This document shows positions 1 to 64,000 of a stretch of DNA of 64,000 nt, in pieces. The position numbers were made by a program, and so were the translations under genes. The DNA comes from Simplicispira sp. 125 (lineage in GTDB: Bacteria > Pseudomonadota > Gammaproteobacteria > Burkholderiales > Burkholderiaceae_C). The notes below the pieces were generated by a model. The model had not been told where the DNA came from. It was given only the letters and a program-made list of their open reading frames with translations, and did no database searches. The DNA is taken from assembly GCF_003096555.1 (NCBI RefSeq), contig NZ_QEKM01000001.1, forward strand, positions 3,782,001 to 3,846,000, read 5' to 3'. Numbering within the stretch: position 1 is the first letter of the stretch; each line of letters begins with the position of its first letter.

Positions 1-131
1 CCGCGGCTCCTGCGGACGCATGGTGGCTGCGCCAAGGACATGACCAATGTCAAGGTCCTGGCGTGCAGAAGTCGCAGAATGGAACATAACCTGTGGCAAT
101 GGGTTGCAGGCGTTTTGGATAAGGAGCCTTC

Positions 132-881
132 ATGCTGAAGAACAAGGTGGGAATCGTTACCGGCGCATCGTCGGGTATCGGGCGCGCGGTTGCTTTGATG
201 TGGGCACGCGAAGGCGCCAAGGTTGTCGTGTCTGACATCGATGCGCAGGCAGGCGAAGAAACGGCCGCTCTGGTGCGTGCAGCAGGTGGGGATGCTCTTT
301 TTGTTGCGGCCGATGTGGGCAAGCCTGGAGACTGCGAAGCCCTGGTGAACCGCACCGTGGCCCAATACGGTCGGCTGGATGTGGCGTGCAACAACGCCGG
401 CATCGGTGGTCCGCAGGCCCCCACGGCCGACTATCCGCTGGACGGCTGGGCCCAGGTCATCAACATCAACCTCTCGGGCGTGTTCTATGGCATGAAGTAC
501 CAGATTGCCGCCATGCTCAAGCACGGCGGCGGTTCCATCATCAACATGGCGTCCATCCTGGGATCGGTGGGGTTTGCCACGTCACCCGCGTATTCGGCGG
601 CAAAGCATGGCGTATTGGGGCTGACAAAAGCCGCGGCGCTGGAGTACAGCGCGCAAGGCGTGCGCCTCAACTCTGTGGGTCCGGGGTTTATTCACACCCC
701 CATGATCAGTGCGCTGGAGCAGGATGCGGGCATCAACGCCATGCTGGTGGCCGCACACCCGATTGGACGCCTGGGCCGCCCGGAAGAAGTCGCCGAACTG
801 GTGACCTGGCTGGCCTCCGAAAAGGCCTCGTTCGTCACCGGAGCCTACTATCCCGTGGATGGCGGCTACCTGGCGCGGTAA
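132..881 (+). CDS. SDR-family NAD(P)-dependent oxidoreductase
   Basis: A classical short-chain dehydrogenase/reductase of 249 residues, the usual family length. The nucleotide-binding motif TGASSGIG is at residues 10-17 and NNAG at 87-90. The catalytic set is Ser141, Tyr154 and Lys158 (YSAAK). The C-terminal VDGGYLAR is the usual FabG-like ending. An AAGGAG ribosome-binding site lies just upstream of the ATG. It should be a cytosolic enzyme that oxidises or reduces a hydroxyl/keto group with NAD(P)(H); the substrate cannot be read from the sequence. The gene is monocistronic as far as can be seen and converges on the next gene. The 131 bases before it hold no gene I can assign. Confidence 0.93.
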   Translation: MLKNKVGIVTGASSGIGRAVALMWAREGAKVVVSDIDAQAGEETAALVRAAGGDALFVAADVGKPGDCEALVNRTVAQYGRLDVACNNAGIGGPQAPTADYPLDGWAQVININLSGVFYGMKYQIAAMLKHGGGSIINMASILGSVGFATSPAYSAAKHGVLGLTKAAALEYSAQGVRLNSVGPGFIHTPMISALEQDAGINAMLVAAHPIGRLGRPEEVAELVTWLASEKASFVTGAYYPVDGGYLAR

Positions 882-905
882 ACGCAGGGATTCGTTGCGC
901 CCTTC

Positions 906-1937
906 TCAGGCAGACATCGAAGAGCCTGTGACCCGCATGTCGCTGTGTGCCTGCGCCGCGATGTCGAGCGAGCGCAGGCGCAGCGCTGGGTCGAACACAT
1001 CGCACACCAGCATCAGTTCATCCGCGCTGGTGGCTTGGGCAAGCTTCTCCAGGCCCGCGCGCACAGTGTCCGGGCCACCGACCACGGCGGCGGCCAGGAA
1101 GTCGTCGATCGCGGCACGTTCCTGCGGTTGCAGTTGGGCGGAATAGTTTTTGATGGGTGGTGGCAGCAGTAGCCGCTCACCCTTGAGGATACCGAGCACG
1201 CGCTGTCCGGTGCTGCTGGCCAGGTAGGCGGCTTCGTCGTCTGTTGGGGCTGCGACCAGGGGTACACCGATCACCACATAGGGTTTGGCCAGTGCTGCTG
1301 AAGGCTTGAACAGGCGGCGGTACAGCTCGATGGCCTGCAGCAGCAGACGCGGTGCAAAGTGCGAGGCAAAAGCATAGGGTAGCCCGCGTTCTGCCGCCAG
1401 CTGGGCCGAGAACAGGCTGGAGCCGAGCAGCCAGATGGGCACCTGGGTGCCCGCGCCAGGCGTAGCCACCAGGCGCTGGCCGGGCTGCGCGGGTGCCAGC
1501 AGGCGCTGCAGCTCGGCTACATCGTGCGGAAAATCCTCTGCCGTTTCTGGTCGATCGCGGCGCAGGGCACGCATGGTCAGCGGGTCGGTGCCGGGTGCGC
1601 GACCCAGGCCCAGGTCAATGCGGCCGGGGTACAACTCGGCCAGCGTACCAAAAGCTTCGGCCACTACCAGCGGTGCGTGGTTGGGCAGCATCACGCCGCC
1701 GGAGCCGATGCGCATGCGCTGCGTTCCTCCCGCGATGTGGCCCACCAGTACTGCCGTGGCCGAACTGGCGATACCTGCCATGTTGTGGTGCTCGGCCAGC
1801 CAATAGCGCTGAAACCCCAAGGATTCAGCGTGCTGAGCGGTGCGCAGGGCAATGGCCAGCGCTTGGGCTACGGTGCCGCCTTCACGGACGGCCACCAAGT
1901 CCAGCATGGACAGTGCGGGGCGATGGGAGGTTGTCAT
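906..1937 (-). CDS. LLM-class flavin-dependent oxidoreductase (YhbW-like)
   Basis: A bacterial-luciferase-like FMN-dependent monooxygenase of 343 residues. The stretches [24 protein letters not shown] and [12 protein letters not shown] are typical of the alkanal-monooxygenase branch that contains E. coli YhbW. The reading frame is open upstream to 2189, but the family N-terminus ([14 protein letters not shown]) begins at 1937, so I chose that ATG. It should be a soluble TIM-barrel enzyme using reduced flavin and oxygen; its substrate is unknown. It is divergent from the CZB gene across a 190-base spacer in which I see no clear operator. Confidence 0.9.
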
Positions 1938-2127
1938 GGGGGCGATTGTTGCCCAGATTGCCCCGGCTGCCATGGCAGTGCTTGGGAGGTTGAGTTCCGC
2001 AAAAAAAATATGCGTCAGCGCGAGTGCCTGTTCAAATCGCGCCAGCTGGCACAGAATGTATCCATATATATCGCCATAAAGCGATTTATGCCCACAGCGG
2101 GTCGTTCGAATCACAACGAGGGAAGTT

Positions 2128-2613
2128 ATGGGTTTCTTCAGTCGCATGTTCAAGATACGGGAGCAGGATTCGTCCAGTCCCGAAACCACCTGGGCTTATG
2201 AGGACAATGCCAGCGAGCTGATTCTCGACCCGGAATACGCAGCCACCTTGATGACCGAATTCGATATCGATGCAGCCATCGCCAGCCATGAAGAATGGAA
2301 GCTGCGCCTGGAAAAGTTACTGGCGGGGCAATCCGAAGAAAATCTCGATCCCGAGCAGGTTCGCCAGTACGAGCACTGCCCCCTGGGTCAGTGGCTGCAG
2401 GGCGAGGGGCGCGACCGTCTGGGCCACTACCCGGCTTTTGAGATGCTGGTGCAGCGGCATGCGTATTTCCACGGCCAGGCGGCCAGCGTGGTGGCGTTGA
2501 GCCAGGCAGGCGAACATGAGAAAGCCCATCAGGTCTTCAAGGGAGGCTATCGGCACGCTTCCAACCAGGTGACGTTGTTGCTCAAGGAACTCAAACGCAG
2601 CCTGGGGCGTTGA
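2128..2613 (+). CDS. Free-standing CZB (chemoreceptor zinc-binding) domain protein
   Basis: A 161-residue protein consisting almost entirely of a CZB domain. The 3His-1Cys zinc set is visible as His54 (ASHEEW), Cys84 in [12 protein letters not shown], and His111 and His115 in QRHAYFHGQ. In known proteins CZB domains end chemoreceptors or open the E. coli diguanylate cyclase DgcZ and report zinc or oxidant status. Here there is no receptor, GGDEF or membrane segment, so any output must be through a partner. The first residues ([10 protein letters not shown]) form a short amphipathic, basic segment. The stop codon is followed within two bases by the MOSC start, suggesting one transcript. Confidence 0.85.
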
Positions 2614-2615
2614 CC

Positions 2616-3317
2616 ATGAGCGATGCTGTCACACCGGCGGCCGCTTTGTTGGTGGTGTGTGCCGGTGCTGCCGTGCCTTTTGCCAGGGGCAGCCTCAGCG
2701 GTATTCACAAGACGCCCGTGCAAGGCCGCGTGCGTGCCACTGCGCTGGGTCTGCAGGGTGACGCGCAGGGCGACCTTCGATTGCATGGCGGTGTGGAAAA
2801 GGCCGTACACCACTATCCCCAGGAGCACTATGCCGCTTGGCGTACCGAACTGGGTGCCCACGCCATGCTGGATGCCCCGGGCGCTTTTGGCGAGAACCTG
2901 CACAGCCAGGGCGTGACCGAGGCCACGGTGTGTCTGGGTGACCAGTGGCGCGTGGGGGATGTGCTGCTGGAGGTCACCCAGGCCCGCCAGCCTTGCTGGA
3001 AACTCAACGAACGGTTTGGCCTGCCAGACATGGCGCGGCGCGTGCAGCAGACACACCGCACGGGTTGGTACTACCGCGTGCTGGAGGAGGGGGATTTTTG
3101 GGCAGGGGCCGCGCTGGTGCTGGAGGCGCGGCCTTTCCCCTTGTGGACTCTGGAGCGTCTGCTCGATCTGCTGTACCGCCCGGTGCTGGATGGTGCGCAG
3201 CTACAGGCTGCGCTGGCTTTGCCCTTGCCTGCTTCCTGGCAGCGCCTGCTGCAGCGCCGACTCGACAGCGGTGCCGTGGAAGATTGGGCGCCTCGTCTGG
3301 TCGGCCCGCCCGCCTGA
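2616..3317 (+). CDS. MOSC domain protein (YiiM-like)
   Basis: A 233-residue MOSC-domain protein. The family hallmarks are IHKTPVQGRV near the N-terminus, LHGGVEKAVHHYPQEHY, FGENL and the conserved cysteine in RQPCWKLN. A C-terminal helical segment (TLERLLDLLYRP) matches the 3-alpha domain of YiiM. MOSC proteins bind molybdenum cofactor sulfur or act in reduction of N-hydroxylated bases; YiiM homologues protect against 6-hydroxylaminopurine. The ATG at 2616 was chosen over a TTG at 2610 that overlaps the upstream stop. It is probably cotranscribed with the CZB gene and converges on the response-regulator gene. Confidence 0.88.
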   Translation: MSDAVTPAAALLVVCAGAAVPFARGSLSGIHKTPVQGRVRATALGLQGDAQGDLRLHGGVEKAVHHYPQEHYAAWRTELGAHAMLDAPGAFGENLHSQGVTEATVCLGDQWRVGDVLLEVTQARQPCWKLNERFGLPDMARRVQQTHRTGWYYRVLEEGDFWAGAALVLEARPFPLWTLERLLDLLYRPVLDGAQLQAALALPLPASWQRLLQRRLDSGAVEDWAPRLVGPPA

Positions 3318-3333
3318 TGGGCCGGGGAGCAGA

Positions 3334-4098
3334 TCAGCGGTGTGCGATTTCTTCGCGCACCGCAATTACTTGTCGCCGCGACACCGTCAGCAACTGCGCC
3401 AGGCCATGCAGGCGCACGGCCCAGCCATCGCCTTCCTCGGGGTCATAGTGCTTTTCCAGGGCACGCACGGCCCGGCGGGCGACCAGGGCATTGCGGTGGA
3501 TGCGCAGGAATTGTCCAGGATAGCGGGCTTCGAGTTCGTTCAGCGAGCCATCCAGGATGTAGCTGCGTGCTGTGGTGCGCACGGTCACGTACTTCTGCTC
3601 AGCCTTGAGGAAAAGCACTTCAGCCAGTGGCACACGCTCGGTGCGGCCTCGGTCCTGGATGACCAGGGCCTCGCCTGCTGGCAAGGTGGCCGCTGGCGCA
3701 TTCCCCGTGGTGCCAGTGGCGGGGCCCAGAGCACGCTGCACCCTGGCCAGGGCCTGTTGCAGGCGCTCCAGCCGCACAGGCTTGGTGAGGTAGTCGACGG
3801 CGTCCAGTTCGAAGGCGCTGACGGCATGGTCGGCATGGGCTGTCACGAACACTACGGCGGGCGGGTAGCTCAGCGTCTGAATGGCCTGCGCCAGGCACAG
3901 GCCGTCCTGGCCAGGCATGTGGATGTCCAGCAAAAGCACATCAAACGCCCGTCCGCCGCTGGGGGCCAGCAGGGCCAGAGCCTCGGCGGCCGTCGCGGCT
4001 TCTGCCAGGTTGTGGCGTTCGGTGTCGGCGCAATCGCCCAGCAAAGTGCGCAGGCGGTTGCGGGCCAGGGTTTCGTCGTCAACGATGAGGATGTTCAT
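3334..4098 (-). CDS. LytTR-family response regulator (AlgR/LytR type)
   Basis: A 254-residue response regulator. The receiver domain covers about residues 1-120 with the acidic pair in VDDE (residues 6-9), the phosphoacceptor Asp58 in LLLDIHMP, and Lys in LTKPVRL. The C-terminal LytTR DNA-binding domain (about 150-250) contains RTERVPLAEVLFLKAEQKYV and the segment LRIHRNALV. It overlaps the upstream histidine-kinase gene by four bases (ATGA), so the two should be translationally coupled and act as one pathway. LytTR proteins bind direct repeats; the target genes cannot be inferred here. Confidence 0.93.
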   Translation of the reverse strand: MNILIVDDETLARNRLRTLLGDCADTERHNLAEAATAAEALALLAPSGGRAFDVLLLDIHMPGQDGLCLAQAIQTLSYPPAVVFVTAHADHAVSAFELDAVDYLTKPVRLERLQQALARVQRALGPATGTTGNAPAATLPAGEALVIQDRGRTERVPLAEVLFLKAEQKYVTVRTTARSYILDGSLNELEARYPGQFLRIHRNALVARRAVRALEKHYDPEEGDGWAVRLHGLAQLLTVSRRQVIAVREEIAHR

Positions 4099-5222
4099 GG
4101 CGTGCGTGCCCGTTGGCGGGGCGTGGCGGCGGGTGGTTTTTCGGGTGTGAACAGGGGCGCGGGCAGGGTGATGCGCACCTGGTACAGGCCTTCCTCGATG
4201 CCTGCGCTGAATTCGCCCTGTACGTCGTGCAGCAGGGCCAGGCGGGCACGCACGTTGGCCAGGGCAATGCCATGACCGCGCGATGTATTACTGTGGTTGG
4301 GCTGGCCTTCGGGCAAGGTGTTGGTAATGCGCACGACCACGCGGCTGCCCCGCAATTCGGTCAGCACGCGCAGTTTGCCGCCCCGGGCGCTGGGCTCCAC
4401 GCCATGCTTGACGGCGTTTTCTACCAGGGGCTGGAGCAGCAACGGGGGCAGCAGTGCCGCGTCGGTGCGGTGGTCGAGCTGCCACTGCACGCGCAGCCGG
4501 TCGCCAAAGCGCACCTGTTCGATGGCCAGGTAGCGGCGCGCCAATTGGATCTCTTCGGCCAGGGTCACGGCCTCGCCCTGCTCGACCAGTGCGTGGCGGA
4601 ACAGGTCGCTCAGGTCTTCGAGCAGCGACTCGGCCTTGGCGGGTTCCTCGCGCACCAGGGCAATGGCGCTGTTGAGTGTGTTGAACAGAAAGTGTGGGCG
4701 AATGCGGGACTGCAGTTCGGTCAGGCGGGCCGTGGTGGCGGCGGGCGTGCGACCGCGCGCGCGCAGTACCAGGGCGGCGACCAGCAGCGCGGCCAGCAGT
4801 GCGCCCGAGGCGGCGCTGGCTACCCACGGGGGCTGCAATGCAGCGCCCACCAAAAAGAGCATGCCGCAGGCCCCGGCACCCGCCAGCGCCCCCAGGAGCA
4901 CACCCGCAAGATACTGGCCGGTGGTGGGCAAGCGTTGCAGCACCTGCTTGAGGCTGCAGGCGGCGACCAGCCAGGCCAGCGTGGCGGGCAGGGCCACGCC
5001 GGTCAGCAGGGCCAGCCGAGCCACCCAGTCGGGCAGGTTTTCCGCGCCATACAGTACGCCCACGGCCAGCACCACTTCCACGAACATCACCGCGCGCAGC
5101 ACCACGCCCGCATGGCAGGCATCGAACACCAGCGCACGCCCCGCAGGCACGCTGGAGCGTGCCGTGAAAGCTGTTGTAGGGGGATCGCCCGGAAGGGTCG
5201 ATAAAATTTGCGTCTCTTGCAT
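4095..5222 (-). CDS. LytS/AlgZ-type sensor histidine kinase
   Basis: A 375-residue membrane kinase of the His_kinase (PF06580) type. The first 155 residues hold about four hydrophobic segments, including [17 protein letters not shown] and [11 protein letters not shown]. The phosphoacceptor His177 lies in [13 protein letters not shown] and the ATP-binding N-box is [11 protein letters not shown]. It lacks a recognisable periplasmic sensor domain, so the signal is unknown. Its stop overlaps the start of the LytTR regulator gene. It is divergent from argH with only about 50 bases between the starts, so the promoters must overlap. Confidence 0.92.
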
Positions 5223-5273
5223 TGCGGCATCCGGGTGTTCCGGGTGTCTGTTTCATTGGATTATTGCCCTGCC

Positions 5274-6749
<1,476 letters not shown>

Positions 6750-6767
6750 CGCCTTGCGCTGGATGCT

Positions 6768-9700
6768 TCAAGCGGGGGCACTTGCCAGCCTATGGGCATC
6801 GGCGTAGGCCTCCAGGGCGTTCAGCGGCAGAGGGCGGCTGAAGAAGTAGCCCTGGTAAGCGTGGCAGCCGTGCTGCGCCAGAAAATCCCGCTGGTCGGCG
6901 TGCTCCACCCCTTCGGCAATCACTTCCAGGCCCAGGCTTTCAGACAAGGCCACGATCATGCGGGCGATGGCCGCATCGTTGGTGTCCGTCAGCACATGTG
7001 AGACAAAGCTTTTATCGATTTTCAGCTGATCCAGCGGCAGGCGCTTGAGGTAGGCCAACGATGAATACCCCGTGCCGAAATCATCGAGCGAGAAACACAC
7101 GCCCCGGGCTTTGAGGGCGCTCATTTTGGCCACCACTTCGTCAACCTGGGTGATGAGCAGGCTTTCTGTCAGTTCAAGTTTGAGCCGCTGCGGGTTGGCG
7201 CCGGTTGCCTGCAGCACCCTGAGCACCTGCTCCACGAAATCGGCATGGTGGAATTGCCGCACGCTTACATTGACGGCCATCGTCAGGTGCAGGCGGTCTG
7301 CGCGCTTTGCCCATGCGGCCAGTTGCGTGCATGCGGTTTCCAGCACCCAGTGGCCCAGCGGCAGGATCAGGCCGGTGTCCTCTGCCAGCGCAATGAAGTC
7401 GAGCGGCGAGACCATGCCGCGCTCGGGGTGCTGCCAACGCACCAGCGCCTCCACCCCGACCATGGCGCCAGCCTCGTTCACCTGGGGTTGGTAGTGCAGA
7501 ACGAAATGCTGCTGTTGCAGTGCGATGCGTAGTTCCTTTTCAAGCGCCACCCGTTCGGCCAGCACGGACTGCATTTGCGGGTCGAAAAAACACATGGCGT
7601 TGCGCCCTGAGGCCTTGGCGCGGTACATCGCCAGGTCGGCCTGCTTGAGCAGTTCTTCCACCGAGCCTTGAGGCTCCCCAAACAGCACCACGCCAATGCT
7701 GGGGGTGTTGTGGTGCACGTTGTCCTGCAGCACATAGGGTTCGTTGAGGGCGTGCAGGATGGTGTTGCCAACCGCCTCGGCCTGCTTGACAGCCTCCAGG
7801 GTGCCCGGGCTCAGACCTTCGAGCATGACCACGAATTCGTCGCCTCCGAGCCGGGCCACCGTGTCGCCTTCGCTCACGCAGGCCACCAGGCGCTGGGCGA
7901 CCTGCTGCAGCAGCAGGTCGCCCATGTGGTGGCCGCGCGTGTCGTTCAAGCCCTTGAAGTCATCCAGATCGATGAAGAACAGCGCGCCCCGGCGCTGGTT
8001 GCGTGTGCTGACGATGAGCGCGTGTTCCAGGCGGTCGAGCAACAGCCGCCGGTTGGGCAGGCCGGTCAGTGGGTCGGAGAAGGCCAGCAACTGGATGCGC
8101 TCTTCGTTCTGTTTCTGGTGCGTGATGTCGGAGAACGTGGCGACATAGTGGGTTGTTGGGCCCTGAGGAGCATGCACCGCCGTGATGGAGAGCCATTGCG
8201 GATAGATCTCGCCCGTCTTGCGCCGGTTCCAGACCTCGCCCTGCCATCGGCCGTGGCTGGTGATGGCCGCCCACATGTCGGCGTAGAACTTGCGATCGTG
8301 CCGCCCCGACTGGAATATGCGGGGGTTTTGGCCAATCACTTCTGTGCGGTCGTAGCCGGTGATGGCGCTGAACGCACGGTTGACGGCAATGATGGTGCCG
8401 TCGCGCTCGGCAATGGTCACGCCCTCGGCGATGTTGTCAAACACCGTGGCGGCCTGGCGCAAATCGTCTTCCATGCGTGTGCGATCGGTGATGTCGAGCA
8501 TGACGCCAACCAGCCCACCCACGCTGCCGTCAAGGTGGGTGAACGTGGCCTTGTGGAAGATGACGCGGTGCCGTTGTCCGTCGGCGTGGCGGACGTCGCT
8601 TTCGTAAATCTGTTTTCCGGGGTGGTCCAGAATGGATCGGTCTGCGGCCAGGTATCGGTCTGCCAGCTCCTTGGGGGCAATGTCGTGGGGAGTCTTGCCA
8701 ATCAGGTGGGCCGCGGGGCTTCCGATGAAGGCCTCGAACGCGCTGTTGCAACCCAGGTAGCGGGCCTGGGCGTCCTTGTAGAACACGGGGCTGGGAATCG
8801 CCTCGATCAGTTGGTGCATGAAGCCCAGCTGCCGGGACAGCTCCTCGGTGCGCATGTGCACGCGCTCTTCCATCACCAGATTGGCCTGTTGTAGCGCTGC
8901 GCTGCGGTCTTCCAGCAGTTGCTGGTCTCGCCGCCGCGCGGTGACATCCTGCACGGTTTCGATCGCGCCCGTCAGCGTGCCTTGGGCATTGCGCAGCGGA
9001 GCCGCCATCATGGAGAGCCAGCGCTCGTCGTTGCCCCGGCCAGGGAGATGCACCTCGGCCTCCAGTGCGCCGGCGATCAGCGTGGAGTGGCGGAAATCGG
9101 GGTAGTAGGTGGCCAGCATTTCGTCCGTGGCTTGGTTGACCAGCAGACAGGCCAAGGTGGGCCGGGGGCTCTCGTACCAGGCGCGCCAGGGTTCGTGGTG
9201 CCCCAGCATCGCGGCAGCCTCCATCCCGGTCAGTGCTGCGCAGGCGCGGTTCCAGTGGGTGATGTGCCGGTGGGCATCGATGACGAAGGTGGCCAGCGGG
9301 TTGCCGTCCACAATTTGTGCGAGCTGGCGTTCACGCTCGCGGATGGCCAGTTCGGCGTGCCGCAACCCGGTGATGTTGCTGCCGATGCCGTGGTAGCCCA
9401 CGAAGTGGCCTTGGTCGTCAAACCGGGGGGCACCGCTGACGGAAAAATACTGTGTGCAGCCATCTGGTGCGTCGATTTCGTACTCGAAATGGCGGAAAAG
9501 CCCATGTCGCTCGTGGCAGGCAATGTGTTCGGCAAGCTGTTCGCCGGTGATGCCGCGAATAGGCATGTCCCAGCGCCGTTTGCCCAGAAAGTAGCCGGGC
9601 TCTCGGTGCAGCTTTTCTATCGAGTGCCCGAAAAACCGGGTGAAACGAAACGCGGTGTCTTGTTCCCAAAACCAGTCCGACGAGAGGTTGGCAAAATCCG

Positions 9701-10607
9701 CCAGCGTACGGGTGCGCAGCTCAACCTGCCGTTCGGCGTTTTCGTAGGCTGCGCGCAGGGCTGCGTCGGCCCGGTGCTTTTCCGTGATGTCGGTGTAAGT
9801 AGAGACCAGGCTGCCGTCGGGCAGAGGCCGGTCTACGATGGCCAGGACGGTTCCTTGGGGGCTGACATGCTCGAACGCGCTGGGCTGACCCGCGCGCACG
9901 CGGGCCACTCTGCGGGCCACCAGGGCCTGCAGTTCTGCCGCAGCAAGGCCGGCGCTCTTTGCATAGCGCTGCAACAAGTCTTCCAGCGGCTGGCCGGGTT
10001 GGACCGAGGCGGCGGGCGCGCCGATCAGATCCACAAATCGGCGGTTCCATACGACCAACCGCAGGCTGCTGTCGAACAAGGTGATGCCCTGGTCGATGTG
10101 GTGGACTGCGTCGTGCAGGCGGCGCAGGCTGAATGCCACGGCCTGGCTGGCATGGCCCAGCAGATCGGTCAGGCGTGCGTTAGAGGGATTGTCTCCAGCA
10201 GGATGTGCGAGGGCAGCAAGGGCGGGTGCAGAAGGTGTGTCCACTTCTGGACGCACTTGTAGCAGTGAGACCACGCAAAAGCGTACGAACCGGGCCAGGG
10301 GGCGCACCATGTCCAGCGGACCGGCGATGGCAAAGCAGGCGACGCGCTGACCACCCAGGTCGATCCCCATGTTGATGCCCTCGCGCATGGTGGTCGAGCG
10401 GGCGGCTTCTTGCGGGGTGATGCTGTATTCCTCCAGCGCACCCTGCATGATGCGCTGCGCTATCTCATGCGCTTGGCCAATGCGTTCACGCTCGCTCGAT
10501 GCCACGATCTGCCCGGCTTCGCCCATGAAGCTACAGACCAGGCCCAACTCTGCATGCAGGACGTCACAGAGTTCTTGGCTGAAGGAGAGATCGAATCGCG
10601 TGGGCAT
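6768..10607 (-). CDS. CdaR-sensor / multi-PAS / GGDEF-EAL signalling protein
   Basis: A 1279-residue soluble cyclic-di-GMP protein. Residues 1-130 resemble the sugar-diacid recognition domain of CdaR-type regulators (features: QELCDVL, VASSERERIG, GPLDMVRPLARFV). Several PAS/PAC modules follow (for example FEYEIDAPDG, VIFHKATF, GEVWNRRKTGEIYPQW), then GGDEF (intact RLGGDEFVVM) and EAL (intact EALVRWQHPERG, DDFGTGYSSL). Both catalytic motifs look complete, so it may make and/or degrade c-di-GMP. No membrane segment is visible. The frame is open 26 codons further upstream, but MPTRFDLSFSQ at 10607 fits the domain start. The divergent neighbour is the alpha-2-macroglobulin gene. Confidence 0.9.
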   Translation of the reverse strand: MPTRFDLSFSQELCDVLHAELGLVCSFMGEAGQIVASSERERIGQAHEIAQRIMQGALEEYSITPQEAARSTTMREGINMGIDLGGQRVACFAIAGPLDMVRPLARFVRFCVVSLLQVRPEVDTPSAPALAALAHPAGDNPSNARLTDLLGHASQAVAFSLRRLHDAVHHIDQGITLFDSSLRLVVWNRRFVDLIGAPAASVQPGQPLEDLLQRYAKSAGLAAAELQALVARRVARVRAGQPSAFEHVSPQGTVLAIVDRPLPDGSLVSTYTDITEKHRADAALRAAYENAERQVELRTRTLADFANLSSDWFWEQDTAFRFTRFFGHSIEKLHREPGYFLGKRRWDMPIRGITGEQLAEHIACHERHGLFRHFEYEIDAPDGCTQYFSVSGAPRFDDQGHFVGYHGIGSNITGLRHAELAIRERERQLAQIVDGNPLATFVIDAHRHITHWNRACAALTGMEAAAMLGHHEPWRAWYESPRPTLACLLVNQATDEMLATYYPDFRHSTLIAGALEAEVHLPGRGNDERWLSMMAAPLRNAQGTLTGAIETVQDVTARRRDQQLLEDRSAALQQANLVMEERVHMRTEELSRQLGFMHQLIEAIPSPVFYKDAQARYLGCNSAFEAFIGSPAAHLIGKTPHDIAPKELADRYLAADRSILDHPGKQIYESDVRHADGQRHRVIFHKATFTHLDGSVGGLVGVMLDITDRTRMEDDLRQAATVFDNIAEGVTIAERDGTIIAVNRAFSAITGYDRTEVIGQNPRIFQSGRHDRKFYADMWAAITSHGRWQGEVWNRRKTGEIYPQWLSITAVHAPQGPTTHYVATFSDITHQKQNEERIQLLAFSDPLTGLPNRRLLLDRLEHALIVSTRNQRRGALFFIDLDDFKGLNDTRGHHMGDLLLQQVAQRLVACVSEGDTVARLGGDEFVVMLEGLSPGTLEAVKQAEAVGNTILHALNEPYVLQDNVHHNTPSIGVVLFGEPQGSVEELLKQADLAMYRAKASGRNAMCFFDPQMQSVLAERVALEKELRIALQQQHFVLHYQPQVNEAGAMVGVEALVRWQHPERGMVSPLDFIALAEDTGLILPLGHWVLETACTQLAAWAKRADRLHLTMAVNVSVRQFHHADFVEQVLRVLQATGANPQRLKLELTESLLITQVDEVVAKMSALKARGVCFSLDDFGTGYSSLAYLKRLPLDQLKIDKSFVSHVLTDTNDAAIARMIVALSESLGLEVIAEGVEHADQRDFLAQHGCHAYQGYFFSRPLPLNALEAYADAHRLASAPA

Positions 10608-10753
10608 GCCGTATTGTGCGGGCAGGATGGTGTGGATGTGCCTCGCGGCAAACCCTGCCGGGAGCCGTCCCGGGAAGTGCGTCATCCCTGTGCGCCGTGC
10701 CTGAAACGCCGTATTTTTCCGCTACGCTTACCCGTTCTGCCGAGGAGTCCAGG

Positions 10754-13700
10754 GTGAATACCAGAGAAATTGCCGCCGTATTGGGTTTTGCGTTGGTCGC
10801 CGCCAGCGCCCAGGCCCTGCAAGTGACCAGCGTATCGCCCCAGGGTGAAGTGGCCCGCGTGCGCCAGGTTGTGGTCAAGTTTGACAGCGCAGCCACCACC
10901 TTTGGTGACCCCAAGGCTCCAGCGCCCTTTGCCGTCAACTGCACCGACGCCGAAGCCAGCAAAGGCACCGGGCGCTGGACGAGCGAGCGCGAATGGGTGT
11001 TTGACCTGGCCCGCGACATGCCGCCCGGTGTGCGCTGCACCATGCTGCCAAAAATTGACTTCAAATCGGCCTCTGGCGCCCCACTGAAGAGCGCTGCCAG
11101 CTATCAATTCAATAGTGGAGGGCCCTATGTGCAGAACGTACGGCCCGGCACCTACGAGCACATCGACGAAGAGCAGTTCTTTGTACTGCAGCTCAATGGC
11201 CCCGCGCAGCTGGCCAGCGTGCAGGCGAATGTGTGGTGCGCCGCCGATGGCGTGGGCGAGCGTGTGCCTGTGCGCCTGATCGATGGCAAGGACCGTGCCG
11301 CGCTGCTCCAGGCCCAGGGCCTGGACAAGCAAGCCGCGCGCGATCCGCTGTCCATCGTCACGCTGGCGTGCAACCGGCGGCTCACGCCTTCGTCGCGGGT
11401 GCAACTGGTGTGGGGCAAAGGTGTCGTCACGCCCAGCGGGGTGGCCGGTAACGTGGAAAAACGCTTTACCTTCGAGGTGCGTGCACCGTTTTTGGCTGAA
11501 TTTACCTGCGAGCGTGAAAACGCCCAGGCGGCTTGCCTGCCGATCCGGCCGATGACGCTGTCTTTCAACGCACCCGTGCCGCGCAAGCTGGCGGCGGCGA
11601 TTCGCCTGAAGTCGCCCCTGGAGTCGATCAAACCCCAGACGGGCGGCGAGGATGAGGGCACAGCCGCAGAGGGCCTGGTCAGCAGCGTGCAGTTTGCCGC
11701 GCCCCTGGCCGAGAGCACCGAATTCCAGCTGGAATTGCCCAAGGGTTTGAAGGATGCCGCGGGCCGTGCCCTGTCCAACGCCGACAGCTTTCCTTTGAGG
11801 GTGGCCACGGGCGGCATGCCGCCGCTGGCCAAGTTTGCCGCTGCGCCGTTCGGCATTGTCGAGCGCCTGGCCGAGGGGCCGCAGACCCCGGCGCTGCTGC
11901 CGGTCACGCTGCGCAAGGTCGAGGCCGCCTTGCGCGTGCAAGGCCTGCAACCCGGGGGTGAAGCGGCGCCTGCGGGCCAGGTCAGCACGCTGCGCCCCGA
12001 GAACGACGCCGACATCATTGCCTGGTTCCGCAAGGTGCAGCAGTACAACAACTACATGGTGGAGCGCAAGCAGGCGCGGCGTGACGTCAAGGGGACGTTG
12101 CCCCAGGTGCTGGACGGCGACAAACACTACGTGCAGTCGCGCATGCTCTCGCTGCTCTCGGGCCAGCCGGGTGTGCGTGCGTTGGACCTGCCCAAGCCGG
12201 TCAGTACCGACCCCCGCCCGTTGGAGGTGGTGGGCATTCCGCTGGCGCCGGGTTTCCATGTGGTGGAGGTTGCGTCGCCGCTGCTGGGCGCATCGCTGCT
12301 CGATGCGCGGCACGGCGCAGCGCGCGCCATGGTTGTGCGCACCTCGGCGCTGGTCACCAACCTGGGAGTGCATTTCAAGCTGGGCCGCGAGAACGCCATG
12401 GCCTGGGTGACCACGCTCGATAAAGGGCAGAGCGTGGAGGGCGCCCGCGTGCGCGTGTCCGACTGCAATGGCCGCGAACTGGCTTCGGGCACCACGGATG
12501 CACAAGGCGTGGCGCGTTTCGAGGGCCTGTCGTCCGACCCGCCGCTGTGCCGTGGGCAGGGCGACGGGGGCGATGCCTACTTCATCAGTGCACGCCACCA
12601 GGGGAGTGACGGTGTGCCGGACATGGCCTTCACCTGGAGCGACTGGCAGCGTGGCATTGAGCCTTGGCGCTTCAACGTGCCCACCAGCAACGACGCGAGC
12701 CCCGACGAGCGGGCGCACACGATCTTCGACCGCACACTGCTGCGCGCTGGCGAAACGGTGTCCATGAAGCACCTGCTGCGCACCGAGACACGGGGCGGCT
12801 TTGGCCTGCCTGCGCAGGAGCCTGACTCCCTGGTCATCACCCATGTGGGCAGCGGCCAGCAATTCACCCAGCCCCTGGCCTGGCGCAAGACAGCCACCGG
12901 CGGGCGCAGTGCGCAAAGCGAATTTGCGGTGCCCCCCGCAGCGAAGCTGGGCGTGTACGAAGTTGCATTGCACAGCAGCCGCAGCGATGGGCGCAGTTTT
13001 ACGTCGGGCCAGTTCCGGGTCGAAGAATTCCGCCTGCCCGTGTTCGAGGGCCGCGTGGGCCCGGCCGACAAGGCACCGCTGGTCAATGTGCGCACCGTGC
13101 CCGCGAGTGTGCAGGTCAACTACGTGGCCGGTGGTGCTGCCGCGCAGTTGCCCGTGCGCGTGTCGGCCCTGGTGCGCAGCAAATACCTGCACTTTGACGA
13201 CTACGACGCCTTCAGCTTCAACCCGCCCCGGGGTCGCCAGCAAGGCAGCACAGAGGGAGAAGAGGAAGAAACCGCCCGCCAGGCGCCGCGCGTGATTGCC
13301 GATAAGCTGCCGCTCACCCTGGACCGCAACGGCACAGGCCGCATCGCGTTGGAGAACGTGCCCCGCGCCAGCACGGCGCAAGACCTGCTGATCGAAGCCA
13401 CCTATGCCGACCCCAACGGCGAAGTGCAGACCCTGCGCAGCACCAGCAGCCTGTGGCCAGCCGGGGTGCTGGCTGGTATCAAGACCGAAGGCTGGGTCTC
13501 GGCCAGCCAGAAGATCCGTTTCCAGGCACTGGCGCTCACGCCCGACGGCAAGCCCGCCGCCGACGTGCCGCTGCAGGTACAGGCCATTGCCCGCATCACC
13601 ACCAGCAGCCGCAAGCGCATGGTGGGGGGCTTTTACAGCTACGACAACAAGACCGAAACCAAAGACCTGGGCACGGTGTGCACCGGCAAGAGCGACGCAC

Positions 13701-16700
13701 GCGGCCTGCTGCTGTGCGAGACCAAGCTCGACGAGCCCGGCGAGGTGGAACTGGTTGCCACCGCACGCGACAAGGACGGCAACACCTTTGATGCGGCCTC
13801 GTCCGTGTGGGTCACGCGCCAGGGCGAGCTGTGGTTTGGCGGCGAAAACCACGACCGCATGGACCTGCTGCCCGAGAAGAAGAGCTACCAGCCGGGCGAC
13901 ACCGCCAGGTTCCAGGTGCGCATGCCCTTCCGCTTTGCCACGGCGCTGGTCACGGTGGAGCGCGAAGGCATCATCGATACCCAGGTGGTGCAGCTCAACG
14001 GCAAGGACCCCACGGTCAGCCTGCAGGTGCAAGAGGGCTGGGGCCCCAACGTGTATGTGAGCGTGCTGGCGCTGCGCGGGCGCCTGCGCGAGGTGCCCTG
14101 GTACAGCTTCTTCACCTGGGGTTTCAAGGCGCCGCGCGAGTGGTGGACCGCCTTTTGGTACGAGGGCAAGGAATACGTTGCGCCCACGGCGCTGGTCGAT
14201 CTGAGCAAACCGGCTTTTCGTCTGGGCATGGCCGAGATCAAGGTGGGCAGCAAGGCGCACCAGATCAACGTGAAAGTAGTGGCCGACAAAGCCAGCTACC
14301 CCGTGCGCGGCAAGGCGCAGGTCACCATCACGGCCACCTTGCCCAATGGCAAGCCCGCCGCCCACGCCGAGGTGGCGTTGGCCGCCGTAGACCAGGCGTT
14401 GCTCGAACTCATGCCCAACACCAGCTGGAATGTGCTGGACGCCATGCTGCAGCGGCGCAGCTGGGGCGTTGCCACCTCGACCGCGCAGATGGAAATCATC
14501 GGGCGGCGCCACTACGGCCGCAAAGCCGTGGCAGCAGGCGGCGGCGGGGGGCGCAGCCCCACCCGCGAACTGCTCGACACCCTGCTGCTGTGGAACCCGC
14601 AGGTGCAGCTCGACGCTAACGGCCAGGCGCAGGTGACGGTGCCGCTGAACGACGCGCTCACTACCTTCAAAATCGTGGCCGTGGCCGATGCCGCCACCGG
14701 CCTGTTCGGCACGGGCAGCACCCAGATCAGCGCCACGCAAGACCTGCAGATCATCAGCGGCCTGCCGCCCCTGGTGCGCGAGGACGACCAGTTCCGCGCC
14801 CAGTTCACCCTGCGCAACACCACCAAGGCCGCCATGAAGGTGGAGGTGACGCCCCGCGCGACGCTGCTGAGCTTGAAGACTGAGACCGTGGACATCCCCG
14901 CCGGTGAGGCGCGTGAAGTGGCCTGGAGCGTAAAAGCCCCGGCCCAGCTGGCGCAGACCCGCGTGCAGGCTCTGCTGTGGGAGATCGAAGCGAAAGACCA
15001 GCTAGGCGGCGCGCGCGATGCGCTCAAGGCCAGCCAGCGCCTGATACCGGCCGTACCGCTCACGGTGCAACAGGCCACGCTGGTGCAGGTGGACGGCAGC
15101 TACACCCTGGACGCCGCACCCCCCGCCGATGCGCTGCCCGGGCGGGGCGGCCTGCGCCTGGCGCTGCAGCCCAAACTGGCCGAGGGCCTGCCCGGCGTGC
15201 GCGACTGGTGGGCCAACTACCCGTTTGCCTGCCTGGAGCAAAAAACCAGCAAGGCCGTGGGCTTGCGCGACGGCAAGCTCTGGCAGACCGTCGTGGCGCA
15301 ACTGCCCACCTATCTGGACGGCGATGGCCTGGCCAACTACTTCCCGCCGCGCGAGGGCGACACCCACCGGGGGAGCGACACCCTGACCGCCTACCTGCTG
15401 GCCGCCGCGCACGAGGCCGCCAGCATCAACCCCGCCTTTGCCCTGCCGGGCGAGGTGCGCGCGCCCATGGAGCGGGGCCTCATCGCCTTTGTGGAAGGGC
15501 GCATCGAGCGCAATTTCTGGAGTCCGCGCAAAGACCTGGACATGCGCAAGCTCGCCGCCATCGAAGCGCTCTCGCGCTACGGCAAAGCCCAGGGCCGCAT
15601 GCTGACCAGCATCACCATCGCGCCCAACCAGTGGCCCACGCACAGCGTGATCGACTGGATGAACATCCTGCGGCGCGTGCAGGACATCCCCGAGCGCGAC
15701 AAACGCCTGCAAGAGGCCACGCAAATCCTGCGCGCCCGCCTGAGCTACCAGGGCACCAAGCTGCTGCTGAGCACCGAGCGCGACGACTACTGGTGGTGGC
15801 TGATGCAGAACGGCGACGTGAACCTTGCGCGCCTCCTGCTCGCCGTGATGGACAACCCCGACTGGAAGGACGACATGGGCCGCCTGGCCAATGGCTTCAT
15901 CGCCCGCCAGCAGGGCGGCGCCTGGCACACCACCACCGCCAACCTGTGGGGCGGCCTGGCGCTGGAGAAGTTCTCGGCCAAGTTCGAGGCCACGCCCGTC
16001 TCCGGCACCACCAAGGCGGCCATGGGCAGCCACACGGCCAGCGTGGACTGGAGCAAGGTCGAGCGCATCAAGCCCACCGATGCGGAAGGTGCAGCCCACC
16101 AGGCCAGCGCGTTTGGGGCCCCTGCGGCGCCCGGCATGCTGCGGGGCAACAATATGTTCCTGCCCTGGGGCACTGCGGGCGGCAAGGAAGGCCTGTCCGT
16201 CACGCACCAGGGGCCGGGCAAGCCCTGGCTCACGCTGCAGTCGGTGGCTGCGGTGCAGCTCAAGGCGCCGTTCAGCGCGGGCTACAGCATCCAGAAAACC
16301 GTCACACCCATCGAGCAGGCCAACAAGGCCTTGCCCGCAGGCCAGTACACGCGCGGCGACGTGCTGCGCATCACGCTGGAAGTCACAGGCCAGGCCGACA
16401 TGACCTGGGTGGCCATCACCGACCCCATTCCGGGCGGCGCCACCATTCTGGGCAGCGGCCTGGGGCGCGACTCCGAGATCGCCACCCAGGGCGAAAAGCG
16501 CAGTGGGCTGGGCTGGCCCGCGTTTGAAGAGCGCAGCTTCGAGGCCTTCCGCAGCTACTACGAATACCTGCCCAAGGGCACCGTCAAAATGGAATACACC
16601 GTGCGCCTGAACAACGTGGGCGACTTCGCGCTGCCCCCCAGCCGCGTCGAGGCCCTGTACGCGCCGGAGATGTTTGGCGAGGCGCCCAACGCACGCGCAC

Positions 16701-16720
16701 GGGTGGTGGCTGCGCCGTGA
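10754..16720 (+). CDS. Bacterial alpha-2-macroglobulin, periplasmic, thioester-containing
   Basis: A 1988-residue alpha-2-macroglobulin-like protease trap. A signal peptide (residues 1-22, cleavage after AQA) is not followed by a lipobox, so the protein is predicted to be soluble in the periplasm, unlike lipidated E. coli YfhM. MG-type beta domains follow, with RAGETVSMKHLLR and the segment LLLWNPQVQLDANGQ before the thioester region. The thioester motif CLEQ is at residues 1493-1496 (NYPFACLEQ). The GTG start at 10754 has a GAGGAG ribosome-binding site seven bases upstream; longer frames start inside the divergent promoter region. In many genomes the partner is the penicillin-binding protein PbpC, but none is found here. 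Confidence 0.92.
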   Translation: MNTREIAAVLGFALVAASAQALQVTSVSPQGEVARVRQVVVKFDSAATTFGDPKAPAPFAVNCTDAEASKGTGRWTSEREWVFDLARDMPPGVRCTMLPKIDFKSASGAPLKSAASYQFNSGGPYVQNVRPGTYEHIDEEQFFVLQLNGPAQLASVQANVWCAADGVGERVPVRLIDGKDRAALLQAQGLDKQAARDPLSIVTLACNRRLTPSSRVQLVWGKGVVTPSGVAGNVEKRFTFEVRAPFLAEFTCERENAQAACLPIRPMTLSFNAPVPRKLAAAIRLKSPLESIKPQTGGEDEGTAAEGLVSSVQFAAPLAESTEFQLELPKGLKDAAGRALSNADSFPLRVATGGMPPLAKFAAAPFGIVERLAEGPQTPALLPVTLRKVEAALRVQGLQPGGEAAPAGQVSTLRPENDADIIAWFRKVQQYNNYMVERKQARRDVKGTLPQVLDGDKHYVQSRMLSLLSGQPGVRALDLPKPVSTDPRPLEVVGIPLAPGFHVVEVASPLLGASLLDARHGAARAMVVRTSALVTNLGVHFKLGRENAMAWVTTLDKGQSVEGARVRVSDCNGRELASGTTDAQGVARFEGLSSDPPLCRGQGDGGDAYFISARHQGSDGVPDMAFTWSDWQRGIEPWRFNVPTSNDASPDERAHTIFDRTLLRAGETVSMKHLLRTETRGGFGLPAQEPDSLVITHVGSGQQFTQPLAWRKTATGGRSAQSEFAVPPAAKLGVYEVALHSSRSDGRSFTSGQFRVEEFRLPVFEGRVGPADKAPLVNVRTVPASVQVNYVAGGAAAQLPVRVSALVRSKYLHFDDYDAFSFNPPRGRQQGSTEGEEEETARQAPRVIADKLPLTLDRNGTGRIALENVPRASTAQDLLIEATYADPNGEVQTLRSTSSLWPAGVLAGIKTEGWVSASQKIRFQALALTPDGKPAADVPLQVQAIARITTSSRKRMVGGFYSYDNKTETKDLGTVCTGKSDARGLLLCETKLDEPGEVELVATARDKDGNTFDAASSVWVTRQGELWFGGENHDRMDLLPEKKSYQPGDTARFQVRMPFRFATALVTVEREGIIDTQVVQLNGKDPTVSLQVQEGWGPNVYVSVLALRGRLREVPWYSFFTWGFKAPREWWTAFWYEGKEYVAPTALVDLSKPAFRLGMAEIKVGSKAHQINVKVVADKASYPVRGKAQVTITATLPNGKPAAHAEVALAAVDQALLELMPNTSWNVLDAMLQRRSWGVATSTAQMEIIGRRHYGRKAVAAGGGGGRSPTRELLDTLLLWNPQVQLDANGQAQVTVPLNDALTTFKIVAVADAATGLFGTGSTQISATQDLQIISGLPPLVREDDQFRAQFTLRNTTKAAMKVEVTPRATLLSLKTETVDIPAGEAREVAWSVKAPAQLAQTRVQALLWEIEAKDQLGGARDALKASQRLIPAVPLTVQQATLVQVDGSYTLDAAPPADALPGRGGLRLALQPKLAEGLPGVRDWWANYPFACLEQKTSKAVGLRDGKLWQTVVAQLPTYLDGDGLANYFPPREGDTHRGSDTLTAYLLAAAHEAASINPAFALPGEVRAPMERGLIAFVEGRIERNFWSPRKDLDMRKLAAIEALSRYGKAQGRMLTSITIAPNQWPTHSVIDWMNILRRVQDIPERDKRLQEATQILRARLSYQGTKLLLSTERDDYWWWLMQNGDVNLARLLLAVMDNPDWKDDMGRLANGFIARQQGGAWHTTTANLWGGLALEKFSAKFEATPVSGTTKAAMGSHTASVDWSKVERIKPTDAEGAAHQASAFGAPAAPGMLRGNNMFLPWGTAGGKEGLSVTHQGPGKPWLTLQSVAAVQLKAPFSAGYSIQKTVTPIEQANKALPAGQYTRGDVLRITLEVTGQADMTWVAITDPIPGGATILGSGLGRDSEIATQGEKRSGLGWPAFEERSFEAFRSYYEYLPKGTVKMEYTVRLNNVGDFALPPSRVEALYAPEMFGEAPNARARVVAAP

Positions 16721-17091
16721 CACCGGTACCCGCCCCCAGCGTTTTTGTCGAAGTGCGCTTCTGGCTGCTGGTGGCGCTCTCGGTGGTGCTGCCGGCTGCC
16801 ATCTACGCGGCGCTGCTGGTGCGCCGCGCCATCTCGCGCACCACGGTCGTGCTGTTCGGCCTGGTGCTGGTGCTCATTGCCGGGTTGGATGTGTACCTGC
16901 TCCAAGGTCTGGCCAAGCTGGCCCGCATCACGCCGTCGCTGGCCGATGATGCGGTTTTCCTCTCGGAGCTGTCCATCGCGCTCTACATCTTCCCCGTCAT
17001 GTTCGGCGGCATCGGCGTCAACCTGGTGTCCCATGTGCTGCTGCGCCACCTGAGCGAGGCCGAAGAACGCTTTGACCGTGAACACCGCTGA
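16717..17091 (+). CDS. Small three-span membrane protein coupled to the macroglobulin gene
   Basis: A 124-residue protein I do not recognise. Three hydrophobic segments are visible at about residues 13-33, 41-61 and 81-105, followed by a charged C-terminus (HLSEAEERFDREHR). It starts at a GTG that overlaps the macroglobulin stop (GTGA), so translation is likely coupled. The context suggests a role linked to the periplasmic macroglobulin, for example as an inner-membrane partner, but this is inference only. About 45 bases separate it from hsdM, which may mark the left edge of the restriction-modification locus. Confidence 0.75.
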   Translation: MTPVPAPSVFVEVRFWLLVALSVVLPAAIYAALLVRRAISRTTVVLFGLVLVLIAGLDVYLLQGLAKLARITPSLADDAVFLSELSIALYIFPVMFGGIGVNLVSHVLLRHLSEAEERFDREHR

Positions 17092-17136
17092 GCCGCGCCG
17101 CGACCGGCGCACATCCTGATTGCAAGCAATTTCCCC

Positions 17137-18723
17137 ATGCTCGACGACATCAAAAAAACCCTCTGGGCCACCGCCGACAAGCTGCGCGCCAACATGGACG
17201 CGGCCGAATACAAGCACCTGGTGCTCGGCCTCATCTTCGTCAAATACATCAGCGACACCTTTGCCGCCCGCCGCGCCGAAGTGGCTGCGCGCCTCGCTGA
17301 CCCGCACGACGAGTTTTACTACGGCGAAGCCGCCCCTGAAGACCTGGCCGCCGAGCTGGACGACCGCGACTACTACACCTCGGGCAACGTGTTCTGGGTG
17401 CCCGAAGGCGCCCGCTGGGAGCAGCTGCGCGCCCAGGCCAAGCAGCCGGGCATTGGCAAACACATCGACGACGCGCTGGCCCTCATCGAAGGCGACAACC
17501 CCAAGCTCAAAGGCATTTTGGACAAGCGCTTTGCCCGCGCCCAGTTGCCCGACGGCAAGCTGGGCGAGCTGGTCGACTTGGTGTCCACCATCGGTTTTGG
17601 CGCCACACCCGACGTAGCGCGCGACACCCTGGGCCAGGTGTACGAATACTTTCTGGGCATGTTCGCCAGCGCCGAAGGCAAGCGCGGCGGGCAGTTCTAC
17701 ACGCCCGCCAGCATCGTCAAAACGCTGGTCGCCGTGCTCAACCCGCACAGCGGCAAGGTGTACGACCCTTGCTGCGGCTCGGGCGGCATGTTTGTGCAGA
17801 GCGAGAAGTTCATCGAAGCGCATGGCGGCAAGATCAACGACGTGTCCATCTACGGGCAAGAAAGCAACCCCACCACCTGGCGCCTGGCCGCCATGAACCT
17901 GGCCATTCGCGGCATCGACTTCAACCTGGGGCGCGAACCGGCCGACACCTTTGTGCGCAACCAGCACCCGGATCTCCGCGCCGACTTCATCCTGGCCAAC
18001 CCTCCCTTCAACGTCAGCGACTGGTGGCACGGCAGCCTGGAGGGCGACCCGCGCTGGGTGTATGGCGACCCACCCCAGGGCAACGCCAACTACGCCTGGC
18101 TGCAGCACATGCTGCACCACCTCAAACCCAGCGGGCGCGCCGGCATCGTGCTGGCCAACGGCAGCATGAGCAGCAGCCAGAACAGCGAGGGCCAAATCCG
18201 CGCCGCCATGGTCGAGGCCGACGTGGTCGAGGTGATGATTGCCTTGCCCGGCCAGCTGTTCTTCAACACCCAAATCCCCGCCTGCCTGTGGTTCTTGGCC
18301 AAGCAAAAACAGCGCCAAGGCCAAGTGCTGTTCATCGACGCCCGCAAGCTCGCCACCATGATCAGCCGCGTGCAGGGCGAGTTGACGGATGAGGTGATAG
18401 GCCGCATCGCCGCCACCGTCGCCGCATGGCGCGGCGAATCACTCCCGCTGCCAAGCGGCGAGGGCGGGGGTGAGGGCTCCGCGGCCACCTACCAAGACAT
18501 CCCCGGCTTCTGCCGCAGCGTGGCACTCTGCGAGATCGCCCAGCACGGCCATGTGCTCACCCCCGGCCGCTACGTGGGCGCTGAAGAAGTGGAAGACGAC
18601 GACGAAGCCTTTGCCGACAAGATGCAGAAGCTGACCGAAAAGCTGGGCGAGCAGATGGCCAAGGGCGCGGAGCTGGATGCGGTGATTCGGCAGAAGTTGG
18701 GGGGGCTGGGGTATGAGTTCTGA
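17137..18723 (+). CDS. hsdM: Type I restriction-modification methyltransferase subunit HsdM
   Basis: A 528-residue N6-adenine DNA methylase. An N-terminal HsdM helical domain ([19 protein letters not shown]) is followed by the methylase fold. Motif I is DPCCGSGGM at residues 210-218 and motif IV is NPPF at 288-291. It should pair with HsdS to methylate a bipartite site, and with HsdR to restrict unmethylated DNA. Residues about 434-450 (containing [12 protein letters not shown]) look like a translated repeat inserted in a loop before YQDIPGF. The gene overlaps hsdS by 11 bases. No good ribosome-binding site is seen before the ATG. Confidence 0.96.
18438..18486 (+). repeat. Probable inserted GEG-type repeat inside hsdM
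   Basis: The segment reads as [13 protein letters not shown], a peptide that I know from memory as the translation of a GC-rich intergenic repeat common in proteobacteria. It interrupts an otherwise ordinary HsdM between the methylase core and [11 protein letters not shown], and keeps the frame. Calling it a repeat insertion is inference from its low-complexity, Gly/Glu/Pro-rich character; there is no second copy in this window. Confidence 0.45.
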
Positions 18724-19996
18724 GTGGCCTGCCTGCACTGAACTGCGCTTGAAGGTTCCCGGTTATTGGGATGTTCAGCCGTTGGATAAAGTGACCGACT
18801 TCCAGGAAGGCCCCGGCATTCTCGCGAAAGACTTTCACGACTCTGGCGTGCCGCTGCTTCGCCTAAGGAATATTGAAACCCCGACAGTACAAATCGCAGG
18901 CTGCAATTTTCTGGATGCCGATAAGGTGGCCGCAAAGTGGAAGCATTTCGCATTGAGGGAAGGGGACCTCCTGATCAGCACAAGTGCATCGCTTGGTCGA
19001 GTTAGCGTTGTAGGGCCGGAAGCTGTCGGCTCGATCGCTTACACCGGGATCATTCGGTTTCGTAGCGCAAGCTCGCAACTCAATCATCAATATCTACGTG
19101 CTTTTCTGTCGTCTGGCGTTTTTGTGGAGCAGGCTGAGCGAATGGCAACGGGCAGCGTCATCAAGCACTTCGGTCCATCACACCTTCGACAAATGGCAAT
19201 CACATTGCCAAGCCTTAACGAGCAAATTCATATCGCCGGGGTTTTCGATGCCCTCGACGACCGCATCACCCTCCTGCGTGAAACTAACGCCACGCTCGAA
19301 GCCATTGCCCAGGCGCTGTTCAAGTCGTGGTTTGTCGATTTCGACCCCGTGCGCGCCAAGATGGAAGGCCGCGCCCCCGAAGGCATGGATGAGGCCACCG
19401 CCGCGCTGTTTCCCGATGCGCTGGAGGAGTCGGAGTTGGGGTGGGTGCCGGAGGGGTGGCGGGTTGGCCGACTGGACGATCTGTTGGTCCTTCAGCGGGG
19501 TTTTGACTTGCCTTCGCAGGATCGCATTCCAGGTGAAGTCCCGATCATTGCAGCGAGCGGACCCAGCGGAATGCACCACGAAACCATGGTGCAAGGGCCT
19601 GGGGTCGTCACAGGACGATCCGGCGTTCTGGGTCGCGTGTTTCTGGAGTTCGGCCCCTATTGGCCCCTGAATACAACGCTTTGGATCAAGGAGTTTCGCG
19701 CTGCGACCCCCTGCTTTGCCTATGAGTTGCTTCGTCTGCTCGATTTCAAATCGTTCAATGCGGGCTCTGCGGTCCCAACACTCAATCGAAATCACATTCA
19801 TGGCCTGGCATATCTGGTGCCGAATCGCGCCTGCGTGGAAGCATTCGAGGGCGTGGCGAGCATGCTCCATCAACGCGTCAAGGCGAACGAGCAGCAAGCC
19901 CAAACCCTCGCCACCCTCCGCGACACCTTGCTCCCCCGCCTGATCTCCGGCCAGTTGCGGCTCCCCGAAGCGCAGGCGCTCGCCGCTGAAGTCTGA
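18713..19996 (+). CDS. hsdS: Type I restriction-modification specificity subunit HsdS
   Basis: A 427-residue specificity protein with two target-recognition domains separated and followed by conserved helical spacers. The central spacer is visible at about 180-225 ([26 protein letters not shown] and [18 protein letters not shown]), the distal one at about 385-415 ([17 protein letters not shown]). The recognition domains are about 15-165 and 240-370. Their DNA is visibly AT-richer than the spacer DNA, as expected for segments exchanged between strains. The start overlaps the end of hsdM by 11 bases. The recognised DNA sequence cannot be predicted by eye. Confidence 0.95.
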
Positions 19997-20099
19997 GCAG
20001 GCGGTTGTCGGCTCTGCGGCGTTGGCAGCGCCCGCAACACGCGGTATGCAAGCCTTCTTGCAAACCGCTGCGTTCTATTCAAGAGTGCTTTAATACCGA

Positions 20100-20160
20100 T
20101 TTGCTACTGATTTGATAGCTTGTAGCGCTTGCTGCATAAGCGCTAGATGCCAATTTCCCT
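20100..20160 (+). repeat. Interspersed palindromic element, intergenic copy between hsdS and fic
   Basis: A well-preserved copy. The stem TAGCGCTT (20123-20130) pairs with AAGCGCTA (20138-20145) around a 7-nt loop. The left flank is a TTGCTA...TTGATAGCT motif and the right flank is GATGCCAATTTC. It lies in the 302-base gene-free stretch between hsdS and fic. The rest of that stretch holds a near-symmetrical dyad at 20241-20275 and no gene that I can support. Confidence 0.85.
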
Positions 20161-20240
20161 TGTATTTTCCGACTGCAGACGCCAACGCCCATCCCAGTCC
20201 ATAGGTTTAAAAAATTGGGTTTTCTAAGCACATGGCGACT

Positions 20241-20275
20241 AACATGCATAGAAATCGCGATTTTTTAAGCATGTT
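20241..20275. promoter_or_regulatory. Candidate operator dyad upstream of fic
   Basis: A nested dyad: outer arms AACATGC (20241-20247) and GCATGTT (20269-20275) surround the perfect 12-base palindrome AAATCGCGATTT (20252-20263), almost on the same centre. It ends 23 bases before the fic start codon. Because the Fic protein carries a C-terminal winged-helix-like region, autoregulation at this site is a reasonable guess. Confidence 0.5.
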
Positions 20276-20298
20276 CCACCGCCGCCAGGCACCCTTGT

Positions 20299-21381
20299 AT
20301 GCCTTTTGACCGCAGCCAGCCCTACAACGACTTGCCCCTGCTGCCGCCGACGGTGGAGTTGGAGAGCAAAGCCGTGCTCAAACAAGCCATCGCCGCCAAC
20401 CGGGCGCTGGCCAATTTGCGCGGGCTGGCGGCGCAGATTCCCAATCAGGGTGTGCTGATCAACAGCATCGTGCTGCAAGAGGCGCGGCTGTCGTCCGAGA
20501 TTGAGAACATCGTGACCACCAACGATGAGCTGTACCGGGCCGACGCCGATGCGGATGCCGATGGCAAGACCGACCCGCACACCAAGGAAGTGCTGCGCTA
20601 CCGCCAGGCGCTGAACTTTGGCTTTAGCCAGTTGAAACACCGGCCGCTGGCGACCAATTTGTTCATCGACATTGTTCGCACCATCAAACAAGTGGACTTT
20701 GGAGTGCGCAAAGTGCCGGGCGTTGCCCTCAGAAATGCCGCGAAAGAAGTGGTGTACACGCCGCCGGTGGGCGAGGCCGTCATACGGGAAAAGCTGGCCA
20801 ACCTGGAGCAGTTCATTCATGCACAGGATGATTTGGACCCGCTGGTCAAAATGGCGGTGCTGCACTACCAGTTTGAGGCGATTCACCCGTTTGAAGACGG
20901 CAACGGCCGCACCGGGCGCATTGTGAATTTGCTGTATCTGGTGGAGCAGGGCTTGCTGGATATCCCGGTGCTGTTCTTGTCGCGCTACATACTGGCCAAC
21001 AAGTCAGGCTATTACCAAGGTTTGCGCGGGGTGACGGAGCAGCAGGATTGGGAAAGCTGGGTTCTGTACATGCTGCGTGCCGTGGAAAGCACGGCGCAGG
21101 AAACTTTTGACCAAGTGACGCGCATTCGGGTACTGATGGAGCAGGTGCGTGAGCAAGTGCAGCAGCAAGCGCCGGGCATCTACAGCAAAGACTTGGTGGA
21201 GGCGATTTTTCAGCACCCGTACACCAAAATTCAATTTTTGGTGAACGCCAACATCGCCAAACGCCAAACCGCTTCGAGCTACCTGCAAACCTTGGCTGGG
21301 CTGGGCGTGCTGCGCGCCAGCAAGCAAGGGCGGGAGATGTATTACATCAACGACGCGCTGTTTGCCGAGTTGGTGAAATGA
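20299..21381 (+). CDS. Fic-family protein (class II, AMP-transferase type) inside the hsd locus
   Basis: A 360-residue Fic protein. The full catalytic motif [12 protein letters not shown] is at residues 196-207, so adenylylation activity is likely. The N-terminal inhibitory motif (S/T)xxxE(G/N) is present as SSEIEN (65-70), which makes it a class II Fic with a built-in autoinhibitory glutamate (Glu69). The last 80 residues ([19 protein letters not shown], then EMYYIND) look like a winged helix. The short Asp/Ala run at 80-90 (DADADADG) is unusual. The gene sits between hsdS and hsdR on the same strand, is preceded by a dyad and followed by a terminator hairpin. Its target is unknown; a role in controlling or guarding the R-M system is inference. 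Confidence 0.93.
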
Positions 21382-21386
21382 CCATG

Positions 21387-21420
21387 AAATCGACACGTAC
21401 AGAAAATGTGTCGATTTTTT
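21387..21420 (+). terminator. Rho-independent terminator between fic and hsdR
   Basis: A perfect 10-base inverted repeat, AAATCGACAC (21387-21396) and GTGTCGATTT (21408-21417), with an 11-base loop and a T run that begins in the right arm. It lies six bases after the fic stop. It should reduce read-through into hsdR, implying a separate promoter or attenuated expression of the endonuclease subunit. A smaller dyad, GTCGA-N5-TCGAC, follows about 30 bases downstream. Confidence 0.75.
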
Positions 21421-21481
21421 GCGTAAAAATAAACATATCAAGGGCCTCATGTCGATGGCGTCGACACGAGGGAGGGGCGCC

Positions 21482-24400
21482 ATGACCGAAGACCAACTCG
21501 AACAAGAAACCCTGGCCTGGTTACAAGACCTGGGCTACGCGGTGCGCAGCGGCTTCGACATCGCCCCCGATGGCCCGAACCCACAGCGGGCGAATTACCG
21601 CGAGGTGCTGCTGCTGGGCCGCCTGCGCGAAGCCATGGCGCGGCTCAACCCCGGCATGCCTGCCGCCGCGCGTGAAGACGCGGTGCAGCAGGTGCAAAAC
21701 CTGGGCTTGCCTGCGCAGCTGGCGGCCAACCGGGCGTTTCACAGGCTGCTGGTGGGCGGCGTGCCGGTGCAGTACCAGCAGGGCGGTGAAACGCGGGGCG
21801 ACTTTGCGCGGCTGGTTGATTGGGCGGATGCATCGCGCAACGAGTTCTGGGCGGTGAACCAGTTCACCCTCAAAGGCCCGCACCACACGCGCCGGCCCGA
21901 CATTGTGTTGTTCGTCAACGGCCTGCCGCTGGTGCTGCTGGAGTTGAAAAACCCGGCCGACCAGGAGGCCAGCATCTGGAAGGCTTACGACCAGATTCAG
22001 ACCTACAAAGAGCAAATCCCCGACCTGTTTCAGTTCAACGAGGTGCTGGTGATTGCCGATGGCAGCGAGGCGCGCCTGGGCTCGCTCTCGGCCAACGCTG
22101 AGCGCTTCATGCAGTGGCGCACGATTGACGGCGTGCAGCTCGACCCGCTGGGCCAGTTCAACGAGCTGGAAACGCTGGTGCGCGGCGTGCTGGCGCCGCA
22201 ATACTTATTGGACTACCTGCGCTTTTTTGTACTGTTCGAGGACGACGGCCAGCTCATAAAGAAGATTGCCGGCTACCACCAGTTCCATGCGGTGCGCGCC
22301 GCTATTGGGCATGTGGTGGCTGCGTCGCGCGAGGGGCTTGCTACCAGCCAGCGCGGCAAAGGCGGCGTGGTGTGGCACACGCAGGGCAGCGGCAAAAGCA
22401 TCACCATGACCTGCTTTGCCGCCCGCGTGATGCAGGAGCCGGCGATGGAGAACCCCACCATCGTTGTCATCACCGACCGCAACGACCTCGACGGCCAGCT
22501 GTTTGGCGTGTTCAGCTTGGGCGCCGACCTGCTGCGCGAGCAGCCGGTGCAGGCCAGCACGCGCCCGGCCTTGCGCCAGCTGCTGGCCAATCGGCCGTCG
22601 GGCGGCATTGTGTTCGCGACCATCCAGAAGTTCATGCCGGGCGAGGACGAGGATGTGTTCCCGGTGCTCTCCGAGCGCCACAACATCGTGGTGATTGCCG
22701 ATGAAGCGCACCGCACGCAGTACGGGTTTGAGGCCAAGCTCAAGACGCGCAAGCAAAATTTCAAGCCAAATGTGCCTCTAGCGCTTGATGCACAAGCGCA
22801 AGCAGCTACTAAAAGCATAGTGACCAGCGATGCTGGCAGCAGCGCCGTGCATGCCGAGTTTGCTTCGCCCGAATACACCACGCACTACCAAGCCGGTTAC
22901 GCCCAGCACCTGCGCGATGCGCTGCCCAACGCCACCTTCGTCGCGTTCACCGGCACGCCGGTCAGCAGCCAGGACCGCGACACGCGCGCCGTGTTTGGCG
23001 ACTACATCCATGTCTACGACATGCAGCAGGCCAAGGAAGACGGCGCCACGGTGGCCATCTATTACGAAAGCCGTCTCGCCAAGCTGCGACTCAAAGACGA
23101 CGACCTGGCCCTGCTCGACGCAGAAGTGGACGAGCTGGCCGAGGACGAAGAGGAAAGCACTCAGGCCCAGCTCAAAAGCCGCTGGGCCGCATTGGAAAAA
23201 GTGGTGGGCGCCACGCCGCGCATTGCCAGCGTGGCGGCCGACCTGGTGGCGCATTTTGAAGAGCGGAGCAAAGCCCAGGACGGCAAAGCCATGGTGGTAG
23301 CGATGAGCCGCGACATCTGCGTGCACCTGTACGATGAAATCGTGCGCCTGCGCCCCGACTGGCACAGCGCAGACCCGGAGCAGGGCGCCATCAAGGTGGT
23401 GATGACCGGCAGCGCCAGCGACAAGGCTTTATTGCGAGCGCACATCTACAGCGCCCAGGTCAAAAAGCGGTTGGAAAAGCGCTTCAAGGACCCGGCTGAC
23501 CCGCTGCGCATGGTCATCGTGCGCGACATGTGGCTCACGGGGTTTGACGCGCCCTGCGTGCACACCATGTACGTGGACAAGCCCATGAAGGGCCACAACC
23601 TGATGCAGGCCATTGCCCGCGTGAACCGTGTGTTCAAGGACAAGCAGGGCGGCCTGGTGGTGGACTACATCGGCATCGGCAACGAGCTCAAAGCCGCGAT
23701 GAAGGAATACACCGCGAGCCAGGGCCGAGGCAAACCCACGGTGGACGCACACGAGGCGCTCTCCTTGTTGTTCGAAAAAATGGACGTGCTGCGCAGCCTG
23801 CTGCACGGCTACGACTGGTCAGGTTTTTTGACGGGCGGACACAAGGCCCTGGCCGGGGCGGCCAACCATGTGCTGGGGATTCGGTCAGCCAACAAAGACA
23901 GCCAGCAAGACGGAAAGCGCCGCTTTGCCGACGCGGCGGTGGCCATGGGCCAGGCATTCAGCCTGTGCTGCACGCTGGACGAAGCCAAGGCGCTGCGCGA
24001 AGAGGTGGCATTCTTCCAGGCGGTGAAAGTGATTTTGACCAAGCGCGATGTGACGGCGCAGAAACGGACCGATGCGCAGCGCGACGCAGCCATCCGCCAG
24101 ATCATCAGCCAGGCGGTGGTGAGCGAGCGCGTGGTGGATATTTTTGACGCCGTGGGGCTGGATAAGCCCAACATCGGCCTGCTCGACGATGAATTTCTGG
24201 CCCAGGTGAAAAACCTGCCCGAGCGCAACCTGGCCGTGGAGCTGCTGGAGCGCCTGCTAGAAGGTGAAATCAAGGCCAAATTTGCCACCAACGTGGTGCA
24301 GCAGCGCAAGTTCTCAGACTTGCTGACCAGTGTGATCGCGCGTTACCAGAACCGCAGCATCGAAACGGCGCAGGTGATGGAAGAGCTGGTGGACATGGCC

Positions 24401-24727
24401 AAAAAGTTTCGCCAGGCGGCGGGCCGGGGCGAGGCGCTGGGCCTGTCTGAAGACGAGGTGCGCTTTTACGACGCCCTGGCCAACAACGAGTCGGCCGTGA
24501 AAGAGCTGACCGACGAAACCCTGAAAAAGATCGCCCATGAACTGACCGACAACCTGCGCAAGAACATCACCGTCGACTGGAGCCAGCGCGAGAGCGTGCG
24601 TGCCAGCCTGCGCCTGATGGTCAAGCGTATCTTGCGCAAATACAAATACCCGCCAGATTTGCAGGACGCGGCCGTGGAGTTGGTGTTGCAGCAGGCCGCG
24701 GTGCTGGGTGAGAGCTGGGCCGCTTGA
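21482..24727 (+). CDS. hsdR: Type I restriction endonuclease subunit HsdR
   Basis: A 1081-residue motor/nuclease subunit. The N-terminal PD-(D/E)xK nuclease is visible as Asp140 (RRPDIVLF) and Glu154-x-Lys156 (LELK). The translocase has Walker A TQGSGKS (300-306), DEAH (407-410), FTGTP (489-493) and a motif VI region [10 protein letters not shown]. The start at 21482 was chosen because the preceding frame overlaps the terminator region. Residues about 425-448, between DEAH and FTGTP, are encoded by a copy of the interspersed palindromic element inserted in frame. Expression may be separated from hsdMS-fic by the terminator. It should cut unmethylated DNA after translocation. Confidence 0.96.
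22755..22823 (-). repeat. Interspersed palindromic element inserted in frame in hsdR
   Basis: On the minus strand this matches the intergenic copies: an AGTAGCT flank, a stem of TTGCGCTT with AAGCGCTA around a 7-nt loop, then a GAGGC...GGCTTGAAAT tail. On the plus strand the stem is TAGCGCTT (22779-22786) and AAGCGCAA (22794-22801). It is read as hsdR codons (phase GCG-CTT), giving a peptide rich in Ala, Gln and Lys. Confidence 0.85.
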
Positions 24728-24883
24728 CACAAGGCACGCCGCTGTCGGCCCCCAGTCCTACGCGCAGAGCGGGCGATGCCGCACACGCGGCGCCCGGGGG
24801 TGTTCTTAGCATGGTGGACAGGGGTTCAGCGCTTCGGCGCCGGGGCCTCCGGCCCTTCCAACACTCTACGGACACCTATCACC

Positions 24884-25387
24884 ATGAAATCCATGCTCAA
24901 GACCTGTGCGGCCCTCGCCGCAGCCTCCGTTCTGCTCGTCGCCTGCGGCGGTGGCAATGACGACGACCCTACCCCCAGCAACGAACCCGGCGTGCTGACC
25001 GTGACCAACGCCACGCTCTCCGGCCTCAACGGTATTTATGGCAATGGTGCGTTGAACCTCACCGCCGTGGACCAGGTCAACCCGATTGGCTCGGTGCCCG
25101 AGTTGTGCACCTTCCGTTTTGACGGGGCCAACAAGGTGGGCTCTCCGGCCACGGCGTTTGGTGACATCCGTTATCGCTCCGGTGCAGTCGACGGCATCTA
25201 CCAGGCCTTTCTGACCTTTGATGGCAAGGAGTACGCCAGCACCGAAGCCACCGACTCGTCTGTGCTGCGCGAGAGCGACCAGGTGCGCTTCAGCGGCAAG
25301 ACGCTGACCGCCACCGATGGCTCGGCTGCCACGCTGCGCGTGACCGGCATCGTGCCCATGCGGCCGAACCGCCCTCTGGGCTGCTGA
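24884..25387 (+). CDS. Putative lipoprotein of unknown function
   Basis: A 167-residue secreted protein that I do not recognise. The signal peptide is followed by a lipobox (VLLVAC, Cys21), then a Gly/Asp-rich linker (GGGNDDDPTPSNEPG) and a compact domain of about 130 residues with one further pair of cysteines (ELCTF and the final RPLGC). The frame is open upstream to 24776, but the ATG at 24884 gives a proper signal peptide. It should be anchored to a membrane leaflet facing the periplasm. It ends in a clear terminator, so it is probably monocistronic. Confidence 0.8.
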   Translation: MKSMLKTCAALAAASVLLVACGGGNDDDPTPSNEPGVLTVTNATLSGLNGIYGNGALNLTAVDQVNPIGSVPELCTFRFDGANKVGSPATAFGDIRYRSGAVDGIYQAFLTFDGKEYASTEATDSSVLRESDQVRFSGKTLTATDGSAATLRVTGIVPMRPNRPLGC

Positions 25388-25458
25388 TCGCGGTCCTGCG
25401 CTCTCTCCCGTTGTCGGGATCATCTCCTCCGTTCTGGCCTTTTCCCTGGCCGGACTGG

Positions 25459-25489
25459 GCCCCGCTGCCCCGGCAGCGGGGCTGTTTTT
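25459..25489 (+). terminator. Rho-independent terminator after the lipoprotein gene
   Basis: A GC-rich stem, GCCCCGCTG (25459-25467) with CAGCGGGGC (25474-25482), followed by TGTTTTT. It lies about 70 bases after the lipoprotein stop codon. Confidence 0.85.
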
Positions 25490-25549
25490 GTGGTGCGCGG
25501 CCTGCGCACCGTCACAATGGCGTGTGGCTCTTGCTGACCGCTGACACCC

Positions 25550-25891
25550 ATGCCCCCGCCCCTTTCCGCTGAACACACCGTGGTCTGGCTGCACCCCGGC
25601 GCCCCACCCAAACCGCCCGAAGGCGCGCCGTGCAACGGCTGCGGCCTGTGCTGCCTGACCGAGCCGTGCCCGCTGGGCATGCTGGTCTCGCGGCGCAGGC
25701 GCGGGGCCTGCGTGGCCCTGCGCTGGAGCGATGCGCAGCAGCGCTACCTGTGCGGCATGCTGTCAGACCCCGGCGGCGTGACCGGGCTGACCCATCCCTG
25801 GGCAGTGCGTGCCCTGGCCGCGCTGGCCCGGCGGTCGATTGCCGCAGGCGTGGGCTGCGATGCGCAACTGCGGGCGCAGTTGCCCGAATAG
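25550..25891 (+). CDS. Small cysteine-rich protein (YkgJ-like CxxCxxCC)
   Basis: A 113-residue soluble protein. The cluster CNGCGLCCLTEPCPLG at residues 28-43 has the CxxCxxCC pattern of the YkgJ/Fe-Zn-chelating family, and further cysteines occur in GACVALRW, YLCGML and VGCDAQL. A metal-binding role is likely from the family; nothing more specific can be said. It is separated from the oxidase operon by 270 bases that hold a diverged palindromic element and a possible FNR-type site. Confidence 0.7.
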   Translation: MPPPLSAEHTVVWLHPGAPPKPPEGAPCNGCGLCCLTEPCPLGMLVSRRRRGACVALRWSDAQQRYLCGMLSDPGGVTGLTHPWAVRALAALARRSIAAGVGCDAQLRAQLPE

Positions 25892-25904
25892 CGCAATACT
25901 TCTC

Positions 25905-25980
25905 GATTGCTATATTAATAATAGCTGTCAGCGCTTGATGGTATTGCGTAATACCTGCTTTTTACATAAATTTTGAATGG
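25905..25980 (+). repeat. Diverged interspersed palindromic element
   Basis: The left flank is recognisable (GATTGCTATATTAATAATAG, then CAGCGCTTGATG), but the right arm of the usual stem has been replaced by the inverted repeat GGTATTGCGTAATACC (25940-25955). The sequence CGCAATAC just upstream (25892-25899) can also pair with GTATTGCG. The right flank (CTTTTTACATAAATTTTGAA) again resembles other copies. Confidence 0.55.
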
Positions 25981-26109
25981 TGCCTCAAGTCGTTGCCCGG
26001 TGGGTAACACTGGTGCGGGCAGGGGTTTGATGGCGGTATTGAATATCCATTTCTAATGAATCTTAGAATCCGGCGCACAGCCTCTTAGCACATGCGTCGT
26101 TATGGAGGT

Positions 26110-26123
26110 TTGAAGTACATCAA
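26110..26123. promoter_or_regulatory. Possible FNR/Anr-type box upstream of ccoN
   Basis: TTGAA-GTAC-ATCAA differs by one base from the FNR consensus TTGAT-N4-ATCAA. Oxygen-regulated control would suit a cbb3-type oxidase. Its centre is only about 45 bases before the start codon, which leaves little room for a classical activated promoter, so the call is weak. Confidence 0.35.
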
Positions 26124-26161
26124 CAAAAACCGGCGCACGCCAGCGGAAAGGAAACCCACCC

Positions 26162-27817
26162 ATGGACAGCGCGATACTGAGTTTGCTGGGGGCTTTTCTG
26201 CTCTCGATCATGGGGCTGTTTGTCTTCATCTGGTCGATGCGCAAGGGCTTGCTGGTCGAGAATCCCCGGGCGGCATCGGTCATCTTTGCGCCGGGTGAGT
26301 TGGGCAAGGTCGACGATCCGGCGCTGCAGGGTGGGGCGCAAGAGCGCCTGCAGGGCGCTGCCGCTGCCCCGGGCGAGAGCGACCACGTTGCCGACCCGGA
26401 CGAGCTGCGCCACCGCATCGAGGCCGACCACTCCACCGCGTTCCCGGTGTTCATGTTCATTGCGTTTGCCTGCTTCTGGCTGGTGCTCGGCTCCCTGGCG
26501 GGGCTCACCGCGTCGCTCAAGCTGCACATGCCCGACTGGATGGTGGGCGAGGCGTGGCAAACCTTTGGGCGCATCCGCACGGTGCACCTCACTGCCGTGC
26601 TGTATGGCTGGATCACCAATGCCGCGCTGGCCGTCATCATCTGGCTGCTGCCGCGCCTGCTGCGCACGCATCTGGTGGGCGCCATGTGGGTGATGCTGGG
26701 CGGTGCGCTCATCAATACCGGCATTGCCAGCGCCATTGGCGCCATCGGCTCGGGCTGGACGGACGGCATGGAATACCTGGAGATCCCATGGCAGATCGGG
26801 CTCTTCATCGTCGCCGGGTTCGTCTGCATCATTGGCCCGGTGCTCTACACCCTGGTCAACCGCAAGGTCGAGTCGCTCTATGTCACGGTCTGGTACCACG
26901 TCGCGGCGCTGCTCTGGATTGCGCTGCTGTTCATCGTTGCCAAGCTGCCCGGCGTGCACACCGGCGTGCAGCAGGCCACCACCAACTGGTGGTACGGCCA
27001 CAACGTGCTGGGCCTGTGGTTTACGCCGGTGAGTGTGGGGGCCATTTACTACTTCTTGCCCAAAATCATCGGACGGCCGGTGCGCTCGTACAACCTGTCC
27101 ATCCTCGGGTTTTGGACGCTGGCTTTCTTTTACGGCCAGGTGGGCGGCCACCACCTGATCGGCGGGCCCATTCCGGGTTGGCTGACCACCTTGTCCATTG
27201 TGCAGAGCATGATGATGATCATTCCCGTGGCGGCCTTCACCATCAACATGGCCGGCACCATGTGGGGGCGCATGCACCTGGCGCGCTATTCGCCCACGCT
27301 GCGCTTCATGATGTTTGGCGGCTTCATGTACATGCTGTCGTCGCTGCAGGGCTCGCTGGAGGCGCTGCGCAGCGTGAACCAGGTGGCGCATTTCACGCAT
27401 TTCACCGTGGCACACGCCCACCTGGGGGCCTATGCCTTCGTCACTATGGTGCTGTTTGGTGCCATCTACTTCATGCTGCCGCGCGTGCTGCACTGGGAGT
27501 GGCCGTATCCGCGCCTGATCACGCTGCAGTTCTGGCTGGCGGTGGTCGGCATCAGTATCTATTTCGTGGGCCTGTCCATCGGTGGCTGGCTGCAGGGCCT
27601 GGCCATGCTCGATGCCTCGCGGCCCTTCATGGAGTCGGTGGCGCTCACCGTGCCTTACCTGCAGTGGCGCAGCGTGGGGGGCTCGCTGATGGTGCTCAGC
27701 CACCTCGTCTTTGTCGGCCATTTCCTGGCCATGGCGCTGCGCTTTGGCCCCACACGTACCGGTGCGGCCCTGTTCACGCCGCCTGCCAAGGGCATGGAGT
27801 TCGCACATGGAGAATGA
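26162..27817 (+). CDS. ccoN: cbb3-type cytochrome c oxidase subunit I with CcoS-like N-terminus
   Basis: A 551-residue haem-copper oxidase subunit. Copper B ligands are WWYGHN and the His pair in GGHHLIGG. A Tyr six residues before that pair (FYGQVGGHH) matches the cross-linked tyrosine of cbb3 oxidases, which argues for oxygen rather than nitric oxide reduction. Haem ligands are His in IRTVHLTAVLYG and in THFTVAHAHLG. The first 55 residues (one membrane span, then FIWSMRKGLLVEN) resemble the small assembly protein CcoS, followed by a linker of about 45 residues, so this looks like a CcoS-CcoN fusion. It overlaps ccoO by 11 bases. Confidence 0.9.
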   Translation: MDSAILSLLGAFLLSIMGLFVFIWSMRKGLLVENPRAASVIFAPGELGKVDDPALQGGAQERLQGAAAAPGESDHVADPDELRHRIEADHSTAFPVFMFIAFACFWLVLGSLAGLTASLKLHMPDWMVGEAWQTFGRIRTVHLTAVLYGWITNAALAVIIWLLPRLLRTHLVGAMWVMLGGALINTGIASAIGAIGSGWTDGMEYLEIPWQIGLFIVAGFVCIIGPVLYTLVNRKVESLYVTVWYHVAALLWIALLFIVAKLPGVHTGVQQATTNWWYGHNVLGLWFTPVSVGAIYYFLPKIIGRPVRSYNLSILGFWTLAFFYGQVGGHHLIGGPIPGWLTTLSIVQSMMMIIPVAAFTINMAGTMWGRMHLARYSPTLRFMMFGGFMYMLSSLQGSLEALRSVNQVAHFTHFTVAHAHLGAYAFVTMVLFGAIYFMLPRVLHWEWPYPRLITLQFWLAVVGISIYFVGLSIGGWLQGLAMLDASRPFMESVALTVPYLQWRSVGGSLMVLSHLVFVGHFLAMALRFGPTRTGAALFTPPAKGMEFAHGE

Positions 27818-28445
27818 AGTCAAACTCGCTGCCGGTGCCATGGTGGCGCTGGCTGTCGCCACGGCTGCACTGGTCGTCATGCCCTATATGCAGGTGCGCG
27901 ACATCACGCCGCCCGAAGGCCTCAAGCCCTACAGCAGCGCCGAGCTGCGCGGGCGGCAGGTGTACATCGCCAATGGCTGCGTGTACTGCCATACACAGCA
28001 ACCGCGCGACCGCAACCTGGGGCCCGACGGCGAGCGCGGCTGGGGCCGGGCATCGGTGCCGGGCGACTATTTTTACGACAAGCCGCACCTGCTGGGCAGC
28101 ATGCGCACCGGGCCTGACCTGTTCAACATCGGCGCACGCCAGCCCAGCAAAGACTGGCAACTGGGGCACCTGTACCAGCCCCGGGCCTACGTGCCGGGAT
28201 CGATCATGCCGTCGTACCCCTATCTGTTCGAGACCAAGGCCGCAGCGGAGCCGGGCGACGAGGTGGTCAAGCTTCCGCCCGGCCAGACCCCTGCCGGGCA
28301 GGTGGTGGTGGCACGGCCCGAGGCGCTGGATCTGGTGAAGTACCTGCAGGGCCTGAACCACACCTACCCGGTGCTGCCGCCCGCCGTGCAGGCGGCCCCG
28401 GCCGCGACGGCACCCTCTGCAACCGCTGCACCACCCGCGTCCTGA
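27807..28445 (+). CDS. ccoO: cbb3-type oxidase monohaem cytochrome c subunit
   Basis: A 212-residue CcoO-type protein with one N-terminal membrane anchor (residues 5-25) and a periplasmic haem-c domain. The haem motif is CVYCH in VYIANGCVYCHTQQ. The conserved CcoO segments RTGPDLFNIGAR and the axial-Met region PGSIMPSYPYL are present. The C-terminus is an Ala/Pro-rich tail. It overlaps ccoN, so the subunits are made together. It should pass electrons to CcoN. No CcoP or CcoQ gene follows. Confidence 0.92.
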   Translation: MENEVKLAAGAMVALAVATAALVVMPYMQVRDITPPEGLKPYSSAELRGRQVYIANGCVYCHTQQPRDRNLGPDGERGWGRASVPGDYFYDKPHLLGSMRTGPDLFNIGARQPSKDWQLGHLYQPRAYVPGSIMPSYPYLFETKAAAEPGDEVVKLPPGQTPAGQVVVARPEALDLVKYLQGLNHTYPVLPPAVQAAPAATAPSATAAPPAS

Positions 28446-28461
28446 ACACTGCGAGGCCCCC

Positions 28462-29073
28462 ATGACCCAAGAATCCGATACCGACCACCGGGCCCAGGAG
28501 CGCGAAAACGCCGAACCCGAGGAGCGCATCCGTCCCGTGCCGCTGGCCGCGGCTGCCATCACCCTGGCCATGGTGCTGTTTGGCGTGGTCTACATCTTCA
28601 TCTCCGATCCCTTCGGCAACGCCAGCCTGGGTGACCGCCGCACGGTAGCCGACTTGTCAGGCCCGGTGCCTGCCGCTGCGGGTGCCGCAGTGGATGGCAA
28701 AGCCGTGTTCGCTGCGCAGTGCGCCGCGTGCCACCAGGCGACCGGCAAGGGCCTGCCCGGCGTGTTCCCGCCGCTCGATGGGTCGGAATGGGTGCAGGGC
28801 GACACGCGCATCCTGGCCAACATCCTGCTGCACGGCGTCACTGGCGAGATCAGCGTGGCGGGTGCCAGCTACAACGGCGCCATGCCCGCGTTCCAGCAAC
28901 TGGGCGACGCCGAGCTGGCCGCCGTGGCCAGCTACATCCGCAGCGCCTGGTCGAACAAGGCCGAGGCCCTGCCGACCACGCTGTTTGAACAAGAACGCCA
29001 GGCCGGCAGCGCCCGCACCACGCCCTTTGAGGGCGGCGCGGCGCTCAAGGCGCTGGCGGGTAAACCGGCCTGA
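28462..29073 (+). CDS. Membrane-anchored monohaem cytochrome c
   Basis: A 203-residue class I cytochrome c with a cytosolic acidic N-terminus (MTQESDTDHRAQERENAEPE), one membrane span at about 27-48, and a periplasmic haem domain with CAACH (AAQCAACHQATGKG). The likely axial Met is in NGAMPAFQQL. It lies 16 bases after ccoO and probably takes the place of the dihaem CcoP as electron entry subunit of this oxidase; that role is inferred from position and topology. Confidence 0.9.
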   Translation: MTQESDTDHRAQERENAEPEERIRPVPLAAAAITLAMVLFGVVYIFISDPFGNASLGDRRTVADLSGPVPAAAGAAVDGKAVFAAQCAACHQATGKGLPGVFPPLDGSEWVQGDTRILANILLHGVTGEISVAGASYNGAMPAFQQLGDAELAAVASYIRSAWSNKAEALPTTLFEQERQAGSARTTPFEGGAALKALAGKPA

Positions 29074-29080
29074 GCACGCC

Positions 29081-29719
29081 ATGCTGCGCACCGCCTTGCT
29101 CAGCGCCCTGCTGGTGCTGGCAGGCTATGCCAGCGCTGCCTGGCTGACGCACGACTTCCAGGTCTGGACGGCCGAAGGCGCGCGCCGCCTGGAGGTGGCG
29201 CAGCACCCCGTGCCCGTGCCGCCGGTCACGGTGGAAGGCCCGGGCATCGCGGCGCAGAGCCTGCCCACGCTGCTGGCGCAGGGCGGCGGTGTCACCCTGG
29301 TCGACTTCGTTTACACCCGCTGCCAGACGGTGTGCTTGTCGCTGGGCAGCAGCTTCCAGCAGTTGCAGGCGGCCCTGCAGGCCGACCGCAACGCAGGGGC
29401 CACACCCAAGGTGCGCCTGCTGTCCATCAGCTTTGATGGCGCGCATGACACGCCTGCGGTGTTGCAGGCCTATGCGCGCTCACTGCAGGCCGACCCGGCG
29501 CTGTGGCACTGGGTGCGCGTGCCCGACGCAGCAGAGCAGCAAGCGCTGCTGCAGCGCCTGGGTGTGGTGGTGGTGCCCGATGGGCGCGGCGACTACGAGC
29601 ACAACGCGGCCTTTCTGGTGCTGGACGCGCAGGGCCGCATGGTGCGGGTGTTTGACCTGGCCGAGCAGCAGTTGGCGCTGGACTCTGCGCGCCACCTGGC
29701 AAAAGGGGGGCGGCTGTGA
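29081..29719 (+). CDS. SCO1/SenC-family copper chaperone
   Basis: A 212-residue thioredoxin-fold protein with an N-terminal membrane anchor. The copper-binding CxxxC is in YTRCQTVC, and the third ligand His is in YEHNAAFLVLD. SCO proteins deliver copper to oxidases; here the substrate is most likely the CuB site of the CcoN encoded three genes upstream. Usual cbb3 clusters carry other assembly genes (ccoGHIS), so a SCO gene inside the operon is less common. It overlaps the next gene (GTGA). Confidence 0.9.
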   Translation: MLRTALLSALLVLAGYASAAWLTHDFQVWTAEGARRLEVAQHPVPVPPVTVEGPGIAAQSLPTLLAQGGGVTLVDFVYTRCQTVCLSLGSSFQQLQAALQADRNAGATPKVRLLSISFDGAHDTPAVLQAYARSLQADPALWHWVRVPDAAEQQALLQRLGVVVVPDGRGDYEHNAAFLVLDAQGRMVRVFDLAEQQLALDSARHLAKGGRL

Positions 29720-30351
29720 ACCGGTACCACCTGCGCGCTTCGGTGGCCATCGGGTGCACACCCCGGCGCCAGGTGCTGGTGGCGCTTGCATGGATGGCGT
29801 TGTTGCTTGTGCCTGCGGTGCGCCAGTGGCTCACGGCCAGCATGTGGCGGCACATGGCGCTGCAGTTTCCGTTGTGGATGCTGGCGGGTGCTTGGCTGGC
29901 AGCAGGCTTGCCCCCCGCTGTACGCACCTGCGCGGCGCGCTGGAATGCGCACGGCATCAGCGGGCTGGTCGCCACCGGCACTGTTCTGGCCGTGTTGATG
30001 GTGCCGCGTGTGCTCGACCTGGCGCTGGTGTCTGCGCCCATCGAGGCGGCCAAATGTGTGGCGCTGGTAGTGGCTGGCACGGCGCTGCGGCTGTCGTGGC
30101 GCGCTGCGGGGCTGGTGGTCCAGGGATTTTTTCTGGGCAACATGCTGCCCATGACCGCGGTGGTCGGACAGCTGTACATCGACAGCCCTCTGCGCCTGTG
30201 CAACGCCTACCTGCTGGACGACCAGGCCCGCCTGGGCCAGTGGCTGGTGGGCGCGGCAGCGCTGGTGGCGGTGGGCTGGCTGGCGCAGGTGGCCTGGTGG
30301 GTGGCGCGGCGTGAGGGGGCGTCGGCGGTGTGGGTGTCTGACAAGGGTTGA
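29716..30351 (+). CDS. Polytopic membrane protein at the end of the oxidase operon
   Basis: A 211-residue protein with about five hydrophobic segments (near 20-40, 47-65, 85-105, 112-130 and 175-195). I do not recognise the family. The stretch GFFLGNMLPMTAVVGQLYIDSP, with nearby RLCNAYLLDDQ, looks conserved rather than random. It starts at a GTG overlapping the SCO stop, so it belongs to the operon. A role in assembly or copper/haem supply for the oxidase is inferred only from position. Confidence 0.75.
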   Translation: MNRYHLRASVAIGCTPRRQVLVALAWMALLLVPAVRQWLTASMWRHMALQFPLWMLAGAWLAAGLPPAVRTCAARWNAHGISGLVATGTVLAVLMVPRVLDLALVSAPIEAAKCVALVVAGTALRLSWRAAGLVVQGFFLGNMLPMTAVVGQLYIDSPLRLCNAYLLDDQARLGQWLVGAAALVAVGWLAQVAWWVARREGASAVWVSDKG

Positions 30352-30415
30352 TTGCTATTTAATTTATAGCTTGTTGCGCTTGTTTCACGGGCGTTAGATG
30401 GGTTTTTTGTTGGGT
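30352..30415 (+). repeat. Interspersed palindromic element after the oxidase operon
   Basis: It starts directly after the preceding stop codon with TTGCTATTTAATTTATAGCT. A partly decayed stem follows (TTGCGCTT, loop, then GGGCGTTA), and a T-rich right flank. It could serve as a transcript end. Confidence 0.7.
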
Positions 30416-30691
30416 TTTTGTGCGCTCTGCGCCTTGGGCCGCGCCGCTTGTGCTGAAGGCGGAGGCCGGGGTCGCAGGCAGCGGTGCTCGGTGCTGGCGG
30501 GGTCTCGCTCGAACTCGCGCCTGCGGCGCTCAAACAATCGCGAGCCCTGATCCGCCATCCTCTGCGCTCCTCGGCGCAGCCAGAAGGGGGTTGAAGCCCG
30601 CACGGGCCATCGCTGCGCTCGGCCCTAACGCGCCGCCGGGCGCACATCCCGGCCTCCGTCGGCAGCACAAAACACAAGTCCCAAAGCAGCG
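30416..30691. other. Gene-free GC-rich stretch, possible second repeat family
   Basis: No credible gene is seen between the palindromic element and the end of ctlX. The plus strand around 30520-30600 encodes, in one frame, a peptide fragment (KQSRALIRH and RSSAQPEGG) that I recall from spurious hypothetical proteins in related genomes, which suggests a dispersed non-coding repeat. This recollection cannot be checked here. Confidence 0.35.
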
Positions 30692-31681
30692 CTACACCGC
30701 GCATGCCAGCACGTGATCCCGCCCCGCCATGGCTTGCGCTGGCACAGAAGGCCGCCGTGCCAGGTGAATACCCGCCAGCATGCAGCGCACCGAGCCGCCC
30801 GCCAGTTCAATGGTGGGCACGCGCAGCGGCAGCAGCGTGGCGCTGCGTTCGATGACGGCTTTTTGTGCGGTGCTCAGACTGGCGCAAGCACGTTCGGACA
30901 AAGCCAGCAGGCGCTGCCCGTCCCGGCCGGTGAGTTCGAGCGCGTTGCCGGCAAATTCGCCAATCTGCCGGGCGTCCAGTTCGATGAGCACACGCCCGCT
31001 TTCGCGCAGGCGTGCGCGCACGGCCTCGCGCCGCCGTGGGTCGGCAATCAGGCCAAAGCCCCCGAGCGCAAAGTCGGTGCCCACGCAAAGCATCACGTTG
31101 GTGTGGTAGCAGGGCTGGCCTTGCGCGTCTGCGGTGGCGAAGACCATGGGTTCAAAGTTGAAATGCGTGCAAAAGCGTTCCAGCGCGACCGGGTTGGCGC
31201 GGTTCGACTGCGCCGTGTAGGCGATGCGGGCTATGTGGTCCAGCACCATGGCGCCCGTGCCTTCGAGAAACATGTCGTCGTGTTCCAAACCCGAATAGTC
31301 GATGACGTCCTGCACGCGGTACTCGCGTTTGAGCATCTCGATGATGTCGCTGCGCCGCTCGCGCCGACGGTTGGGTGCAAACATGGGGTAGAGCGCCACA
31401 TGGCCCCCGGCGTGGGTGGAGAACCAGTTGTTCGGAAAAACGCTGTCGGGCGTGTCCTGCGCGCCATCGTCGTCGAACAGGTGCACGTGCACCCCGGCGG
31501 CCTCCAGCCGGGCGGCGGCTGCGCAGACCTCGGCGTGGGCGCTGCGGGCCGTTGCGTCGGGCGGCTGACCGCTGGTGCGCGCCTGGAAGGCGTTGTCGGC
31601 GGCAGTTTCGGGGTTGGGATGGAAGCGCTGCGGGCGCACCATCACCACGGCGGCGGGGGACTGGAGGGATATGGAGGGCAT
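30692..31681 (-). CDS. ctlX: Citrulline-utilisation hydrolase CtlX-type amidinotransferase-fold enzyme
   Basis: A 329-residue member of the guanidino-group-modifying (pentein) superfamily. Conserved stretches are PNNWFSTH (83-90), LEGTGAMVLDH (139-149), the catalytic His193 in YHTNVMLCVG, and the catalytic Cys300 in GGSVRCMLAGIHL. The family hydrolyses citrulline- or arginine-related compounds; the CtlX assignment is from overall resemblance, and a dimethylarginine hydrolase is the main alternative. It is divergent from an Lrp-family regulator gene, with a perfect palindrome between them, so control by that regulator is likely. Confidence 0.82.
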   Translation of the reverse strand: MPSISLQSPAAVVMVRPQRFHPNPETAADNAFQARTSGQPPDATARSAHAEVCAAAARLEAAGVHVHLFDDDGAQDTPDSVFPNNWFSTHAGGHVALYPMFAPNRRRERRSDIIEMLKREYRVQDVIDYSGLEHDDMFLEGTGAMVLDHIARIAYTAQSNRANPVALERFCTHFNFEPMVFATADAQGQPCYHTNVMLCVGTDFALGGFGLIADPRRREAVRARLRESGRVLIELDARQIGEFAGNALELTGRDGQRLLALSERACASLSTAQKAVIERSATLLPLRVPTIELAGGSVRCMLAGIHLARRPSVPAQAMAGRDHVLACAV

Positions 31682-31774
31682 TTTTGCGGGCGGGGGTGAA
31701 GTGGAGTGCAGAAGGGCGGTGCAAACTGATTTTGCGCAAGGCCATTGCTAACAAAAAGCCCCCAAACTGACCAA

Positions 31775-31797
31775 AATGCGCTGAAAATTAGCGCATT
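31775..31797. promoter_or_regulatory. Palindromic operator candidate between ctlX and lrp
   Basis: AATGCGCT (31775-31782) and AGCGCATT (31790-31797) form a perfect 8-base inverted repeat around GAAAATT. It ends seven bases before the regulator start and lies in the shared 123-base divergent region. Lrp-type regulators usually bind such imperfect to perfect dyads. Confidence 0.6.
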
Positions 31798-31804
31798 GTC
31801 AGCC

Positions 31805-32248
31805 ATGAAAAACACTATGACCAAACTGGACGACACCGATCGCGAAATCCTCAGCATTCTGCGTGCCGATGCCCGTACGCCTGTGGCCACGTTGGCGCAA
31901 AAACTGCGCGTCTCGCGTGGCACGGTGCAAAACCGCCTGCGCAAGATGGAGGAAGGCGGGGTGATCGTGGGCTACACCGTGCGCCTGCGGCCCGACTCGG
32001 AGCCGCACCGCATTCGCGCCTGGATGAGCATCGCCGTGGAAGGCAATGCCGCACCCGAGGTGATTCGTGCGCTGCGCGGCGAGCCCATGGTGGGCACGCT
32101 GCACACCACCAACGGCCGATGGGACATCGTGGCCGAGGTGCGCGCCCAGAGCCTGGAGGCGTTCGACAGCGCCCTGGGCCGCATCCGTCTCACGCCAGGT
32201 ATCGCCAACACGGAGACCAGCATCCTGCTCTCCACCTACAAGGCTTGA
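31805..32248 (+). CDS. Lrp/AsnC-family transcriptional regulator
   Basis: A 147-residue regulator with an N-terminal helix-turn-helix (LDDTDREILSILRADARTP, then RVSRGTVQNRLRKME) and a C-terminal RAM ligand-binding domain (VGTLHTTNGRWDIVAEVRA). It is divergent from ctlX; the likely ligand is an amino acid or guanidino compound related to that enzyme's substrate. A second in-frame ATG at 31817 is possible. The palindrome just upstream may mediate autoregulation. Confidence 0.9.
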   Translation: MKNTMTKLDDTDREILSILRADARTPVATLAQKLRVSRGTVQNRLRKMEEGGVIVGYTVRLRPDSEPHRIRAWMSIAVEGNAAPEVIRALRGEPMVGTLHTTNGRWDIVAEVRAQSLEAFDSALGRIRLTPGIANTETSILLSTYKA

Positions 32249-32292
32249 TGTTGGCAGTACGGCGCCTGTCGTTCATCTAGGATAGAGCCACC

Positions 32293-33501
32293 ATGCCGAC
32301 CACGCCCCCGTCGCCCGCAATGCCTCCTGACCGTATCTGGCCGCTACGGGGTGAGTTTGTTGACGCCGCGCTAGAGCAATCCTTTCGCGAGAGCACGTTG
32401 CAGCAGGTGGTGTCGCAACAGCGCACCAGCCTGTTGGTCTGGGCGATCCTGCTTTTGCTGTTTGCCGTGCCCGACTATCTCGCGATGGGTCCCGTGCCGT
32501 GGTTCTGGGTTCTGATGGGCTATCGAGCGGGTATGGCTGTGCTGCTGCTGGGATATATGCACGCGCTGGGGCGTGTGCCGACACTGGCTCTTCACAACCA
32601 TATCCTGATGTGGCTGGGCCTGCTGGCCTATCCCTTCTTTTTTCTGTTTTACGCCGTGCGGCCGGACGTGCGTGCGATCAATACCGGCGTCATCATGGTG
32701 GTGCAGCTCACCATGTTTCTTTTCATCCCTTCACGGGTGAAGCTGACCATACCCGTCGCGTTGTTTGGGGCTGTCGGGACCACCGTGAGTTACTGGTGGA
32801 CCAGCCCGGCAGATGCAGCCACCAAGGCGGCCACCGTTTTGCTGGTCACGATGCCTGCGGTCATGGGCTATGTGGCTGCGCTGCGCCAGCAAAAAACCGA
32901 AAGACAGGAGTTCTGGCTGCGCCAGCAACTGCAGGATGCCAACCGCGAACTGCAGGGCGAAGTAGCGCGCCGTGTGGCCCTGCAGGTCGAACTCGAACGC
33001 CAGGCCGCCACCGACTTGCTGACCGGGCTGCCCAATCGGCGCGCCTTGGCGGAGCGCTTTCCGATCGAGGCGGCACGTGCGCAGCGCACCGGTGAAGCGC
33101 TTTCGCTGGTCATGTTTGACCTGGACCATTTCAAGCAGGTGAACGACCGTTACGGCCACGCCGCTGGGGACGCCGTGCTGCGCGGTGTGGGCCAACTGTG
33201 CACCCGCAGTTTTCGCGGCGTGGACATGGTGGCGCGGGTGGGGGGCGAGGAGTTCGCGGTGCTGTTGCCCGGCGCTTCTGTGCAGCAGGCGGGCGTTGTC
33301 ATGGAGCGTTTTATCAACACCCTGGCCGGTATGGATATTGAAATCGGTACCCAGAGCCTGCGCATTAGCGCCACGGCGGGTGTGGCGCAGCTGCAGGACA
33401 GTGAGTCGCTGGATGCGCTCATGGCCCGGGCCGATGTCGCCCTGTATGCCGGCAAACAGGCGGGGCGCAACCGCGTGGTGCTGGCGCCCGCGCCGGGTTG
33501 A
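32293..33501 (+). CDS. Membrane-bound diguanylate cyclase
   Basis: A 402-residue protein with about five to six membrane spans in the first 205 residues, a short coiled linker (LQDANRELQGEVARRVALQ), and a GGDEF domain. The active-site motif is GGEEF at 317-321, and an inhibitory I-site RxxD (RGVD, 308-311) lies exactly five residues before it. Synthesis of c-di-GMP with product inhibition is therefore expected. The N-terminal domain is not one I can name. It converges on the HAD phosphatase gene. Confidence 0.92.
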   Translation: MPTTPPSPAMPPDRIWPLRGEFVDAALEQSFRESTLQQVVSQQRTSLLVWAILLLLFAVPDYLAMGPVPWFWVLMGYRAGMAVLLLGYMHALGRVPTLALHNHILMWLGLLAYPFFFLFYAVRPDVRAINTGVIMVVQLTMFLFIPSRVKLTIPVALFGAVGTTVSYWWTSPADAATKAATVLLVTMPAVMGYVAALRQQKTERQEFWLRQQLQDANRELQGEVARRVALQVELERQAATDLLTGLPNRRALAERFPIEAARAQRTGEALSLVMFDLDHFKQVNDRYGHAAGDAVLRGVGQLCTRSFRGVDMVARVGGEEFAVLLPGASVQQAGVVMERFINTLAGMDIEIGTQSLRISATAGVAQLQDSESLDALMARADVALYAGKQAGRNRVVLAPAPG

Positions 33502-33521
33502 AGCGGTGCAATCGTTTCGGG

Positions 33522-34358
33522 TCAGCCTGCGCGTGCGGCGAGCAGGTGGCGCGCCAGCTCGGCAAACCCGGCGCCGCGTTCGCCCGCTGTCACATGGCGC
33601 GGCAGATGAACAAGCTGGGGTACAAAGCGTGCAATGTTCGCTACGCCTACGCTGTGCGTAAAGTGCTGGAACATGATCTGGTCGTTGGTCGAGTCGCCCA
33701 CATAGACCCAACGGTCGATTTCACTCTCCAGCGTGCGCCCGAAGAGTTGCTGCACGATCCAGCGCGCACCTTCCCACTTGTTGTGCGCGCCAAACCAACC
33801 GTTGATGTGGATGCTGCTGACCGTGGCCGTCATGCCTGCCGCACGCATGATGCGCACCGCATGGTCGATGGCCTCTTGCGGCAGGTGGCTGAACTCGCTG
33901 TGGTCGATGGCGATGTCGGTCTCGCGCCCCGGGGAATCGGTGGCCTGGCGTGCACCCGGCACCTCGGCCTCGATCTGCGCCAGCACCTGCTGCATGGCGC
34001 GGAAGTTGGCGGCGCGGGTGGCGGCATCCTGTTGGTATATTTTTGATAGCTGTTCGCGCTTGTCAGATAAGCGCTGCAAGCCATTTTGATGTAAATTTTC
34101 TGTCGTATTCAGCAGGGCCGCCGCACCGTTTTCCGCCACGATGGCATCGACCGGCCAGGTGGCGGCAAAGGGCGCACTCCAGCCGACCGGGCGCCCGGTG
34201 ATGGGGACGACATGCAGGCCCGCCGCCTTCAGCGCACCCAGGGCTTGCAGTGCATCGGGTGTGATGGCGCCTTCGGTGGTGAGGGTGTCATCGATGTCGG
34301 TCAACACGCCCACCAGGCCCGCGCCGCGGGGCGCGGACCAGGTTGCCAAAGGCGCCAT
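33522..34358 (-). CDS. HAD-IIB phosphatase (mannosyl-3-phosphoglycerate phosphatase-like)
   Basis: A 278-residue haloacid-dehalogenase-type phosphatase. The nucleophile motif is TDIDDTLT (Asp21, Asp23). Motif II is in VPITGRPVGW and motif IV is YVGDSTNDQIMF. The cap region resembles sucrose- or mannosyl-phosphoglycerate phosphatases. An in-frame copy of the interspersed element encodes about residues 86-107 in the segment after VAENGAAALL. Start choice is uncertain: ATG at 34358 follows the prfC stop, and an ATG at 34370 overlaps prfC. The gene is probably cotranscribed with prfC. Confidence 0.8.
   Translation of the reverse strand: MAPLATWSAPRGAGLVGVLTDIDDTLTTEGAITPDALQALGALKAAGLHVVPITGRPVGWSAPFAATWPVDAIVAENGAAALLNTTENLHQNGLQRLSDKREQLSKIYQQDAATRAANFRAMQQVLAQIEAEVPGARQATDSPGRETDIAIDHSEFSHLPQEAIDHAVRIMRAAGMTATVSSIHINGWFGAHNKWEGARWIVQQLFGRTLESEIDRWVYVGDSTNDQIMFQHFTHSVGVANIARFVPQLVHLPRHVTAGERGAGFAELARHLLAARAG
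34038..34100 (+). repeat. Interspersed palindromic element inserted in frame in the HAD phosphatase gene
   Basis: On the plus strand it has TTTTTGATAGCTG, the stem GCGCTT (34056-34061) and AAGCGC (34069-34074) around a 7-nt loop, then AAGCCATTTTGATGTAAATT. The gene reads the opposite strand, with the stem in phase G-CGC-TT, so the peptide (around NGLQRLSDKREQLSK) differs completely from that in hsdR. Confidence 0.85.
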
Positions 34359-34359
34359 G

Positions 34360-35988
34360 TCAGCTGGCATGGCCCAGGGCCAGGCCCGCATGCTCGCGCA
34401 GCGGGTGAAAGTGGATCTTGGGGAAGCGCTCTTGCGCCAGCCGCACGTCGTAGGGCGATGTGCACAAATACGCCAGCGTCTCGGCCGCGTCGTGCGCCAT
34501 GCGCAGCGGGTAGGCGTTTTCAAACTCGCGCAACTCGGCGGGGGTGTCGGCGGTGATCCAGCGCGCGCCCGTGTACTGGCAGCCTTCCAGGCGGATATCA
34601 GCGTCGTATTCGGCTTTCAGACGGTGCTGCACCACCTCGAACTGCAACTGGCCCACGGCGCCCAGCAGCATGTTGCCCCCGGTGTCGGGTTTGAAGACCT
34701 GGATCGCACCTTCTTCGCCCAGCTGGGCCAGGCCTTGCTGCAGCTGCTTGGTGCGCAGCGGGTTCTTGAGCACCACGGTCATGAACAGTTCGGGCGCGAA
34801 GAAGGGCAGGCCGGTAAATTGCAGGTTGGCACCGTCGGTGATGGTGTCGCCCAGCTGCACGCCGCCGTGCGTGGTAAAGCCAATGATGTCGCCGGCGTAG
34901 GCCTCCTCGACCGCCTCGCGCCGCTGGCTCATGAAGGTGACCACGCTGGTGGGCCGCAGCTCTTTGCCGGTGCGCTGCACCTTGAGCTTCATGCCCGGCG
35001 TGTATTTGCCCGAGGCCACGCGCACGAAGGCGATGCGGTCGCGGTGGTTGGCATCCATGTTGGCCTGCACCTTGAACACCACGCCGGAAAAGCCCTCGTC
35101 CTCGGGCTGGATGGTTTTGACCACCGGCTGCTTGTTGACCTGCAGCGTGCTGATGCGCGGACCGGGCGGGGGCGACATGTCGACCACGGCGTCGAGCACC
35201 TCCATCACACCGAAGTTGTTCACACCGGAGCCGAAAAACACGGGCGTGAGCTTGCCGGCCAGGAAATCTGCATGGTTCCAGGCGGCCGAGGCGCCCACGG
35301 CCAGTTCCATGCTCTCCAGTGCGTCGTCAAACGATTTGCCAAAGCGTTTGCGCAGCCGCTCGGCCTCGGCCAGCGGCACCACTTCAAAGTCTTTCGGCCC
35401 GCGGTCGCTGCCGGGAGTGAACACGGTCATGGTCTGCGTGCGCAGGTTGATGATGCCGCCAAAGCTTTTGCCCTGGCCCACCGGCCAGGTGATGGGGCAG
35501 CAGGGCATGCCCAGCTCGCGCTCCACCTCGTCGAGGATGTCCAGCGGGTCGCGCACTTCGCGGTCCATCTTGTTGACGAAGGTGATGATGGGCGTGTCGC
35601 GCTGGCGGCAGACCTCGATCAGGCGGCGGGTTTGCGCTTCCACGCCGTTGGCCGCGTCGATCACCATCAGCGCCGAGTCGACGGCAGTGAGCACGCGGTA
35701 GGTGTCTTCCGAGAAGTCCTTGTGGCCGGGGGTGTCGAGCAGGTTGACCACGTGGTCGCGGTAGGCCATCTGCATCACGCTGGACGCGACCGAAATGCCG
35801 CGCTGCTTCTCGATCTCCATCCAGTCGGACGTGGCGTGGCGGCTGGCCTTGCGGCCCTTGACGGCGCCAGCAATTTGAATGGCGCCCGAGAACAGCAGCA
35901 GCTTTTCCGTCAGCGTGGTTTTACCAGCGTCGGGGTGGGAAATGATGGCAAAGGTGCGGCGGCGCCGGGTCTCAGAGGCGTAGGACAA
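34360..35988 (-). CDS. prfC: Peptide chain release factor 3
   Basis: A translational GTPase that recycles RF1/RF2 from the ribosome. The 542-residue protein has the P-loop ISHPDAGKTTLTEK, switch II in DTPGHKDFSEDTYR, NKMDRE, and RF3-specific C-terminal domains. No ATG gives the expected N-terminus. The family sequence SYASETRRRRTFAIISH is preceded by a TTG at 35988, which I take as the start. A frame open to 36219 would add 77 residues with no family resemblance. Confidence 0.95.
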   Translation of the reverse strand: MSYASETRRRRTFAIISHPDAGKTTLTEKLLLFSGAIQIAGAVKGRKASRHATSDWMEIEKQRGISVASSVMQMAYRDHVVNLLDTPGHKDFSEDTYRVLTAVDSALMVIDAANGVEAQTRRLIEVCRQRDTPIITFVNKMDREVRDPLDILDEVERELGMPCCPITWPVGQGKSFGGIINLRTQTMTVFTPGSDRGPKDFEVVPLAEAERLRKRFGKSFDDALESMELAVGASAAWNHADFLAGKLTPVFFGSGVNNFGVMEVLDAVVDMSPPPGPRISTLQVNKQPVVKTIQPEDEGFSGVVFKVQANMDANHRDRIAFVRVASGKYTPGMKLKVQRTGKELRPTSVVTFMSQRREAVEEAYAGDIIGFTTHGGVQLGDTITDGANLQFTGLPFFAPELFMTVVLKNPLRTKQLQQGLAQLGEEGAIQVFKPDTGGNMLLGAVGQLQFEVVQHRLKAEYDADIRLEGCQYTGARWITADTPAELREFENAYPLRMAHDAAETLAYLCTSPYDVRLAQERFPKIHFHPLREHAGLALGHAS

Positions 35989-36166
35989 GGGGTAATCCAG
36001 CAACAGGGGAAAGCGTTGGCACCCCCGCGCCCTGTGGGGGCGGTGGGGTGGTGAAAGGCGGGATTTTACGGGTGGGGCCGGAAAGGGGGACCATCGGGCC
36101 TTCCGCCGCCGCAGGCCAGGCAGGCCTTTGCTGTGTTTGTGCCCCAAACATGTCACAGTGGCGGTT

Positions 36167-37402
36167 ATGCATTCCGACTCTGTTGCCTCTCCTGCATCGA
36201 CCTGGGTGCAGGCGGGCACGCCGGCTTACCGGCGCATCAGCCTGGCGCTTTTTCTGGCAGGTTTTGCCACTTTCTCACTGCTGTACTGCGTGCAGCCGGT
36301 GTTGCCAGAGCTGGCCGCGCATTTCGGCCTGGGCGCGGCGAGCAGTTCGCTGGCGCTTTCGGTGGCCACGGGCTGCCTGGCGGTGGCGATCTTTGCCGCG
36401 GGGGCGCTGTCCGAGGGGCGCGACCAGCGCCGCCTGATGTTCGTATCGATGGCGTTGGCGGCCCTGTTCAACATTCTGGCCGCCTTGGCGCCCTCCTGGG
36501 GCGCGCTGCTGGCGGCGCGGGCGCTGGAAGGTCTGTTGCTGGGCGGCGTGCCTGCCGTCGCGATGGCGTACCTGTCAAACCACATCCACCCGCGCGGGCT
36601 GGGGTTTTCCATGGGCTTGTATATCGGTGGCACGGCCTTTGGCGGCATGGCGGGGCGCATTGGCATGAGCGCGCTGGCAGACCACTTTGGTTGGCGCGTG
36701 GCCCTGGCCACCATGGGGGTGCTGGGCCTGGTGGCTGCGGTCGGTTTTGTGCTGCTGCTGCCGCGCGCCGACAGGCCGGGCGCCCCGGCGGTGCGCAGGG
36801 CCCTGGGTTTGCGGTACCACCTGGGCGCCTGGCGCGCCCATCTGCAAACGCCGGGCCTGCCGCTGCTGTTTGCCTCGGGCTTTGCGCTGATGGGGGTGTT
36901 TGTCTCGCTGTTCAACTACGCCGGTTTCCGGCTTGCCCTGCCGCCCTATGGCCTGAGCCAGACGCAGATCGGGCTGATCTTCAGTGTCTACCTGTTCGGC
37001 ATGGTGGCCTCGCCCACCGCGGGCGCGCTGGCAGACCGTCTGGGCCGTGCGCCGGTGCTTGTCGGCGGTGTGGTGCTGATGTCGGCGGGCGTGTTGCTGA
37101 CCCTGGTGGCGCCCCTGGCGGGGGTGATCGCGGGCATTGCGGTGCTGACTTTCGGGTTCTTTGTGGCGCACGCCGTGGCCAGCGGTTGGGTAGGGCGGCT
37201 GGCGCTGCAGTCCAAGGGGCATGCCTCGTCGCTGTACCTGCTGGCGTACTACCTGGGGTCGAGCCTGCTGGGGTCGGCCGGGGGCTGGTTCTGGGAGCAT
37301 GGCCAGTGGCCGGCGCTGGTGGTCTTTTCGCTGGTCTTGCTGGCGGGCGCGCTGTGGCTCGCGCTGCGCCTGCGCAGCAGGGCCGATGCCGCCAAGGGGT
37401 GA
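36167..37402 (+). CDS. MFS transporter
   Basis: A 411-residue major-facilitator protein with 12 predicted membrane spans. The region [10 protein letters not shown] after span 2, and [13 protein letters not shown] in the second half, correspond to the MFS loop motifs. It resembles the YnfM/NepI-like exporter group. Substrate unknown. The ATG at 36167 was chosen over an upstream start at 36128, because residues before [11 protein letters not shown] are not membrane-like or conserved in appearance. It is divergent from prfC, with about 180 bases in between. Confidence 0.88.
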
Positions 37403-37439
37403 GGCAGCGCGCCGCCTGCGGTGCCGATATAATCGCCCC

Positions 37440-37520
37440 TTCCTCCGAGGAGCGTTGCAGCGGCCCCATTGTGTATGCGGGACGTGAGGCTCGGAGTCAT
37501 CCCGCAACGACGCTCATCCA
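37440..37520 (+). promoter_or_regulatory. SAH riboswitch upstream of ahcY
   Basis: The RF01057-type consensus is readable: CTCCGAGGAGCGTTGCAGCG, then GAGGCTCGG, then GCAACGACGCTCATCC, with the first and last blocks pairing (GAGCGTTGC with GCAACGACGCTC). In beta-proteobacteria this element senses S-adenosylhomocysteine and raises expression of SAH recycling genes. It is about 70 bases before the ahcY start. Confidence 0.92.
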
Positions 37521-37587
37521 CTTTCCGTGTGGTGAGCCTGTACCTTCCCCCGGCGAGTGGTTTTTCAAACATGCTTTGGAGCAAACC

Positions 37588-39024
37588 ATGAACGCACGCG
37601 TCAACGCCCCCGTCCTCACCGACTGCGCCATTACCGACATTGGCCTGGCCGCCTGGGGCCGTAAAGAAATCCGCATCGCCGAAACCGAGATGCCCGGCCT
37701 GATGGCCATCCGCGAAGAATTCGCTGCCAAGCAGTCGCTCAAGGGCGCGCGCATCACCGGCAGCCTGCACATGACCATCCAGACCGCCGTGCTCATCGAG
37801 ACGCTGCAGGCGCTGGGCGCGCAGGTGCGCTGGGCTTCGTGCAACATTTTCTCGACGCAAGACCATGCCGCCGCCGCCATTGCTGCGGGCGGCACACCGG
37901 TGTTCGCCATCAAAGGCGAGTCGCTGGCCGACTACTGGGACTACACGCACCGTATTTTTGACTTCGGCGTTGCAGGCACGCCCGGCGAAGGCCCGAACCT
38001 GATTCTGGACGACGGCGGCGACGCCACGCTGCTCATGCACCTGGGCAAGCGTGCTGAAAAAGACGCATCCCTTATTGCCAACCCTACCAGCGAAGAAGAA
38101 ACCTGCCTGTTTGCCTCCATCAAGGCCAAGCTGGCCGTGGACCCCACCTGGTACAGCCGCAAGAGTGCGGAGATCATCGGCGTCACCGAAGAAACCACCA
38201 CCGGCGTGCACCGCCTCAAGGAAATGTCCGCCAAGGGCAGCCTGATGTTCCGCGCCATCAACGTGAACGATTCGGTCACCAAGAGCAAGTTCGACAACCT
38301 GTACGGCTGCCGCGAGTCGCTGGTGGACGGCATCAAGCGCGCCACCGATGTGATGATTGCGGGTAAAGTGGCCTGCGTTGCGGGCTACGGCGACGTGGGC
38401 AAGGGCAGCGCCCAGGCGCTGCGTGCGCTGTCGGCCCAGGTCTGGGTGACCGAGATTGACCCCATCAACGCGCTGCAGGCCGCGATGGAAGGTTACAAGG
38501 TCGTGACCATGGAATACGCGGCCGACAAGGCCGACATTTTTGTGACCACTACCGGCAACCGTGACGTGATCACCTTCGAGCACATGACCGCCATGAAGGA
38601 CCAGGCCATCGTCTGCAACATTGGCCACTTCGACAACGAAATCCAGGTTGCAAAGCTCGAAGAAAAATGCGAATGGGAAGAGGTCAAGCCCCAGGTCGAT
38701 CACGTCATCTTCCCCGATGGCAAACGCATCATCCTGCTGGCCAAGGGCCGTCTGGTGAACCTGGGCTGCGGCACGGGCCACCCGAGTTTCGTGATGTCGT
38801 CGAGCTTTGCCAACCAGACCATCGCGCAGATCGAGCTGTTCACGCACAGCGATTTCTACGAAAGCGGCAAGGTCTACGTGTTGCCCAAGCATCTGGATGA
38901 AAAGGTGGCACGCCTGCACCTCAAGAAGGTGGGTGCCATGCTGAGCGAGTTGAGCGACGAGCAGGCTGCTTATATCGGCGTGCCCAAGCAAGGCCCCTAC
39001 AAGCCCGATACTTACCGCTATTGA
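37588..39024 (+). CDS. ahcY: Adenosylhomocysteinase
   Basis: Hydrolyses S-adenosylhomocysteine to homocysteine and adenosine. The 478-residue protein has the NAD-binding motif [16 protein letters not shown], the active-site segment around [15 protein letters not shown], and the family C-terminus YKPDTYRY. It opens the methyl-cycle operon ahcY-tlyA-metF under the SAH riboswitch. The frame is open far upstream, through the MFS gene, but that is chance. A copy of the interspersed element follows the stop codon at once. Confidence 0.98.
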
Positions 39025-39090
39025 TTTGCTATTGATGTAATAGCTGCAACCGCTTGCTGCGCAAGCGGTTGAGTCGAATTTTTCTTAAAA
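39025..39090 (+). repeat. Interspersed palindromic element between ahcY and tlyA
   Basis: A TTGCTATTGATGTAATAGCT flank, then a perfect stem AACCGCTT (39048-39055) and AAGCGGTT (39063-39070) around a 7-nt loop, then GAGTCGAATTTTTC. It fills the whole ahcY-tlyA gap. The stem sequence differs from most copies by compensating changes (AACCGCTT for TAGCGCTT), as does the copy at 51880. Confidence 0.85.
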
Positions 39091-39094
39091 TATT

Positions 39095-40090
39095 ATGCGT
39101 GCTGATGTCTTTTTGGTGGAGAGCGGGCTGGCCAGTACCCGCTCGCAGGCCCAGCGCCTGATCGCCAGCGGGGTGCAGTGGCGCCTGGCTGCGTCCGCAC
39201 CCTGGAACCGCGTGGTCAAAAATGGCGACGAGATTCCGGCCGGAGCCGAGGTGTGCCTGCTGCAGGAGGCCGAGGCCGAGGCGCGGTTTGTCTCGCGTGG
39301 CGGGCTCAAGCTCGAAGCCGCACTGCGGCACGTCGGGCTGGCGGTGCAGGATTTTCAGTGCCTGGATGTGGGCCAGTCCACCGGGGGGTTTACGCATTGC
39401 CTGCTGGAGCGCGGTGCACACCGGGTGGTGGGCGTCGATGTGGGCCATGGCCAGTTGCATGCGCAACTGCGCCAGGACCCGCGCGTGGTGTGCCTCGAAG
39501 GGCTTAATGCGCGGGCGCTGACACCGGCCTCACTGCAAGAGGCATGGGAGGCCGAATGGTCCGATACGGTGGCGCCAGCGGAAAAAGAAGACGACACACC
39601 GCCCGATAACCCCTATCGCTGGATGTCGGGCGATGGCGAGGTGTCGGACTACGACGACAGCGATGATGTGCGTGACGAAGAAGTCGAGCTCGCGCTGGCC
39701 CGTGGCCAAGCCCCGCAGGAAAGCCCTGTGGCGGCAGAGGCTTCCCGCCGCCAAGCTGCCTTGGCAGGCCACGGCATTACGCCGTTGTTTGAACTGATTA
39801 CGGGTGACCTGTCCTTTATCTCGCTCACGCTGGTACTGCCTGCGCTGGTGCCGCTGCTGGCCCCGGGCGGCCATGTGCTGATGCTGGTCAAACCACAGTT
39901 TGAACTGCAGCCGGGCCAAGTGGGCAAGGGGGGGATCGTGCGGGATGCCGCGCTGTATACGGTGGTGGAGCAGCGCCTGCGCGCCTGCTGTGCCGATGTG
40001 GGTCTTGCCGTACAGGACTGGTTCGACAGCCCGATTGCGGGCGGCGATGGTAACCGCGAATTTTTTGTTTTTGCAAGGAAGGCCGCATGA
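39095..40090 (+). CDS. tlyA: TlyA-family rRNA ribose methyltransferase with an acidic insertion
   Basis: A 331-residue protein with an N-terminal S4 RNA-binding domain (ADVFLVESGLASTRSQAQRL) and an FtsJ-like methyltransferase. The SAM motif is LDVGQSTGGFTHC. TlyA proteins methylate ribosomal RNA and are often mislabelled hemolysins. The family is usually about 250-270 residues; here residues about 150-215 form an extra, strongly acidic segment (DYDDSDDVRDEEVE) between the methylase motifs. It overlaps metF by four bases (ATGA). Confidence 0.88.
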   Translation: MRADVFLVESGLASTRSQAQRLIASGVQWRLAASAPWNRVVKNGDEIPAGAEVCLLQEAEAEARFVSRGGLKLEAALRHVGLAVQDFQCLDVGQSTGGFTHCLLERGAHRVVGVDVGHGQLHAQLRQDPRVVCLEGLNARALTPASLQEAWEAEWSDTVAPAEKEDDTPPDNPYRWMSGDGEVSDYDDSDDVRDEEVELALARGQAPQESPVAAEASRRQAALAGHGITPLFELITGDLSFISLTLVLPALVPLLAPGGHVLMLVKPQFELQPGQVGKGGIVRDAALYTVVEQRLRACCADVGLAVQDWFDSPIAGGDGNREFFVFARKAA

Positions 40091-40944
40091 CCGCCACCAA
40101 TGCAGCACGCCCCGGCCTGCCGGTGAGCGTGGAGTTTTTCCCCCCCAAGACACCCGAAGGCGCCGACAAGCTGCGCACCGTGCGCCAGCAGCTTTATGCG
40201 CTGCAGCCCCAGTTCTGCTCCGTCACCTACGGCGCGGGTGGCTCCACCCAGCAGGGCACTTTTGACACGGTGCAGGCCATTTTGCAGGAGGGCGTCGACG
40301 CAGCTTCGCATTTCTCTTGCATTGGTGCCACGCGCGCCTCGGTGCGGGAACAGCTGGCAACACTCAAAGCCATGGGTGTGCGGCGCCTGGTGGCGCTGCG
40401 CGGTGATTTGCCCAGCGGCTATGGCATGGGTGGAGAGTTTCACTACGCCAGCGACCTGGTGGCCTTCATCCGGGCTGAAACGGGGCGCGACTTCCACATC
40501 GAAGTGGCCGCCTACCCCGAGATACATCCGCAGGCCCGCTCGCCCGAGGCCGACCTCAAGGCCTATGCCGCCAAGGTGCAGGCGGGTGCCGATGCCGCCA
40601 TTACCCAGTATTTTTACAGCGGCGATGCCTACCTGCGCTTTGTGGACGAGGCGCGGCGCCTGGGCGCCGATGTGCCCGTGGTGCCCGGCATCATGCCGAT
40701 CACCAGCTCCACGCAACTCATGCGGTTTTCGGATGCCTGCGGTGCCGAGATCCCCCGTTGGGTGCGTCTGCGTCTGCAGGGTTTTGGCGACGATGTGGCC
40801 TCGATCCGTGCGTTCGGGCTGGACGTGGTCACGGCCCTGTGTGAGCGCCTGCGCGCTGAAGGCGCACCGGCGCTGCATTTTTACACCATGAACCAGAGCG
40901 CGGCCACCCTGGAAATCAGCCGCCGCCTTGGTCTGCTCCGGTAA
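40087..40944 (+). CDS. metF: Methylenetetrahydrofolate reductase
   Basis: Reduces 5,10-methylene-THF to 5-methyl-THF with FAD, feeding remethylation of homocysteine. The 285-residue length matches bacterial MetF. Visible hallmarks are SVEFFPPKTPEG, TYGAGGSTQQGT, ALRGDLP, and the C-terminal FYTMNQSAATLEI. It is translationally coupled to tlyA and lies under the SAH riboswitch, so SAH build-up should raise both homocysteine release and methyl supply. Confidence 0.97.
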   Translation: MTATNAARPGLPVSVEFFPPKTPEGADKLRTVRQQLYALQPQFCSVTYGAGGSTQQGTFDTVQAILQEGVDAASHFSCIGATRASVREQLATLKAMGVRRLVALRGDLPSGYGMGGEFHYASDLVAFIRAETGRDFHIEVAAYPEIHPQARSPEADLKAYAAKVQAGADAAITQYFYSGDAYLRFVDEARRLGADVPVVPGIMPITSSTQLMRFSDACGAEIPRWVRLRLQGFGDDVASIRAFGLDVVTALCERLRAEGAPALHFYTMNQSAATLEISRRLGLLR

Positions 40945-40974
40945 CATGCCGGTTTTGATTTTTGCCGTGCTCCG

Positions 40975-41586
40975 ATGAGATCTGTAATTGCTTTGCTGCT
41001 GGCCGCTGGTGGTGGCCTGGCAGCGTCTGATGTCACCGCTCAAACGCGCTACCACTGCCGGGATGACAGCGGAAATACTTTCGTTCTGTCCCGCCCCTGT
41101 CCGCCGAACGCACGCACGACGGCTGCGGTGTCCGGGTCGGCGCCGTCGTCCTATGGTCGCAGCAGCAATAGCTACTCCACCGCGGTGCGGGTGCCCACCG
41201 AAGAGCCGGAACACTACCAGTACATGAGTGCGCGCTGCCGTTCGCTGGACAGCGGCATCCGTTCCGCTTATTCGCGTGGCATCAAACCTGATGTGGTGGA
41301 AGGCATGCGGCGCGAATACAAGCGCGACTGCCGTGAGCAGGAGCAGGAGGCTTATTCACAGCTGTCGGATGAACGGCGAGAGGTGAAAAAGCAGCGCCGC
41401 GAGGAAGAAAAATCGGCCCAATTGGTCGGCCAGAGCCAGCGTGAGCAGGAGCAGCGTTTCGCGGAACAGTGTGCCGAATCGCGTCGCATCATTGCGACCA
41501 AACGCGCGCGCACGGACCTCTCTGCGGGGGAGCGCAATGAGCTCAGCCGTTTCGAGGACGCCTTCCTCGCTCGTTGCAAGCGCTGA
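40975..41586 (+). CDS. Secreted protein with DUF4124-like start and charged coiled-coil tail
   Basis: A 203-residue protein with a signal peptide (cleavage near AQT at 23-24). After it comes RYHCRDDSGNTFVLSRPCPP, which has the look of a DUF4124 module with two cysteines. The rest is Glu/Arg/Lys-rich and likely alpha-helical (about residues 120-165), with four further cysteines (ARCRSLD, RDCREQ, EQCAES, ARCKR). Function unknown; periplasmic location is inferred. It lies 30 bases after metF and could be read by the same transcript. Confidence 0.75.
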   Translation: MRSVIALLLAAGGGLAASDVTAQTRYHCRDDSGNTFVLSRPCPPNARTTAAVSGSAPSSYGRSSNSYSTAVRVPTEEPEHYQYMSARCRSLDSGIRSAYSRGIKPDVVEGMRREYKRDCREQEQEAYSQLSDERREVKKQRREEEKSAQLVGQSQREQEQRFAEQCAESRRIIATKRARTDLSAGERNELSRFEDAFLARCKR

Positions 41587-41617
41587 TCGACAGGCCCGCC
41601 CTGGCCTGTGGGGCGGA

Positions 41618-42511
41618 TCAGCTGCCTGATTCGAGCGTGTGGGTCGCGTTGCGATCCTGCCCCAGCCGTTCCACCAACTGCGGTAGCGCCTGTTGCAGGC
41701 CCGCTTTCAGGGTGTGGGGCGGGTTGATGAGGAACATGCCGCTGGCGGGTAAGCCCGGGCGCTGCGTTTCGCCCTGAGCGTTCTCGGTGATTTTGCTGGA
41801 TTTCACCGTGAGCGTGGCGTGCAGCCAGCTCTTGCCTGCCTTCTGCGCCATGGTCTTGAGTCTGCGGGGCAGGTCGTGGGCTTCGGGGCGCGGAATGATG
41901 GGGTACCAGACCGCATAGGTGCCTGTGGCAAAGCGCTTGAGTCCGTCTTGCACCATGTCCAGCACCTTGCTGTAGTCGCTCTTTATTTCATAGCTGGGAT
42001 CGCACAACAGCAAAGCGCGGCGGGCCGGTGGAGGTAAAAATTTCTTGACCCCCTCGAAACCATCCTCGTGCAGCACGGCCACCTGGCGCCCCGCGTCAAG
42101 CTGGGCCACATTGCCTGCCAGAGCACGCAAGTCGGTGGGATGCAGTTCAAACAGCTTGAGCTTGTCGTGCGCGCGCAGCAGGCGCTGGATGATGAAGGGT
42201 GAGCCCGGATAGACTTTGGTGCTGCTGCCCTGGTTGAATGCGCGCACCAGGTCCACATAGTTTTGCAGCATCGGCGCCAAGGCTTCGCCCGGAGTGTCGG
42301 CGGCGGTGAGGCGCAGGATGCCCTCTCTGGCCTCGCCACTGGTGCGTGCGTAGTCACCGTCCAGTCGGTACAGGCCTGCGCCGGCATGGGTGTCCAGCAC
42401 GGTCAAGGCGGCATCCTTCTCGGTCAGGTATTGCAGGGCGGCAATCAGCACTGTGTGCTTGAGCACATCGGCGTGGTTGCCTGCATGGAAGGCGTGGCGG
42501 TAACTGAACAT
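41618..42511 (-). CDS. rlmJ: 23S rRNA (adenine-N6)-methyltransferase RlmJ
   Basis: A 297-residue homologue of E. coli RlmJ (YhiR), which methylates A2030 of 23S rRNA. Typical segments are FSYRHAFHAGNHADVLKH at the N-terminus and VLDTHAGAGLY as the SAM site. The catalytic D-P-P-Y motif appears as CDPSYE, with Ser for the second Pro. The start at 42511 was chosen from the conserved N-terminus; a longer frame to 42613 lacks support. It converges on the preceding gene. Confidence 0.92.
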   Translation of the reverse strand: MFSYRHAFHAGNHADVLKHTVLIAALQYLTEKDAALTVLDTHAGAGLYRLDGDYARTSGEAREGILRLTAADTPGEALAPMLQNYVDLVRAFNQGSSTKVYPGSPFIIQRLLRAHDKLKLFELHPTDLRALAGNVAQLDAGRQVAVLHEDGFEGVKKFLPPPARRALLLCDPSYEIKSDYSKVLDMVQDGLKRFATGTYAVWYPIIPRPEAHDLPRRLKTMAQKAGKSWLHATLTVKSSKITENAQGETQRPGLPASGMFLINPPHTLKAGLQQALPQLVERLGQDRNATHTLESGS

Positions 42512-42740
42512 GCTCCAATGGTAACCATGCGGCTGGTGTTTGCTGTTTGCTCCGAATCTTGAGGGTGGGATGACCCTGTGTGTGTGAGGCTCAAGGGTGG
42601 GCACAATCGGCACTATTTCGCTGTCACTGACGTTTTTTTGCAGCCAAGATGCGTTTTGTTGCGTCGGGCGGGTTTCTGTGAGGCGATGATTGCGCCTTAA
42701 TCATCTTCTGGGTTGCCCATCCATCCCTTGTCCTTCTGCC

Positions 42741-44717
42741 ATGAATGTTCGCTCCACTTCTGCGCCCGCTCCAGGGGCGCTCCATGTTGATGCACTGCCG
42801 GTGGGCACGCGCCTTGGCGAGTTCGAGATCCTCGCGCTGCTGGGCGTGGGAGGATTCGGCATGGTGTACCGGGCGTTCGACCACTCTCTGCACCGGGCCG
42901 TGGCTATCAAGGAGTTCATGCCTGCGGCGCTGGTCGCTCGTACGGACGATGGCTCACTGCTCGCGCGCTCGCCCGCCGACCAGTCGGCATTTATGGCCGG
43001 CTTGAAGTCTTTTGTGGGCGAGGCGCGCCTGCTGGCACAGTTCGATCATCCATCGCTGGTCAAGGTGTTCCGCTTCTGGGAAGCCAACAACACCGCTTAC
43101 ATGGTCATGCCTTTGTACACCGGCATGACCTTCAAGCAGGCGCGCGCGCAAATGCGCACCCCGCCGCCCGAGGCCTGGCTGCGCAAGGTGCTGTGGTGCG
43201 TGCTGGGGGCGCTGCGTGAACTGCATGATGGGCAAACTTTGCACCGCGATGTGTCGCCTGACAACCTTTTTCTGCAGGATATCGGGCCCCCGGTGCTGCT
43301 TGATCTGGGGGCTGCGCGCCATGCGATCAATGACCGGGACCACAAACACACCGCCGTTCTGAAGGTGAACTACGCGCCCATCGAGCAATACGCTGATGGC
43401 GATGCCGATCTGGCCCAGGGGCCCTGGAGTGATCTGTACTCACTGGCCGCCGTAGTGCACGGTTGCCTGTGCAACGATACGCCACTGCCTTCCACCCTGC
43501 GTTCGATCCGGGACCGTATGGTGCCGTTCTCCCGTGTAGCCAAAACAGTTTTTCGCCAGTTCGGGCAAGAATATTCGCCCGCCTTCGTGGCAGCCATCTC
43601 CCAGTCTCTGGCACTCAATCCTCGGGACCGTCCGCAGAGCATCGATGCCTTCCTGCAGATCATGGAGATGACGACCCCACCTGAAGGGGTGGAGCATTTT
43701 GATTTTCGCTCCGATCTGGGTGACATCTGGGTCGAACCCACCGACCAGCCAGGCCCGGGCCATGTGGTGCCTACGGTGGATGTGACCTCGGAGATGAAAG
43801 AAAAACTCCGGCAATCATCCTCTCCTGGGCCCCTGGCTCCTGCCGCAGCGGTGGCTGCACCACTGTCGGTACCGGTGGATACCGCCAAGGTGCGCAGCCC
43901 GGTGCAGGACGCCATCCTTCTCCCTGACGCAGCCGATACAGTGTTCCTGGATGCGGGTGATACGGTGGCCATGGAAGACATTGCCGACAGCCGTTTTCTG
44001 GATCCGGATCCGGCGCACGGTATCCACGCGGCCGGTGTGGCGGGACGGCAAAAGCCAGGCCTCGAGAAAGTGCATGCCCATAGCCCCTCGCAAAAGGCGG
44101 CCGCACGGGCGGCCAAGGAGGCAGGTCGCACGCGCGAAAAAACCGCAGCACGTCCCTTGGGCATGACGTGGCTGGTCATTGCCGGCGTCTTTGTCGTCGT
44201 GGCGGCGGCTGCAGCCTATGGCTGGCGCAGCCGTGCCCCGGCATCTGTGGAAGCGATCATTACCGAGTTAAAACCTCCGGTAGAAGCATCGCCACCCCTG
44301 GCGGTGCAGCAGAGCGTCGCTGAGCCGACTTCTGATCCCACAGCCGCACAAGCGGCCGCCAGCGAGCCTGCGGTCATTGTGGAACCGTCCCCCGCCTTTG
44401 TGGCCACGGACGATCCACGCGCGGTCTCCAAGTCGCCGCCGCGAGCGGCCCGAACAACCAAAGTCGCCAAAGAGCAGCCCGCGCCGGTGTCCAGCCCTGC
44501 ACCAGCCCCCGAGCCTGCGCCCGCCCCACCCCCGGAGCCGCCAGCACCTAAGCCTGCACCGCGTCCGCCAGCACCCCTGTGCGAGAACACCAATGTGTTC
44601 ACCCGCAGCATGTGTCTGCGTGAAGAGTGTCGCAAGCCGGGCAATGCAGGCCGCGCGGCCTGTGTTGAGTTCCGTAAGGCCATGGAGCCTCTGGAGCGTA
44701 GTAACTTTGCCAATTGA
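42741..44717 (+). CDS. Membrane-anchored Ser/Thr protein kinase with cysteine-rich outer domain
   Basis: A 658-residue Hanks-type kinase. The kinase domain (about 25-320) has GVGGFG, Lys57 in VAIKEF, HRD (168-170) with Asn175, and DLG in place of DFG (188-190); catalysis looks possible. A linker rich in Ala and Asp leads to one membrane span at about 475-496. Outside it is a Pro/Ala-rich stalk and a C-terminal segment with four cysteines (LCENTNVFTRSMCLREEC and AACVEF), probably periplasmic. Substrates are unknown. The gene lies just upstream of a decayed LysR gene. Confidence 0.9.
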   Translation: MNVRSTSAPAPGALHVDALPVGTRLGEFEILALLGVGGFGMVYRAFDHSLHRAVAIKEFMPAALVARTDDGSLLARSPADQSAFMAGLKSFVGEARLLAQFDHPSLVKVFRFWEANNTAYMVMPLYTGMTFKQARAQMRTPPPEAWLRKVLWCVLGALRELHDGQTLHRDVSPDNLFLQDIGPPVLLDLGAARHAINDRDHKHTAVLKVNYAPIEQYADGDADLAQGPWSDLYSLAAVVHGCLCNDTPLPSTLRSIRDRMVPFSRVAKTVFRQFGQEYSPAFVAAISQSLALNPRDRPQSIDAFLQIMEMTTPPEGVEHFDFRSDLGDIWVEPTDQPGPGHVVPTVDVTSEMKEKLRQSSSPGPLAPAAAVAAPLSVPVDTAKVRSPVQDAILLPDAADTVFLDAGDTVAMEDIADSRFLDPDPAHGIHAAGVAGRQKPGLEKVHAHSPSQKAAARAAKEAGRTREKTAARPLGMTWLVIAGVFVVVAAAAAYGWRSRAPASVEAIITELKPPVEASPPLAVQQSVAEPTSDPTAAQAAASEPAVIVEPSPAFVATDDPRAVSKSPPRAARTTKVAKEQPAPVSSPAPAPEPAPAPPPEPPAPKPAPRPPAPLCENTNVFTRSMCLREECRKPGNAGRAACVEFRKAMEPLERSNFAN

Positions 44718-44731
44718 GCCGCCTGCTGTCG

Positions 44732-45064
44732 ATGCGTCTGCGCCATATTGAAGTTTTCAACGCGGTCATGGTCACCGGCAGCGTCAGCGGCGCTGCGCGT
44801 CTGATCAACATCACCCAGCCGGCCGTCAGCCGCACCCTCAAACACGCCGAATTGCAATTGGGCTTCCCGTTGTTTGAACGGGTGGGGGGGCGGCTTGTGG
44901 CCACGGCTGAGGCGCGCAGCCTGTTCCCGTTGGTGGACAGGCTGTTCAGCATGGCCCGTGCCGCGTCTGCCGTGCGCGATGCGCTGGGTTTGCCGGTTCT
45001 GACAACGCCAGAGAGCGCTGTGCGCACGCACAGCGTGACTGCTTTTGCAAGTCACTTGGTATAA
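44732..45064 (+). pseudogene. Truncated LysR-family regulator (HTH only)
   Basis: Only 110 residues remain of a family that is normally about 300 long. The helix-turn-helix region is good (LRHIEVFNAVMVTGSVSGAA and TQPAVSRTLKHAE), and the match fades after LFPLVDRLFSMA. The effector-binding domain is missing. The tail and stop codon overlap the -35 element of the rplM promoter, so the loss probably came from a deletion ending there. It might still make a small DNA-binding protein. Confidence 0.75.
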
Positions 45065-45084
45065 GTGCGCAGTTTTTGTATAAT
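45056..45084 (+). promoter_or_regulatory. Strong sigma-70-type promoter for rplM-rpsI
   Basis: TTGGTA (45056-45061), a 17-base spacer, and the perfect TATAAT (45079-45084). It is followed by a leader of about 165 bases before rplM. The -35 box overlaps the stop region of the truncated LysR gene. Confidence 0.85.
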
Positions 45085-45212
45085 GGCAGGCTTCGCAGCG
45101 CTTGCGTGCTCCGCGGCGAAGTGTGAGCGCGGTCCTTGGGCCGTGTTTGCAAGTACCACCTAAGAGGTTTCCGCTCAGAGAAACGCCGACCGTGGAAAAG
45201 AGCGCCAAGGAC

Positions 45213-45234
45213 ACCGGCCCCTTTTTAGGCCGGT
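45213..45234 (+). promoter_or_regulatory. Hairpin in the rplM leader
   Basis: ACCGGCC (45213-45219) pairs perfectly with GGCCGGT (45228-45234) around an 8-base T-rich loop, 24 bases before the rplM start. Ribosomal-protein operons often carry autoregulatory leaders; whether this is one is a guess. Confidence 0.4.
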
Positions 45235-45257
45235 CAAGCCCTCGAAAGAGAAAACTC

Positions 45258-45686
45258 ATGTCTACATTCAGCGCCAAACCCGCTGAGGTCGTGCACGAGT
45301 GGTTTGTGATTGACGCCACCGATAAGGTGCTCGGCCGGGTAGCCAGCGAAGTTGCCCTCCGTCTGCGCGGCAAACACAAAGCCATTTACACGCCTCACGT
45401 TGATACCGGTGATTTCATCGTCATCATCAACGCCGCAAAAATCAAGGTCACCGGCACCAAGTCGATCGACAAGGTGTACTACCGTCATTCGGGTTATCCC
45501 GGCGGTATTACGGCCACGAACTTCCGCGACATGCAATCCAAGCACCCCGGCCGCGCGCTGGAGAAGGCTGTCAAGGGCATGCTGCCCAAGGGCCCGCTCG
45601 GATACGCGATGATCAAGAAACTCAAGGTGTACGGTGGTGCTGAGCATCCCCACACCGCCCAACAGCCCAAAGTGCTGGAACTGTAA
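45258..45686 (+). CDS. rplM: 50S ribosomal protein L13
   Basis: A 142-residue large-subunit protein, the standard length. Family segments include [37 protein letters not shown] and [18 protein letters not shown]. It is the first gene of the conserved rplM-rpsI operon, driven by the strong promoter upstream. The ATG at 45258 is the only start consistent with the family N-terminus. Confidence 0.99.
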
Positions 45687-45697
45687 GGAGCCTTGAG

Positions 45698-46090
45698 ATG
45701 ATTGGTGAATGGAACAATGGAACCGGCCGTCGCAAATCCAGCGTCGCCCGCGTGTTTCTGAAAAAAGGCTCTGGCAAGATCACAGTCAACGGCAAGGACA
45801 TCCAGTCCTACTTCGGCCGTGAAACCTCGATCATGATCGCCAAGCAACCCCTGCTGCTGACCAACCACGCCGAAACCTTCGACGTGATGATCAATGTGCA
45901 TGGCGGCGGTGAGTCCGGCCAGGCCGGCGCGGCCCGCCACGGCATCACCCGCGCCCTGATCGACTATGACGCAACGCTCAAGTCGGCCCTGAGCCAGGCT
46001 GGTTTCGTGACGCGCGATGCGCGCGAAGTCGAGCGTAAGAAAGTCGGTCTGCGCTCTGCACGCCGCGCCAAGCAGTTCTCTAAGCGTTAA
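45698..46090 (+). CDS. rpsI: 30S ribosomal protein S9
   Basis: A 130-residue small-subunit protein. It has [20 protein letters not shown] near the N-terminus and the highly conserved basic C-terminus [17 protein letters not shown], whose last residues reach the P-site tRNA. An AAGGAG site precedes the ATG, 11 bases after rplM. A terminator follows. Confidence 0.99.
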
Positions 46091-46114
46091 TCCGCTTTTT
46101 TACTGTTTTGCCCC

Positions 46115-46149
46115 AAACCGCATCCGGGTTATCCCGTTTGCGGTTTTTT
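46115..46149 (+). terminator. Terminator after rpsI
   Basis: Arms AAACCGCA (46115-46122) and TGCGGTTT (46139-46146), with an inner CGGG/CCCG pairing and a following T run (46144-46149). It closes the rplM-rpsI operon. Confidence 0.8.
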
Positions 46150-46266
46150 CTTTTCTGGCGGATGGAGCCCAGTAGCCAGGGTATATTGCGGCACGCGCCG
46201 CATGCCTCGCCTCGCAGGGCGTGCACTGCCCGAGCCCGAACCACTGCACAGGAGAACGACGCCCCC

Positions 46267-46995
46267 ATGCGTTTGCGATTGTTGCGCCGCCGCCTGACCA
46301 TCAGTGCCCCCCGCATGGCGGTGCGCAGTGCCATGCCCTGGCCGCTGCGCTGGTTGTTTCTGGCGGTCGTACTCGGTCTTTGTGCTGCCGTGGCCTTGTG
46401 GGCTTTTGAATTTGGTCGCTCCATTGCCGGTATTGACACGGTGAGCCGTGAAGAATTGATTCGATTGCGTTCTGAGCTGGACCGTCTGCGTGAAGACAAT
46501 CAGCTCCAGCAGTCGGTGGCTAACAGCTCGGACAGCTTGCTGGTCGCCGAGCGCACGGCGATGCAGCAACTGATGGCCCGTCTAAAGCAAGCCGAAGCTG
46601 AAAACATGGCCCTGCGGGAAGACTTGGGGTTTTTTGAGAAGCTCATCCCCGCCAACACTGGCAGCCTTAGCATGGCCATTCGGGGATTGCAGGCGGAAAT
46701 GCGGGCGGACTCCCATCTGCGCTGGCAGGTGTTGGTGATGCGCCAAACCAAGAATGCCCCGGAATTCAAGGGCCGGCTAGAGCTGGTGCTGTCTGGCACG
46801 CGCGACGGCAAGCCCTGGAGCCAGACAGTATCCGATGCAGCAGTATTGCAGTTGCGCCAGTACCGCCGCCTGGAGGGGGTGGTCGATTTGCCGCTGCGGG
46901 CCATGGTAAAAACCGTCACCGCTCGCGTCATGGAGGGGGCCACCCTCCATGCTACGCAGACCGTAGTACTGGGCCAGGCCGCCGCCGCGCACTGA
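46267..46995 (+). CDS. Membrane protein with coiled coil (DUF6776-like)
   Basis: A 242-residue protein with one membrane span at about 28-48 (LRWLFLAVVLGLCAAVALWAF), then a heptad-like coiled coil (about 60-125) and a beta-rich C-terminal domain that ends near VVLGQAAA. I associate it from memory with DUF6776, found before bactofilin genes in this lineage. It should be an inner-membrane protein with its bulk in the periplasm. With the bactofilin gene 52 bases downstream it may work in cell-shape or envelope organisation; that is inference. Confidence 0.72.
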   Translation: MRLRLLRRRLTISAPRMAVRSAMPWPLRWLFLAVVLGLCAAVALWAFEFGRSIAGIDTVSREELIRLRSELDRLREDNQLQQSVANSSDSLLVAERTAMQQLMARLKQAEAENMALREDLGFFEKLIPANTGSLSMAIRGLQAEMRADSHLRWQVLVMRQTKNAPEFKGRLELVLSGTRDGKPWSQTVSDAAVLQLRQYRRLEGVVDLPLRAMVKTVTARVMEGATLHATQTVVLGQAAAAH

Positions 46996-47047
46996 TGCAC
47001 ACCGATTTGTTCGAATGCGTGCCCGTGCACGCCAAGGAGTCCGACCC

Positions 47048-47446
47048 ATGTTTTCCCGCAACAAGCAACCACCCATCAAGAGCCTGATCGCCGAAGGCAC
47101 CCGCATCGAAGGTAATGTGCACTTTACGGATGGCTTGCGCATTGATGGTGAAGTGGTGGGCGACGTGCGAGCCGCTTCAGACAAACCCGGGCTGCTGGTC
47201 ATCTCGGCCTCGGCACGGGTCGACGGCGCGGTCTATGCCGACCATGTGATCGTCAACGGTCATATCAATGGCCCGTTGCATGCGGGCACCATGCTGGAGA
47301 TGCAGCCCAAGGCGCGTATTGCTGGTGATGTGCACTACAAAACCTTGGAAATGCACCAGGGGGCCACCATCTGCGGGAAGATGATTCCTGCCGATATGGT
47401 GGTGGAAGAAATGCCCACACTGAAATTGGCGTCAAGCAAGCAGTGA
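47048..47446 (+). CDS. Bactofilin-family polymer-forming protein
   Basis: A 132-residue bactofilin (DUF583). The beta-helical core is recognisable from repeated Val/Ile-Gly patterns ([40 protein letters not shown]). Bactofilins assemble into cytosolic, membrane-associated filaments that position envelope enzymes. The gene is close to an M23 peptidase gene, a frequent functional partner in other bacteria, although here erpA and anmK lie in between. Confidence 0.94.
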
Positions 47447-47504
47447 ACAGAAGAAACGGGGAGATTGCAGTAGCATCGTACCCAACCAGAATTGGAGTTC
47501 GCCC

Positions 47505-47867
47505 ATGAGTGCCGTTGCCGAAAATATCCCCACCGAGATGCCTGATCCTATTATCTTCACCGAAAGTGCGGCGGCCAAGGTGGCAGATTTGATTGCCGAG
47601 GAAGGCAATCCGGAGCTCAAGCTGCGCGTTTTTGTGCAAGGCGGTGGCTGCTCGGGCTTCCAGTATGGCTTTACCTTTGACGAAATCACCAACGAAGACG
47701 ATACGGTGATGACCAAGAACGGCGTTTCGCTGCTGATCGACGCCATGAGTTTCCAATACTTGGTGGGTGCCGAGATCGACTACAAGGAAGATCTGCAGGG
47801 CGCGCAGTTTGTTATCAAGAATCCGGGTGCCACCTCGACCTGCGGCTGCGGTTCCAGCTTCTCCTGA
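47505..47867 (+). CDS. erpA: Iron-sulfur cluster insertion protein ErpA
   Basis: A 120-residue A-type Fe-S carrier with the three cluster ligands Cys49 ([11 protein letters not shown]), Cys113 and Cys115 (TCGCGSSFS). It transfers Fe-S clusters to apo-proteins. Length and motif are standard. It lies 58 bases after the bactofilin gene and converges on anmK. Confidence 0.97.
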
Positions 47868-47922
47868 GCCTGGCTTTGCCAGGGCCGCTCGTGCCGCCGG
47901 GTGCGCAGGCTCCTGCAGAGTG

Positions 47923-49032
47923 TCACGCAGGGTAGATGCACCCCAACACACGGGCGCCTTGGGCGCCCGTTGCCATTGGGAGGTTGCCCGGCAGGCCCAG
48001 CATGGCTTGGCGGGCCAGCCAGGCAAAGGCAGCACCCTCCACCTGCAGGGCCGGCAAGCCAAAAGCATCGGTCGCCTGCACCCGCAGCGAAGGCAGCAGT
48101 GCCTGCAAGCGTTTCATCAGGTGCTGGTTGAATGCACCACCGCCACAGACTGCCAAAGATTTACTATTGTTTTTGTAGCTTGATGCGCTTGCTGCACAAG
48201 CGCTTGCAGTGAATTCGGTGAGTGTGGCCTGGATATCGACGGGAGATGCGGAGCCAAAACCTGCCAGTTGCTTCTGTAGCCATTGGGGGTGAAACAGGTC
48301 GCGCCCCGTGCTTTTGGGTGGCGCCCGGTGCAGGTAAGGCTCCTCGTTGAACAAGGCCAGCAAACCGGGTAGCACCTGGCCGCTGGCCGCCCAGCTACCG
48401 TCCCGATCGAATGGCTGCTTCGTATGGCGCTGGCACCAATGGTCCATGAGGGCGTTGCCCGGGCCGCAATCAAAACCCAATACATGGCCGCCAGCAGTCA
48501 GTACGCTGAGGTTGGCAATCCCGCCAATGTTGAGCACCAGCAAGTCCTGCCCCGGTTGGCCGAACATGTGCTGGTGAAAGGCGGGCACCAGAGGCGCGCC
48601 CTGGCCGCCAGCCGCCACGTCGCGGCTGCGCAGGTCGGCCACCACGGCAATGCCAGTCCGTTCGGCCAGCAGGGCAGGGTTGTTGAGCTGGAGGGTATAG
48701 CCCGTGCCGTCGAATTCCCCAGGACGGTGGCGCACAGTCTGGCCATGGGCTCCAATGGCCCGCACCGCATGGGCGGGTACGTCAGTATTCTTTAACAGGT
48801 CGCGCACGGCCCTGGCGTAGTGGAGAGCCAGAGCGTTGGCGGCCAGGGCTGCGCGGTGCAGTTCGTTGGCACCAGGGCTGTTGAGCGCCAGAAGCTCGGC
48901 GCGGGTGGTGTCGTCAAAGGGGGCTGCATGGTGCGCCAGCACACGGCAGCGCGGGCCGGAAAAATCGGCCAATACAGCATCGACGCCGTCGAGCGAGGTG
49001 CCCGACATCAGGCCGATGTAAAGCTCGGACAT
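47923..49032 (-). CDS. anmK: Anhydro-N-acetylmuramic acid kinase
   Basis: Phosphorylates and opens 1,6-anhydro-MurNAc during peptidoglycan recycling. The 369-residue protein has GLMSGTSLDGVDAVLADF, IGAHGQTVRHRPG, NIGGIANLS and GFDCGPGNALMD, all family hallmarks. About residues 273-291 (EFTASACAASASSYKNNSKS) come from an in-frame copy of the interspersed element, just before LAVCGGGAFN. The gene follows the M23 peptidase gene on the same strand, a sensible pairing for cell-wall turnover. Confidence 0.94.
   Translation of the reverse strand: MSELYIGLMSGTSLDGVDAVLADFSGPRCRVLAHHAAPFDDTTRAELLALNSPGANELHRAALAANALALHYARAVRDLLKNTDVPAHAVRAIGAHGQTVRHRPGEFDGTGYTLQLNNPALLAERTGIAVVADLRSRDVAAGGQGAPLVPAFHQHMFGQPGQDLLVLNIGGIANLSVLTAGGHVLGFDCGPGNALMDHWCQRHTKQPFDRDGSWAASGQVLPGLLALFNEEPYLHRAPPKSTGRDLFHPQWLQKQLAGFGSASPVDIQATLTEFTASACAASASSYKNNSKSLAVCGGGAFNQHLMKRLQALLPSLRVQATDAFGLPALQVEGAAFAWLARQAMLGLPGNLPMATGAQGARVLGCIYPA
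48160..48216 (+). repeat. Interspersed palindromic element inserted in frame in anmK
   Basis: The flank TTTACTATTGTTTTTGTAGC is followed by the stem GCGCTT (48185-48190) and AAGCGC (48198-48203) around a 7-nt loop, then a TGCAGTGAATTC tail. The gene reads the other strand, with the stem in phase GC-GCT-T, the third possible phase relative to hsdR and the HAD gene. Confidence 0.85.
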
Positions 49033-49085
49033 AGGTATGCTCGTGGGCCGCAGTGCCGGGAAGAGGCTCCGCGCAGATGCTGTGC

Positions 49086-50447
49086 TTATTCAGCGCTGGC
49101 CTGCTGTATGGACTCGGCGGACGCCAGCTCCATGCGCATTATTGCGGCCAAGCGGTCAAACGCCGGGCGCGCTGCAGCGGACACCGGCGTGGCGGCCTCG
49201 CTCTGGCGTGCGATGGTCATGGGGTCCTGGTGCTGGCCGTTGACGCGGAACTCGAAGTGCAGATGCGGGCCGGTAGCCCAGCCCGTAGAGCCGACGGCAC
49301 CGATGTTTTCGCCTTGTGCGACCGACTGGCCCTGTTTCACGTTGATGCGGCTCAAATGGGCGTAGACCGTAACATGCTGGTTGCGGTGTTTGACGTAGAT
49401 GACGTTACCAAAGCCGTTCTGGACACCTGCAAATTCGACCACCCCATCACCCACGGTACGCACGGCGGTGCCGGTAGGGGCTGCAAAGTCGGTGCCCAGG
49501 TGGGCCCGCCATTTTTGCAAAATGGGGTGAAAGCGCATGGAAAAACCGCTGGACACGCGGGAAAACTCCAGAGGCGTGGCCAGGTAAGCGCGGCGCATGC
49601 TTTGGCCGTCAAGGGTGTAATAGGCCCCCTTGGCGGAGCCCGGCTCCTGGAACCAGAGGGCCTGATGGGATTTGCCATTGTTCAGGAACTCTGCGCTGAT
49701 CACGCGGCCACTGCGCAGCGGCTCGCCATCGGCTTCCAGGGTTTCATAGACGATGGAGAACCGGTCTCCCTTGCGCAGGGAGCGGCGAAAATCGATGTCG
49801 CCCGAGAACAGCTCGGCCACTTGTACGGCCACGGCGTCGGGAATGCGTGCTTCGTCGGTTGCAGCAAAGAGCGAGCTCTGGATCACGCCACCGGCCAGTC
49901 GGCTGGAGGTGGTGAGTGGGGCTGTTTCGATGCGTGAGGTGAACCCTGTATCGGATTTTTCGATCACCAGGCGCTTGAAATCGCCGCTGTCATCGTGGGC
50001 CCAGCGGGCAGTCAAGCGCAGCAGGCGGTGGTCGTCGGTGGTTTCCGCTGATACCAGGCGGCCGGTGCGGCCCAGCAGGTTGCGCTGCGCGGCGCTGTCG
50101 CGCCGCAGGAAGGCGGCTGCGGCAGGGTCTGCCACGCCCATGCGCTGCAGCAGGGATTCTGCCGTATCGCTGCTGCGCACCTGCTCGGAGCGAAACAGCG
50201 AGAAACCCGGTTGCTCGGTCAAAGTGGCCAGCGAAGTGCCGCTGACCAGCGAATCAATGGGTTGCTCGATCATGCGCACCGGCAGGTCGGCCGGATCGGG
50301 CGCCAGGGAGGCAACGGCAAAAGCACCGCCGCCGCCGGTCAGCAGGAGCGCGGCCAAAAGGGCGGTGATGCGTTTGGGGTGTTTCTGAATGCCTTGGGAA
50401 ATCCGATCGAGCAATGCGGCGCCGGTGGTGGTCAAGCCATGATTCAA
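49086..50447 (-). CDS. M23-family peptidoglycan metallopeptidase (MepM-like)
   Basis: A 453-residue peptidase. A membrane anchor/signal region (ITALLAALLLTGGGGAFAVA) is near residue 26. A central domain resembles the OapA/LysM-like N-domain of MepM proteins. The zinc sites of the LytM fold are HLGTDFAAPTGT and HLHFEFRVNG. It should cleave peptidoglycan cross-links in the periplasm. No ATG fits; a TTG at 50447 preceded by GGGGAT is the best start, though a longer frame reaches 50519. It is divergent from tyrS, and the same conserved order is known to me in related genomes. Confidence 0.92.
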   Translation of the reverse strand: MNHGLTTTGAALLDRISQGIQKHPKRITALLAALLLTGGGGAFAVASLAPDPADLPVRMIEQPIDSLVSGTSLATLTEQPGFSLFRSEQVRSSDTAESLLQRMGVADPAAAAFLRRDSAAQRNLLGRTGRLVSAETTDDHRLLRLTARWAHDDSGDFKRLVIEKSDTGFTSRIETAPLTTSSRLAGGVIQSSLFAATDEARIPDAVAVQVAELFSGDIDFRRSLRKGDRFSIVYETLEADGEPLRSGRVISAEFLNNGKSHQALWFQEPGSAKGAYYTLDGQSMRRAYLATPLEFSRVSSGFSMRFHPILQKWRAHLGTDFAAPTGTAVRTVGDGVVEFAGVQNGFGNVIYVKHRNQHVTVYAHLSRINVKQGQSVAQGENIGAVGSTGWATGPHLHFEFRVNGQHQDPMTIARQSEAATPVSAAARPAFDRLAAIMRMELASAESIQQASAE

Positions 50448-50640
50448 GATGCAATCCCCAGGGTAAGTGTGGGCCTGCTGCAGGCACTGGGCGCGGGGGC
50501 CAGGGGCTGCACGACACACGAACTGTCAGTGCCGCAGTGCTCCAGAAGTCGTCTGGAATGGCGGGCCAATTAGAATCCGCCACTGCGATGTGGCCGCAAG
50601 TATAGCGAACACTTTTGGTGCGACACCCTGGAAAACCCTT

Positions 50641-51876
50641 ATGAATCATTCCGCTGTTACAACTTTCCCGGTCACCGATGGCGTGGCACAGGCGCTCGAA
50701 GTGTCGCTGCGCGGCGTCGAGGAACTGCTGCCCCGGGACGAGTGGGTGCAAAAGCTGGCGCGCTCGCAGGCCAAGGGTCAGCCGCTGCGCATCAAGCTGG
50801 GGCTGGACCCGACGGCACCCGACATCCACATCGGCCACACCGTGGTGCTCAACAAGATGCGCCAGTTGCAAGACCTGGGGCACCAGGTGATTTTCCTGAT
50901 TGGCGACTTCACCACGCTGATCGGCGATCCGTCTGGACGCAACACCACGCGCCCGCCGCTCACGCCCGAGCAGATCAAGGCCAACGCCGAAACCTACTAC
51001 ACCCAGGCGGCCAAGGTGCTCGACCCTGCGCGCACCGAGATCCGCTACAACAGCGAGTGGAGCGAACCCTTGGGCGCGGCCGGCATGATCCAGCTGGCGG
51101 CCAAGTACACCGTGGCGCGCATGATGGAGCGCAACGACTTTCACCAGCGCTTTACCGTCGGCAGCTCGATCAGCCTGCATGAGTTTTTGTACCCGCTGCT
51201 GCAGGGCTACGACTCGGTGGCACTCAAGAGCGATCTGGAGCTGGGCGGCACCGATCAAAAATTCAACCTGCTGATGGGGCGCCACCTGCAGCAGGAATAC
51301 GGCCAGGAGCCGCAGTGTGTGCTCACCATGCCGCTGCTCGTCGGTCTGGACGGCGTGGACAAGATGTCCAAGTCCAAGAACAACTACATCGGCATCACCG
51401 AAGACGCCAACACCATGTTCGCCAAGGTGCTGAGTATTTCGGACACGCTGATGTGGGATTGGTACACGCTGCTGTCGTTTAAGAGCCTGGCCGAGATTGC
51501 CGCGCTCAAGGCCGAGGTGGCGGGTGGCCGCAACCCCAAGGACGCCAAGGTGATGCTCGCCAAAGAGATTGCCGCGCGCTTTCACAGTGCGGCAGCCGCC
51601 GATGCAGCCGAGCAGGATTTCACCAACCGCAGCAAGGGCGGCGTGCCGGATGAGATTCCCGAGGTGAACCTGTCGGGTGCGCCGCTGGGCATCGGTGCCT
51701 TGCTCAAGCAGGCCAACCTGGCGCCGTCTACCAGCGAGGCCAACCGCCTGATCGACGGTGGCGGCGTGCGCGTCGAGGGGGCGGTGGTTTCCGACAAGGG
51801 CCTCAAGCTCACGGCGGGAAGCTACGTCGTGCAGGTGGGCAAGCGCAAGTTTGCGCGCGTGTTGCTGGGTGAATAA
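50641..51876 (+). CDS. tyrS: Tyrosyl-tRNA synthetase
   Basis: A 411-residue class I synthetase of the TyrRS-Z type. The HIGH-like motif is HIGHTVVL in [12 protein letters not shown] and the KMSKS motif is intact ([12 protein letters not shown]). The C-terminal S4 RNA-binding domain is seen in [17 protein letters not shown]. The ATG at 50641 gives the family N-terminus; upstream open frame is not conserved. A copy of the interspersed element begins four bases after the stop. Confidence 0.98.
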
Positions 51877-51879
51877 TTG

Positions 51880-51938
51880 GATGAAAAATGCCTCAACCGC
51901 TTATCCATCAAGCGGTTGTAGCTATTGATTTGATATTC
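51880..51938 (-). repeat. Interspersed palindromic element between tyrS and a LysR gene
   Basis: In minus orientation it has TATCAAATCAATAGCT, then a perfect stem (AACCGCTT at 51895-51902 and AAGCGGTT at 51910-51917 on the plus strand) around a 7-nt loop, and a GAGGCATTTTTC tail. The stop codon of the LysR gene (51937-51939) falls within its edge. Confidence 0.85.
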
Positions 51939-52926
51939 AGGGGCTTGGCGCTCTGGGTTCTGCCGCCTCCCCCAGAGCAGTGCGCGTGGCCGTAGCCTCG
52001 GCGCGCAGCCAGGTGCAAAAGGCCTGCACCTCTGGGCGCTGCTGGCTGCGTGGGCCGACGAGCAGCCAGTAGGCCAGCGGCGAATCGAGCCGGTGGCCGG
52101 GCAGCACCTCCACCAAGTCGCCCCGGGCCAGCGCGTCTGCCACCAAGGGCAGGCGCGCCAGCGCCAGGCCTTGGCCGCTGAGCGCGGCCTGCACGATCTG
52201 GTGCGCGTGGTTGAAGGACAGCCAGCGCTGGGGCTGCAGTTGGGGGCAGCCCTGGGTGTTGAACCAGCGGCGCCAGGACAGCCATTCCAGGTGCAGGCTG
52301 CGGTGCGCATCGCCTGCTTCGATCAGGGTGAAGCGGGCTACATCGACGGGTGCGCGCACGGGCGGCATGCTTTTGAGCAGCCAGGGGCTGGCCACCACTG
52401 CCAGTTGCTCGCCAAACAAGCGCTCAGCGCTCGCCAAGCGTACGTTGGGAAGGCTGTAGCGCAGCGCCAGGTCAATGTCGGCGGTGTCCAGGTCGACCGG
52501 GACATCGCTGGCGTCGATACGCAGGTCAATGTCGGGGTGGTCGCGCTGGAAGGCTTCCATGCGCGGGATGATCCAGGTCGAGGCAAAACTGGCCCAGGTG
52601 GCGATGGCCACGTTCTTGCGCCCTGCTGTCTGGCGCACCATGCGCACGGCGGCGTCTATGCGTTCCAGTGCGGGCGTCACGGCGCGCTGCAGTTGTGCGC
52701 CGGCGCTTGTCAACTCCACGGCACGGGTGTGGCGCAGGAACAGCGGCACGCCCACTTCGTCCTCCAGCGCCTGGATCTGGCGGCTCACGGCGGATTGCGT
52801 GAGTGACAGTTCTTCTGCGGCCGCACGAAAGCTGAGATGCCGCGCCACGGCCAGGAACGCGCGCCAGTGGCCCGCCGCCACAGGACGGGTGCGCAGCAGG
52901 GAGGTGGGTGCGTAGGGGGTAGGCAT
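51937..52926 (-). CDS. LysR-family transcriptional regulator (GcvA-like)
   Basis: A 329-residue regulator. The helix-turn-helix is LSFRAAAEELSLTQSAVSRQ with IQALEDEVGVPLF, and the effector domain starts near residue 110. SEG-like segments DIDLALRYS and LPLVADALARGDLV are as in GcvA relatives. The ATG at 52926 was preferred over an upstream start. It ends inside the edge of the interspersed element, so its last codons may have been reset by that insertion. Divergent neighbour: glmU. Confidence 0.9.
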   Translation of the reverse strand: MPTPYAPTSLLRTRPVAAGHWRAFLAVARHLSFRAAAEELSLTQSAVSRQIQALEDEVGVPLFLRHTRAVELTSAGAQLQRAVTPALERIDAAVRMVRQTAGRKNVAIATWASFASTWIIPRMEAFQRDHPDIDLRIDASDVPVDLDTADIDLALRYSLPNVRLASAERLFGEQLAVVASPWLLKSMPPVRAPVDVARFTLIEAGDAHRSLHLEWLSWRRWFNTQGCPQLQPQRWLSFNHAHQIVQAALSGQGLALARLPLVADALARGDLVEVLPGHRLDSPLAYWLLVGPRSQQRPEVQAFCTWLRAEATATRTALGEAAEPRAPSP

Positions 52927-53051
52927 GTGAAGAGCTGTATTGATGCGCTGGATGAATCGATAGCGTAGCGCACCCACTACGTGCCGGATTCAGGATAATC
53001 GGCTGCTTTTCCCGGCGGGGACGGTCCTGCGCCGGACGACCACAGATTGCC

Positions 53052-54491
53052 ATGACACCCATCGACATCCTCATCATGGCGGCCGGCAAGGGCACGCGCA
53101 TGAAAAGCCGCATTCCCAAGGTGCTGCAGCGCCTGGGCGGGCGGGCTCTGCTGCACCATGTGCTGGACCAGGCCGCCCATCTGCAGGCGCGCAGCGCCAT
53201 CGTCATCACCGGCCACTGCGCTACAGAAGTAGAAGCTGCTACCGCAGGTGCAGCAAGCGTTGGAGGTGGTTTTGACCTGAAATTTGTGCGCCAGGAGCCG
53301 CAACTGGGCACCGGCCACGCCGTGCAGCAGGCCGTGCCGCAGCTGCAGGACGACGGCACCGTGGTCGTGCTCTCGGGCGATGTACCGCTGACCCAGGCCG
53401 ACACGCTGCGCGCGCTGGTGGCCGCGTCGCAGGCGGTGCCCGGCGGGCAGCTGGCGCTGCTGACGGTGACCATGGACGATCCCACGGGCTATGGCCGCAT
53501 CGTGCGCAATGCCGACGGCGCGGTGCAGGGCATCGTCGAGCACAAGGACGCCAGCGAGGCCCAGCGCGCGATTACCGAGATCTACAGCGGCATCATGGCC
53601 GTGCCCGCACGTCTGCTGCGCGGCTGGCTGGCACGCCTGACCAATGACAACGCCCAGGGCGAGTACTACCTGACCGACATCGTCGCCATGGCCGTGCAGG
53701 ACGGCGCTTCTGTGGTGGCGCACCGCATCGTGGATGTGCTGCAGGTGGCGGGCGTCAACAGCCCGTTGCAACTGGCCGAACTGGAGCGCGCCCACCAACT
53801 GCGCCAGGCCACTGCGCTGATGGAGCAGGGCGTGCGCCTGGCCGACCCGGCGCGCTTTGACCTGCGCGACGACACGCGCACCGGCGTGCGCGGCGCGCTG
53901 CTGTGCGCGCAGGATGTGGAAATCGACGTCGGCTGTATCTTTACCGGCCGCGTGGTGCTGGGCGAGGGCGTACAGATTGGCGCGCACTGCTGCATTGCCA
54001 ACGCCCGCATTGACGCGGGGGCCGTCATCCACCCCTACACCCACATTGACGGCGAACAGATGAGCGCTACCGTAGGCGAGGGCGCACTGGTGGGCCCCTT
54101 TGCCCGCCTGCGCCCCGGTGCACAACTGGGCCGCGGGGTGCACATCGGTAATTTTGTAGAGGTGAAGAACGCCACCCTGGCCGACGGCGCCAAGGCCAAC
54201 CACCTAGCCTACCTGGGCGACGCTACCGTGGGCGAGCGCGTGAATTTCGGCGCGGGCAGCATCACCGCCAACTACGACGGTGCCAACAAGCACCGCACCG
54301 TGCTGGGTGCCGATGTGCACATTGGCAGCAACTGCGTGCTGGTGGCGCCGGTACGCATTGGCGCCGGGGCCACGGTGGGGGGGGGCTCCACCATCACCAA
54401 AAACGTACCCCCCGGCGCGCTGGGCGTGGCGCGCGGACGGCAGGTCAGCATTGCCGACTGGCAGCGTCCTGTCAAGCAGCCCAAGCCATGA
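53052..54491 (+). CDS. glmU: Bifunctional GlcNAc-1-P uridylyltransferase / GlcN-1-P acetyltransferase
   Basis: Makes UDP-GlcNAc for peptidoglycan and lipopolysaccharide. The N-terminal uridylyltransferase has ILIMAAGKGTRMKS, QLGTGHAVQQA and LSGDVPLT; the C-terminal left-handed beta-helix has NFGAGSITANYDG. The 479 residues exceed the usual 455 or so. Residues about 55-78 (CATEVEAATAGAASVGGGFD) are encoded by DNA that matches the interspersed element, partly decayed. It overlaps the next gene by four bases and lies near glmS, the first enzyme of the same pathway. Confidence 0.97.
   Translation: MTPIDILIMAAGKGTRMKSRIPKVLQRLGGRALLHHVLDQAAHLQARSAIVITGHCATEVEAATAGAASVGGGFDLKFVRQEPQLGTGHAVQQAVPQLQDDGTVVVLSGDVPLTQADTLRALVAASQAVPGGQLALLTVTMDDPTGYGRIVRNADGAVQGIVEHKDASEAQRAITEIYSGIMAVPARLLRGWLARLTNDNAQGEYYLTDIVAMAVQDGASVVAHRIVDVLQVAGVNSPLQLAELERAHQLRQATALMEQGVRLADPARFDLRDDTRTGVRGALLCAQDVEIDVGCIFTGRVVLGEGVQIGAHCCIANARIDAGAVIHPYTHIDGEQMSATVGEGALVGPFARLRPGAQLGRGVHIGNFVEVKNATLADGAKANHLAYLGDATVGERVNFGAGSITANYDGANKHRTVLGADVHIGSNCVLVAPVRIGAGATVGGGSTITKNVPPGALGVARGRQVSIADWQRPVKQPKP
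53216..53286 (+). repeat. Decayed interspersed palindromic element inside glmU, sense orientation
   Basis: Blocks in common with other copies: AGCTGCTA, the loop-plus-right-arm GTGCAGCAAGCGTT, GGAGG, and the tail TTTTGACCTGAAATTT. The left stem arm has changed (ACCGCAG), so the hairpin is weak. It is the only coding copy in the same direction as its gene. Confidence 0.7.
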
Positions 54492-55321
54492 GCACGCCCC
54501 CCCTGGACGCAGCCCCTCCCGGCGTGCCGGGGGCGGACGCCTACGCCGCGCTCGATGCCCCTGCGCTGCGTGCCCTGCTGGCACAGCGCGACCAGCAGTG
54601 GGCGCCGCAGGCGGCTGCACAGGACGAATGGGTGCACGCCGTATCGCACGACCTGCGTGCGCCGCTGCGCCACATCACCTCCTATGGGCCGCTGGTGCGC
54701 GAGCTGCTGGAGGAGGTGCAGGGCCTGGAGCCCGAAGCGCGGCAGGAGGCGCTGGCCTTTCTGGGCACCATGGACCAATCGGCCCGGCGCATGGGCCGCA
54801 TGCTTGATGGCCTGCTGGCCCTGGCCCGCATTGACCGAGCGCCGCTGCGCCTGGAACCCGTGGATTTGGCGGCGCTGCTAGAGCAGGCCCGCGCGCCGCT
54901 GGCCGCAGCGCTGCAAGGACGCGCCGTGCAGTGGCAGGTGGCGCCAGCGACCGTGCAGGGCGATGCGGCACTGCTGCGCGCTCTGCTCGATGCCCTGTTG
55001 TCCAACGCGCTCAAGTTCACGCAGGGGCGGGCACCGGCCTGCATCGCCGTAGGGGCCGAGCGCGCTGCCGATGGGGGGTGCACGCTCTGGGTGCAGGACA
55101 ACGGCGTGGGCTTCAACCCTGCGCAGGCGAAAGGGCTGTTCGGCATCTTCCAGCGCCTGCACCGCGAGAACGAGTTTGAAGGCGTGGGCACCGGCCTGGC
55201 CCTGGTGCGCGCCGTGGCACGGCGCCATGGTGGCCAGGTGCAGGCTACGGCCGTGCCGGGTGAAGGCTGCACGGTGCGCGTGTCTTGGCCGGGCTCTGGG
55301 GCCACGCCGTTCTTCGAGTGA
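54488..55321 (+). CDS. Soluble sensor histidine kinase
   Basis: A 277-residue kinase without membrane spans. The HisKA phosphoacceptor is in AVSHDLRAPLRHI (His near residue 53). The ATPase domain has NALKFT, DNGVGF, FQRLHRENEFEGVGTGLAL. There is no visible sensor domain beyond a short N-terminus, and no response regulator next to it. The start overlaps the glmU stop (ATGA). Bacteriophytochrome-type kinases end in the same kind of core, so this may be a kinase module that pairs with an unlinked sensor. Confidence 0.88.
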   Translation: MSTPPLDAAPPGVPGADAYAALDAPALRALLAQRDQQWAPQAAAQDEWVHAVSHDLRAPLRHITSYGPLVRELLEEVQGLEPEARQEALAFLGTMDQSARRMGRMLDGLLALARIDRAPLRLEPVDLAALLEQARAPLAAALQGRAVQWQVAPATVQGDAALLRALLDALLSNALKFTQGRAPACIAVGAERAADGGCTLWVQDNGVGFNPAQAKGLFGIFQRLHRENEFEGVGTGLALVRAVARRHGGQVQATAVPGEGCTVRVSWPGSGATPFFE

Positions 55322-55323
55322 TG

Positions 55324-55382
55324 CAAAAATGAGAGCTACCAGCGCTTGACTGGTAAGCGCTGGAGTCACTTTTCTTTCAAAT
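55324..55382 (+). repeat. Interspersed palindromic element between two convergent genes
   Basis: A short left flank (AAAAATGAGAGCT), then the longest stem in the window, CCAGCGCTT (55339-55347) with AAGCGCTGG (55355-55363), a 7-nt loop, and GAGTCACTTTTCTTTCAAAT. It fills the gap between convergent genes and may end transcription both ways. Confidence 0.85.
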
Positions 55383-55383
55383 T

Positions 55384-56517
55384 TCAGAGGCCTGGTGCAG
55401 GCGCCACAGAGAGAGGTGCGTTTGCGGCCACCGCAGGCGCCGGGAAGGCGCTGACCTGGTTGCGCCCCAGGTGCTTGGCGCGGTAGAGGGCAGCATCGGC
55501 ATCGTTGATCCAGTCACGCAACTGGAGTTGTCGGTCTGTGGCCTCGGCCAGGCCAATACTGCTGGTCAGACGCAGGCCGGGCAGCTCACGCAGGCGCACG
55601 GTGGCAATCTGTTCGCGGATGCGCTCGGCCATGGCCTGCGCCGTGGCGGTGCTGGCATTGCTGCAGACCACCACGAATTCATCGCCGCCGTAGCGGCCGG
55701 CGTGGTCCTGGGCGCGCACGCAGTCGCGGATCACGCGGCCCACGACCCGGATCGCTTCATCGCCTACCGTGTGGCCGTGCAGATCGTTGATGTGTTTGAA
55801 ATGGTCGATGTCGATCATCAGCAGGCAGGCCGGTTCGGCATGGGTATGAAAGCGCTCCAGGCTGGCGCTGGCCACTTCCTGCCAGTGGCTGCGTGCGGCC
55901 AGTCCGGTCTGGGCGTCGGTGCGGCGCAGTTCATCGAGCTGGCGGTTTTGCCGCGCTACGGTGCGAATGAGCCGGTAGCTGGCGATGCTGACGGCCATGG
56001 TGTGCACAACAATGATGGGCAGCGTGAAAATTACCACCCAAAGGCCGCTTTCCAGGCTCGGTTCGGGCCGCACCAGCAGGGTGGTCAGCAGCCCGGCGCC
56101 GAGCATGCCCGGTAGCGAATACAGCCACAGGCGCTTGATGCCGCTGCTGAACTTGTCGTAGGTGGTCACGGCGACCAGCACCACGCTGGGCAGCAGGTTG
56201 AACTGCATCAGCGGCACCCACAGGCCCACCAGGGCCGAGTCGATCAGCAGATTGCGGATTTCAGCGCGAAACGGGTCGGCACTGTAGCGGGCCAACAGAT
56301 AGGCGATGTGCGGCCAGAGAAAAAAGGACACCACCGCCAGCCATCCATAGTGCCCCAGCATGCCGTGCTGGTGCAGCACGCTGCCTATCAGCAAGCCGCC
56401 CAGTCCCATGCCCAGAATGCGCAGCGGGTAAATGCGGTGGAAGACGCGGCGGCGCGAAGCGGGGCCGCTGTCGCCACGGTGGGACGGCGGATGCTGGGTG
56501 TCGGTTGCTGCGGACAT
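55384..56517 (-). CDS. MASE2-domain diguanylate cyclase
   Basis: A 377-residue membrane cyclase. The N-terminal MASE2 sensor-type domain has RRVFHRIYPLRILGMGLGG and five to six hydrophobic spans (to about residue 185). The GGDEF domain has RYGGDEFVVV and an inhibitory I-site RAQD five residues before it. It should make c-di-GMP in response to an unknown signal. An ATG at 56517 was chosen; a TTG start 12 codons upstream is possible. Confidence 0.91.
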   Translation of the reverse strand: MSAATDTQHPPSHRGDSGPASRRRVFHRIYPLRILGMGLGGLLIGSVLHQHGMLGHYGWLAVVSFFLWPHIAYLLARYSADPFRAEIRNLLIDSALVGLWVPLMQFNLLPSVVLVAVTTYDKFSSGIKRLWLYSLPGMLGAGLLTTLLVRPEPSLESGLWVVIFTLPIIVVHTMAVSIASYRLIRTVARQNRQLDELRRTDAQTGLAARSHWQEVASASLERFHTHAEPACLLMIDIDHFKHINDLHGHTVGDEAIRVVGRVIRDCVRAQDHAGRYGGDEFVVVCSNASTATAQAMAERIREQIATVRLRELPGLRLTSSIGLAEATDRQLQLRDWINDADAALYRAKHLGRNQVSAFPAPAVAANAPLSVAPAPGL

Positions 56518-56580
56518 GGCGTGCTGGGCGGGGTGGTTCCTGGCAATGGTCAAGGCTAACAGACGCTGCCCAACAAGGGC

Positions 56581-56937
56581 TTACCGCACACCACGTGCCG
56601 TGCCTGTGCCTTCTTCCAGATGGCGCAGACGGCGGCGCAGGTGGGCCACTTCTTCCATCAGATCGGTGGTCATGGCCGCCAGGTAGGGGTCGGCGTCGAA
56701 GGTAGCTTCCAGTTGGGCCACGCGCCGTGCGCGCACCAGGGTGGCGCTGCTGAAACGCCAGGTGACGAACCCGGCGGCGGGGCTGCTGGGCGGGGTGGTT
56801 TCGAGCACCCCCGCCTCGACACGCTCGCTCACCCATTCCGGGGCGCGGCAGCAGGCGCGGGCCAGGTCTTCCAGCGTGAGGGAGGCATCGTCCAGCAATT
56901 CGCCCAGTTGCGCCGGGGTGTGGAATGCATGCGGCAT
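56581..56937 (-). CDS. cbpM: CbpA modulator CbpM (MerR-like)
   Basis: A 118-residue protein that matches the CbpM family in size, in its MerR-like helical start (LTLEDLARACCRAPEWVSERVEAGVL) and in the C-terminal charged coiled segment (LMEEVAHLRRRLRHLEE). CbpM binds the J domain of CbpA and inhibits it. It begins two bases after the cbpA stop, so the pair is one operon. Confidence 0.85.
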   Translation of the reverse strand: MPHAFHTPAQLGELLDDASLTLEDLARACCRAPEWVSERVEAGVLETTPPSSPAAGFVTWRFSSATLVRARRVAQLEATFDADPYLAAMTTDLMEEVAHLRRRLRHLEEGTGTARGVR

Positions 56938-56939
56938 GG

Positions 56940-57923
56940 TCAGGCTCCTTGCGCGGCTTTCGCCTGGCGCGGATTGAAATGGGGAAAGGCCTTGCCCAGA
57001 GCAGCCCAGGCGGCGCGTGCGGTGTCGGTGTCGGCGGGCGGCAGGGCTACGCCCAGTTCCAGGTACAGATCGCCCGGCGTGCTGCTGGGGATGCCCCGGC
57101 CTTTGAGGCGCAGCTTGCGCCCCGCGTGGGAGCCCGCGGGCACGGTCACTTCCAGGTTGCCCGCCGGTGTCTGTACTTCGACGCTGGCGCCCAGCGCGGC
57201 CTCCCAGGGGGCGAGCAGCAAGGGCTGGTAGATGTCGCGGCCCTCGGCGCGCCAGCGCGGGTCGGGGCGGAACAGCACCTCCAGAAAAAGGTCACCCGCT
57301 GGGGCGCCGCCCAGCCCCGGGTTGCCCTGGCCTGCCAGGCGGATCAGTTGGCCTTCGCGCATACCTTTGGGAATCTTCACTTCCAGGCTGCGCTGCTCGG
57401 GTACCACATGTCCGCCAGCGTCCAGGTGCGCTGTGCGCAGATGGATGGTGCGCGTGCCGCCCTGGTAGGCGTCAGGGATGTCGAGCTCGATGCGGGCGTG
57501 CTGGTCGGCCCCGCGCTGCGCGCCGCCTGCCGGTGAGCCCTGCCTGCGGTACGCCCGTGCGGCCTGGCCAAAGAGTTGCTCGAAGAAATCGCTGTGCTGC
57601 CCACTGCCTGCGCCATCGTAGGGGTCGCTGGCGTCGGAGAAGGCGAAACCGGCATCCCAGTGGGGCGGCGGGTGAAAGTCGCCGCCGCTGCGTGCGCCCT
57701 GGGCGGCTGCCTGCGCACTCAAGGCATCGTAGGCTGCGCGCTTTTCAGGGTCGGACAGCACGGTATAGGCCTCGTTGAGCTGCGCCATGCGCTGCTCTGC
57801 ATCGGGCGCCTTGCTCACATCGGGGTGGTATTGGCGCGCCAGCTTGCGAAAGGCTTTTTTGATCTCGTCGGCCGTGGCGCCCGGGTCCACGCCGAGCACC
57901 TGGTAGTAGTCCTTGAATTCCAT
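56940..57923 (-). CDS. cbpA: DnaJ-like co-chaperone CbpA
   Basis: A 327-residue class B J protein. The J domain (residues 3-70) has the HPD motif in RQYHPDVSKA. It has no zinc-finger (CxxCxGxG) region. The two C-terminal beta domains are present (VEIKIPKGMREGQLIRL-like stretch, LRLKGRGIPS). It stimulates DnaK and is associated with the nucleoid in E. coli. A perfect AGGAGG site precedes the ATG at 57923. Confidence 0.94.
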   Translation of the reverse strand: MEFKDYYQVLGVDPGATADEIKKAFRKLARQYHPDVSKAPDAEQRMAQLNEAYTVLSDPEKRAAYDALSAQAAAQGARSGGDFHPPPHWDAGFAFSDASDPYDGAGSGQHSDFFEQLFGQAARAYRRQGSPAGGAQRGADQHARIELDIPDAYQGGTRTIHLRTAHLDAGGHVVPEQRSLEVKIPKGMREGQLIRLAGQGNPGLGGAPAGDLFLEVLFRPDPRWRAEGRDIYQPLLLAPWEAALGASVEVQTPAGNLEVTVPAGSHAGRKLRLKGRGIPSSTPGDLYLELGVALPPADTDTARAAWAALGKAFPHFNPRQAKAAQGA

Positions 57924-57984
57924 GTAGGAGCCTCCTGATAGCCACTCTACGCGCATGGCCTGGGATGGCAAGGTGTGCAGGTGA

Positions 57985-58054
57985 TTTTGCTATAAAAATA
58001 AAAGCTATTAGCGCTTGTCAGTCGTGCGTTACAGGCACTTTTGTCGTAAATTTT
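57985..58054 (+). repeat. Interspersed palindromic element reaching into an Lrp gene
   Basis: TTTGCTATAAAAATAAAAGC, TAGCGCTT, the 7-nt loop, a decayed right arm (GTGCGTTA), then CAGGCACTTTTGTCGTAAAT. The stop codon and about the last ten codons of the Lrp gene (minus strand) lie inside it. Confidence 0.75.
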
Positions 58055-58506
58055 GCCCGGTGGGTGGCAAAGAAGGCACGCACATTGCGCACATTGGCTA
58101 CGCCCGTGAACAGGCGCTGCGACAGCGCCAGGTAGCTTGGCATGTCGCGCGTATGCACCACCAGCACAAAATCAGGCCCGGGCGAGACGCGCCAGCATTG
58201 CTGCACGCAGTCGTCTGCCACGGCCACGGTCTCGAAGGCGTCGAGGTGCTCGGTACCTTGGCGATCCAGCGTCACTTCCACAATGCACGCCAGCCCGTGG
58301 CCCTGCAGGGCGGCAAGCTGGTCGGGCTGCACGATGGCCACCTGGCGCTCGATCAGGCCCGAATCGTGCAGGCGCTTGATGCGTCGCAAGCAGGTCGGGG
58401 GCGACACATGCACCAGTGCAGCCAACTGCTGATTGCTTTGGCCCGCATCGTGCTGGAGCAGGTCCAGCAGTTGCAGGTCTACTTTGTCGAGTGTGATTGA
58501 TTCCAT
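58018..58506 (-). CDS. Lrp/AsnC-family transcriptional regulator
   Basis: A 162-residue regulator with an N-terminal helix-turn-helix (LDKVDLQLLDLLQHDAG, then VSPPTCLRRIKRLHD) and a RAM domain (VAVADDCVQQCWRVSPGPDF). The last residues (about AKFTTKVPVTHD) are encoded by the interspersed element, so the original C-terminus was replaced or extended. It is divergent from glmS across a strongly AT-rich 136-base spacer. Its target is unknown; glmS is a neighbour rather than a demonstrated target. Confidence 0.9.
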   Translation of the reverse strand: MESITLDKVDLQLLDLLQHDAGQSNQQLAALVHVSPPTCLRRIKRLHDSGLIERQVAIVQPDQLAALQGHGLACIVEVTLDRQGTEHLDAFETVAVADDCVQQCWRVSPGPDFVLVVHTRDMPSYLALSQRLFTGVANVRNVRAFFATHRAKFTTKVPVTHD

Positions 58507-58642
58507 AATTTCAATATAAATGAAACCAAAGTTCACGCGATTCAATTGATGAAATATTTGATCATAAAAACTAAAAATTCAATCCATAATTTTTGGGTCA
58601 GAGGCATAGGATGCCGCATCTATTCAAAAAGAGACCATCCCT

Positions 58643-60568
58643 ATGTGCGGCATCGTCGGCGCAGTTTCTACGCGCAACATCGTTCCCATCCTGGTGCAAG
58701 GCCTGCAGCGGCTGGAGTACCGGGGTTATGACTCTTGCGGCGTGGCCGTGCACGCGGCCAGCGGGGCGGGGCTGTCGGCTGGCTTGCAGCGTGCCCGCAG
58801 CACATCCCGCGTGGCTGAACTGCTCGCGCAGGTGCAGACCGAGCGCATCGAAGGTACGACCGGCATTGCCCACACCCGCTGGGCCACGCATGGCGCGCCG
58901 GCCGTGCACAACGCCCATCCGCATTTCAGCCACGGCACAGACACCAACGCTGAAGGCAGCGCCCGCGTCGCCCTGGTGCACAACGGCATCATCGAAAACT
59001 ACGAAGAGCTGCGTGCAGTGTTGCAGGGCCGGGGCTATGTGTTTGCCAGCCAGACGGACACCGAGGTCATCGCCCACCTGGTGGACAGCCACTACAGCGG
59101 CGACCTGTTCGAGGCGGTGCAGGCGGCAGTGGCCGAACTGCATGGCGCCTACGCCATCGCCGTCATGCACAAGGACGAGCCGCAGCGCGTGGTGGGCGCA
59201 CGCGCCGGTTCGCCACTGATCCTGGGCGTGGGGCAGGGCGCTACCCCAGAAGCTACGGTGCCCACAGAGTATTTCCTGGCCAGCGACGCCATGGCCCTGG
59301 CCGGCGTGACGGACCAGATCGTCTATCTGGAAGAAGGCGACCTGGTCGACCTGCAGCCCGGCCGCTACTGGATCGTCGGCAAAGACCGCCAAGCCCTGAC
59401 GCCTGCGCAGCGCCCGGTGCGCACCGTGCAGGCGCACAGCGGCGCGGTAGAACTGGGCCCCTATCGGCACTACATGCAAAAGGAAATTTTTGAGCAGCCA
59501 CGTGCCATCGCCGACACCCTGGAAGGTGTGGAAGGCATCGTGCCCGAGCTGTTTGACGGCATCGCGCAGCAGGGTGTGCCAGGCGCGGCTGCCTGGCGCG
59601 TGTTCAAGGAAATCGACCGCGTGCTTATCCTGGCCTGCGGCACCAGCTACTACAGCGGCTGCGCTGCCAAGTACTGGCTCGAAGAGTTGGCGGGCATTCC
59701 CACCCAGGTGGAGGTGGCCAGCGAATACCGCTACCGCACCAGCGTGCCCGACCCGCGCACCTTGGTCGTCACCATCAGCCAGTCGGGCGAAACCGCCGAC
59801 ACCCTGGCCGCCTTGCGCCACGCACAAAGCCTGGGCATGGAGCACACACTCACCATCTGCAACGTGGCCACCAGCGCCATGGTGCGCGAATGCAAGCTGG
59901 CCTACATTACGCGCGCCGGGATCGAGATTGGCGTAGCCAGCACCAAGGCTTTCACCACGCAACTGGCAGGCCTGTTTTTGCTGACACTGACGCTGGCACA
60001 GTCCAAAGGACGCTTGAGTACCGAGCAAGAAGCTGCCCACCTCAAAGCCATGCGGCACCTGCCAGTGGCCCTGCAAGCGGTGCTGGCGCTCGAGCCCCAG
60101 ATCATCAACTGGGCCGACGACTTTACCCGCATGGAAAACGCCCTGTTCCTGGGCCGGGGCCTGCACTACCCCATTGCGCTCGAAGGCGCGCTCAAACTCA
60201 AGGAAACCAGCTATATCCACGCTGAGGCATTCCCTGCAGGCGAACTCAAGCACGGCCCTCTGGCCCTGGTCACCAGCAGCATGCCGGTGGTGACGGTGGC
60301 CCCCAACGATGCGCTGCTGGAAAAGCTTAAAAGCAACATGCAGGAAGTGCACGCGCGTGGCGGCAAGCTGTACGTGGTGGCCGACGCTGGCACCCGTATC
60401 GAAAGCGGAGAGAGCCTGCACGTCATCCGCATGCCCGAACATTACGGCCTGCTCAGCCCCATATTGCATGTGGTGCCGTTGCAGCTGCTGGCCTACCACA
60501 CGGCCTGCGCACGGGGGACGGATGTGGACAAACCGCGCAATCTGGCCAAGAGCGTGACGGTCGAATGA
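58643..60568 (+). CDS. glmS: Glutamine-fructose-6-phosphate aminotransferase
   Basis: Makes glucosamine-6-phosphate, the entry step to UDP-GlcNAc. The nucleophile Cys2 (MCGIVGAVS) starts the glutaminase domain, with [11 protein letters not shown]. Two SIS domains follow ([37 protein letters not shown]), and the C-terminus LAKSVTVE is standard. The 641 residues exceed the typical 609 by loop insertions in the region about 195-240. It lies 5.6 kb from glmU, the last enzyme of the pathway. Confidence 0.98.
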
Positions 60569-60602
60569 CCGTTGCGCTCTAGGGGCGGCATTTATTCCGG
60601 GT

Positions 60603-60698
60603 AATTAAAGTCGTAAACACGCAATTAAAGTCGTAAACAAGCCTCCAGCATTCATGCGGGTTTGCGGGGTGGTCATTTGTGACAGTAAAGTCGTAAAC
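60603..60698 (+). repeat. Three direct repeats after glmS
   Basis: AATTAAAGTCGTAAACA occurs at 60603-60619 and 60623-60639, 20 bases apart, and the shorter TAAAGTCGTAAAC at 60686-60698. They lie in the 373-base gene-free stretch 60569-60941, which otherwise holds a terminator at 60773-60801 and no credible gene. The arrangement recalls multiple transposase-binding repeats at an insertion-sequence end, but no transposase is present. Confidence 0.7.
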
Positions 60699-60772
60699 TC
60701 GAACTTGAGGGGTGAAGACAACCTAGAAATACGAAGCAAGCCGCAGCCCTGTTTGGGCTTGTTGCTATGTAA

Positions 60773-60801
60773 AAAAGAGCGCTCAGTTTGAGCGCTCTTT
60801 T
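60773..60801. terminator. Perfect bidirectional terminator hairpin
   Basis: AAAAGAGCGCTCA (60773-60785) and TGAGCGCTCTTTT (60789-60801) form a 13-base perfect stem with a 3-base loop, with A and T runs on the two sides. It could end transcripts from glmS (+) and from the TetR gene (-). Confidence 0.9.
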
Positions 60802-60941
60802 CTTTAGTTTTTGCGAAAGGTTCTTGTGGCTCGAGCAGTAGCTAGATCCTGTGATGACTGCAAGAGGCTGGCTGCGCCCCCCCATCAGCCGGCAGTTTTC
60901 AACCCTGTGCGGTCATTGGATTGGCTCTGGCGAACATGCGC

Positions 60942-61628
60942 CTATCCGCGATTCCAGGCAGCCATCAGCATGGTGCCGACTTCATCGTCGTCCGCATCCT
61001 GCTTTACGGCGCCTCGCCGCACGCCAGCCCGCTTGCCACTCCTGGCTGCGTGAGGCGCAGCTGAATCGGTCAGCAATCCACCCAGCAATACCCGGTAGAA
61101 CTCCTGGAAGGCATCCTCGATGGTCAGGTTGGCCTGGGCAAGGAATGCCGGGCGGCGCAACCTCAGTGCTGCTCCCAGCATCACCTCGGACATGACCAAT
61201 CCATGGCAAGGGGTGAAAACATCCTGACGCACCCCTTCGTCGATGAGTTGGGACATTCGCAAGGTACGGGCATGCTGGTAGTGGTCGAAGATGCCTCGGG
61301 CAACCGCAGAGTCTTCGACATCCTTCAGGAACTGCACACCGATGCGGCTGGCCGCATGGACGCCGACGCTGAGGTAAGCAGCGAGTGCCGTCGGCAAATC
61401 CTTTTCACTATGGATCAATGCCTCTCCCTGTTCCAGGAGGTTGTCGAAAAAGCGTTGCACGACAGCGCAAAAGATATCTTCTTTCGTCTGCGCAATGTCA
61501 TAGAGACGCCTCCGCGAGCAATGCATGCGCGCGGCAATTTCACCCACCGTCAGACCTTTGATGCCCTCCGTTAAGAACAAATGGGTCAACGCATCGAAGA
61601 ACTCCTCGTCTGCGAGCTTTTTTTTCAT
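60942..61628 (-). CDS. TetR-family transcriptional regulator
   Basis: A 228-residue regulator. The N-terminal helix-turn-helix is IKGLTVGEIAARMHCSRRRLYDIA; the C-terminal helical domain shows no recognisable ligand signature. The frame is open to 61679, but the ATG at 61628 is the natural start (MKKKLADEEFFD). It is divergent from an acyl-CoA ligase and thiolase gene pair, with an array of GGTACC/GGTACT motifs between, so it probably represses those genes and itself until a fatty-acyl or steroid-like CoA appears; the ligand is a guess. Confidence 0.9.
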   Translation of the reverse strand: MKKKLADEEFFDALTHLFLTEGIKGLTVGEIAARMHCSRRRLYDIAQTKEDIFCAVVQRFFDNLLEQGEALIHSEKDLPTALAAYLSVGVHAASRIGVQFLKDVEDSAVARGIFDHYQHARTLRMSQLIDEGVRQDVFTPCHGLVMSEVMLGAALRLRRPAFLAQANLTIEDAFQEFYRVLLGGLLTDSAAPHAARSGKRAGVRRGAVKQDADDDEVGTMLMAAWNRG

Positions 61629-61650
61629 GCGGGTTTCTCCCAATAAAACT

Positions 61651-61720
61651 CGGTACCAAAACAATTGACCCGGTACCAATCCAGATGTCTAATGGTACTA
61701 ATTTACATCAATTAGTACCA
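61651..61720. promoter_or_regulatory. Operator array upstream of the TetR and ligase genes
   Basis: CGGTACCAA occurs at 61651-61659 and 61671-61679 (20-base spacing). TGGTACTAAT (61693-61702) and ATTAGTACCA (61711-61720) form a perfect 10-base inverted repeat with an 8-base spacer. All four share GGTAC(C/T)A. The site lies 22-92 bases from the TetR start, as expected for an autoregulated divergent operator. Confidence 0.7.
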
Positions 61721-61844
61721 AATGAACAGCCTGCTCAACCTGCCGCTCTGCACACGATTTCTGTTTGCCCGTTGGTGCTGAAGGCATGCGAATTGTCAGC
61801 GAAGGCTAGACCACTGAACTTGACCTGAACGAAGAAGCAACGCA

Positions 61845-63410
61845 ATGAATCTGCTCGACTATTTCGATGCTGGCGTCGCCAGCCACCCGGACGCCCCATG
61901 CTTTTTGGACTACGGGCGCGACACCCCGCCCATGGCCTATGTTCAGGCGGGCGCGCTCACCTGCCAGGTCGCCCGAGGATTGGATGCGTTGGGATTCGCG
62001 CCTGGCTTCCACGGCGCGGTGCTCAGCGGCAACTCCGGAGCCGCATTCGTGGCGTTGCTCGGGGTTGTACGCGCTGGGGGCGTTTGGCTCCCCGTCAATG
62101 CGCGCAACAGTGTGGAGAGTAACATCGAGTTCCTGCAGGACATGGACTGCGACGTCTTGTTCTACCAGGCCCGCTATGCCGGCCAAGTCGCCGAGATCCG
62201 CGGCAAGGTTCCCCGCATTCGCCATTACATCGCCCTGGACGAGGCTGATGAGCAGGACCTGTCGGTTGCCCAACTGATCCAGGGCCAGTCGCCCGAGATG
62301 TTTGCAGCGCCGCTGCAACCACAGGGACTGGCCATGATCATGGGTACCGGTGGCACAACGGGGCGTTCGAAGGGCGTCATGCTCAGCCATCGCAACCTGA
62401 CGGCTACCTTGGCCAACCATATGTCGGCGATGTATGTCACCGACCGCATGACCGTGCTGGCAGCCGCGCCCATCACCCATACCGCAGGGCTGGTGTCGCT
62501 GCCCTTCATGGCGCGTGGTGGCTGCGTCATCCTGATGGATGGGATTGATCCGCAGAAGCTGCTCAAGGTGATCGAGCAGGAGCGGGTCAACATGATGTTC
62601 CTTCCTCCTACGGTCATCTATACGCTGTTGGCCCAGCCCAACGTTCGCGATTTCGACTTTTCTGCGCTGCGCTACTTCATGTACGGCGCCGCACCTATGT
62701 CACCCGACAAGCTGGCCGAGGCCATCGCGGTTTTCGGGCCTGTCATGTTGCAGATCTATGGTCAGGCGGAAGTGCCTGGCGCCATCTCCGTGCTGCGCGT
62801 CGAGGACCATTTCATAGACGGACAGGTGGCACCCCGCGAGCGCCTACTGAGCGCGGGGCGCCGCTTTCCCTTCACGCGGGTGGCCATCATGGATGACGAC
62901 GGCCACTTGCTCACCCAGCCCGGGGCTGTGGGCGAAATCGTCGCGCAGGGCGATATCGTGACTGCGGGCTACTACAAAAACCCCGAGGGCACCGCCGAAG
63001 TGCAGCGCAACGGCTGGCATTGCACCGGTGACGTGGGTTACTTCGACGAGCAGGGTTTCCTGTTCATCGTTGACCGTAAAAAGGACATGATCGTCACCGG
63101 CGGCTTCAACGTCTTCTCGTCCGAGGTCGAAGCCGCAGTGATGGCCCATCCTGCCGTGAAGGACTGCGCCGTCATCGGCGTGCCCGATGAAAAATGGGGC
63201 GAGGCCGTCAGAGCTGTCATCGAGCTGCGCCCAGACCAGTCCGTGGAGCCGCAGGCGCTCATCCAGTTCATCAAGGACCGCTTGGGCAGCGTGAAGGCGC
63301 CCAAGGAGGTCGAGATCGTCGCTCAACTGCCGCGCAGCGCGGTGGGCAAGGTCCTGAAGAAAGAAGTACGCAAGAAGTACTGGAGCGCGCAGGAGCGGAT
63401 GGTCTCCTGA
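61845..63410 (+). CDS. Acyl-CoA synthetase (AMP-forming ligase)
   Basis: A 521-residue ANL-superfamily enzyme. The P-loop is MGTGGTTGRSKGVMLSHRN, the adenylate-binding motif is MYGAAPMSPDKL, and the hinge/C-domain has GWHCTGDVGYFDEQGFLFIVDRKKDMIVTGGFN-type residues, with the catalytic Lys in RSAVGKVLKKEV. It activates a carboxylic acid to the CoA thioester; chain type is unknown. With the thiolase it suggests a degradative pathway, controlled by the divergent TetR gene. Confidence 0.92.
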   Translation: MNLLDYFDAGVASHPDAPCFLDYGRDTPPMAYVQAGALTCQVARGLDALGFAPGFHGAVLSGNSGAAFVALLGVVRAGGVWLPVNARNSVESNIEFLQDMDCDVLFYQARYAGQVAEIRGKVPRIRHYIALDEADEQDLSVAQLIQGQSPEMFAAPLQPQGLAMIMGTGGTTGRSKGVMLSHRNLTATLANHMSAMYVTDRMTVLAAAPITHTAGLVSLPFMARGGCVILMDGIDPQKLLKVIEQERVNMMFLPPTVIYTLLAQPNVRDFDFSALRYFMYGAAPMSPDKLAEAIAVFGPVMLQIYGQAEVPGAISVLRVEDHFIDGQVAPRERLLSAGRRFPFTRVAIMDDDGHLLTQPGAVGEIVAQGDIVTAGYYKNPEGTAEVQRNGWHCTGDVGYFDEQGFLFIVDRKKDMIVTGGFNVFSSEVEAAVMAHPAVKDCAVIGVPDEKWGEAVRAVIELRPDQSVEPQALIQFIKDRLGSVKAPKEVEIVAQLPRSAVGKVLKKEVRKKYWSAQERMVS

Positions 63411-63465
63411 CCGCAGCAAGCTTCGATTCAACGCACGTTTGGCAATTCAACCTGGAGGTATCGCA

Positions 63466-64000
63466 ATGCAAGAACCCGTTCTCGTCGCCGGTGTCGGCAT
63501 GACCCCTTTCAAGAAACCTGGCGACAACCTGCCGTACCCGGAAATGGCCGCGCTGGCGATCCGCCAGGCGCTACAGGACGCAGGACTGGCGTACTCCGAT
63601 ATTCAGGACGTCTATGCAGGCTATGTATATGGCGACTCGGCCAGCGGCCAGCGCGCGGTCTATGAGGTCGGCATGACCGGCGTGCCGGTGATCAACGTCA
63701 ACAACAATTGCTCCTCCGGCTCAACCGCCTTGTACCTTGCGCGGAAAGCAGTTGCCAACGGGTCGGCCGACTGCGCACTGGCAGTGGGCTTCGAGCAGAT
63801 GCCCTCGGGCGCCCTGAAGGCGCACTGGGATGACCGGCCCGACCCGCTCGACCGCTTCAACGGGGTCATGGATGAGGTGTTTGGTCATCCCGAGCTGCCC
63901 ATGGCGATTCGCTACTTCGCTGCAGCGGGCCGCGAGCACATGGACCGGTACGGCACCTCCCTGGAAACCTTTGCCCGTATCCGCGCCAAGGCGAGCCGCC
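63466..64000 (+). CDS. Thiolase / lipid-transfer-type acetyl-CoA acetyltransferase, truncated by the window
   Basis: The first 178 residues of a thiolase-fold protein; the rest lies beyond the window. The nucleophile cysteine is in NVNNNCSSGSTALYLARKAV, and VLVAGVGMTPF at the start and DCALAVGFEQMPSG resemble the SCP-x/lipid-transfer thiolases that shorten steroid or branched acyl chains. A GGAGG ribosome-binding site lies upstream of the ATG at 63466. It is 55 bases after the ligase gene and presumably cotranscribed. Confidence 0.88.
   Translation, partial: MQEPVLVAGVGMTPFKKPGDNLPYPEMAALAIRQALQDAGLAYSDIQDVYAGYVYGDSASGQRAVYEVGMTGVPVINVNNNCSSGSTALYLARKAVANGSADCALAVGFEQMPSGALKAHWDDRPDPLDRFNGVMDEVFGHPELPMAIRYFAAAGREHMDRYGTSLETFARIRAKASR

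Follow-up and report, generated by a model that had tools for sequence, protein, structure and literature searches.

A palindromic repeat of Simplicispira and its relatives that inserts between genes and often overlies native codons within them

The genome of Simplicispira sp. 125 carries hundreds of copies of a short palindromic element which, between genes, adds length to the spacer and, within genes, often lies in frame over native codons with little or no change in protein length. The copies are constrained at the level of their DNA, persist at orthologous positions throughout the genus and are missing from one clade of congeners. We tentatively read them, with less than even confidence, as an old family of non-autonomous repeats that would have been copied as whole units, would have replaced a variable length of target and may be held in place by recognition of their DNA.

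The Element and Its Copies in the Window

The window, i.e., the 64,000-nt stretch of contig NZ_QEKM01000001.1 (assembly GCF_003096555.1, positions 3,782,001 to 3,846,000) that was analyzed, had been read from its letters as holding eleven copies, at least four of them in frame inside genes. When the window was scanned with a covariance model and no filter, all eleven were recovered at those places (57–78 bits, E 5e-14 or better). Since the model was built from these eleven, the sole independent match is a twelfth copy on the minus strand (40 bits, E 6.5e-9). Five copies (those starting at 11051, 22756, 34027, 48156 and 53213) lie wholly within called genes. The copies are as follows:

11051..11123, minus strand: inside a 1988-aa gene (10754-16720, plus strand; presumably alpha-2-macroglobulin-like), antisense; length unchanged relative to the element-free congener G002
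20096..20168, plus strand: intergenic, between ORF 18713-19996 and the Fic gene 20299-21381
22756..22828, minus strand: inside hsdR (21482-24727, plus strand), antisense, in frame
25902..25974, plus strand: intergenic; found also in G015 and G012
30347..30419, plus strand: intergenic, starting at the stop of ORF 29716-30351
34027..34099, plus strand: inside a HAD-IIB hydrolase gene (33522-34313, minus strand), antisense; 14 aa longer than in G048; site common to G015, G006, G011, G003, G012, G018 and G023
39021..39093, plus strand: fills the 70-nt spacer between genes 37399-39024 (which we take, from its C-terminus, to be ahcY) and 39095-40090; the spacer is 10–24 nt in three element-free genomes
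48156..48228, plus strand: inside anmK (47923-49032, minus strand), antisense
51872..51944, minus strand: between a gene with its stop at 51876 (presumably tyrS) and the LysR gene 51937-52977; site common to 10 congeners
53213..53285, plus strand: inside glmU (53052-54491, plus strand), sense, in frame; site common to several genera; 7 aa longer than solved GlmU structures
55313..55385, plus strand: between convergent genes 54488-55321 (histidine kinase) and 55384-56553
57982..58054, plus strand: overlaps the 3′ end of the Lrp/AsnC gene 58018-58545 (minus strand)

The element is about 47–73 nt long, of about 40% GC and dispersed, and consists of a left dyad (RCTAY-N7-RTAGCT), a GCGC stem with a 7-nt loop and a tail (GAGGC-N2-W4-N5-AAATTT); the eleven window copies align without internal gaps. 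The loop is exactly 7 nt between the stem arms in all eleven, as the sequence-only reading had it, but the rest of the anatomy which that reading proposed is looser: the TTGCTAT part of the flank TTGCTAT...ATAGCT is degenerate, reducing to RCTAY when more copies are included, and in the tail the GAGGC bases are conserved at 65–90% and columns 59–61 change from TTT to AAA in 7 of 72 copies. Selection on a hairpin, also claimed from paired changes, is borne out for the GCGC stem and fails for the left dyad. Among the eleven copies, stem cells changed on both sides number 7 against 3.3 in shuffled alignments, a value reached by 10 of 500 shuffles, while the number of pairs with a double-sided change stays at the chance level (3 vs. 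2.5); over 79 copies, stem pair 30-48 covaries (GC 43, GT 18, AT 6, CG 4, others 8). The dyad RCTAY/RTAGC shows no covariation over the same 79 copies, and it is therefore rejected as an RNA hairpin, leaving the GCGC stem as the only part that behaves as a paired structure. A third hairpin in the tail, pairing W4 with AAAT, is unsupported, the tail being unchanged in AAAA variants. No terminal inverted repeat is visible by eye in the copy alignment, no empty site is near enough to define a target-site duplication, and an Rfam search of the window returned a SAH riboswitch only, the element matching no family above its gathering score.

Abundance, Placement, and Distribution

A one-fifth sample of the genome gives an estimate of about 116 copies per Mb, or about 460 per genome and roughly one per 8–9 kb. 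The excess over chance is very large: all 150 scored candidates match (E 2.2e-6 or better), whereas in each of three element-free congeners and of 16 genomes from other families none of 123 scored candidates reaches 1e-4. Within the family, the element is present in at least 97 of 299 genomes. The earlier view of it as a Comamonadaceae-type sequence is supported.

With genes called by a purpose-made caller (90.5% coverage), 80 of 105 sampled copies are not wholly within genes and 22 lie in frame in unrelated protein genes; the other three of the 25 genic copies were set aside as doubtful, one lying in a 32-aa ORF and two extending past the called start. Genic copies are mostly antisense (20/25). 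Intergenic copies adjoin stop codons, are enriched between convergent genes and rare between divergent ones, and in tandem gene pairs run 26 along and 24 against transcription. Spacing is slightly even (mean 2.33, variance 1.61 per 20 kb), and a replication-strand signal was rejected, 115 of 216 copies being on the leading strand. Phage contigs carry copies too, within phage genes or next to them, and three of these are close to genes of RecT or Erf type; a single copy used to query plasmids, and one to query INPHARED, matched nothing.

The mean identity of 79 full copies is 56.5% and the best pair reaches 79%, so that no recent transposition is seen. Mobility between strains, which the sequence-only reading had proposed to look for, thus receives a divided answer: no recent duplicate was seen among these 79, but the family is missing from one clade, phage contigs contain copies, and the hsdR copy at 22756 is present in G041 and G011 and missing from the G006 homolog, which is about 120 nt shorter there.

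Insertion between Genes and Overlay within Them

Relative to element-free genomes, spacers that hold a copy are 26 to 92 nt longer (mean 61; 14 comparisons at 6 sites, spacers counted by script). Genes behave differently. With G002 as the length reference where available and G048 otherwise, 9 of 18 genes are within 2 aa, 4 are longer by 3 to 5 aa, 3 by 14 to 22 aa, and 2 are shorter; a full-length insertion is found in one of the 18, and otherwise no in-frame peptide of about the element's length has been added. The outcome depends on the reference: when every comparison is made with G048, just 4 of 15 genes stay within 2 aa, and 8 gain 4 to 9 aa. The lpxB, anmK, rfbD, and SpoU-like genes show no gain against another genus either. 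Across the element, alignments are gapless with the solved AnmK and LpxB structures (presumably gammaproteobacterial), which leaves little room for an insertion, and differ by 2 aa from RmlD. The hsdR copy, outside the 18 genes, is insertion-like. The claim that copies sit inside proteins hence holds in that many are in frame, but many occupy native codons and so are not insertions. The names LpxB, MiaA, RmlD (RfbD), DapF, DapE, AnmK, and GlmU have PDB or family support; HrpA, RfbD, KdtA, CobU, Tex, PurL, Era, LeuS, SpoU, and A2M are presumptive names given from sequence.

Constraint on the DNA and Retention at Orthologous Sites

Where bearing congeners agree in the residue, the codon is identical at 830 of 1114 positions (74.5%) inside the motif against 3255 of 4980 (65.4%) outside, and in element-free homologs the relation is reversed (67/197, 34%, vs. 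836/1528, 55%); 3 of 13 genes (leuS, tex-like, and purL-like) go the opposite way. In orthologous intergenic regions, motif columns are 90% identical and variable columns 62%, totals that include two self rows and three doubtful rows of copy 39021 (L213, L215, and L226); without these five rows, 461 of 503 conserved and 240 of 434 variable positions are identical. The codon and column counts alike take related species as independent. Orthologous sites throughout the genus retain the motif, with compensatory stem changes between orthologs, but some orthologous genic sites in bearers fall below 20 bits and retention is therefore not strict; the scoring matrix was trained on the copies of this genome, and background windows came from the same element-free loci.

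Copies also appear to have been multiplied as whole units. Pairs with identical 7-nt loops number 16, where column shuffling leads one to expect 1.0 and gives at most 6 in 2000 shuffles, identical loops in inverted orientation number 43 against 13 expected, and part-words outside elements are not enriched (ATAGCT 105 vs. 93 expected; AGCGCTTG 64 vs. 70).

The Element-Free Clade

No element match was found in G002, G004, and G007, a clade nested among bearers in a two-gene tree, so that, from the sequences compared, loss of the copies would be a simpler reading than their never having been there. G002 scores at background for the motif and its DapE, PurL, and KdtA are of the short length, which primary absence would explain as well as loss. 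If G002 did lose its copies, inserted residues may remain there; its long GlmU loop is only a hint of this, since loops as long as those of bearers occur also in genera without the motif (Ramlibacter). Loss of competence was rejected as the cause, ComEC being present in G002 and G004; it was not found in G007, a genome 84% complete.

Candidate Explanations

Under the preferred, tentative reading, copies would have been multiplied as whole units by a putative trans-acting factor that the element does not encode. Integration would swap out a target of variable length, from 0 to about 70 nt. Just downstream of a stop codon it would add about 61 nt, and within genes the survivors would mainly be those that keep the frame and roughly the original length, whereby the element would come to overlie native codons. 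Copies would then stay at their sites through recognition of their DNA by a putative recognizing factor, and would decay in a lineage that lost this recognition. A bolder version, which we find doubtful, holds that a mobile element spreads by overwriting stretches of similar length, enters LpxB, AnmK, and RmlD without changing their length, and is kept in hundreds of copies by trans-acting recognition until the system is lost and the copies are erased. Against the proposal, the overlay could reflect slow convergence. No mobilizer was found, and a RAYT transposase was rejected as one by its distribution: the only Y1 (RAYT-like) protein encoded here is matched by counterparts in congeners that lack the element, PF01797 matches at about 47–52 bits in each of the three, and G003 has no PF01797 match despite its 122 element matches.

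Overlay without insertion, the many copies with star-like divergence, their position near stop codons and rarity between divergent genes, and their clade-wide absence would all suit a recognition word comparable to the DNA uptake sequences (DUS/USS) or HIP1, whose sites form where they stand as mutations occur and alleles are replaced, cover codons, are maintained by selection or molecular drive, and disappear once the machinery is altered. Such a word is nevertheless unlikely here, as the copies between genes have been inserted and add about 61 nt, sub-motifs alone are not enriched, whole loop words are passed on, phage contigs contain copies, and known uptake words are far shorter; ComEC, present also in element-free G002 and G004, has no discriminating power. 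The intergenic insertion size is what plain REP- or MITE-like debris would leave, i.e., ancient functionless insertions that drift, with genic copies tolerated by luck and compensating deletions, and the stem-loop anatomy, the partial or full gains in several genes and the absence of recent copies agree with it. We regard this as improbable given that motif columns and synonymous codons are conserved more than their flanks, that LpxB and AnmK are gapless against solved structures and that the motif is retained genus-wide at orthologous sites.

At three stem pairs, G-T far exceeds A-C (53 vs. 5 over 79 copies; 36 vs. 5 over 46 intergenic copies), as expected if the plus strand folds, and together with compensatory stems between orthologs and the enrichment between convergent genes this favors an RNA hairpin that ends, processes or stabilizes transcripts as a bidirectional end-of-gene element. 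The near-equal orientation in tandem pairs, the lack of a T-tract directly 3′ of the stem, and the antisense position of 20 of 25 genic copies (of which sense-frame stop codons could be the cause) make it a poor candidate. The DNA-level constraint, slightly even spacing and phage copies, three near RecT- or Erf-like genes, would likewise fit a chromosome-organizing or protective site for a putative nucleoid, repair or defense protein that phages have acquired too. Chi and KOPS, unlike the element, are biased relative to the replication strand, and since the evenness is weak and leading-strand copies number 115 of 216, we give such a site little credence.

Relation to Known Systems

REP and BIME sequences associated with RAYT are short imperfect palindromes present in hundreds of copies at gene ends, with no transposase of their own. 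The element resembles them in its short imperfect palindrome and many extragenic copies, but does not share the distribution of RAYT and has a large genic fraction. DUS/USS overlie codons, are abundant, form end-of-gene hairpins and are kept across species; the element differs in being a much longer composite unit, inserted between genes, whose part-words are at chance outside elements. It differs from an intrinsic terminator in that W4 begins about 8 nt past the stem and in its orientation (26 along, 24 against).

Rickettsia palindromic elements (RPE), of about 150 bp, are insertions fused in frame (Ogata 2000/2002, as summarized in PMC10969869). Like them, judging by that summary, the element is palindromic, non-autonomous and in frame in many unrelated protein genes, but of its genic copies that could be tested, half lengthen the protein by no more than 2 aa and overlie native codons. 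The Betaproteobacterial repeat element (BRE), of 75–91 bp, averages 69% GC in Bordetella, is sometimes in tandem and reaches at most 29 copies (PMC3110155). As described in the parts of that paper available to us, it shares with the element an occurrence in betaproteobacteria including Comamonadaceae and some copies in coding sequences; identity was rejected on composition.

The element had been thought little described within proteins. Little on it is indeed in print in the open-licence literature searched, but parts of it have been described before: Tong et al. (2017, PMC5217627) list the motif pairs GCTTAT(N)5AAGCG in Acidovorax ebreus (114 copies, 5 in genes; 44 convergent, 4 divergent) and ATAGCT(N)22CAAAAG in Polaromonas naphthalenivorans (125 copies, 18 in genes), both mostly intergenic and near gene ends, with many copies between convergent genes. 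The element contains GCTT-N7-AAGCG, so that the first pair fits its stem with the 7-nt loop and has a like placement bias; it shares ATAGCT with the second, whose CAAAAG is not matched to its consensus. As far as the available parts of that paper present them, the two pairs are glimpses of the same element, given there as separate statistical motif pairs without the full element, its structure, a study of genic copies or a comparison of species. The Rhodoferax ferrireducens genome paper (PMC2755013) was dismissed as a source, what was available of it having CRISPR content only.

Significance

Rickettsia proteins are known to contain palindromes inserted in frame, whereas here a repeat lies in core enzymes, often without insertion and under constraint as DNA. 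The element-free clade constitutes a natural experiment: the recognizing factor may be encoded by a gene that this clade lacks, and what maintains dispersed bacterial palindromes thereby becomes testable. The findings also serve as a warning that, in this bacterial family, a repeat shapes synonymous sites and the loops of proteins.

Copy number and distribution

All 11 copies claimed in the sequence-only reading are real: they align with one another without internal gaps over 68–73 nt, and the loop is 7 nt in each. A genome scan with a covariance model built from these copies confirmed the excess of the element on the 3.97-Mb chromosome, with 150/150 scored candidates matching, a count to be read as at least 150 because these were drawn from 2442 first-look candidates. 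The model detects 12 copies in the 64 kb of the window, and 93 copies lie in 40 evenly spaced 20-kb stretches, i.e., ~116 per Mb or ~460 per genome; the window is denser than this sample, in part because its own copies served to train the model. The consensus of 72 full-length copies is cttaaTTGCTATtaAaTTgATAGCTgcTAGCGCTTGatcgatAAGCGCTAGAGGCcaTTTTtacttAAATTTT (lower case, no base above half), in a genome whose GC content ranges from 59 to 67% across the sampled stretches.

By the same model, the element is carried by 20 of 23 congeners (72 to at least 123 matches each), and zero matches were found in the congeners G002, G004, and G007 and in 16 genomes from other families of the same order. 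Family-wide, with 16 candidates scored per genome, the bearers number at least 97 among 299 genomes, spread over at least 52 of 141 genera, this genome included. The congener G009 (2.7-Mb genome) has fewer matches (72) and, at several sites within genes, lower motif scores; it is perhaps a lineage on its way to element loss.

The three element-free congeners form one clade (100%) nested among bearers (94–96%) in a GlmU and TyrS tree; an 18-gene, 10-genome tree places G002 with the bearer G009 at the base of the genus with 64% support only. The G007 genome is only 84% complete. The GlmU loop of these three genomes is as long as that of bearers and the motif is gone, a hint rather than proof that the clade may have lost its copies, since Ramlibacter GlmU loops are equally long without the motif.

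Constraint at the DNA level

The element is constrained as DNA. Where residues agree among bearing congeners (13 genes), codons are identical at 830/1114 sites inside the element vs. 3255/4980 outside (Fisher p 3e-9; same direction in 10/13 genes), and against element-free genomes the relation is reversed (67/197 inside vs. 836/1528 outside, p 6e-8). At 11 genic sites a 47-nt motif matrix gives 2.5–60 bits in bearers; G002 and G048, the latter an element-free genome of another genus, score -12.7 to -47 there (background of 924 windows: 99th percentile -13, maximum -7.5). Across 27 intergenic comparisons anchored on the flanks, agreement is 559/618 for conserved columns and 333/534 for variable ones, totals that include two self rows and three doubtful rows for the copy at 39021 (L213, L215, and L226; without all five, 461/503 and 240/434).

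The paired stem changes claimed from the sequence hold for the GCGC stem, which is almost invariant among 79 copies and in which pair 30-48 varies with compensation (GC 43, GT 18, AT 6, CG 4, others 8); no covariation was seen in the left dyad of these copies, which reads as a sequence motif. Among the orthologs of copy 39021, stems show matched changes (GCGCTT/AAGCGC, GCGCCC/GGGCGC, GCGCAT/ATGCGC, CCGCTT/AAGCGG). At pairs 30-48, 34-44, and 35-43 combined, there are 53 G-T pairs against 5 A-C pairs, the pattern expected if folding takes place in the + strand as a single strand; the outer pairs 28-50 and 29-49 have no such excess (18 vs. 23 A-C). Loops recur as words: identical pairs number 16 against 1.0 expected, and inverted near-matches 43 against 13 expected. 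No two of the 79 copies exceed 79% identity. Among the window copies and those of L112–L151, the tail TTT becomes AAA as a block in 7/72 copies, and stem bases 43-44 vary jointly (AA, GG, TT); such block changes are not easily explained by point mutation alone.

Placement relative to genes

Across 864 kb, 105 copies were placed: 61 fall between genes, 19 overlap the end of a gene, and 25 sit within a called gene, where random placement would put 86%. Copies outside genes fall between tandem (50), convergent (24), and divergent (5) neighbors or at an edge (1), the corresponding intergenic bases being 42.5, 10.4, and 21.5 kb for the first three, and the median distance from a 3′ gene end to a non-genic copy is 1.5 nt. 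Tandem pairs show 26 copies along transcription and 24 against it, and no replication-strand bias was found (115/216 copies on the leading strand). Genic copies are antisense in 20 cases and sense in 5, with 14/20 antisense copies sharing one frame, which yields peptides of the KxPLALxxxAQAAIxxIV type; stop codons in the remaining frames probably account for much of this bias.

Insertion and overlay

Copies between genes are insertions. Among 20 intergenic copies whose neighbors' ends were searched in the element-free G002, G004, G048, and G046, six retain an adjacent and readable pair (the other 14 gave none), and the own spacer exceeds the element-free one by 46, 46, 60; 63, 42; 70, 58, 86, 84; 92; 46, 26; and 54, 78 nt at the successive sites (mean 61 nt). 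One spacer reads as a stop codon, the element and a retained TTGCCCATGTC-type sequence. In the spacer after the ahcY-like gene, a different, GC-rich insert is present instead of the element at the copy-39021 site in G006 (L213) and G018 (L226), the region being ~190–215 nt long.

Copies inside genes are often not insertions. Homologs were available for 18 of 20 genic sites compared with G002 and G048, and in only 1/18 genes does the net change equal the full element.

Net residue change at genic sites relative to homologs
LpxB: G002, 0; G048, 0
AnmK: G002, 0; G048, -2
RfbD: G002, 0; G048, 0
A2M-like: G002, 0
MiaA: G002, 0; G048, +4
SpoU-like: G002, 0; G048, -1
LeuS: G002, 0; G048, +9
DapF: G002, -1; G048, +4
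CobU-like: G002, +2; G048, +5
Era-like: G002, +3
Tex-like: G002, +5; G048, +6
PurL-like: G002, +5; G048, +5
DapE: G002, +5; G048, +5
HAD: G048, +14
KdtA-like: G002, +17
L122:11727: G048, +22
HrpA-like: G002, -9; G048, +6
L121:14218: G048, -4

G048 is the stricter reference because G002, if its copies were lost, may have kept inserted residues; against it, the change is at most 2 aa in 4/15 genes, +4 to +9 in eight, larger in two, and one is shorter. Alignments to solved structures are gap-free across the element for AnmK and LpxB, with gaps of 2 aa in RmlD, 4 in MiaA, 7 in GlmU, 10–11 in DapF and ~8 in DapE, the last with a further gap immediately before the element. In lpxB of bearers, GCTGCAGCGCTTATCCATCAAGCGCTACCAGCTATTAAAATGATAGT-like DNA lies on residues similar in G002, G048, and the solved enzyme, and both genomes encode this region with other codons. 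The hsdR gene, with no homolog in G002 or G048, is ~120 nt longer than in G006.

Mobility and phage-borne copies

The hsdR copy (22756) is present in G011 and G041 and absent from G006. Part-words of the motif were not enriched outside elements; the unit therefore spreads as a whole. A search of IMG/VR viral contigs for an exact core pattern gave 42 stretches; neighboring or enclosing ORFs were tested at 18 of these (18 contigs), with clear phage families at eight, weak matches only at two (L361, L366), and no family match at eight (L355, L356, L358, L371, L378, L385, L388, L390).

Copies on IMG/VR contigs with clear phage families
L351, L362: adjoining anti-repressor genes
L365, L367: between recT- and recE-like genes
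L363: before DNA primase
L387: upstream of an Erf-like gene
L352: within an HNH-like ORF
L375: within a terminase large subunit ORF

Three of these (L365, L367, L387) lie close to genes for ssDNA annealing proteins of the RecT or Erf type, which is suggestive given the proposed replacement-type integration; two of the phages may be related, so this may be coincidence.

Other features of the window

A second interspersed repeat adjoins palindromic copy 30347, matches other places in seven congeners at 78–95% identity, and may be a relative of BRE, a GC-rich repeat already published. The gene called at 37399–39024, whose C-terminus we take to resemble S-adenosylhomocysteinase, has a SAH riboswitch at its called start and probably truly starts downstream of it.

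30481–30624: second interspersed repeat, ~145 nt
37441–37522, + strand: SAH riboswitch (Rfam RF01057, 58 bits)

Interpretation

The nearest published observation comes from Tong et al. (2017; PMC5217627): two Comamonadaceae genomes carry motif pairs that match the stem and ATAGCT part of the element. We propose that the element is copied as a whole unit and that its integration would replace a variable stretch of the target, a single process that would cover both short-spacer insertion and genic overlay. The constraint at the DNA level and the clade-wide absence point to a recognizing factor that would act on the element in trans.
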